NCBI GenBank assembly: GCA_016795105.1
Contig: JAEUIH010000080.1
Span: forward strand, 1 to 33,850
Origin: Planctomyces sp.
GTDB lineage: Bacteria; Planctomycetota; Planctomycetia; Planctomycetales; Planctomycetaceae
DNA: 33,850 nt
Direction: 5' to 3'
Shown: positions 1-33,850 of the stretch, one piece after another
How the letters are laid out: the number at the start of each line of letters is the position of its first letter
Numbering within the stretch: position 1 is the first letter of the stretch
The notes under the pieces: generated by a model
Told to the model about the DNA's origin: nothing
Database searches by the model: none
The model's input: the letters and a program-made list of their open reading frames with translations, nothing else
Program-made: the position numbers and the translations under genes

Positions 1-70
1 CTATCTTCGTGGAGCCTTTTTATTACTTTTACCAGTGTTTTGTCTGCTCAAACACATTTCCGGACAGACA

Positions 71-369
71 CTAGCTTGGGCATTCCTGCCCGAGCACTCC
101 CCTGCGCCGCTGCAGTACTCGAACCAGCGTGTGGACGGGCAGGAATGCCCATCCTACATTTCGAGCACGCCCCTGCGCCGCTGCAGTGCTCGAACCAGCG
201 CGTGGACGGGCAGGAATGCCCATCCTACATTTCGAGCCGCCCCTGCGCCGCTGCAGTGCTCGAACCAGCGTGTGGACAGGCAGGAATGCCCATCCTACAT
301 TTCGAGCACGCCCCTGCGCCGCTGCAGTGCTCGAACCAGCGTGTGGACGGGCAGGAATGCCCATCCCAC
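71..369. repeat. R1 palindromic repeat array, four units of 70-71 bp
   Basis: The array opens with a half-site at 71-94: CTAG, then stem CTTGGGCA, loop TTCC, stem TGCCCGAG. Four inverted half-sites follow at 133-154, 204-225, 274-295 and 345-366, each stem GGACGGGCA, loop GGAA, stem TGCCCATCC; the third has one mismatch. Spacing between them is 71, 70 and 71 bp. Between hairpins lies a second inverted repeat, TTCGAGCAC and GTGCTCGAA, around a GC-rich core containing CTGCGCCGCTGCAG. In the third unit a base is missing and this second stem is broken. The array lies just past the stop codon of the minus-strand radical SAM gene, so it may also end transcription. Bases 1-70 are AT-richer and show nothing I recognise. 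Confidence 0.9.
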
Positions 370-377
370 TTTGTGTG

Positions 378-2342
378 CTATTTTTGACGGAGCGCTTTTA
401 CGATGAAGTTGCGGGGGACTGTTGTTCGGGGAACTTTGTGTTTGAACCAGCTGCGGACATCCTGTTCAAGTCCGATTCCATGCATGAAGTTGTAGAGTGC
501 TCTATTGAGTGATTCGCCGAGCGTATCGTGGTCGACTCCGGTGGGGTCGATAAATCCGACATCGTTTTTTGCAAACGTCACCGGTGGAAGAGGGATCAGA
601 GTGACTCCGTAGTCTTCAGGTTGTTTTCCAACAGGTGAATGTACGGTACAAGTAAAGCGATGAAAGAAACCGCTTTGAATGCAATTCTCTTCAAACAACT
701 GACGGACGTATTCCAGTGCGTCGACGGTCTCCTGTACGGTTTGAGTCGGAAAACCGTACATCAGATATGCATGAACCAGAATACCGCCATCAGTGAATGC
801 GCGAGTCACCCGTGCTACCTGATCGACCGTGACGCCTTTCTTCATGAGGCTCAAGAGTCGGTTTGATGCCACTTCGAGTCCCCCGGAAATGGCAATGCAT
901 CCACTGTCAGCCAGCAACTCACACAGATCGGGGGTAAATGATTTCTCAAAGCGAACGTTTCCCCACCACGAGATGGACAGCTTGCGTCGGATGAGTTCAT
1001 CGGCAAGTGCCTTGAGCCCCTTCGGCGGGGCTGCTTCATCAACAAAATGGAAGCCCGTTTCGCCCGTCTCGTTCACGATCTGCTCGATCCGATCAACCAG
1101 CGTCTCTGCAGCGGCTGTGTCGTATCGTCCGATGTAGTCGAGCGATACATCGCAGAAGCTGCACTTCTTCCAGTAGCAGCCATGTGCAACAGTTAACTTG
1201 TTCCACCGCCCGTCAGACCAGAGTCGGTGCATTGGGTTGAGCATATCCAGTGTGGACAGATAAGAGCGAATTGGAAGGCCATCCCATGTCGGTGTTCCAA
1301 CCTCCGCAAATGGAACATCAGGTTCCGGATGGTTGATGAAAGCAACGGAGTCCTGCTGCACCTGACTGGTATCAGTTGTTCCAATCAGATTGGCATCAAT
1401 TTTGTGCCTGACAAATGTGCGGACAAGCTGGTCAACCGAACGTCCTCCGGCAAGATGGTCAAGCAATGCCAGCAGAGGACGTTCACCGTCATCGAGCGTG
1501 ACATAGTGAAAGAAATCGAAGACTCGCAGTTCAGACAGCTCTCTCAGTTCGGTGTTCACATATCCACCACCAAGAACTGTGACGATCGCCGGATTCCGCT
1601 GACGAATGGTTTGTGCAATTCGAAAGGCGGCATACACAGTTCCAGGAAACGGAACGGTGATCAGCACAACCGAGGGCTGATGACGTTGAATTGCCGAAAC
1701 GGTAAGTTCACGGAGTATCTGGTCTACAAGGTTTGGTGGAGCAGCCAATGCTTCGGCAAGCGGGTCGAATGTTGGCTGACTGGAAGCCAGTGATTCTGCG
1801 TAACGGACAAATTCAAATCTTGAATCAATGGCCTCCTTGATCACATCAGCAATGTCACTGAGATAAAGTGTCGCCAAATGTCTGGCCCGGTCGTGAATTC
1901 CAAGTGCACCAAATGCCCATGCCATGGGGTCGTCGTTGTCGTCATCGGCAATGAATACGTCGAGCGACTTAAATCGATACCCTTCCGGCAGAAACGTGCG
2001 ACTTGCAATCCGATGAACGAGCGTTGAGTCCCGATTCTGGAGAAACGCAATGACTCGGTTGATCGTTACGGAATACAGCTGAAAGTGATCCAGAAATCCA
2101 CGGACAACGGCCGTTCGCTTTGTCTGCGGCGAAGACAGAATGTTCTCGCGAATTCGTTCGAGACCTCGGGCTGAAAATAACTCCAGTATCAGCGCGATTG
2201 CGAGATCTTCCTGGACTGCCTGAAACCCTCTTGACCTTAGGAATCCTGTCAGATACGCCGTCGAAGGGTACGGTGTGTTGAGCTGCGTCATTGGCGGAAT
2301 GACGGACAGAATTCGTTGTGGAGATATGTTCATTGAATCCAT
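378..2342 (-). CDS. B12-binding domain-containing radical SAM protein
   Basis: A 654-residue radical SAM enzyme, expected to use a 4Fe-4S cluster and S-adenosylmethionine for radical chemistry; the substrate cannot be told. Residues about 225-300 (VVLITVPFPG, then VLGGGYVN) look like the Rossmann-type cobalamin-binding domain common in such enzymes, but without the DxHxxG cobalamin-ligand motif. The cluster motif is at C389, C394 and C397 (GCYWKKCSFCD), spaced CX4CX2C rather than the usual CX3CX2C. A TIM-barrel core follows (WWGNVRFEKSF, GGLEVASNRLL, YLMYGFPTQT). The start at 2342 has no clear Shine-Dalgarno; a second ATG three codons in (MNIS) is possible. It lies 178 bp downstream of the isomerase-like gene on the same strand, separated by an R4 element. 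Family call is firm, function open. Confidence 0.9.
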   Translation of the reverse strand: MDSMNISPQRILSVIPPMTQLNTPYPSTAYLTGFLRSRGFQAVQEDLAIALILELFSARGLERIRENILSSPQTKRTAVVRGFLDHFQLYSVTINRVIAFLQNRDSTLVHRIASRTFLPEGYRFKSLDVFIADDDNDDPMAWAFGALGIHDRARHLATLYLSDIADVIKEAIDSRFEFVRYAESLASSQPTFDPLAEALAAPPNLVDQILRELTVSAIQRHQPSVVLITVPFPGTVYAAFRIAQTIRQRNPAIVTVLGGGYVNTELRELSELRVFDFFHYVTLDDGERPLLALLDHLAGGRSVDQLVRTFVRHKIDANLIGTTDTSQVQQDSVAFINHPEPDVPFAEVGTPTWDGLPIRSYLSTLDMLNPMHRLWSDGRWNKLTVAHGCYWKKCSFCDVSLDYIGRYDTAAAETLVDRIEQIVNETGETGFHFVDEAAPPKGLKALADELIRRKLSISWWGNVRFEKSFTPDLCELLADSGCIAISGGLEVASNRLLSLMKKGVTVDQVARVTRAFTDGGILVHAYLMYGFPTQTVQETVDALEYVRQLFEENCIQSGFFHRFTCTVHSPVGKQPEDYGVTLIPLPPVTFAKNDVGFIDPTGVDHDTLGESLNRALYNFMHGIGLEQDVRSWFKHKVPRTTVPRNFIVKALRQK

Positions 2343-2400
2343 GTGTTCGGCAGACCCACGTGGTCTGTGAGGGCACCGTGGTCTGTGAATGAATAGGGAA

Positions 2401-2500
2401 TAGGCTTCCAGCCTGTCACTGTTGTGGTGTCACTGTTGTGGTGTCACTGTTGTAGCGACACTGTTCGGTTTCGAGTGGAAACTGTGACGCTGGAAGCCTA
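2401..2500. repeat. R4 palindromic element with internal 14-bp tandem repeats
   Basis: The arms are TAGGCTTCCAGCC at 2401-2413 and GCTGGAAGCCTA at 2489-2500, with GTCAC/GTGAC continuing the pairing inward. Each arm is itself a small hairpin: AGGCT, loop TCC, AGCCT on the left. The interior holds three tandem 14-mers, TGTCACTGTTGTGG, at 2414-2427, 2428-2441 and 2442-2455; the last ends in AG. It fills the gap between the minus-strand genes at 2521-3672 and 378-2342. A role as terminator or attenuator is possible but not shown; there is no run of T after the stem. Confidence 0.8.
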
Positions 2501-2520
2501 ACCCAGGAATGGTGGAGTGG

Positions 2521-3672
2521 TTATTGTGCCATTCCGTCGGTGAATGTAGCAAAGGTTTGCGACATTCCGGTGAGATGATCATTCACCCACTTAATTCCTT
2601 CACTGCAGGCGCCGAGGAGATGAGGAGCTGGTGCAGTCAGCGGAAGGATACTATCTTCGGCTTCGCTGTACATTGGCATGACCTGACCGCCATTGATTGC
2701 ACAGAATCGATCTCCGGCTCCAATCGCGAGCAGCATCTTTGCATAGCTGACAAGATTCACTTCGCCTTCGCCGTGCCCACAGAACTGATGTCCTCGCTGA
2801 GGCCAGTCTTCACTGATCATCAGCGTTGAAGCGCCTTCGAGGAACTTAAAGTTCTTGGCATGGCTTCCGACGACTCGTGGAGCAACAAACGGGCTAGTAA
2901 ATCGGCGAGTCCAGCTTTCACCCGCCCAGCAGTGGCTCGGATCGCCCCAGACGCACATCGATCGATCGTAGTCCGTTGCCAGGAGCAGCAATGCAAAGTC
3001 TCGAGCGCAGATGGCTCCGGTGCCTGGATGGATCTCGTGCGCAAGATACGCGCCCAGTTGATTGGCACGCGCTCGAATCTTAGCGGTCCGGTCACGGAAT
3101 CGATCCAGCCCCTTAGCCATCATGTCGTCCCAGCCAAACACCCATGGATAACCACTGTGCAGGACCGGATGTCCCCACAATCCCCAGAACCAGCCAAAGA
3201 TATGAATTCCGACGGCTGAACCCACTTCGAGCATTCCGATCAGATATTCTTCCGACCAGTCTTCGACGTACTGTGATCCCTTGGCGGCAACCGATTCGGG
3301 GACAAATTTGTCTGCATATTCCAGCCCCCATTTGGCACTCAAATGTGCATATGCCGCGCAATGTGCACTGATCGTTGGCGAAACGATTCCTGCTGCGTTC
3401 AAAACCTGCTTGAGTTCTTCAGGTTTGCGGAACACGATCCTGCCGTTTTCACCATGGCCAGGAGCATGAAGCAGATAGTTGGAAATCATCAGAGATCGCG
3501 CACCACAGCCCGTCGCATATTCGGCAACGGCTTCAAGCGACTTCAAACCACCAACCAGCTGCCCGGTTTCTACGCCAGCAACAAGGCTGACCGTCTGGCC
3601 GGAACCAAGATTCAACCGAGCGCGGTTGGTGTCAAAGTGGGTGCGAAACTCTTTAAAGTACAATGGGTCCAT
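2521..3672 (-). CDS. Xylose isomerase-like TIM-barrel protein (sugar phosphate isomerase/epimerase family)
   Basis: A 383-residue cytosolic protein resembling the AP-endonuclease-2/xylose-isomerase-like TIM barrels, which bind divalent metals and commonly isomerise or epimerise sugars. Likely metal-site residues are E213 in AHEIHPGTG, D244 and H247 in GDPSHCW, H271 in SHAKNF, and a Glu near 299 in HGEGEVN. There is no signal peptide. The ATG at 3672 is preceded by GAGGA with about six bases of spacing, a convincing ribosome-binding site. The gene lies between R2 (upstream) and R4 (downstream) elements, in the same direction as its neighbours on both sides. The substrate is unknown; inositol or keto-sugar substrates would be typical for planctomycete members, but that is a guess. 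Confidence 0.85.
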   Translation of the reverse strand: MDPLYFKEFRTHFDTNRARLNLGSGQTVSLVAGVETGQLVGGLKSLEAVAEYATGCGARSLMISNYLLHAPGHGENGRIVFRKPEELKQVLNAAGIVSPTISAHCAAYAHLSAKWGLEYADKFVPESVAAKGSQYVEDWSEEYLIGMLEVGSAVGIHIFGWFWGLWGHPVLHSGYPWVFGWDDMMAKGLDRFRDRTAKIRARANQLGAYLAHEIHPGTGAICARDFALLLLATDYDRSMCVWGDPSHCWAGESWTRRFTSPFVAPRVVGSHAKNFKFLEGASTLMISEDWPQRGHQFCGHGEGEVNLVSYAKMLLAIGAGDRFCAINGGQVMPMYSEAEDSILPLTAPAPHLLGACSEGIKWVNDHLTGMSQTFATFTDGMAQ

Positions 3673-3818
3673 CGTTTTTCCTCTTCATCGTTTAGGTCTG
3701 CTCGGAAACAAAATCAGGATGTGCAGACCATGACCAGCCATGATTTTGGCCTGGAATGAAGAGAAACGCAAAGGTGAAGCCATCTGCCCCCGCAAGTCCG
3801 TCAATTCGTGGAAAAGCA

Positions 3819-3971
3819 AAAGTACTCATCACGCTCCGCCGTGATGTCGAGCACTTGTTCGCGCTCGCCGGATTGCTGGTGGACTCTGCCCGACTCTGGC
3901 TGGCTGGATTGCGTCCGGCGTGCGCACGTAATGCGATCGCTCAACATTACGTGGAGCGTGATGAGTACTTT
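3819..3971. repeat. R2 palindromic element, copy 1 (153 bp)
   Basis: Ends are AAAGTACT at 3819-3826 and AGTACTTT at 3964-3971. Just inside each end is a hairpin half-site built on CATCACG, a loop containing CTCC, and CGTGATG. The right arm has one mismatch (CATTACG). The centre carries the family's conserved core CTGGCTGGCTGGATTGC followed by GTCCGGCGTGCGCA. This core can also fold (CTGGAT, TGC, GTCCGG with G-T wobbles). The element sits between the 3' end of the HAF-repeat gene and the 5' end of the isomerase-like gene. The rest of the gap (3673-3818) shows nothing beyond the Shine-Dalgarno of the isomerase gene. Confidence 0.88.
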
Positions 3972-3981
3972 GTTGATGTGC

Positions 3982-5190
3982 TTACAACTCAATCGGCGTC
4001 AATAGAAACGCGATCCGGTATGTGCTGCCGTCCGGGTTCACGAATTTGGCTGTTCCGAGTATTTCACCGAACTCACCGCTTTGAGCTGGATTATTGATTC
4101 TGTTTGCCTCAACTGTAATGGCACTCACCCAGCGACTGTCAGGGAATACCAGAGAATCCAGACTGTGCATCTTGTTTGTCGATGTCCAGAGAAACGCTTC
4201 CGAGCCACTCGCTCCAACGACCTGATTGGCATTGTTAATTGCGTTTGCCACACTGTCTGTGTTGTTTCCGAGGACGCCCAGGTCTGTTGGTTTTGAAGTT
4301 CCATTGAACAAGGCTGCATGCCGTTGTCCGACGACGGTTTTTGTAGCAGATTTAAACAGAGCAGCTCCGACGGATGTTCCAGGATCGTTAATTCCCGTGG
4401 CGAACGAAACAGTGGTATCGTAAGTTCCCGGCGCAACGAAGCCTGGAAATTTGACAGACTTACCAGTGGCCGGAGTGTACTGAAGTCCGTAAGTTCGCTG
4501 AACGCGGTCTTTATCTGTGGATTTGGCACCAGTGACGAACTGTGCAGAGCTATTTGAACCGCCGATGGCTATACCGTAGGAAGTCGCGGTGTACACGGTG
4601 TATCCGCCTGTCAGAAGTTTTGGGCGATGGATCTGCCAGCGAATGGAGTTCGTGCTGGAATTGTAGAATGACGTGATCAAGTCACCCGATTCAGTGATAC
4701 TCTCAACTGTTCCGGAGATATTCAGAAACTCGACGACCTGCGGGATTGGTTGGCCGGTAGACTGATCCAGCACCAGAGCGACTTGATATGGATAGAGGAG
4801 TCCGCCAAGCCGTGCATTACCTACAACAATACGGTCATTCGTGATGTCTTTGCAGGACTCGAGAACTGCACCTTCTGCGCCAGGCGGCAGAACTGCGATT
4901 TCCTGAGCCCAGAGAAGGCCCGTTTCTGCAGTCCGAATCCAGCCGGCACCAGGAAATCCGGCTCCCAAAGCAGATCCCACCGTGTCTCCCAAATCATTAA
5001 TCGCCGATGGGACAGTCGTTGTAAACGGGGAATCGATCGGATCAATCCAGGTGATGGCATAGTCTACATTTGGCCTGGGAGCACTCTGAGCAACGGCTCC
5101 CGGATGGTTCGCAAACAGTGCTGCGAACGTAACGAGGATGGTCAGGGGTGACAGGTAACAGTCTCGCGAGTATCTTTGATGCCAGCTCAC
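3982..5190 (-). CDS. Secreted HAF-repeat protein of unknown function
   Basis: The predicted protein is 402 residues from a GTG at 5190. I chose this start because AAGGGCGG lies upstream and because it gives a classic signal peptide: basic start (R6, R9), hydrophobic stretch LTILVTFAALFA (16-27), and cleavage after AVA at 34. The open frame continues upstream to 5592, but that part would overlap the divergent kinase gene and precede the signal peptide. The mature part contains several degenerate repeats of the form INxxxxxVGxA...AFLW (AINDLGDTVGSA, GINDPGTSVGAALF, AINNANQVVGASGSEAFLWT), typical of HAF-repeat extracellular proteins, whose role is unknown. No enzyme motif, PEP-CTERM or dockerin is seen. 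It ends 10 bp before R2 copy 1. Confidence 0.75.
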   Translation of the reverse strand: MSWHQRYSRDCYLSPLTILVTFAALFANHPGAVAQSAPRPNVDYAITWIDPIDSPFTTTVPSAINDLGDTVGSALGAGFPGAGWIRTAETGLLWAQEIAVLPPGAEGAVLESCKDITNDRIVVGNARLGGLLYPYQVALVLDQSTGQPIPQVVEFLNISGTVESITESGDLITSFYNSSTNSIRWQIHRPKLLTGGYTVYTATSYGIAIGGSNSSAQFVTGAKSTDKDRVQRTYGLQYTPATGKSVKFPGFVAPGTYDTTVSFATGINDPGTSVGAALFKSATKTVVGQRHAALFNGTSKPTDLGVLGNNTDSVANAINNANQVVGASGSEAFLWTSTNKMHSLDSLVFPDSRWVSAITVEANRINNPAQSGEFGEILGTAKFVNPDGSTYRIAFLLTPIEL

Positions 5191-5474
5191 TTTTTTCCGC
5201 CCTTGCAAACTGAATGATGACTTCCTTCGTAAATTCAGACTCCTGACGACAATGGCGCAGGGCACGTTGACTTCGTCTAATGCCATTACACAAATTTTCG
5301 AATGTTTTACGCGACCACTACTCGTGACACCGCAATTGACCGCTGTACGCCGACCTTCCTGTGGCTTTTCTGTATCTCGAAGAGAATTTCCAAAAAACGA
5401 CCAGACAATGGAGACTGAAAATGCGCTACAGGAATAAAGTGAAGAATCCATCCTGGCTCGGAATAGGTGCTTGA
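5191..5474. other. Divergent intergenic region, presumed promoters
   Basis: This 284-bp gap separates the HAF-repeat gene (minus) from the large kinase gene (plus), so it should contain promoters for both. I could not pick a convincing -35/-10 pair. Unlike the co-directional and convergent gaps, it carries no palindromic TCC-loop element. Confidence 0.4.
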
Positions 5475-8400
5475 GTGGCAGACAGAGCTGATCATCCACA
5501 AAGTGAAAAAGAGATACTGCTGGAGGCTTTGTCGCTGACACCAGAGTGTCGAGAGGCATTCCTGGACAAGGCCTGCGGTGATCAGCGGGCACTCAGGATT
5601 CGGATCGAATCGTTGCTCAGGCATGCCGTAGCCGACAGTGAGTTTATGGCGACACCGGTCACAACGATTGACTCCGCAAGGAACGTCAGGCAGGAAGCGA
5701 TCGGGACGCGAATCGGTCACTACCAACTGACGGAACAGTTGGGTGAAGGCGGGATGGGAATCGTCTACGTGGCAGAGCAGGTTGAGCCCGTCCGCCGTAT
5801 GGTTGCCGTTAAGTTGATCAAACCCGGGATGGATACTCATCAGGTGATTGCACGTTTCGAGGCGGAACGGCAGGCATTGGCGATCATGGATCATCCCAAT
5901 ATCGCACGTGTATTGGATGCCGGCGCCACGGACCGCGGTTTACCCTACTTTGTGATGGAGCTCGTTCGTGGACATCGGATTACTGAATACTGCGACAAAG
6001 CCAGGCTATCGACCGCCGAACGCCTGCGGCTCTTCATCGCCGTCTGCGGCGCCGTGCATCATGCTCATCTTAAGGGAATCATTCATCGCGATCTGAAGCC
6101 CAGTAATATTCTTGTCACGCTTCAGGATGGAGTTCCGATCATCAAAGTCATCGACTTTGGGATTGCCAAGGCACTGAATCAGGAGCCATCAGAGTTCTCC
6201 GTCTACACCACGCTGAATCAAATCCTGGGCACGCCGCTGTACATGAGCCCAGAGCAGCTGGAGTTGAAGGGGTTTGACATTGACATTCGAACCGATGTCT
6301 ATTCTCTCGGTGTACTGCTTTACGAATTGCTCACGGGAGTCCTTCCGTTCGACCGTGAAGAACTCTTCAAGTCGGGCTTCGACGAGATGCGGCGGATCAT
6401 CCGAGAAAAGGATGCTCCACGACCAAGCCAGCGCATGACAACGCTTGATGAAGAATCAAGAACAACCAACGCCATGCTTCGTGGCCTGGACAACAAGGCA
6501 CTTGCCCGGACGATTCGTGGAGAGCTGGACTGGATCGTAATGAAGGCTCTCGAGAAGGATCGAAATCGTCGCTATGACACTGCGAGTGCGCTGGCGGATG
6601 ATATCCAGAGGTATTTGAATCATGAGCGAGTCAACGCTCATCCGCCATCCCGCTGGTATCGTTTCCAGAAGTTCGCGCGACGTAATCGCGGGCTGCTGGT
6701 GACGGCGACGATGTTCTTCGCTGCAATCACAGTCGGGCTTGTTGGGACCAGTCTTCAGACCGTTCGCGCAAGAAATGCCGAAGCCCGTTCAAATTTGTTG
6801 TTGCAGCGAGAAATCAACCTTCGTCTGGCTGCGGAAACGCAGTCTCGCCGCGCCGATGAAGAATCGAAGCGCGCGATTCGTGGCGAACAGAAGGCCATTG
6901 AAGAGGAGTCGAGAGCCCAGGCGATTCTTGACTTTCTGTTGAATGACCTGCTGGCATTCAGTTCCGTCGAAATTCAATATCGAGAGATGATCGATGGTCC
7001 TAAGCTTGACCTTCCCGTTCACGCGTTGCTTGATCGAGCTGCGCCCCTTGTGGAACAGCGATTTTCCGATCGGCCATGGACGGCTGGCTCAATTCACTTC
7101 GTACTGGGCAAGTCCTATGACTCTCTCGGAGACACAGCGAAAGCGGAAGCTCACCTTCGAAAGGCAGTCGAGATTGGCAGGGCAGACATTGGCGAGGATC
7201 ATCCGGGATCACATAGAGCGAGTGTTGCCTTGAGCAAAACACTGACATCGCGTGGGCAATTCGCCGAAGCTGACGCTCTTCTGGCGAATTCGCTTCGGTT
7301 TTACAGCGAGAGTGGAACGCCCGAGGATGTAGACGCTCAGGAAGCGATGATGGCTCTGATTTATCTGCGGTTTGAACAGGGGCGCTCACACGAAGTACTC
7401 GATACGGCTCGAGAACTGGTGGATCTGCGAACAAAACTGTACGGCGAAGAGGATGAACGAACGCTCGCTGCGAAAGGTGATCTTGCTGCTCAATACGGCC
7501 GCACAGGGCGACATCAACTTGCAATCGAACTGCGTCTGAAGATTGTGGAGGTCCTTGAGAAGAGGCTCGCTCCAGCAGATCCTGTGCTGCTCTCCAATCT
7601 CTCGAACCTCGCCGCACTGTATTTTGAAGAAGAACGTTTTGTAATGGCCGAATCGCTGCTCCGTCGAGTCATCGACGGATATAGCCAGCACGGTCACGCT
7701 CGTTCGCGTGATCTGATTGTTAATCAAATCAGTTTGGCACGAGTGATGATTCGCGAGGAGAACCTGGCAGCTGCTGATCGACTCGTAGAACCATGGCGTC
7801 ACGACACTCAACAATCTCTGGATGAACGCGATCCGATTCATCTTCTGATGCTGGATTTGATGCAGGAGTATTATCTCAATAGAGGTGAAACCGAAAACGC
7901 CAGAGCGATCTTTGAACAACGGAGTGAGCTTGTTCCGGCTGTTTTCGGAGAGCAAAGCCGCGAGTACATCTCGCTCATCCAGGAAAGCACTCGGCTGTGG
8001 TTGCGTTTGAACAAACCGCAGGAGGCCGAGACTGCATTTGCGAAGTCCGTAGAGCTGGCAAAGTTGCAATTTGGCCCGGATCATCGTCTTACAAGATCCT
8101 GTATCAACAACTATGGAGTGCATTTATACTCGATGCGGCGCTATCAGGAAGCCGAGCAACTCTTTAATTCACTGATTGCGAATCGAGGGTCTGAGGGGAT
8201 CTCAGATGAAGTTCAGTTTCTTCGAGCCCTGCGTAATCTGTCCAGCGTTCAGATCGCTACGCAGCGGTTATCAGAAGCCAGGGCGACACTTCAGCGAGCT
8301 GTCGATCACGCAGATCAGACCGTCGGCCTGGATCACAATTTTGCGGCGATGTGCCGAGTTGAGCTCTCTGATCTGATTGTCAAAGATTTAGACGACCCAT

Positions 8401-10022
8401 CCAGCCTGCCTGCAGCCGTTTCACTGTTACAGCAGGCAGTGGCAACATACTCTGAAACTGATGGTCCTCATTCACGCGTTTGTATGGCAACAAAATGCAA
8501 ACTTGCGAAGACTCTGTTTCAAGGAAATCAGACCACCGAAGCAGAATCGGTACTGGAGACTGTCTACCAGACTGCTTTGGAAGATCTTGGAGCAGACCAT
8601 CCAGCTGTCGGAGAGGCAAGAAATCAGGTTTCCGGAGTCTATACGTCGTGGAAAATGCCGGAGCGGGCCCTGTCCATGAGGCAGCGATATTATCAGGACA
8701 TGGCCGGACGACTCGGTGAGGAGGCTTCGCTAACTCAGGATGCGTTCCAGAACTACCTTTACAGCGTGTCTGCCATCGAAATGGAACGCGGCAAGGCGGA
8801 GAGTCTGGCAAGGAAACGACTCGAAACGCTCTCTGCCATCGCGGCAACTCAGCCTGATGTTCTCAACCGTGCCAAACTTGCTGTCGCGAATCAGATCGCG
8901 ATCAGGTTGAATCGATTCGTGGATCTGGAGGAGGATGAAACGAGCGAGAGCACGGCGCTCCTCGAGGAAGCACTTCGGCTATGCGATGAAATCACCGCTG
9001 TTCCGTCGCCGGACCCGGCAATCAGGAAGACAGAGCACGACGCAATCAGAACCAAAGTCAAAGTCCTTTTGGCGATGGACAGACTCGAGCCCGCAGAAGA
9101 GGCTCAACGACGGCTGATTTCATACCTGCGTGCAGACTCAGTTGCTGTCCGGGAACTACTGACGGAGAACTCGCGTCTGATCAAAATTCTCCTTGAGTGT
9201 GGCAAGCTGACTGAAGCGGAGAGTCTTGCGTGGGATTCGCTTCAGGTTGCAAAAGTAGAAGACGACCAGCAGATGAGGATTTCCATCGCTTCAATATTGA
9301 TTCAATGTCAGCTTGCTGCGCCAAGTCCCGCCAATGCCGAAAAGACAGAGAATGAAGCAACAGCTGTGCTGGGCCAGTCCGGCCCCCAAAACCTATTAAA
9401 GGCCACGCTGCAGGTGAATCTCGCGATGTTGCATCAGGTCCGGCAGCAAACGGAACAGGCAAACCGATCGATCGAAGATCTGACTTCAACGCAGGGAATC
9501 AACGTTCTTCCCGATCTGAAGCGGAAGATGGCTTTGATCTATCGCTCACAACGTCGTGATGACGATGCAGAGGCTCTGCTCCGTTCAGCTTTGGCAAACT
9601 CAGGAAGTCTGCCTGATTCTTCAGTAGTGCAGGCTGTTCGCCACGATCTTGCGGGCATGCTGATTGATTCCGGGAAGTTCGAGGAAGCGGAGCTGCTGTT
9701 GAAGGACGTTCAGGCAAAATGCCATCGTCACTCGGCCAGGTCATGGAGATGTTACTCCACGATGTGCATGTTGGGAGTATGCCGATCGGCTCAATCTGAA
9801 TTCGTCGAAGCCGAAATTCTGTTTCGCGACGGACTTACTGGTCTAAAAGCGAAGTTAACGAACGGCGATTCGACCTGGCTGGAGCGGGCAATTGTCTATC
9901 GTCGTGCGTGTTCACACTGGATTGAGCATCTTAAGAGATCTGGTCACTCAGAAGAAATAGAGCATTGGGAGGCTGAACTAAAAGCATGGGAGCTGCCTCC
10001 TCAATTCAATTCAATCCAATAA
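5475..10022 (+). CDS. Membrane Ser/Thr protein kinase with TPR repeats
   Basis: A 1515-residue kinase starting at GTG 5475, with only a weak AGG upstream. The N-terminus (EALSLTPECREAFLDKAC, then IESLLRHA) matches the leader common in planctomycete and acidobacterial kinases. The kinase domain spans about 81-380: glycine loop GEGGMG (90-95), K113 in AVK, HRDLKPSN with D206, DFG at 227-229, and YMSPEQ near 256-261. A transmembrane segment lies at about 407-426 (LLVTATMFFAAITVGLVG), followed by an Ala/Glu/Arg-rich stretch that may be coiled coil. Residues about 540-1500 are many tetratricopeptide repeats of the kinesin-light-chain type (KAEAHLRKAVEIG, GQFAEADALL). By topology one side of the membrane holds the kinase and the other the TPR part, so signalling across the membrane is likely. 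An ECF sigma gene follows after 26 bp. Confidence 0.93.
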   Translation: MADRADHPQSEKEILLEALSLTPECREAFLDKACGDQRALRIRIESLLRHAVADSEFMATPVTTIDSARNVRQEAIGTRIGHYQLTEQLGEGGMGIVYVAEQVEPVRRMVAVKLIKPGMDTHQVIARFEAERQALAIMDHPNIARVLDAGATDRGLPYFVMELVRGHRITEYCDKARLSTAERLRLFIAVCGAVHHAHLKGIIHRDLKPSNILVTLQDGVPIIKVIDFGIAKALNQEPSEFSVYTTLNQILGTPLYMSPEQLELKGFDIDIRTDVYSLGVLLYELLTGVLPFDREELFKSGFDEMRRIIREKDAPRPSQRMTTLDEESRTTNAMLRGLDNKALARTIRGELDWIVMKALEKDRNRRYDTASALADDIQRYLNHERVNAHPPSRWYRFQKFARRNRGLLVTATMFFAAITVGLVGTSLQTVRARNAEARSNLLLQREINLRLAAETQSRRADEESKRAIRGEQKAIEEESRAQAILDFLLNDLLAFSSVEIQYREMIDGPKLDLPVHALLDRAAPLVEQRFSDRPWTAGSIHFVLGKSYDSLGDTAKAEAHLRKAVEIGRADIGEDHPGSHRASVALSKTLTSRGQFAEADALLANSLRFYSESGTPEDVDAQEAMMALIYLRFEQGRSHEVLDTARELVDLRTKLYGEEDERTLAAKGDLAAQYGRTGRHQLAIELRLKIVEVLEKRLAPADPVLLSNLSNLAALYFEEERFVMAESLLRRVIDGYSQHGHARSRDLIVNQISLARVMIREENLAAADRLVEPWRHDTQQSLDERDPIHLLMLDLMQEYYLNRGETENARAIFEQRSELVPAVFGEQSREYISLIQESTRLWLRLNKPQEAETAFAKSVELAKLQFGPDHRLTRSCINNYGVHLYSMRRYQEAEQLFNSLIANRGSEGISDEVQFLRALRNLSSVQIATQRLSEARATLQRAVDHADQTVGLDHNFAAMCRVELSDLIVKDLDDPSSLPAAVSLLQQAVATYSETDGPHSRVCMATKCKLAKTLFQGNQTTEAESVLETVYQTALEDLGADHPAVGEARNQVSGVYTSWKMPERALSMRQRYYQDMAGRLGEEASLTQDAFQNYLYSVSAIEMERGKAESLARKRLETLSAIAATQPDVLNRAKLAVANQIAIRLNRFVDLEEDETSESTALLEEALRLCDEITAVPSPDPAIRKTEHDAIRTKVKVLLAMDRLEPAEEAQRRLISYLRADSVAVRELLTENSRLIKILLECGKLTEAESLAWDSLQVAKVEDDQQMRISIASILIQCQLAAPSPANAEKTENEATAVLGQSGPQNLLKATLQVNLAMLHQVRQQTEQANRSIEDLTSTQGINVLPDLKRKMALIYRSQRRDDDAEALLRSALANSGSLPDSSVVQAVRHDLAGMLIDSGKFEEAELLLKDVQAKCHRHSARSWRCYSTMCMLGVCRSAQSEFVEAEILFRDGLTGLKAKLTNGDSTWLERAIVYRRACSHWIEHLKRSGHSEEIEHWEAELKAWELPPQFNSIQ

Positions 10023-10048
10023 TATTCGAGCAAGGCGATCTGCGTTCA

Positions 10049-10624
10049 ATGAGTGAGGAACCCTCAGCGATGAGTGACGAGTCACCGTCGAAGAAGTCTT
10101 CGCCCGCCAGAGAGGAGCTGGAGGCGAAGTATATCTTTCCGGCTGTCTATGACGAACTTCGTCGACTCGCCAGCATGCATCTGCAGAACGAAAAGTCGGG
10201 GCATACACTACAGCCAACTGCACTGGTCAACGAGGCTTTTCTGCGGCTTCGCGGTGTTGATGGAAATGCAGTATTTGCAAATCGAAGCAGCTTCTTTGCA
10301 GCCGCGGCAGAGGCAATGCGAAGGATCCTGGTGGACTCGGCTCGACGCCGGTTGGCATTGAAACGTGGAAGCGGCCACTCGCGCGACGATATTGATATCG
10401 ATCTGATTCTGAATCAAAGCCCGGCCGAAGTCATTGCAATCGACGAAGCTGTAGATGCACTTGCCGTTCACGATGCACAATCTGCAGAACTCGTGAAACT
10501 TCGGTACTTCAGCGGATTCAGCATGGAAGAGTGTGCGGAGATTCTTGAAATCTCACGCGCTACCGCATATCAGTGGTGGACATATGCCAAAGCGTTCCTG
10601 AAATCGGAACTGGAAGATCATTGA
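10049..10624 (+). CDS. ECF-type RNA polymerase sigma factor (TIGR02999-like)
   Basis: A 191-residue sigma factor. Region 2 contains FPAVYDELRRLA, the family hallmark HTLQPTALVNEAFLRL and RRILVDSARRR. Region 4 contains LVKLRYFSGFSMEECAEIL followed by the helix-turn-helix ISRATAYQWWTYAKAFL. The frame is open back to 9986, but that start would overlap the kinase gene by 37 bp. The ATG at 10049 is a reasonable start and ATG 10070 (MSDE) an alternative. No anti-sigma gene is adjacent. The upstream kinase is the obvious candidate partner, either phosphorylating the sigma factor or being transcribed with it; this is inference from position. R2 copy 2 follows 46 bp after the stop. Confidence 0.92.
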   Translation: MSEEPSAMSDESPSKKSSPAREELEAKYIFPAVYDELRRLASMHLQNEKSGHTLQPTALVNEAFLRLRGVDGNAVFANRSSFFAAAAEAMRRILVDSARRRLALKRGSGHSRDDIDIDLILNQSPAEVIAIDEAVDALAVHDAQSAELVKLRYFSGFSMEECAEILEISRATAYQWWTYAKAFLKSELEDH

Positions 10625-10670
10625 CACCTCCTCTGTCTCCTCGTCTTCGAGTGATGCAGCGATCATCAAA

Positions 10671-10821
10671 AAAGTACTCATCACGCTCCGCCGTGATGTT
10701 GAGCACTGGTTCGCACTGGCTGACGATGGCTAATGCTGGCAGACGCTGGCTGGCTGGATTGCATCCAGCGTGCGCATGCGATGCCACGGCTCGACATCAC
10801 GCGGAGCGTGATGAGTACTTT
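10671..10821. repeat. R2 palindromic element, copy 2 (151 bp)
   Basis: Ends are AAAGTACT at 10671-10678 and AGTACTTT at 10814-10821. The right half-site, read inward, is a perfect hairpin: CATCACGC, loop TCC, GCGTGATG. The left one has a single extra C (CATCACGC, TCC, GCCGTGATG). The centre holds CTGGCTGGCTGGATTGC and ATCCAGCGTGCGCA, in the same orientation as copy 1. A run of T follows the right end, so transcripts leaving the sigma-factor gene would meet a strong stem and a U-run, which could act as a rho-independent terminator. Nothing else is recognised in the gap 10625-10933. Confidence 0.9.
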
Positions 10822-10933
10822 TTTTGCGCATGTCGGAGTGGCGTGTATTATGCGGTGGGTAATGAGTAATATGGGTGAATCGAACTGAACCCGGGGAACC
10901 AATTCTGTCTGTACCATGTGAGATTTGCAAACA

Positions 10934-11422
10934 ATGGCAAAGGTGATTCGAAAGGCCGGAATCGAGGATGCAGATGCCGTTTGGAAGATCCTCGAACCAG
11001 TGATCCGCCGTGGGGAAGCTTTTGCCTTTCCGCGGGAGATGACTCAGGCTGAAGCCATCGCCTGCTGGTTGTCTGTTGATCGGGAGACGTTTGTTGTCGA
11101 GGAGAACAATCAAATCCAGGGAACGTACTATCTGAGACAAAATCAGTTCGGTGGCGGGTCCCATGTGGCTAACTGCGGCTATGCAACGGCGGGGTATGCA
11201 CGTGGACAGGGAATCGCACGCTTGATGTGCATGCATTCTCTTGAAGAAGCGAAGTCAAGGGGATTTCGCGCCATGCAATTCAATTTCGTTGTCAGCTCAA
11301 ATCTGGTGGCCGTACATCTTTGGAAATCGCTTGGCTTTCAGATCGTTGGGACATTGCCCGATGCATTCGCTCATCCGACTCTGGGTGAAGTTGATGCATA
11401 CGTGATGTTTCGCAAACTGTAA
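10934..11422 (+). CDS. GNAT-family N-acetyltransferase
   Basis: A 162-residue cytosolic acetyltransferase that should move an acetyl group from acetyl-CoA to an amine. The acetyl-CoA pyrophosphate loop is visible as GYARGQGIAR around residues 90-100 (Q/RxxGxG/A pattern). The C-terminal part SSNLVAVHLWKSLGFQIVGTLPDAF is the usual GNAT motif B region. ATG 10934 is preferred over a TTG three codons upstream. The substrate is unknown; the overall pattern resembles members that acetylate amino-acid analogues or antibiotics, but nothing decides this. It stands 69 bp before the unrecognised gene at 11492 and could be co-transcribed with it. Confidence 0.85.
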   Translation: MAKVIRKAGIEDADAVWKILEPVIRRGEAFAFPREMTQAEAIACWLSVDRETFVVEENNQIQGTYYLRQNQFGGGSHVANCGYATAGYARGQGIARLMCMHSLEEAKSRGFRAMQFNFVVSSNLVAVHLWKSLGFQIVGTLPDAFAHPTLGEVDAYVMFRKL

Positions 11423-11491
11423 GTCATCGCTGCCGAGTTTCAGCTTCTCAGCGGTCGTGATCCGTTGCATTTTGGGAACCGAAAGTAAAAC

Positions 11492-12229
11492 ATGATCGAT
11501 CTTCAGCGAATGCTTAAACGACTGACTCCTGAAGGTTTTGTCCTTGCGTGGGAGTCGTGGCTCGGTCCTCAGTTCAATTTTGACTACGTCCGCCCCAGTT
11601 ACATTGACGGCGTCTTTGAGCACATTGATGTTGACAGTATGGGCCGTTTGGGAGAATCCGTGTATTGCAAGCTCTGGATTTCTCCGGTACGAGGTCATCG
11701 CATTTTTTTCAAGCCTTCTCCTGAGGTCGAGGAGCATCTCTGGGATCCTGCAGATCCTGACATGAGCTATGCTGTCATTACAGATGCAGAACGAGCCGAT
11801 GCATGGGAACTGAAGACTGTAGAAGTGGCTCCGAACCGAGTTCGAGAACTTGCGTTGAAGCACGCCGAGAAGATGGCTATCGAAACTGCAAGTGCCCGAA
11901 AATCAGCCATTGAGTATGCTCGACTCATCCGTGAAATCAGCACGGAGTCTGTGATGGAGTATCTCGAGTATCAATTGAGTTGTCGCATCACTCCAGTCCA
12001 GAAACAACTCGCCGATCGCCTGAAGGCCGGCGGAGTCTTCAACGACGTCGCCTATGCAACCCAATGTGCAGCCATGGCAGTGGCGCTTTATGGTCATGAA
12101 GTCGACCCGGAACATCAAGGGTTCTCCGAGGAACCCGCCAGCAAGAACAATGAGCTCAAACTTCGCCTGAACATCACTGCTGACCTGCTGAGGTTCCCGG
12201 GCGACTTTTACAGTTCAACCATTCGTTGA
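11492..12229 (+). CDS. Hypothetical protein, not recognised
   Basis: A 245-residue protein I cannot place. It has no signal peptide or membrane segment, so it is probably cytosolic. Residues 1-110 look alpha/beta (aromatic-rich start with WESWLGPQFNFDYVRPSYID, then CKLWISPVRGHRIFFKP). Residues about 115-165 are a long charged helical stretch (RVRELALKHAEKMAIE, KSAIEYARLIREI). The last 90 residues appear helical. Coding character is supported by strong codon periodicity and a clean start and stop. It lies 69 bp after the acetyltransferase and 50 bp before the ADP-ribosylglycohydrolase on the same strand, so the three may form an operon and the protein may relate to ADP-ribosylation. That link is inference only. 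Confidence 0.75.
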   Translation: MIDLQRMLKRLTPEGFVLAWESWLGPQFNFDYVRPSYIDGVFEHIDVDSMGRLGESVYCKLWISPVRGHRIFFKPSPEVEEHLWDPADPDMSYAVITDAERADAWELKTVEVAPNRVRELALKHAEKMAIETASARKSAIEYARLIREISTESVMEYLEYQLSCRITPVQKQLADRLKAGGVFNDVAYATQCAAMAVALYGHEVDPEHQGFSEEPASKNNELKLRLNITADLLRFPGDFYSSTIR

Positions 12230-12279
12230 TCTGAATGTTCCATACAACGGACTTGTAACGGCAGCGGGAGACTTCGGCG

Positions 12280-13290
12280 ATGTTTCAGATGATTCGCAGT
12301 TTGATGAACAAGCTTGTTGACGGTTCAACAGGTTCGCTCCATAAACCTGATGGTGTTGGCGGCAAGGTGTCGACCGATCGACAACGAGGAACATTCATCG
12401 GACTTGCAGTCGGGGATGCACTGGGAGCGGCGGTGGAATTCCAGCGCCCTGGTACATTTGAGCTCGTGACCGGATATCGGGATGGTGGGCCTCATCGACT
12501 GAATGCCGGAGAGTGGACGGACGACACCAGCATGGCGCTTGCTCTGGCAGACAGCATTTCCAGCTCTGGATGGAATCTGAATGATCAGGCCCAACGTTAT
12601 GTGAATTGGTTGCAGGAAGGAATGTATTCCGTCAATGGACGATGTTTCGATATCGGTATCACAACAAGATATGCGCTGGCTCAGTTCTGCGCGACAAAGG
12701 ATGCACTGACATCCGGTAACCGCTCAGAGGGAGCGAGTGGTAATGGCAGCATCATGCGGTTGGCACCGATCCCAATTCGATACGGCCATCTCTATCCGGC
12801 GAAGCTGAATGAACTTGCAGGGTTCGCTGAGGGATCGAGTCTTCCGACTCATGCCAGCGAACAATGTGTTTCGGCATGCAGATACCTGGCGACTGTACTA
12901 GCAGCGTTGATTCAGGGCGAAGATCGTGAGGCGGTACTCTCTCCGGACTGGAAGCCTCTCAGGCAACTTAATGCAGTTCATCCTCTGCACCCATTGATCC
13001 AGGAAATTGCTCACGGCAGTTTTCGCCACCGGAATCCCCCGGAGATCGTGGGGTCTGGATGGGTTGTGAAGAGTCTCGAAGCATCACTTTGGGCATTCCA
13101 CGAAGCGGGGTCATTTGAAGAGGCCGTACTTAAGGCCGTGAACCTTGGAAATGACTCGGATACGACCGGAGCCATTTGTGGTCAGCTGGCAGGCGCGTAT
13201 TGGGGAGAGTCCGGCATTCCCGAACATCTGCGTTCCGGACTGGCCAGAATGGATCTTCTGGAAACCGCGTTAGCGGGGTTGCTTCTGTAG
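12280..13290 (+). CDS. ADP-ribosylglycohydrolase family protein (DraG-like)
   Basis: A 336-residue member of the DraG/ARH family, all-helical hydrolases with two metal ions (usually Mg) that remove ADP-ribose from proteins or small molecules. The conserved blocks are present: GTFIGLAVGDALGAAVEF near the start of the domain, WTDDTSMALALA (metal ligands), GNGSIMRLAPI, and GNDSDTTGAICGQLAGAYWG (second metal cluster). About 37 residues precede the domain, slightly longer than usual. GGGAG lies upstream of ATG 12280. The stop codon TAG (13288-13290) is part of the GTAG that begins the first R3 element, so the element defines the C-terminus. The target of de-ADP-ribosylation is unknown. Confidence 0.93.
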   Translation: MFQMIRSLMNKLVDGSTGSLHKPDGVGGKVSTDRQRGTFIGLAVGDALGAAVEFQRPGTFELVTGYRDGGPHRLNAGEWTDDTSMALALADSISSSGWNLNDQAQRYVNWLQEGMYSVNGRCFDIGITTRYALAQFCATKDALTSGNRSEGASGNGSIMRLAPIPIRYGHLYPAKLNELAGFAEGSSLPTHASEQCVSACRYLATVLAALIQGEDREAVLSPDWKPLRQLNAVHPLHPLIQEIAHGSFRHRNPPEIVGSGWVVKSLEASLWAFHEAGSFEEAVLKAVNLGNDSDTTGAICGQLAGAYWGESGIPEHLRSGLARMDLLETALAGLLL

Positions 13291-13500
13291 CAGGCAGACT
13301 CCGTCTGCCGTCCGCGACCGCGCAATCCCGCTGACTGTGGATGCTGAAAAAGCACTACCGCGTGGCGGACGGCACATGGAATGTGCCTGCTACTGTAGCA
13401 GGCAGACTCCGTCTGCCGTCCGCAACCGCGCAGTTCCGCTGACTGTGGATGCTGAAAAACAACAGCGCGAGGCGGACGGCACATGGAATGTGCCTGCTAC
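13287..13500. repeat. R3 palindromic element, two tandem copies
   Basis: Copy 1 is 13287-13393 and copy 2 is 13395-13500. Each begins GTAG, CA, stem GGCAGAC, loop TCC, stem GTCTGCC, then GTCCGC, and ends with the inverted half-site. Read inward, that half-site is GTAG, CA, stem GGCACAT, loop TCC, stem ATGTGCC, GTCCGC. The two half-sites are identical outside the stem and differ inside it only by paired changes. The centres contain GCTGACTGTGGATGCTGAAAAA. The pair sits between convergent genes and overlaps the stop of the ADP-ribosylglycohydrolase. A decayed half-site follows at 13507-13521 (GCAGAC, TTC, GTCTGC); nothing else is seen up to 13543. Confidence 0.92.
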
Positions 13501-13543
13501 GATTCCGCAGACTTCGTCTGCTAATTCTGTTGACTTTGGACGC

Positions 13544-16500
13544 TTAGTTCGGGGAGCTGATTTTGTTTCGCCAGGCTTCGACTTCGATCCAGAACGCTTG
13601 CCACTGTTCGCGTTCGTCAGGTGACAGCCTTTGCAGCTCCGTAGGATCTCGGATGGTGATAAGTCGAGGGTCAGTCAGCCAGTTTTGGAGGCCGAGCTGC
13701 ATCGATTCGCGACCTTGGGGTGGGACATCGGGGTAGAGTCTCTTCCATTCTGCCAGCTCAGACGACATCCAATCGAACGCCAGTTGGCGACACTCGGCTT
13801 TCCCGGAATCACTGGCGGCAACTCGGTGATCATAATGTCGCTCCGCCGCAGCCATCGCGGCTGCGCATGCGCCGAAGAACCGCTCTGTCGGCTGAACTGG
13901 ATATTGTTCGGAGATCTCCCGGGAGAATCGTCGCTGAAAAAGTCGGGCCGATAGATGATACTGCTTCATCCAGTCCTGGCTGATCTTTGCCAATTCGATA
14001 ATCTTGTCGGCATCCACCAAGGGAACATCTTCAATTGTCAATGCAGCCTGCTCGGACTCTAGTGCTCGTTGTCGTTCGTAATCTGCCAGCTTTGCTTCAA
14101 ATTGAGCCTTTGGTGGCTTGCGAGGATCTTCAATTTCCATAGAGCGCCGTACTGAGGCAATTGCATCTTCGAGTTCACCATCGTGAGCCTGTAGTTCGCT
14201 GAGCGTGAACCATGCATTGGAGAAGTTCTGGTCCTTTTCAATCGCATCCCGGCATGCTTTTTTTGCTTCTTCGATTCGTCCGAGGGCAGCCAGCTCGATC
14301 GCGAGATGAACTCGAGTACCCGGTGTACCATGGCCAAGTTCATGCATCTTCAGCATGTGCTCCATGGCTTCGTCCTTCGCACCGGTCTGATAGAGCAACT
14401 TACCGAGTTCAGCATGTGAAGGGCCATGGTTCGGGTCGATCGCCAGAGCATCCCTCCAGATCTTCACAGCCGATTGTGGCTGCCCGTCTTCAACATAGGC
14501 ATTTCCGAGGTACTGAAGCGTTTCGACATCCTGTGGGCGACATCGATGAGCATTTTCAAGAGACTGAATCGCGCGTTTTGTCTGCATTCTCTGGAGCGCA
14601 CTCAATCCCAGAATAAAGTGTGCTTCAAACAGGTTCGGATCGAGTTCGGCTGCCTTTTCCCACTCGACGATCGCACGATCGTAGTCGTTCAATGCTCCAT
14701 AGGCCCTGCCAAGCTGCAGATAAGAATCCGCCTGTGGTGAAAGTGTAACGGCCTTGCGAAGCAGCTCCGCGGCCTTTTCAAATCGACCATTCTGACCATG
14801 CCAGCGGGCCAGATTTGTATAACCTGGAGCGAAGTTGGGAGCGACTCGAACCGCCGTTTCGAACTCTGCAACGCCCTCATCAAATTTTTCCATCTGCATC
14901 AGAATTCCGCCTTTCATAACATGCGGAGCCCCGTAGTCGGCATTCAGTTCTATCGCTCTTGTGAACATCTTCAGTGCAGCCTGACTGTCTCCCCAGTTGA
15001 GTAATGCGATTCCGAGATTGACGAGGTTGCCGGTGTTCTCCGGTTCAATTGCGGCGGCTGCATTCAGGCAGGAAATAGCTTCGACGTGAAGACTGCTGAT
15101 CAATTCGGCATTGTCCTTGTTTTCACGAAGGTAGGTAGCTCCTTCACATTCATTGCCGAGCAAATGATTCAGCCAGAAATTATCCGGCCATGCGAATTTT
15201 GCCCGACGAAGAAATCGAAGTTTCTCCGAAGAGCTTGTCATTCGCTGTGCGACAGAAAACAACAGTTCCGGAGAATACTCTTCAGGAAGTATCTTCTCGG
15301 TCAACGCGATAAGCTCAGCTGTGTCACCCCGACGGACTGCCTCGAGAAGAACGTGTTGCTCCCCCTGGACGTCCAGCAAAGCCAGAGCCTCCATCAACCA
15401 ATTGGTCAGTCGTTCGTCATCGGTCTGTGTTGTTGTAAACTGAAGTACGGAGGTTAATTGACGAACCACGTCCGGGTGTCGCGAACGCAGTGACTGTGCG
15501 AACTCCTGCGGACTGCTGCCTTCCGGCGAGATTCCCAGTCGACGCAACTCGGCGACCAGCGTTGAGACAGATTCTCGATCGAGATAGACCCCACTACCGG
15601 CATCAACCTGAGTTGCCTGCTGCCGACTTTTTCGAAAGGCCGCAAGTACGGCCTGGTCGCTTTGTAATTGACTCATTTCAGCAGTGAGTCCTTCGAGTTT
15701 CTCTTGACTCGTGGTATTAAGCTTTCTTCCGGTCGCCGTTCGCTGGGACTGAACTTCGGTCAGATATGCGGAGCCTGCATCCAGCAAAATCTTCATCCGA
15801 GCTGGATCGGTGCTGGAGACCCTCGCAGCGTCCAGTTGCTGTTCGGTGAGATTCAGCTTCTGAATGACACCTGCTTCAAACAATTGTGCGTCACGATAGA
15901 CCCACCAGCTTCCACCAATCGCCATGCTCAGAATCAGCAGCGTCGAGACCGCTACGAGACTCCATGCGAACCTGCGTTTCCGACGTTCAGCCGTTCTGGC
16001 TTCTTCAGCCGCCTCTCGAATTCGGGCCGCCTGAAGCTGCCGCTCTGCCGACTCTCTGTAGTCGAGAATTGCTCTTGCCATAATTGCAGCGCTGTCAGGG
16101 CGATTGTTCTGGTCGGCTCGAAGTCCCTGAAGTGCAATCTCGATTAGTGGCCTCGGAGCTTCACAGGACTCCAGTGCCTTGCAGGCCTCTTTCAGATCTG
16201 CTCGGCAACTCTTCTCCAGGATGTCGGCCGGTGATTCGCCCGTATATGGAGGACGGCCTGTCAGAATGACGCACAGGATTCCAGCAAGCCCAAAGACATC
16301 CGATCGTTCATTAATCGCCTCACTGAGTCCGCAGGCCTGTTCGGGCGGCATGTAGGCTGGAGTACCCATGGCCGCACCTTCTCGCGTCATCTCTTCCGAG
16401 TCTGCGACAGCGGCATCCTGGATTTCGGATGGCCGGCGAACGCTGTTGAGCCGTCTGGCAAGTCCCCAGTCCATGACCTGCACTTCACCGAACTCTCCCA

Positions 16501-17275
16501 CCATCACATTGGCGGGCTTCAGGTCTCGGTGCACAACTCCCTGTGTATGTGCGTAAGCAACCGCCTGGCAGATGTTTTCAAAAATTGCCACGAAGCGAGG
16601 CAATTCTTCAGTTGGAGATGTTCGTCTTTTGAGCTGAGAAGACAGAGACTCCCCTTCGATGAGCTTCATCGCAAAGAACGGGCACTCGTTCGAAAGATAG
16701 CCCACATCGTGAACTGGTGGGATACCGGGGTGCTGAAGTTGGCCAGTGATCCGAGCTTCCTGGTGAAATCGACGAACGGAATTTGGATTTCGTCTTGCAG
16801 TGGGCAAAATCACCTTTAATGCAACGGGGCGATCCAGTTCACGATCATAGGCTCTGAGCACCGCCCCCATTCCACCACGAGCAACTTCTTCAAGGATGTA
16901 GTAACGTCCTCCGGATTCCGTCCAGAGAGCTCCGACTTCCAATTCTTCATGGTCCGTATTGCCGCGTTCGGCGTCAGTGGATGAACAATCGAGAATGTAC
17001 GAGCGACTCTCTTCCGGATCAGTTCCCTTTTCAAAGACTTCGTCGATGATCGGCCGATAGTCGGCAAACCGCTCAAGGAGAGATTCTCGCACAATTGTTG
17101 CATCTGCTGTATCGCTGTTGCGGACGACAACAGACAGCAGCAACCGAAAAAGGGCGGCCCTTTGATGTCCATGCAGCGGCTCCAGCCACGGTGAAATGTC
17201 CGTCGAACCTCCCTGACGAAGCGATTCAGCGAAGCGATCTCGTATCTTTGCAACGTCAGCAACAACGGTTTCCAT
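13544..17275 (-). CDS. Membrane Ser/Thr protein kinase with TPR repeats (DWG variant)
   Basis: A 1243-residue kinase. An N-terminal helical region (1-110) precedes the kinase domain at about 125-410: glycine loop ARGGMG (132-137), K154 in ALK, HRDLKPAN with D251, and DWG at 269-271 where most kinases have DFG, then YMPPEQ at 308-313. A basic stretch RRKRR (431-435) leads into one transmembrane segment at about 437-457 (WSLVAVSTLLILSMAIGG). The rest (about 690-1070) is a run of TPRs such as AINLGIALLNWGDSQAALKMF-like units. ATG 17275 has GGGAG about nine bases upstream. It faces the ADP-ribosylglycohydrolase convergently and is divergent from the DUF1549/DUF1553 gene. Substrates are unknown. 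DWG is frequent in planctomycete kinases and need not mean loss of activity. Confidence 0.93.
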   Translation of the reverse strand: METVVADVAKIRDRFAESLRQGGSTDISPWLEPLHGHQRAALFRLLLSVVVRNSDTADATIVRESLLERFADYRPIIDEVFEKGTDPEESRSYILDCSSTDAERGNTDHEELEVGALWTESGGRYYILEEVARGGMGAVLRAYDRELDRPVALKVILPTARRNPNSVRRFHQEARITGQLQHPGIPPVHDVGYLSNECPFFAMKLIEGESLSSQLKRRTSPTEELPRFVAIFENICQAVAYAHTQGVVHRDLKPANVMVGEFGEVQVMDWGLARRLNSVRRPSEIQDAAVADSEEMTREGAAMGTPAYMPPEQACGLSEAINERSDVFGLAGILCVILTGRPPYTGESPADILEKSCRADLKEACKALESCEAPRPLIEIALQGLRADQNNRPDSAAIMARAILDYRESAERQLQAARIREAAEEARTAERRKRRFAWSLVAVSTLLILSMAIGGSWWVYRDAQLFEAGVIQKLNLTEQQLDAARVSSTDPARMKILLDAGSAYLTEVQSQRTATGRKLNTTSQEKLEGLTAEMSQLQSDQAVLAAFRKSRQQATQVDAGSGVYLDRESVSTLVAELRRLGISPEGSSPQEFAQSLRSRHPDVVRQLTSVLQFTTTQTDDERLTNWLMEALALLDVQGEQHVLLEAVRRGDTAELIALTEKILPEEYSPELLFSVAQRMTSSSEKLRFLRRAKFAWPDNFWLNHLLGNECEGATYLRENKDNAELISSLHVEAISCLNAAAAIEPENTGNLVNLGIALLNWGDSQAALKMFTRAIELNADYGAPHVMKGGILMQMEKFDEGVAEFETAVRVAPNFAPGYTNLARWHGQNGRFEKAAELLRKAVTLSPQADSYLQLGRAYGALNDYDRAIVEWEKAAELDPNLFEAHFILGLSALQRMQTKRAIQSLENAHRCRPQDVETLQYLGNAYVEDGQPQSAVKIWRDALAIDPNHGPSHAELGKLLYQTGAKDEAMEHMLKMHELGHGTPGTRVHLAIELAALGRIEEAKKACRDAIEKDQNFSNAWFTLSELQAHDGELEDAIASVRRSMEIEDPRKPPKAQFEAKLADYERQRALESEQAALTIEDVPLVDADKIIELAKISQDWMKQYHLSARLFQRRFSREISEQYPVQPTERFFGACAAAMAAAERHYDHRVAASDSGKAECRQLAFDWMSSELAEWKRLYPDVPPQGRESMQLGLQNWLTDPRLITIRDPTELQRLSPDEREQWQAFWIEVEAWRNKISSPN

Positions 17276-17621
17276 CAGTCAACTCCCGTTGGCTTTCTCT
17301 GGTCAGGGGCGGGAATCAGCGGGGCAGTGCGCACTTCGGAGTTTGAAATGCCCACGCGTTTAAGGCAACTGAAAGATGGACTCTGCATGAACTGGTTTGC
17401 AGAATTGATGATCCTACAGATCTAAGTTGTTCGAATGGCCACGAAAGACGTGATTCGAGAAAGGTGGGAGTCATGCCGAGAGTGCCACCCGCCTGTCCGT
17501 TCAACTTGCGATTTGCTGTCGTTCCGGATAGAACGATCTCTGCATGCAGTCCTCGATTTGCTGCTTTGACCGGCGGAGCATCGATGTTGAACTCATCAAA
17601 TTCGCTGTTGCAGGATGAATT
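17276..17621. other. Divergent intergenic region, presumed promoters
   Basis: This 346-bp gap lies between the second kinase (minus) and the DUF1549/DUF1553 gene (plus). It should contain both promoters but no convincing -35/-10 pair or operator palindrome stands out. It has no TCC-loop element. AGGATG just before 17622 is a good ribosome-binding site for the downstream gene. Confidence 0.4.
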
Positions 17622-20600
17622 ATGATTCTTAAAAGCAGCCCTAGTGCTATGCTGAAACAGCTCAGGGTTTGGCTCACATTCCTGAGCCTATGGGCGAAGA
17701 TGTTGTGTCTGTTGGCCGCAGCATCGTCCACTGCGTACGCGACGGATGAAAACCGAAAGATCGATTTCAACCGTGATATTCGCCCGATCCTTTCCGACAA
17801 TTGCTTCACTTGTCATGGCCCGGATGAACAGCAGCGAGTCAGTAATTTGCGACTTGATCAGCGTGAATCGGCCTTCACTGAACATGAAGGTCGTCACGCT
17901 GTTGTTTCGGGTGATCCGGATGCCAGCGAGTTACATCGCCGAGTGACTTCGACAGACGCTGAAGTCCGAATGCCGCCAGAGAAATCCGGCAGGAAGCTGA
18001 CAGAGTCGCAGATTCAGTTACTCAGGGAATGGATTCAACAGGGAGCTGAGTGGTCCGAACACTGGGCCTTTGTCGCGCCAAAGCGTCATCAGCCGCCGTT
18101 GACTCAGCAAAAGAACTGGAGTCGCAATCCGGTTGATGATTTTGTTCTGTCTCGGCTGGAGAAGGAAGGCTGGAAACCTTCAGATGAGGCTCCACGATAT
18201 GCTTTGATTCGTCGCGTTTCCCTTGATCTGACAGGACTGCCGCCAACTCCTGAAGAGGTCGAAGCGTTTCTTGCGGATCAGTCACCAAACGCTTACGAAA
18301 CAGTTGTTGATCGTCTGCTTGCATCACCTCGCTATGGAGAGCATATGGCAGTTCGCTGGCTCGACGCGGCGCGTTACGCCGATACAAGTGGCTACCAAAA
18401 CGACGGACCGCGATCCATGTGGCGATGGCGCGACTGGGTCATCGCAAGGTTTAACGCAAATCAGCCCTTTGATCAGTTTACGATCGAACAACTGGCAGGC
18501 GATCTTCTGGAGAATCCGACACTCGATCAGCAGATCGCAACCGGGTTCAATCGCAACCACCGAGGCAATGCCGAGGGTGGCATCATCCCCGAAGAATATC
18601 AGGTCGAATATGTCGTTGATCGAGTCGACACAACCGCTACGGTCTGGCTGGGCCTGACCATGGGGTGTGCTCGATGTCATGATCACAAGTACGATCCGAT
18701 CCGACAGAAAGAGTATTACCAGGTCTTTGCGTACTTCAACAACATTCCTGAGAGCGGACGAGCCATCAAGGAAGGGAACTCGCCACCGTATGTGAAAGCT
18801 CCATCGCCGGAAGAGCAGTCGTGTCTCGAGGAATTCGACGGTGAAATCTCCAAGCTCACTGCCGCATGGAATGATCTGCAGAGTGAGCTTGAAAGTGCTC
18901 AGAATGCATGGGAAGCCAACATCAGTCTCAACTCAACACCTGATCAGGCTCTGCCAGCAGATGGGGTACCAGCAGCAAATGGGACACCAGTTGCTCACAG
19001 CGTTGTGACTGGAAGCAATGTTGCAGTGAAAGACTACACAGTCACAGACCAGCTGCTGAATCACTTTGAGTTCGATGGAAACCTGAGAGATCGTACGCGA
19101 GATGTTGATGCGGTTTTCGGCATGGCGTCTCCTGCATATACTGTTCCTTCATATACACACGGTGTGCAGGGCTCCGCGTTGAAGCTGACAGAAGGATCGT
19201 TGGTTGAGGCCGGTGACACTGCAAACTTTGGCTACTTTGATAAGTTCTCGATTTCTGCCTGGGTCAAAGCATCTGCTCCGAATGGCACGCTGATCTCCAG
19301 AATGACGCCGGTCGAAGAAGGTGCTGGCTACTACGTTCATCTGCGAGATGGCCACATTCAGGTCAATCTCATCAAACGCTGGCTGGATGATGCAGTGCGG
19401 GTTGAAAGCCATGAACCGATTGGTCTGGATCAATGGCGCCACATCGCGGTGACCTATGATGGTTCTCGTGTGGCGAGTGGCATCCGGGTCTATCTCAACG
19501 GTCAGCCAGTTGTGATGGACGTAAAGCTTGACAGAATTAACCAGTCATTTGCTGTTGCGACTGAACCTTTGCGGATCGGAGGCGGGCAGAGCAATTTCGA
19601 AGGTGAAGTGGACGACGTTCGGATTTATGGTCGAGATCTTGAGGCCTCGGAAGTTGAGTTGTTGTCTGTTTCGCAAACGGTGTCGCAGATTTTGACGACG
19701 GCGAAAGAAGCTCGCACGAAAGCTCAGAATCTGAAACTGACTCGATACTTTCTTGAGAATCAAGCCCCCGATGAAATTCGTTCCATCGAACATCGACTCA
19801 CGGCACTTCGACGTGAGCGACGCGCATTCTTCGAGAATCTGCCGACGGTGATGGTGATGCAGGAAATGGAACAGCCTCGGGAAACACATGTCCTGCTTCG
19901 AGGACAATACGATCGACCGGGAGAACAAGTTGAGCGTTCGGTCCCGTCTGTTTTTCCTTCGATGCCGGCTGACGCGCCAAATAACCGACTTGGGTTCGCA
20001 CGCTGGCTGGTCAGTCCTGAACATCCCCTCACGGCCCGAGTTGCGGTGAATCGTTTTTGGCAGCAATTCTTCGGTCAGGGGCTGGTGACAACCAGTGAAG
20101 ACTTTGGAGCTCAGGGGGAAGCACCGAGCCATCCCGAGCTTTTGGACTGGCTGGCAACTGAGTTTGTCAGACTCGGCTGGGATGTTAAGGCGATGCAGAG
20201 ACTAATCGTCACAAGTGCTGTGTATCGACAGACATCGATCGTCACACCAGAGCTTCAGGCCGCAGATCCGGACAATCGACTTTTAGCGCGGGGACCACGT
20301 CGGCGGCTGCCAGCAGAGACGATTCGTGACCAGGCCTTGTTTGTCAGCGGACTGTTATCCGGAAAGGTCGGTGGTCCCTCGGTCAAGCCTTATCAACCAG
20401 AGGGGCTTTGGCAGGAAATCGCCACGGATATGGACTACGTTCAGTCTCACGGCAAAGATTTGTATCGACGCAGCCTGTATACCTATTGGAAACGTACCGT
20501 TGCTCCGCCAACGATGGTGACGCTTGATGCGACCAGCCGAGAAGCTTGTGTCGTGCAGCGGAGTCGCACCAACACACCACTTCAGGCACTGGCATTGATG

Positions 20601-20921
20601 AATGACATTACCTTTGTGGAAGCGTCGCGAGTCTTTGCTCAGCGTGTTATGGCGAAGTTCCCGAATTCGACCGAGGATCAAATCCGGTATGCATTCCTGA
20701 CAGCAACGGCTCGGCATCCTCAGCCGGAAGAACTGACTGTTTTGAAGCGTCGCTTTGACAGGAGTCTTGCCGTGTTTCAGATGGATCCGGTTGCAGCGAA
20801 ACAGTTCGTTCAGGTGGGGGAGTTTGCCGTTGATGAATCTCTGAATTTTCCTGATTTGGCTGCGTTCACGACAGTGACGAGTCTGATTCTGAACCTTGAT
20901 GAGGTGTTGAACCAGCCATGA
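17622..20921 (+). CDS. Secreted cytochrome-c-like DUF1549/LamG/DUF1553 protein
   Basis: A 1099-residue exported protein of the large planctomycete PSCyt/PSD families. The signal peptide is cleaved near AYA at 40. A heme-c binding motif CFTCH (61-65) lies in a cytochrome-like domain (about 45-115, ending in [10 protein letters not shown]). DUF1549 follows (about 125-390) and includes a second CxxCH, CARCH, at 349-353 in [14 protein letters not shown] laminin-G-like jelly roll occupies about 478-685 ([40 protein letters not shown]), suggesting carbohydrate or surface binding. DUF1553 is at about 780-1065. AGGA sits six bases before the ATG. It overlaps the DUF1501 gene by ATGA, implying coupled translation and a shared role, probably in polymer breakdown at the cell surface; the chemistry is unknown. 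Confidence 0.93.
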
Positions 20922-22366
20922 CAGTCTCATACAACCAACTGATGTCTGAAACACGCCGCCACTTCTTTGCTCGAGGTGCACAGTCTGTCGGACTCGCGGC
21001 TCTTGCGAGTTTGATGAACGAACCCGTCTCCGCGAGCGATTCGAGCCAGTCCCCTGGCACCGGTGTCTCTGGATTTCCAAATCTGCCCGTGCAGGCGAAG
21101 CGAGTGATCTACCTGTTTCAGTCGGGTGCACCGTCGCAACTCGACCTTTTCGACTACAAGCCGACACTGGCTGATCTTCGCGGCAGGGAATTGCCCGATA
21201 CCATTCGCCAGGGGCAGCGATTGACGGGGATGACCAGTAGTCAGATCAGCTTTCCGGTTGCACCCTCGAAGTTCCAGTTTGCCCGTCGCGGAGACAGCGG
21301 AGCGTGGGTGAGCGAACTGCTGCCGTATACTGCTGAAATCGCAGATGAGCTCTGCCTTATTAAGTCGATGCATACAGAGGCCATCAATCACGACCCGGCG
21401 ATCACGTTCATGCAGACAGGTGCTCAGCTGGCGGGACGTCCGAGTCTCGGTGCGTGGCTTTCATATGGGCTGGGTAGTGATAACGAAGACTTACCGGCGT
21501 TTGTCGCGATGATTTCCGGAACCGGTGATCAGCCATTGTACGATCGGCTCTGGGGAAGCGGATTTCTGCCGACTCGATTCGCAGGCGTCAAGTTTCGCTC
21601 AAAGGGCGATCCGGTTCTGTTTCTGTCGGATCCGCCCGGAATGAAACGTGACCTCCGCCGGGATATGCTCAATGACCTGTCCGAAATGAATCAGTTCCGA
21701 CAGCGAGACGTCGGAGATCCTGAGATTGCAACACGAATTTCTCAATACGAAATGGCGTTTCGCATGCAAACGTCGGTGCCGGAACTCACCGATCTGTCAG
21801 GCGAACCCGAAAGCACCTTTGATCTCTACGGGGAAGATGCAAAGAAGCCAGGTACCTTCGCCTGGAACTGCCTCATGGCTCGGCGGCTCTGTGAACGCGG
21901 CGTTCGATTTGTTCAGCTGTTTCATCGTGGCTGGGATCAACACCTGGAACTTCCAAAGAACATCGCGATCCAGTGTGGCCTGACCGATCAGCCGACGGCT
22001 GCGCTGGTCCGGGATCTGAAGCAACGTGGTCTGCTTGACGATACTCTTGTTGTCTGGGGCGGCGAATTTGGTCGCACCGTCTACTGCCAGGGAAAATTAA
22101 CTCCCGACGACTATGGCCGCGATCATCACCCTCGTTGCTTCACGGTTTGGATGACAGGAGCCGGCATCAAACGTGGCACGACTGTCGGGGAGACCGACGA
22201 GTTCAGCTACAACATTACTCGTGATCCAGTTCATGTTCACGACCTCAATGCCACAATCCTGCACCTGCTCGGCATTGATCATTCAAAACTGACGTTCAAG
22301 TTCCAGGGCAGACACTACCGCCTCACCGACGTTCACGGCGAAGTGGTCCGCAGTGTTCTGAAATAG
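20918..22366 (+). CDS. Tat-exported DUF1501 protein (alkaline phosphatase/sulfatase superfamily)
   Basis: A 482-residue protein whose ATG overlaps the upstream stop (ATGA at 20918-20921). A twin-arginine signal is visible at about 12-32 ([21 protein letters not shown]); a start at the ninth codon (MSETRRHFF) is also possible. DUF1501 proteins share the fold of alkaline phosphatases and sulfatases. Recognisable blocks include [70 protein letters not shown] and the C-terminal [17 protein letters not shown]. It is the standard partner of the DUF1549/DUF1553 protein upstream, and the two are probably exported separately (Sec and Tat) to act together. Enzyme activity has not been settled for the family. 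R2 copy 3 begins 14 bp after the stop. Confidence 0.93.
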
Positions 22367-22379
22367 TACTCCTCCCCCC

Positions 22380-22592
22380 AAAGTACTCATCACGCTCCGC
22401 CGTGATGTTGAGTTCTGGCATCATGTGCGCACGCTGGATGCAATCCAGCCAGCCAGGGTCGGTCGGTGCATGTCGGTGCATGTCGGTGCGAACCAGGGCG
22501 AACCAGGGCGAACCAGGGCTCAACATCACGCGGAGCGTGATGAGTACTTTGGAACCAGTGCTCGACATCACGGGGAGCGTGATGAGTACTTT
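22380..22592. repeat. R2 palindromic element, copy 3, with an extra right arm
   Basis: The element runs from AAAGTACT (22380-22387) to AGTACTTT (22543-22550). A further right arm follows, ending AGTACTTTT at about 22592 (half-site CATCACGGGGAGCGTGATG). Its conserved core is inverted relative to copies 1 and 2: TGCGCACGCTGGATGCAATC followed by CAGCCAGCC at about 22430-22456. The interior also carries short tandem repeats, three of TGTCGGTGCA type and three of GAACCAGGGC, from 22457 to 22520. It lies between convergent genes and ends in a T-rich run, so it may terminate transcription. Nothing else is seen in the 22367-22608 gap. Confidence 0.88.
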
Positions 22593-22608
22593 TCTTTTTG
22601 GGAGTTGG

Positions 22609-25518
22609 TTACTTTGAGGTTACGGTAAATTCCTGGAAGGCGGAGTTTTCTTCGAGGGGTGATACCGGATAGACGACCCAGAGGAGCCAGCGGTATTCAC
22701 CGAGATCCTGATCACTTGAATGAATGGCTGTGCTTTGAAATGTTCCTGATTTCTCATGAGTCGTATCGACTTCACAAATCGGTTTGAAGATCTGTTGATC
22801 GCGAAAGTTCCAGCCGGGATCGGTTTCTGAAGTTGTCCCGAATACGATGAACCGCTGAGGGCCGCGGTTTCCATTCTGATTGAATGTGATGGTGCTGATC
22901 GATTTGAGTGAACTCGTTTGCCCCAGAGAGACCTTGTAGATTCCGGATCTGATACCGTTTCCAAAGACAGGACCGTAATCCCTGGACAGTTTCCCGTCCT
23001 TCAGAATGCTGAGTGGCTGATTTGATGTCTGCGGTCTTGCAGTCAGGATCGTTAAGGGAATCGCAGGTTCAGTCGCAACATTCAGTTGAAGTTCGGATGG
23101 ATTGTTGAACTGAGATGTTACGACGTACGAGTATCGCGGCACTTCAATGACAAGTTCCTGTTGTGCTCTAACGATTGTGACCCGCATCTGCTGTCCTGCC
23201 AAATGGTTCCGGGCATTGAAGAATTCGGCGACAGACTTCACCGACTGATCGTTGACCTTTTGCAGCACGTCATTTTCTTTCACCCCAGCCTGAGCTGCCT
23301 CGGAATTCTCGGGTACGTTGGCGAAGTGAACACCGCCAGAGTCCTTGCTGACACCAAACGAAGAAAACTCTTCGCCCTCCAGATCACGAACGGTGGCCCC
23401 TTCCCAGATATGTTCCATTCGAATTTTTAGCTCACCGCCGACTGATGCATCTGGCGACGAACTCTGCAGACTCGGGATTTCTGGTGTTCGAGCAATCTTC
23501 TTAAGCTCTGGCGATCGTACTCCGAACTGGTCCATCGGAAAGTTGGAAAAGCCGAGCGCCAGCGCGGGAGACTTTTCTTTGACTCGAAAGTCCCCGATCT
23601 CCGGATTCACGAACAATGCATCGGCCACCAGCGACTGTTCATCACGACCACTGTCCTTAGCCAGAGTGTCTGCTATCCTGGATTGAGTTTCGCCCGCCTG
23701 ATGCAGCAGGTTTCGATCCACTTCATGCCCCCATGGTACCGGAACTCGTATTGGGCGATAGTCCGTGAAAACAATGTTATGGCGAACAATATCTCCACTG
23801 TTCCTGTACCACACATGTGGATGAAATGAATTGTTGACCATGATGTTATTTTCAGCGACGCGGTTGAATCCTTCGCGGAACTTCAGTCCGCCTGCCAGCA
23901 GAAGGTTGTTGTAGACGCGGTAGTTGCTGGAACCATCATCAAGGTCGATGTCCCAGCCGTGGTCACATCTCCAGCGACTGTTGCGAATGGTGTTCTCTGC
24001 GAGCATGTCCAGCTTCGCAAGTTGCGGAAGCTCGTCCTCCGGAGCGTCCATCAGTTCCCAGAAGCGGTCACGCCCCCATGAGTTGAAGCTGCCGTGGTCA
24101 CCAGTTTCGAGTACGGTGTCAAAGACGTCACAGAATTCGATCAGATGTCCGCCGAACGTTCCCTCACTGATATTGATACCGGCTCGCGGGACTTCGTAGA
24201 TCGAGCAGTGTCGAATCGTGATGTAAGCAGACATCGAAATCTGCACGCCAGCCGTTTGCTTTTCGACTCGTCCGGTTCGCTCGATCAGACAATTGTCAAC
24301 GAGACAATTCCCGGGATACTCATTTGACTGCGGACCAGGCATCTTGCTGATCGCGGAAACAGACTGTCGCTGATCATAGTGAAAGAGGGGATCGCGCACG
24401 GTTGCCGGACTACCGACAAAGCAGATTCCATTACCGCCCGCATCGTGAATATGACAACCAGTGATTTCGATGTTGCGATTGTAGTGATTGACAAACACGG
24501 CATTTCCGCCTGCCTGATTGAACACACAATCTCGAATCCGGCAATGTTCTGCGCCTTCAAACATGACCGCCCCCCCGCGGTAGATCGTCCAGTCACTGCG
24601 CAGTAGTGGTTCGCGGTTCTCCATGAATGTGCGTGCAGTATGCCGAAACTCCAGATTCTGGAGAGTAATGTGCTGCACTGGATTTGCCTGTGAGCCTCGA
24701 AACTCAATAAGTCGATCCAGTCGAACAACCTCAACCAACGCAGTCATCAGATCGACGTCAGACGCAGGTTTGTAGTACAGAATGCCATCCGTAGAATCAT
24801 GGAACCATTCGCCCGCAGCATCCAGTTCCTCAAAGATGTTTTCAACAAAGCGGTGCTCGTTATGCATGCCCATCTGGCGATTATTCTGCCAGCCGCCTTC
24901 GTATTCGATTTCGCCACCGGCGTTCTTACCGGTAATTCGGTAGTGGTAGCCGCCCCAGTGTGCTCGATGCATCGCATGAATAAAGCCACCAGCCGGATTG
25001 CTCCAGGTCGCCGCCCGCTCTTTGCTGAATGCAGCCGCTGAGAACCCATTGAACGGTCGCACATCGGGATCGAAGTTGGGATATCGTGCCATGTGCTGCC
25101 GCTGACCGTTTATAAACACCTGGTCGATCTTCAGGTTTGCGGGAGTCGATGCCTGATAGATGCCATCCCGGAATGGCGTCCATTTCAACGCCAGACGCTG
25201 TCCCCCGCTGATGATCACCCCGGGCTCCTTGCCTCGATAAGTCACTGGATATTGCAGGCTGCCTGAATCGGCTGAGGTGAGCAGGAATGTCTGCGGTAGA
25301 TAATAGACCCCAGGCTCGAGCCAGATTGTGACAGACTCTTTCTGAGCGTAGGTTCGCGCTTCCTGTTGAGCTCGACTGAGTGACGCAAACGGCTGCGACT
25401 CCGATCCGACATTTCGATCATCGCCTGTGGAAGACACGTAAATGTCCGCGGCGTGCAGTGTGCCTGCGATCATCGTTGCGACACCAGACGCGATCAGGAT
25501 GGTCAGAATTCTTGCCAT
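22609..25518 (-). CDS. Secreted right-handed beta-helix protein with PDZ and C-terminal beta domain
   Basis: A 969-residue exported protein. The signal peptide is cleaved near HAA at 24. The mature start (DIYVSSTGDD...SQPFASLSRAQQEAR, then IWLEPGVYYL) is typical of pectate-lyase-like parallel beta-helix proteins. Residues about 270-560 show the repeated pattern of helix rungs (IRDCVFNQAGGNAVFV, IEITGCHIHDAGGNGICFVG, ENTIRNSRWRCDHGWDIDL). A PDZ domain sits at about 700-800 (SEAAQAGVKENDVLQKVNDQ). The last 165 residues look like an F5/8-type beta sandwich. The N-terminal signature (VFINGQRQHMARYPN) resembles glycoside hydrolase family 141 proteins, so a polysaccharide-degrading role is plausible but unproven. 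AGG lies nine bases before ATG 25518. Confidence 0.85.
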   Translation of the reverse strand: MARILTILIASGVATMIAGTLHAADIYVSSTGDDRNVGSESQPFASLSRAQQEARTYAQKESVTIWLEPGVYYLPQTFLLTSADSGSLQYPVTYRGKEPGVIISGGQRLALKWTPFRDGIYQASTPANLKIDQVFINGQRQHMARYPNFDPDVRPFNGFSAAAFSKERAATWSNPAGGFIHAMHRAHWGGYHYRITGKNAGGEIEYEGGWQNNRQMGMHNEHRFVENIFEELDAAGEWFHDSTDGILYYKPASDVDLMTALVEVVRLDRLIEFRGSQANPVQHITLQNLEFRHTARTFMENREPLLRSDWTIYRGGAVMFEGAEHCRIRDCVFNQAGGNAVFVNHYNRNIEITGCHIHDAGGNGICFVGSPATVRDPLFHYDQRQSVSAISKMPGPQSNEYPGNCLVDNCLIERTGRVEKQTAGVQISMSAYITIRHCSIYEVPRAGINISEGTFGGHLIEFCDVFDTVLETGDHGSFNSWGRDRFWELMDAPEDELPQLAKLDMLAENTIRNSRWRCDHGWDIDLDDGSSNYRVYNNLLLAGGLKFREGFNRVAENNIMVNNSFHPHVWYRNSGDIVRHNIVFTDYRPIRVPVPWGHEVDRNLLHQAGETQSRIADTLAKDSGRDEQSLVADALFVNPEIGDFRVKEKSPALALGFSNFPMDQFGVRSPELKKIARTPEIPSLQSSSPDASVGGELKIRMEHIWEGATVRDLEGEEFSSFGVSKDSGGVHFANVPENSEAAQAGVKENDVLQKVNDQSVKSVAEFFNARNHLAGQQMRVTIVRAQQELVIEVPRYSYVVTSQFNNPSELQLNVATEPAIPLTILTARPQTSNQPLSILKDGKLSRDYGPVFGNGIRSGIYKVSLGQTSSLKSISTITFNQNGNRGPQRFIVFGTTSETDPGWNFRDQQIFKPICEVDTTHEKSGTFQSTAIHSSDQDLGEYRWLLWVVYPVSPLEENSAFQEFTVTSK

Positions 25519-25976
25519 GGCGATGTACCTGAACTGTTGTTAACTGCCTGAAAACGCGAGTAAGGTAACAGATGCACGCGGCCTGAAAAATCAAGACATC
25601 GTTTGATGTTGCCACCGGTCGAATGAGGCAGTCGATCGCAGAAGGCGCAATCCCGAACGATGCTGTCTGCGATTCAGGCCCAGCGGGCCGGTACATCGTT
25701 AACGCGTGGCGTAAGCCACGGGTTACTGGATAACCGTGGCCGTTGCACCCAGCGTCGCCATTCGGAGTGTCGGCAGGGGGGGACTCAGTCGCCTTCGGCT
25801 TGCCGTTAAACTGATTCTGGCGTCTGATTGATACTGAGTTTGAACGGGTTTTCTCAGAACAATCTCGTTACACTACGAACCAGGCAATCGCGTCAGTTGT
25901 TGCGGCGTTTTGAAGAACAAGCATCGGCGACGGGACGTATTGCCTCCTGCCGTAGTTACTTCGACCTTTATGCGAA
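25519..25976. other. Divergent intergenic region with hairpin R5
   Basis: This 458-bp gap lies between the beta-helix gene (minus) and the S9 peptidase gene (plus), so it should contain both promoters; I cannot assign them. It contains a palindromic segment at about 25700-25741 (listed separately) and an inverted repeat ATCGCAGA / TCTGCGAT at about 25633-25675. No open frame in it looks like a real gene. Confidence 0.5.
25700..25741. repeat. R5 palindromic segment
   Basis: CGTGGC, loop GTAA, GCCACG forms a tight hairpin. The following bases offer an alternative pairing, CCACGGGTTA with ATAACCGTGG. It occurs once in the window. The loop lacks TCC, so I keep it apart from families R1 to R4. 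Similar sequences are, to my recollection, widely repeated in planctomycete genomes, but that needs a search. Confidence 0.6.
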
Positions 25977-28076
25977 ATGGAAAACCGAGTGAAGCAATAT
26001 TCAAGAGTCGCGTATTCGACAATCGCATCCGCAGCAATCTCCGCCATTCTGTTCGCAGCAGATGCGGGAACAGTTGTCCAGGCTCAGGTTTCTTCTGATT
26101 CAGCGTGGCAGACGGAAACACAACTCCGGCTGAAAGCGATTTATGAAGACGGCGCATTTCGTGCTAAGAAGGTTGACTCGAAATGGCTGACCGACAGCTC
26201 GGGACTGACGGTCCAGGAACAAGACTCAAAAACGGGGGCGGTTACCAGTGTTACCTATCGTGTGCCCTCGGGCGAACGCACCGTTACCGATCCAGGCAGC
26301 GACAAACAATCAGACCGAGGTCCGCTGCATTCGCCGGACGGAACTATGGTCCTCGAATTCCAGGATCAGAATTTGTTTGTGAACAAGTTGGGGAGTGGAG
26401 AACGTATTCAGTTGACGCAGCGCTCTGCGGAACGAGACATCTCATATCACGACCCAAACTGGAGTCCTGATGGAAAACGAGTTGTGTTTGTGGAGTCAGA
26501 TGCAACAAATGTGCGTTTACGCCCCGTTCTGGTTCCTGAAGATCCGTCTTATCCAAAGGTTCAGAATCATCGGTTTGCTCGAGTTGGAGAAACGATTGAC
26601 CAGCTTCGTGTCGGGGTGGTAGATGCCGACGGAAAGAATCTTCAGTGGCTGGCACTGAAATCTCCTGAAGAGGGTATGTACCTCGGACAGGTGGAATGGA
26701 CCAGTAATTCGAAAGAAGTGCTCGTCGAAAAGTTCAGTCGATTCCGCAACGAACGCGAGTTTCTTCTCGTGCAGCCTGGCGGTGAAGCCAGAAAGATCTA
26801 CCAGGAGTCAGACGAAGCCTGGGTAGAGGCGAGTCAGGGCTGGAATTCCGGACTGACATGGGTTCAGGGCGGAGCTGCCTTCGTTGTTGTCAGTGAAAAA
26901 GATGGCTGGCGACATGCATGGCTGGTTTCCCGTGACGGCGAGGATCATGTGCTGCTCACTCCCGGTGAGTATGACCTGATTGATCGGGTAGCAATCGATG
27001 AAGCCGGCGGTTGGTATTACTTCCTGGCATCTCCAGAGAATGCGACGCAAAAGTATCTGTACCGCGTTCCTCTGGACGGGACTGGAACACTGGAGCGAAT
27101 TACGCCTGCGGCACAGACGGGCACACACACGTACAATTTTTCTCCGGATGCAAAGTGGGCGGTACATACGTACTCCACGCTGGATTCGCCGCCGGTGGTT
27201 GAACTGATCGAAGTCTCCGGGCATCGAGTCGTGCGAGTCATCGAAAACAACAGTGAGCTTCGCGAGAGAATCAAAGGCATCCTAACGCAACCTACAGAAT
27301 TCCTTGAACTGAAGATCGCCGATGGCACCACCATGGATGCGTGGATGCTCAAGCCGAAAGACTTTGATCCATCGAAGAAGTACCCGGTCTTTATCTATGT
27401 TTATGGAGAACCCCATGCTCAAACGGTGCTCAACGATTGGGGTACGGTTCAGATCGACTTTCATCGCGTAGTGGCCGATCTCGGGTACCTCGTTGTGTCG
27501 ATCGACAATCGAGGCACTCCGGCGCCGAAAGGTGCCGCATGGAGACGATCGATCTTCGGCAGTCTCGGACCTCTCTCCACCGAAGAACAGGAAGCCGGAC
27601 TGAAAGAACTCGGACGTATGCGATCTTACGTCGATCTGAGCCGAGTTGGAATCTGGGGCTGGAGCGGTGGTGGTTCGAATACTCTGAATGCCATGTTTCG
27701 CAAACCGGATTCATATCATGTCGGAATCGCAGTTGTCCCGAAGCCACAGCCACATCTTTATAATGCATGGTTCCAGGAAATCTTCATGCGCACGAGAGAG
27801 CTCAATCCGGATGGCTATGAGCGGGCGGCCGCCATTAATTTCGCAGACGGTTTGAAAGGCAAATTGTTGATCATCACCGGCTCCGGAGAAACCAACACAC
27901 ATATCCAGATCATCGAAGGGCTGATCGATCGGCTCGTTGCACTTGGAAAACCGTTTGATTACATGGTATATCCCAACAGAGACCATGGACTTCGTGAAGG
28001 TCAGGGAACACTCGTCCATGTCAGAATGCTGATCATCCGATACCTTCTCGAACACCTCCCCCCCGGCCCGCAATAG
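25977..28076 (+). CDS. Secreted S9-type (prolyl oligopeptidase/DPP IV-like) peptidase
   Basis: A 699-residue exported protein with a signal peptide ending near VQA (about residue 36). The N-terminal half is a beta-propeller (HDPNWSPDGKRVVFVESD, YNFSPDAKWAVHTYS). The C-terminal alpha/beta hydrolase domain (about 445-699) carries the nucleophile motif GWSGGG with S563, where DPP IV-type enzymes usually have GWSYGG. The catalytic His is H670 in NRDHGL. At the position of the catalytic Asp (GTADDNVH in DPP IV) this protein has GSGETNTH, placing E638 there. It may still be an active peptidase, a variant branch, or an inactive relative. It stands upstream of the DUF1592-type gene with an R1 array between them. 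Confidence 0.88.
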   Translation: MENRVKQYSRVAYSTIASAAISAILFAADAGTVVQAQVSSDSAWQTETQLRLKAIYEDGAFRAKKVDSKWLTDSSGLTVQEQDSKTGAVTSVTYRVPSGERTVTDPGSDKQSDRGPLHSPDGTMVLEFQDQNLFVNKLGSGERIQLTQRSAERDISYHDPNWSPDGKRVVFVESDATNVRLRPVLVPEDPSYPKVQNHRFARVGETIDQLRVGVVDADGKNLQWLALKSPEEGMYLGQVEWTSNSKEVLVEKFSRFRNEREFLLVQPGGEARKIYQESDEAWVEASQGWNSGLTWVQGGAAFVVVSEKDGWRHAWLVSRDGEDHVLLTPGEYDLIDRVAIDEAGGWYYFLASPENATQKYLYRVPLDGTGTLERITPAAQTGTHTYNFSPDAKWAVHTYSTLDSPPVVELIEVSGHRVVRVIENNSELRERIKGILTQPTEFLELKIADGTTMDAWMLKPKDFDPSKKYPVFIYVYGEPHAQTVLNDWGTVQIDFHRVVADLGYLVVSIDNRGTPAPKGAAWRRSIFGSLGPLSTEEQEAGLKELGRMRSYVDLSRVGIWGWSGGGSNTLNAMFRKPDSYHVGIAVVPKPQPHLYNAWFQEIFMRTRELNPDGYERAAAINFADGLKGKLLIITGSGETNTHIQIIEGLIDRLVALGKPFDYMVYPNRDHGLREGQGTLVHVRMLIIRYLLEHLPPGPQ

Positions 28077-28086
28077 AAACTCAAAT

Positions 28087-28250
28087 GTAGCTTGGGGATT
28101 CCTCCCCGAGCCGCCCCTGCCAAGTTGTAGCTTGGGCATTCCTGCCCGAGCCGCCCCTGCCAAGTTGTAGCTTGGGCATTCCTGCCCGAGCCGCCCCTGC
28201 CCTAACCAGAACTCGAACCAGTGCGGGACGGGCAGGAATGCCCATCCTAC
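28087..28250. repeat. R1 palindromic repeat array, 40-bp units
   Basis: Three tandem 40-bp units start at 28087, 28127 and 28167, each GTAG, a stem-loop, then CCGCCCCTGCCAAGTT. An inverted half-site closes the array at 28226-28250 (GGACGGGCA, GGAA, TGCCCATCC, TAC). Units two and three have stem CTTGGGCA / TGCCCGAG; unit one has CTTGGGGA / TCCCCGAG, a paired swap that keeps the stem. The loop is TTCC in all. It fills the gap between the S9 peptidase stop (28076) and the next gene, whose ribosome-binding site (GAGGGA) starts right after it. Confidence 0.92.
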
Positions 28251-28266
28251 GATAGAGGGATTTTCG

Positions 28267-30681
28267 ATGTCTTTCCAACATGACCGATACACTGGGTGTT
28301 CTTTGGCTTTGTGCTTGAGCATTGTTGTCGGCTCGTGGCTGAGCGGTGTGCATGCAGTAGCGGATGAGACTCAGTTTGACCGGGAAGTGCTTCCGATTCT
28401 GAAATCTCATTGTGTTCGCTGCCATGGGGCCGAGAAGCAGGAGGGTGGAGTCCGGCTCGATACGTTGTCGGTCAACTTGGTCGACGACCGGGCCGCTCTG
28501 GAGCAGTGGCACGAAGTACTGAACGTACTCCAGAAGAGCGAGATGCCGCCAGAGGGAGAGATGCCATTATCGAGCCAACAGCTGCAGACCTTGACGGATT
28601 GGGTTTCTTCATCCGTTCATCAGGCATTAGAAGCACGTCGGCAGACGGACGGTCGAGTGGTTATGAGGCGGCTGAATCGGTTCGAATACCAGAACACGAT
28701 GCGGGACCTTTTGGGGTTGGACATGGACTATTCGAGAGATTTACCTCCGGATGCTGTGTCTTCCGACGGCTTTCAGAATAACGGCCGGTCATTGCAGATG
28801 TCGTCTCTGCAGTTCGAATACTATTTGGCCACTGCGCGACGAGCGATGGATCGAGTCATCGTCCGGGGTGAACAACCTCGAAAGTTCGACTATGTCTTTC
28901 CGGAAAGCAATGTGGATGAATGGCTTGGGGATGCTCAGCGATCAAATCGACTCGGACGGAGACAGGAATTTTTGGCGAAGATGGTGAACGATTATCCGGA
29001 CGATGGTGACTTTCTGGTACGAGTCCGTCTGTCGGCTGAACTGAAACCTGAGACCGGTTACCCATTGCTGGAGGTTTCCGTGGGATATCGCCCGGACACT
29101 GAAATTCTGATGCAGGAATTTGAACTTGTAGAGATCACTTCATCAGATTCACAGACCTTTGAATTCCGAGGCCGGCTTGAGAATTTTCCTCTGCCGGTAC
29201 GGGGGCAGGGCAAGTATCCGGGGTTGGTCGTGCGGGTTCGAAATGTCTATGACGACAAGTCTCCTCTGCCAGCAGCACAGAAAGATGATAAGGGAAGGAC
29301 GGTCTACCCGGACGAGCCTCACCTGCCAACGCTGACGATCGAGTCGGTGGAGTTTCATGGCAACGCATACGACCAGTGGCCCCCTGAATTGCATCGGAGA
29401 ATCCTGTATGATTCACCAGGTGTTGATCGGGAAGAAATAGCCTATGTGACAGAGCTCCTCAGGCGTTTCATGACGCGTGCGTTCCGACGGACCGTTGAGG
29501 ATGCTGAGGTTGCGAGGTTCGCGGCGTTCTACCAGTCGATTCGTGCCGAGTTCCCTTCGTTTGAGGAGACGATCCGAGAAGCCCTTGCGATGATTCTCGT
29601 GCAACCCGACTTCCTGTTTCTCCTGGAACCAGCCGGAGAAGAGAAACGAACGATCAGCGAACAGGAACTGGCTTCGCGATTGTCATACTTTCTTTGGAGC
29701 ACAATGCCCGATGATCGGCTGCTGGAACTGGCAAATGCCGGTACCCTCCGAGAGAATCTGGACGGAGAAGTTGATCGAATGCTGGCAGATCGTCGGGCTC
29801 AGCGTTTTTCAGAGCAGTTTACTGATCAGTGGCTGAGTCTTAATGTCGTCGACAACATCGCTGTGAATCGTGAACGCTACCCGGACTTTGATGATCGGCT
29901 GAAGTCTGATCTGTGCGATGAGACACATCAGATGTTTGAAGTCCTGCTTCGTGAGAATCAGAGTGCCATTCAGCTGTTGTCATCTGACTTTACCATGCTG
30001 AATGAACCGTTGGCGAAGCATTATGGGGTTCCCGGTGTGTTGGGACGTTCATTCAGACGAGTGGCTTTGCCCGCTGAATTGCACCGTGGCAGTATTCTGA
30101 GCCATGGCAGTGTCCTGTTAAGCAATTCCACAGGCGCTGATTCTCATCCTGTGCGACGGGCTGTCTGGATTCGAGACCGAATACTGAATGATCCACCAGC
30201 GCCGCCACCACCAAATGTTCCCACGCTGGAGGAAGCGAACCCGGAATTTCATCAGTTGTCGGTTCGCGAACAACTTGAGATTCATCGATCGAGGGAATCC
30301 TGTAATAATTGCCATCGGAACATCGACGCATGGGGGATTGCTCTCGAAAACTTTGATGCCGTTGGAAGATGGCGATCAGAGATACAGCGACGTACAGGAG
30401 ACAATTCAGAAATGCGACCTGTCGATGCAGTTGTGGAACTGCCAGGCGGCCGGCAGGTCATTGGTGCCGATGGACTTCGAGCCTACCTCGCAGGTGACCG
30501 GAGGCAGGATTTCGCTCGATCGCTGATCTCCAGACTGTTTACGTACGCTCTCGGGCGGTCTTTGGAATTGAGCGATCAGGATGCAGTTGATGATGTGCTC
30601 AACCAGTTTACGCAGGACGACTATCGTCTTAAGGGACTGGTCCATAAAGTGATTGGAAGTGATCTTTTTCAGACAAAATGA
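28267..30681 (+). CDS. Secreted cytochrome-c-like DUF1587/1595/1592/1588/1585 protein
   Basis: An 804-residue exported protein with a signal peptide of about 32 residues. The heme-c motif is CVRCH at 49-53 and the cytochrome part ends in SEMPPEGEMPL. Domains follow in the usual order: DUF1587 (about 131-180, RRLNRFEYQNTMRDLLG), DUF1595 (about 392-455, RRFMTRAFRRTV), DUF1592 (about 463-590, ELASRLSYFLWSTMPDD), DUF1588 (about 606-705), with a second heme-type motif CNNCH at 679-683, and DUF1585 (about 730-804). The family is abundant in planctomycetes and thought to help degrade polymers, though its reaction is unknown. GAGGGA lies six bases before ATG 28267. The DUF1552 gene follows after 73 bp, the standard pairing. 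Confidence 0.93.
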   Translation: MSFQHDRYTGCSLALCLSIVVGSWLSGVHAVADETQFDREVLPILKSHCVRCHGAEKQEGGVRLDTLSVNLVDDRAALEQWHEVLNVLQKSEMPPEGEMPLSSQQLQTLTDWVSSSVHQALEARRQTDGRVVMRRLNRFEYQNTMRDLLGLDMDYSRDLPPDAVSSDGFQNNGRSLQMSSLQFEYYLATARRAMDRVIVRGEQPRKFDYVFPESNVDEWLGDAQRSNRLGRRQEFLAKMVNDYPDDGDFLVRVRLSAELKPETGYPLLEVSVGYRPDTEILMQEFELVEITSSDSQTFEFRGRLENFPLPVRGQGKYPGLVVRVRNVYDDKSPLPAAQKDDKGRTVYPDEPHLPTLTIESVEFHGNAYDQWPPELHRRILYDSPGVDREEIAYVTELLRRFMTRAFRRTVEDAEVARFAAFYQSIRAEFPSFEETIREALAMILVQPDFLFLLEPAGEEKRTISEQELASRLSYFLWSTMPDDRLLELANAGTLRENLDGEVDRMLADRRAQRFSEQFTDQWLSLNVVDNIAVNRERYPDFDDRLKSDLCDETHQMFEVLLRENQSAIQLLSSDFTMLNEPLAKHYGVPGVLGRSFRRVALPAELHRGSILSHGSVLLSNSTGADSHPVRRAVWIRDRILNDPPAPPPPNVPTLEEANPEFHQLSVREQLEIHRSRESCNNCHRNIDAWGIALENFDAVGRWRSEIQRRTGDNSEMRPVDAVVELPGGRQVIGADGLRAYLAGDRRQDFARSLISRLFTYALGRSLELSDQDAVDDVLNQFTQDDYRLKGLVHKVIGSDLFQTK

Positions 30682-30754
30682 TCTGTTAATCCGGCCCAAC
30701 TTGTTAAATTGAACCACGATTCCCTTTGACTGAACCTGAAACACGGAAGCAGCC

Positions 30755-32110
30755 ATGTCCGAAAAATCCTGGCATCTGGATCGACGCGCCTTTCTGATGG
30801 GATCCGGGATCTCGTTGGGATTGCCATGGATGGAGTGCATGGCAAGGGACAATGATCAACCCGTCCGTCAGGATCAAAAGCCTCGTCGAATTTGCGCGAT
30901 GTATTTTGGATTTGGAGTTGGTCTTCCAGGCGAAGACAGCCCACATGCTCAATGGCGTTGGTTTCCTAAAGGCGAAGGTCGCGAGTTTCAGTTTACGGAA
31001 ACGCTTAAGCCACTTGATGTACATCGAGAAAAGCTCACTGTGCTTGGTGGACTCTCGCATCCCAATGGGCGTCGCATGGGAGGGCACGATACTGGCGATA
31101 CGTTCTTGACCGGCGCGTTCCTGAACAACAAGTTTCTGGTCAATACGATCTCTGTCGATCAGGTCGCTGCAAAGTCCGTGGGAGATCAAACACGTTTCTC
31201 GTCGCTGGTGTTGTCGACTGATGGAGGTGTAGGTGAACCGACTCGTTCGAGTACACTTTCATACAACGACAAGGGGCGACCGCTGCCTGCGCTGCATCAG
31301 CCGCAGCAAATCTTCGATCGATTCTTCGGGACGGGCGATGCGGATACGATTGCTGAACGTCGAAAACTTAAGAGCGCTTCCAGTATGCTGGACCTGGTGC
31401 TTGAGGATTCTCGATCATTGAGAAATCGTCTTGGCAATCAGGACCGTGAGAAACTGGACGAATATCTGGCATCGGTAAGACAGATTGAACTGGGTGTCGA
31501 ACGATCTCAGCGCTGGCTGGAGATACCTCGTCCGGAACTGCGCGACGAAGAGCGAACGATGCTGCATCTTGACTCAGATGACGAAGCACCTTTGCAGTTC
31601 ATCCGCACCATGTATGACCTGATGTATCTCGCATTTCGCACGGATTCAACGCGTGTTGCAACATACCAGATCACCAACATGGCGGACTGCTCGTCGAAAG
31701 CCGCCAAGTTCCCGCAGCTTCAGGGTTTCAAAGACTCTCTGCACACACTTGCTCATGATTGGGATAAGCCTGAGGGAGCTGAGAAACTGGGCCGATGGGA
31801 CCGCTTCATGGCGGAGCAGTTCGTGTACTTCCTGAATCGACTTGATTCTGCTCAGGAAGAGAGTGGATCAATTCTTGATAACTCAATGGTGCTGTACGGC
31901 AGCAGCAACAGCGTTACTCACGACAACAGCAACTACCCGCTGATTTTGGCGGGCGGTTCCGAATTTGGATTGAAGCACGGTCGGTATCTGAAGTTCAGTG
32001 ATCAGGTCCCAATGTCTAACCTGTTCGTAACAATGCTCAACAGCGCCGGGGTTCCCTGTGCTTCGTTTGCAGACAGCACAGGGGAACTGACGGAATTGAA
32101 GTTCCAGTAG
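30755..32110 (+). CDS. Tat-exported DUF1552 protein
   Basis: A 451-residue DUF1552 protein with a twin-arginine signal at about 9-27 (DRRAFLMGSGISLGLP). Conserved blocks include CAMYFGFGVGLPGED, EKLTVLGGLSHPNGR, GGHDTGDTFLTGAF, SVDQVAAKSVGDQTRFSSL, and near the end VLYGSSNSVTHDNSNYPLILAGG. The family has no proven activity; it is nearly always encoded beside a DUF1592-type protein, as here, and the two are likely exported to work together. GGAAG precedes ATG 30755. The stop TAG at 32108-32110 lies within the GTAG that starts an R3 element. Confidence 0.93.
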   Translation: MSEKSWHLDRRAFLMGSGISLGLPWMECMARDNDQPVRQDQKPRRICAMYFGFGVGLPGEDSPHAQWRWFPKGEGREFQFTETLKPLDVHREKLTVLGGLSHPNGRRMGGHDTGDTFLTGAFLNNKFLVNTISVDQVAAKSVGDQTRFSSLVLSTDGGVGEPTRSSTLSYNDKGRPLPALHQPQQIFDRFFGTGDADTIAERRKLKSASSMLDLVLEDSRSLRNRLGNQDREKLDEYLASVRQIELGVERSQRWLEIPRPELRDEERTMLHLDSDDEAPLQFIRTMYDLMYLAFRTDSTRVATYQITNMADCSSKAAKFPQLQGFKDSLHTLAHDWDKPEGAEKLGRWDRFMAEQFVYFLNRLDSAQEESGSILDNSMVLYGSSNSVTHDNSNYPLILAGGSEFGLKHGRYLKFSDQVPMSNLFVTMLNSAGVPCASFADSTGELTELKFQ

Positions 32111-32255
32111 CAGGCAGACTCCGTCTGCCGTCCGCAACCGCATGCAAACCGTCCTTCCAAAAACAAATGCCTCGCAGAATCGCAGACTACCGCGTTGCGG
32201 ACGGCACATGGAATGTGCCTGCTACTGTAGCAGGCAGTCTCCGTCTGCCGTCCGC
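32107..32255. repeat. R3 palindromic element plus an extra half-site
   Basis: A full copy occupies 32107-32225: GTAG, CA, stem GGCAGAC, loop TCC, stem GTCTGCC at the left and the inverted ATGTGCC-type half-site ending CTAC at the right. The interior differs from the copies at 13287-13500. A lone left half-site follows at 32227-32255 with one stem mismatch (GGCAGTC). The element lies between the DUF1552 and sulfatase genes and overlaps the DUF1552 stop. The remaining bases to 32285 hold nothing I recognise. Confidence 0.9.
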
Positions 32256-32285
32256 GCCGCCCTGCATCGCTCCAGAGCAAAAATC

Positions 32286-33629
32286 ATGAAACACCAATTG
32301 ATTCTCTTTGTGTTGACTCTTCTAACCTCAGCGATTGGCGAGTCTTCCGTTCTGTCTGCGGATGTGCGAAAGCCGCATATCGTGTTCATACTGTCGGACG
32401 ATCAGGGATCGTATGACGTAAGTTACAAGGGAGGCGAGATCAGGACACCGGAAATTGATAAGCTTGCAATGTCGGGGACGCAGTTGGATCAATTCTACGT
32501 ACAACCGGTATGTACGCCGACTCGAGCATCCCTGATGACAGGCCGTTACCCGATTCGCTATGGGCTGCAGGTCGGTGTGATTCGGCCGTGGGCGAAATAT
32601 GGTCTGCCTCTTGAAGAACGTCTGCTGCCGGTTGTTCTTCGAGAAAACGGGTACCGCACCATCATCTGTGGCAAATGGCATCTCGGCAGCTTTGATCAGG
32701 CCTACTGGCCGATGCAGCGTGGCTTTGATTCGCATACGGGACACCTGTTTGGAGCGATTGATTACTTTACTCATGTTCGCGACAAGGAACATGACTGGTA
32801 TGTGGATGGCGTGAACACACAACAGGACGGATACTCGACCCACTTGATCACTCAGGCGGCGGTTGACGCCATTGAACAGAATCCTCCTGAGCAGCCTCTG
32901 TTTTTGTATGTGCCATTCAACGCTGTTCACGGACCGTATCAGGTACCGGATCGGTACAAGACGGGATACGAGCATCTGAAAGGGAATCGACTGCAGATGG
33001 CTGGTATGCTGAGGGCACTCGATGAAGGTGTTGGACAGATTGTGTCAGCCCTCGAACGTGCGGGCATGCGCGAGAATACTCTGTTGATTTTCTCCAGCGA
33101 CAACGGTGGCGTTGGCCCAAATCGGATCACCAGTAACGGACCGCTGCGTGATGGTAAGGGAACCGTCTATGAAGGTGGCGTTCGCGCAGTCGCGTTCGCA
33201 ACGTGGCCGGGTCATATTCCGGCTGGAGAAGTGTGTCGAGAACCGATCCATATGGTCGACTGGTACCCAACGCTGATTCACCTGATTGGTGGTTCACTGG
33301 AACAGCCTCTCCCGCTCGACGGCATGGACATCTGGCCCGTCATCACTCAAAAGTCCAAATCACCACACAAGGAGATACTCAACAACGCAACGCCAGCCGG
33401 CGGAGCAATTCGAGTCGGTGACTGGAAGCTTGTCATCAAGACCGGGAATGGACAAGGGAGAGAGGCAAAAAGGGAATCCGTTGAACTCTATAATCTGATC
33501 GATGATCCATCGGAGACATCGAACATCGCAGCGGAAAATCCAGAGAAAGTTCAGCAGCTTACAGAACGCTTCTTAATCTATTCAAACGCTGCCGCATCAC
33601 CAAAGAACTCTGCTGAGACCACCGAATAA
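32286..33629 (+). CDS. Secreted type I sulfatase (arylsulfatase family)
   Basis: A 447-residue sulfatase from ATG 32286. The frame is open back to 32142, but that stretch is R3 repeat DNA and precedes a clear signal peptide (MKHQLILFVLTLLTSAIGESSVLSA, cleaved near residue 25), so the later start is right. Type I sulfatases hydrolyse sulfate esters with a formylglycine made from Cys or Ser. The maturation motif CTPTR is at 76-80 with C76 the modified residue, followed by ASLMTGRYP. Metal-binding Asp38 and Asp39 are in LSDDQG, GKWHLG follows at about 130, and FSSDNGG contains the later metal ligands. Length fits arylsulfatase B-like members. It probably desulfates algal or other polysaccharides outside the cytoplasm. 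A separate maturation enzyme is not in this window. Confidence 0.95.
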   Translation: MKHQLILFVLTLLTSAIGESSVLSADVRKPHIVFILSDDQGSYDVSYKGGEIRTPEIDKLAMSGTQLDQFYVQPVCTPTRASLMTGRYPIRYGLQVGVIRPWAKYGLPLEERLLPVVLRENGYRTIICGKWHLGSFDQAYWPMQRGFDSHTGHLFGAIDYFTHVRDKEHDWYVDGVNTQQDGYSTHLITQAAVDAIEQNPPEQPLFLYVPFNAVHGPYQVPDRYKTGYEHLKGNRLQMAGMLRALDEGVGQIVSALERAGMRENTLLIFSSDNGGVGPNRITSNGPLRDGKGTVYEGGVRAVAFATWPGHIPAGEVCREPIHMVDWYPTLIHLIGGSLEQPLPLDGMDIWPVITQKSKSPHKEILNNATPAGGAIRVGDWKLVIKTGNGQGREAKRESVELYNLIDDPSETSNIAAENPEKVQQLTERFLIYSNAAASPKNSAETTE

Positions 33630-33723
33630 GTCTTCGTCGGTCATGACATCATCATTGTTGTGTTCGCTCAACAACTCATCCCGTCTCCGCACTCGCACGA
33701 GTACTGCAGAGGCGGCTCAAAAT

Positions 33724-33850
33724 GTAGGATGGGCATTCCTGCCCGTCCACGCGCTGGTTCGAACACTGCAGCGGCGCAGGGGCGGCTCAAAATGTAGGAT
33801 GGGCATTCCTGCCCGTCCACGCGCTGGTTCGAGTACTGCAGCGGCGCAGG
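33724..33850. repeat. R1 palindromic repeat array, inverted, cut by the window edge
   Basis: Two units start at 33724 and 33794, 70 bp apart: GTAG, stem GATGGGCA, loop TTCC, stem TGCCCGTC, then CACGCGCTGGTTCGA and the GC-rich core CTGCAGCGGCGCAGG. This is the reverse complement of the array at 71-369. The second unit is cut by the end of the window. The 94 bases between the sulfatase stop and the array show no gene. Confidence 0.9.

Follow-up and report, generated by a model that had tools for sequence, protein, structure and literature searches.

Three families of short palindromic repeats (R1, R2 and R3) occur in a 33,850-nt stretch of Planctomyces sp. DNA (GCA_016795105.1, contig JAEUIH010000080.1, positions 1–33,850; hereafter the window). 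We put a probability of roughly 0.85 on their being REP sequences spread by RAYT proteins that recognize single-stranded hairpins by a GT-N-G tag and a TCC triloop, while the stems drift. The repeats encode nothing and were most likely spread in trans by Y1/HUH RAYT (TnpA-REP) proteins encoded elsewhere in the chromosome. Many of them are arranged in inverted pairs, in a REPIN/BIME-like manner. In single-stranded DNA, each half-site would fold as a hairpin, and the RAYT would recognize the tag 5' of the hairpin together with the unpaired TCC loop. The tag may guide cleavage beside the hairpin, with mobility proceeding via the single strand. Since the stem would mainly need to pair, while tag and loop stay, stems could drift and new families arise, which would account for unrelated-looking families sharing one design. 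Overall, the REP/RAYT interpretation offered by a first-pass annotation of the window is supported.

Repeats in the window and across the genome

The 11 R1, seven R2, seven R3 and two R4 half-sites were found where the first-pass annotation had placed them (Table 1), and their loops, TTCC in R1 and TCC in R2, R3 and R4, were as it had described. It was also correct that most R1 and all full R3 half-sites begin with GTAG: this tag is present in 9/11 R1 (the others being CTAG and GTGG, so that 10/11 are of GT[A/G]G type) and in 7/7 R3 half-sites. The GT[A/G]G-type tag expected of REPs is therefore carried by R1 and R3, and not in its strict form (GTAC instead) by R2: among 83 distinct R2 sites located with CATCACGCTCC as anchor in the DNA examined, 75 begin with GTACT, not GTAG. 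The commonest form of R2 in the genome is CATCACG-CTCCG[C/T]-CGTGATG, with one base bulged. When folded as single-stranded DNA, three inverted pairs performed far better than shuffles (z of −6.5, −6.9 and −7.5). Against the preferred reading, a whole pair folds best into a single long hairpin joining both half-sites, not into two TCC hairpins. A search of Rfam gave no match in the window. As had been claimed, no RAYT is encoded there: a RAYT profile run against the window reading frames found no match at E up to 1.

Table 1. Positions of repeat half-sites in the window
Half-site	Positions	Strand	Remark
R1, tag CTAG, stem GGGCA, loop TTCC	71..95	+	
R1, GTAG tag	133..157	-	
R1, GTAG tag	204..228	-	
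R1, GTAG tag, one stem mismatch	274..298	-	found in one scan only
R1, tag GTGG	345..369	-	
R4, no genome-wide family	2400..2415	+	
R4, inverted partner	2489..2500	-	
R2, tag GTACT, TCC loop with bulge	3822..3846	+	
R2, inverted partner of 3822-3846	3945..3968	-	pair fold z -6.5
R2	10674..10698	+	
R2, perfect 8-bp stem, TCC loop	10795..10818	-	
R3, TAG of GTAG tag is stop codon of ORF 12280-13290	13287..13309	+	
R3	13371..13393	-	pair fold z -6.9
R3	13395..13417	+	
R3	13478..13500	-	
R2	22383..22407	+	
R2, perfect stem	22524..22547	-	
R2	22567..22589	-	
R1, stem GGGGA/TCCCC	28087..28111	+	
R1	28127..28151	+	
R1	28167..28191	+	
R1, inverted partner	28226..28250	-	pair fold z -7.5
R3, TAG of tag is stop codon of ORF 30755-32110	32107..32129	+	
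R3	32203..32225	-	
R3	32227..32249	+	
R1	33724..33748	+	
R1	33794..33818	+	

Copies were counted across the 8.9-Mb genome, with reversed patterns as controls. R1, R3 and R2 are present in 808, 438 and 300 copies (1, 4 and 4 in the controls). R4, by comparison, gave 3 matches with at most one mismatch (1 in the control), and its only exact match is the window's own copy. The high copy number within a genome that marks REP palindromes is thus found for R1, R2 and R3 and not for R4. We rejected R4 as a repeat family, and the four families first proposed become three.

When the loop was left free in a search of the DNA examined, TCC was recovered in 39/40 R3 copies, with inner stems paired in 39/40 and four compensated variants. 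R1 copies carried TTCC (53/58) or TTCT (5/58), and the loop of R2 contained TCC in 72/79 copies, so that the expectation that copies elsewhere keep loop and stem was borne out. Among 170 family genomes, exact R2 sites number 184 in the genome studied here, two in G047, one in G064 and none in the other 167; a RAYT profile had no match beside the sites in G047 and G064.

Many half-sites lie shortly past gene ends. The tag provides the stop of a frame of at least 100 codons in 5/39 R3 and 4/48 R1 cases, compared to 105/1717 for other GTAGs; such use is not clearly enriched, and it was already noted in the text of PMC3733652. In G100, an orthologue of the gene ahead of the R3 half-site at 13287 (74% identity) contains one internal stop and is not followed by R3. 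The case for an empty site is weak because gene order beyond the orthologue is not shared in G100.

RAYT genes and their flanking repeats

Four related RAYT genes are present in the same genome, on contigs other than that of the window. One (L013) has R1 on both flanks and another (L006) is directly followed by R3, its contig ending 174 bases upstream; the remaining two carry further repeat families. R1 and R3 thus each have a RAYT gene with their own repeat beside it, and these RAYTs are homologues in one tree, in agreement with the proposal that related RAYTs, acting in trans, lie beside the same half-sites. For R2 the proposal did not hold in this assembly. Profile searches of the genome and of the DNA examined around it yielded no fifth RAYT of this kind, the other genome matches being distant Y1 genes, and a stricter motif scan for an R2 RAYT was likewise without a match, which we count against the preferred reading. 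R2 adjoins RAYTs only in other genomes: seven related RAYT genes from other bacteria (L110, L117, L122, L127, L128, L163 and L120) have the R2 stem and loop at their flanks. Although R4 is no family here, RAYTs flanked by a GGCT-TCC-AGCC core exist in relatives (L179-L181). The L009 RAYT gene itself contains, in frame, a hairpin of its own family, which encodes residues missing from both paralogues.

If tag and TCC triloop formed a common recognition code, a RAYT could mobilize REPs with foreign stems, and R2 might have been spread by a different RAYT of this cell that reads TCC, such as that of R3. We offer this tentatively, as a rather doubtful possibility, in view of the 184 exact R2 sites in this genome, their near absence from 169 other family genomes and the lack of an R2 RAYT in the assembly.

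At least 10 R1 copies were found in 4/13 genomes with an R1-type RAYT and in 1/107 without, at an E threshold of 1e-50 that was picked after the table was seen. G047 holds 30 R1 cores and no close R1-type RAYT, which again speaks against the preferred reading.

In the main group of RAYTs (n = 84), the N-H motif is present in 84 proteins, the second histidine in 83, the tyrosine in 84, and the following N and P in 84 and 69, that is, the Y1 HUH domain with its HUH histidines and catalytic Y then NP by which RAYT (TnpA-REP) proteins are recognized. Positions corresponding to tag contacts are conserved (W 84, Q 83, D 84, H 82 and R 84 of 84), and the best solved match, by sequence and by fold, is the TnpA-REP structure 4er8. 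NCBIfam model NF047646 was matched by 65/65 relatives; this genome's L006, L008 and L009, and L087, reached only 50–64 bits, under the cut-off of 80 bits. A lysine associated with GTAG tags is dependent on the tree.

The TCC loop across RAYT loci

We collected RAYT loci by protein similarity (n = 103, the best-scoring part of longer lists) and scored hairpins without regard to the loop. Ten loci, whose contigs equalled those of other loci in length, were omitted as duplicates from survey, tree, alignment and loop counts, and L141, with a frame break in its match, was left out of A3 and retained in the tree. The 103 loci include Planctomycetes, Verrucomicrobia and Poribacteria. A tagged repeated hairpin was found at 90/103 loci, with TCC in the commonest loop at 79, compared to 5/52 distant windows and 1/103 shuffles; the 13/103 loci without one count against the preferred reading. 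Within 600 bp of 80 RAYTs, 224/294 perfect hairpins have a TCC loop, compared to 9/65 beyond 1500 bp. The loop positions hold 1.78, 2.00 and 1.87 bits of information, and most stem positions 0.17–0.64. Tag, triloop and closing C-G are nearly fixed and the stem is free, with GTCG tags at 20/90 loci. Other commonest loops occur in the main group at L114, L149 and L011. In the R1-type subclade the rule is weak: TCC is kept at 7/15 loci, the others having TTCT, CTCT, CCC, CC, GTT, CATT, TC and TC. This conservation strongly suggests that RAYTs read the TCC loop, as first proposed, and a direct contact with the loop is predicted.

The loop could instead be common by descent only, from one ancestral REP, with no role in recognition. 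RAYTs are homologous, the state of the loop runs with the tree (6 changes compared to a mean of 10.6 in 100 shuffles) and identical R3 REPs adjoin RAYTs about 68% identical, all consistent with this explanation. We nevertheless find it improbable: at most stem positions hardly any information is left, whereas the unpaired loop, one mutation from change, kept it; 14/62 loci have different stems with the same TCC loop at a single RAYT gene; and the four R3 stem variants of a single genome share the loop at the frequency given above.

CsrA sites have as their core GGA in a hairpin loop, in the context ANGGA, and 10 matches to the CsrA family were found in this genome. The hairpins might thus be kept for an RNA role, for example with GGA loops of the complementary strand binding CsrA, RAYT proximity being secondary. 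However, the ANGGA context needs T at +4 of the tag strand, found at 19/56 loci, the 5' tag plays no part in the CsrA model, and TCC hairpins cluster at RAYTs (224 in the 88 kb close to these genes compared to 9 in 196 kb farther away), making such a role very unlikely. That the repeats are ordinary terminators of transcription or palindromes arisen by chance, for which the half-sites past gene ends might speak, has a negligible probability given hundreds of copies compared to 1–4 in controls, fixed 5' tags and the flanking of RAYT genes; R4 alone could be of that kind.

Evidence for a tag-guided cleavage dinucleotide, as predicted if RAYTs read the tag, is mixed. CG follows the hairpin at 0.74 of GTCG loci compared to 0.42 of GTAG loci, and CT at 0.35 of GTAG loci compared to 0.11, but CC is not higher in GTGG (0.26 versus 0.42). 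Clustering at 50% identity left GTAG groups only; at 60% identity (14 clusters), the observed score was reached in 164/5000 permutations.

Relation to known REP/RAYT systems

A REP/RAYT system of this kind is already known from the text of PMC3733652. The part that may be new is the group-wide TCC loop rule, of which we found no statement in text passages of PMC3733652, PMC6006769, PMC8266576, PMC2817692 and PMC12306157, nor by a term search of PMC3686654. RAYT choice of REPs has so far been worked out on few REPtrons; the 103 natural loci separate a nearly fixed tag, triloop and closing C-G from a free stem, and therefore directly predict what the enzyme would read and explain how a single genome can come to hold many stem families. 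They also supply a rule for finding REPs in genomes of this sort, among them REPs with the GTCG tags that rules limited to GTAG or GTGG would miss.

The GTAG-tagged REPs and REPtrons described in the text of PMC3733652, including those of Rhodopirellula baltica and Opitutus terrae, resemble the present ones: the palindromes are short and tagged and form inverted dimers, their loops are short, a genome can hold several families, RAYT genes are flanked by them and tags supply stop codons. Their loops are summarized there as many fitting TY or CMA, whereas ours are TCC, which may already show in the R. baltica consensus figure; the GTAC tag of R2 also differs. According to the text of PMC6006769, TnpA-Y1 class 3 similarly occurs for the most part in Planctomycetes and has numerous copies of its hairpin, but has a Y....EQ motif and a CnGA foot, neither of which occurs in the present RAYTs. 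We rejected membership in class 3 given N in 84/84 at the NP position and GT-N-G tags. Subclass 2.7, defined in the same text by [ND]HVH, WQ, YI[LR][NQ]NP and GT[AG]G REPs, resembles the present RAYTs in HVH, WQ, Y....NP, about 213 aa, E100 -> D and GT[AG]G REPs. It is listed there for Cyanobacteria and few other phyla, and differs in the third and fourth Y-motif residues (the third being A in 59/84 and R in 14/84 of our proteins) and in the GTCG tags found here. Group-3 TnpA-REP of Stenotrophomonas and Marinomonas (text of PMC8266576) is alike in its perfect short stem and short loop. Its loops are GCT and TTTA, it belongs to other RAYT groups and it was characterized by biochemistry, whereas the present system is read from sequences; there, loop bases are essential for cleavage and the tag helps to choose the cut.

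Hairpin families of the window and their copies in the genome

The window is contig 370 in an 8.9-Mb genome (391 contigs, 99.96% complete) and holds 11 R1, 7 R2 and 7 R3 hairpin half-sites, with R4 present as one inverted pair. The stems and loops of the four families stood as the first-pass annotation gave them, apart from two corrections to R2. Its tag 5' of the hairpin is GTACT, not GTAG (75 of 83 distinct sites in sampled DNA), and its usual form is CATCACG-CTCCG[C/T]-CGTGATG, with a TCC loop, a C-G closing pair and one bulged base. In whole-genome pattern searches, controlled with the reversed pattern, we counted 808 copies of the R1 core (control, 1), 438 of the R3 core (control, 4) and 300 of R2 (control, 4). 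These three families are genome-wide and REP-like, the latter having been proposed for all four; R4, with three matches against one for the control and its sole exact copy in the window, is ruled out as a family. A 14-base unit (TGTCACTGTTGTGG) is tandemly repeated between the two R4 half-sites (see table).

The prediction that other copies keep TCC was borne out in sampled copies with the loop left free: 39/40 for R3, 53/58 for R1 (as TTCC) and 72/79 for R2. Among the sampled R3 copies the inner stem showed four compensated variants, and the outer arms of R1 covary (GCT/AGC in 24, GGA/TCC in 21 and GGT/ACC in 4 of the 53 TTCC copies). A T-G mismatch in the R1 stem was retained in 52 of 53 sampled copies while the surrounding pairs covary; the same mismatch was seen in several related families (loci L167, L169, L171, L179 and L183). 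In an unbiased 400-kb sample, TCC was the commonest triloop among hairpins with stems of at least 7 (14/48, versus 2.7/32 in Markov sequence). Both R3 clusters of the window supply the stop codon of the preceding gene, as do 5 of 39 R3 sites in sampled DNA, a habit also described for GTAG REP tags in PMC3733652.

Features with coordinates or contig assignments
Feature	Location	Positions	Strand	Remark
R3 tag TAG	window	13287-13290		stop codon of preceding gene
R3 tag TAG	window	32107-32110		stop codon of preceding gene
R1 half-site	window	28127-28151		example of T-G mismatch
14-base tandem repeat	window	2414-2465		short
REP hairpin of own family	L009	1910-1928		in frame, in RAYT ORF 1441-2283 (-)
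IS200-like Y1 gene	L001	865-2889		
IS200-like Y1 gene	L002	1971-2131		
CsrA-family matches	C348, C369, C133, C380 (two), C347, C336, C365, C44, C11			

RAYT genes and the REPs beside them

Searching the own genome with Pfam Y1_Tnp, and then with a profile built from three matches, gave four related RAYT-like genes (TnpA-REP Y1/HUH proteins); a broader profile found no fifth of the same kind in this genome. One (L006/L012) is directly followed by a run of R3 half-sites, its stop codon being provided by the first R3 tag; its contig starts 174 bases upstream, so that the other flank is largely unseen. Another (L013/L165) has R1 half-sites at both flanks. L008 is flanked by R5 hairpins of the type GTAG-AACGATTG-TCCT and L009 by R6 hairpins (GTCGT-GGATCGC-TCC). 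In 0.69 Mb of sampled DNA, all six R5 occurrences lay on the contig of L008, and five of nine R6 occurrences at L009. Mobilisation in trans by RAYTs flanked with the same half-sites had been suggested; such genes exist outside the window for R1 and R3, but the assembly has none for R2. In other bacteria the R2 hairpin, either with its bulge or lacking it, flanks seven RAYTs (L110, L117, L122, L127, L128, L163 and L120), where the tag is mostly GTAG.

The R3 sequence GTAGCAGGCACATTCCATGTGCC is identical at three loci (L085, L086 and L087) whose RAYTs are ~68% identical to L012. The own genome also carries two IS200-like Y1 genes amid repeated palindromes, whose AAC/GTT loops are unlike those of the RAYT families, and ten CsrA-family matches above the Pfam cut-off.

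By sequence, the best solved relative is 4er8, a TnpA-REP (E 2e-4), which is also the best match of the predicted structure of the L087 RAYT (pLDDT 92; E 1.5e-5, TM 0.42 normalised to the query length, rmsd 11.7). NF047646 matches 65/65 aligned relatives, below its cut-off in every score examined. PMC6006769 names W94, Q95, E100, H101 and R104 of E. coli TnpA-REP for tag recognition, calling the role of W94 unclear. Their counterparts, assigned from spacing only, are W in 84, Q in 83, D in 84, H in 82 and R in 84 of 84 proteins of the main group of the RAYT tree; in the R1-type group we found Q in 12/19, H in 4/19 and R instead of H in 13/19.

The TCC loop across RAYT loci

RAYT loci were gathered by protein similarity alone (the best 80 of 222 from named genomes, the best-scoring 30 of a longer list from 120 same-family genomes, and three of the own genome), and removal of ten duplicates left 103. 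A GT[ACG]G or GTAC tag served to orient the repeated hairpins lying within 700 bp of the RAYT, and the loop was left unconstrained. Tagged repeated hairpins were present at 90 of the 103 loci and TCC lay within the commonest loop at 79, compared to 5/52 windows 1.6-2.3 kb off and 1/103 shuffled flanks under the same procedure. For the best 80 of 222, perfect hairpins had a TCC loop in 224/294 cases within 600 bp of the RAYT versus 9/65 beyond 1500 bp. The rule is strong for the main group (72/75) and weak for the R1-type subclade (7/15), whose other loops are TTCT, CTCT, CCC, CC, GTT, CATT, TC and TC. At L149 and L158 the loop is GCC, possibly a natural variant.

For the 56 main-group loci whose loop is 3 nt long, information content was 1.78, 2.00 and 1.87 bits at the three loop bases, 1.29 bits at the closing pair and 1.27 bits at the third pair. 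The remaining positions among the first nine had 0.17-0.64 bits; the tenth reached 1.18 bits but is filled in just 32 loci. The loop-side 6-mers were of 29 distinct kinds, and at 14 of 62 loci one gene was flanked by stems that clearly differ but share the TCC loop. Since changing an unpaired base takes one mutation and changing a pair two, drift alone would predict the opposite pattern. On the RAYT tree, loop state requires at least 6 changes, compared to a mean of 10.6 and a minimum of 8 in 100 shuffles; for the tag at least 10 are needed (shuffle mean 28.3, minimum 24).

Proposed recognition, signs of mobility and known systems

RAYTs of this group most likely bind the folded single-stranded hairpin through tag and triloop, and the tag would guide cleavage. 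Both steps have been demonstrated for group-3 TnpA-REP in PMC8266576, which reports one essential loop position in one system and three in the other, and a shifted cut upon alteration of the tag. Applied to natural REP families, the tag-guide rule gave a mixed outcome. The best single-strand fold of whole inverted pairs is one long hairpin, so TCC hairpins would need to arise locally or transiently.

Exact R2 sites number 184 in the own genome, 2 in the family genome G047, 1 in G064 and 0 in the other 167, so R2 underwent an expansion in this lineage. R1 cores reached at least 10 copies in 5/120 genomes: 4 of 13 with an R1-type RAYT (E up to 1e-50) and 1 of 107 without (Fisher p 4e-4, ignoring kinship and with the E threshold picked afterwards). 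The exception, G047, has 30 R1 cores. The in-frame hairpin in L009 codes residues 117-128, of MALDRGAIHDYQ-type, which both paralogues lack. The R3 cluster at 13287 is missing after the orthologous gene in family genome G100, a weak sign of mobility because gene order differs.

A group-wide TCC loop was not found in the literature searched, though the consensus figure of PMC3733652 may show it. That paper already reports GTAG REPs and RAYT genes for Planctomycetes and Verrucomicrobia, with several REP families in Rhodopirellula baltica; the families seen in the window join this kind as new members. The T-G mismatch of the R1-type REPs recalls the bulge of E. coli REPs.
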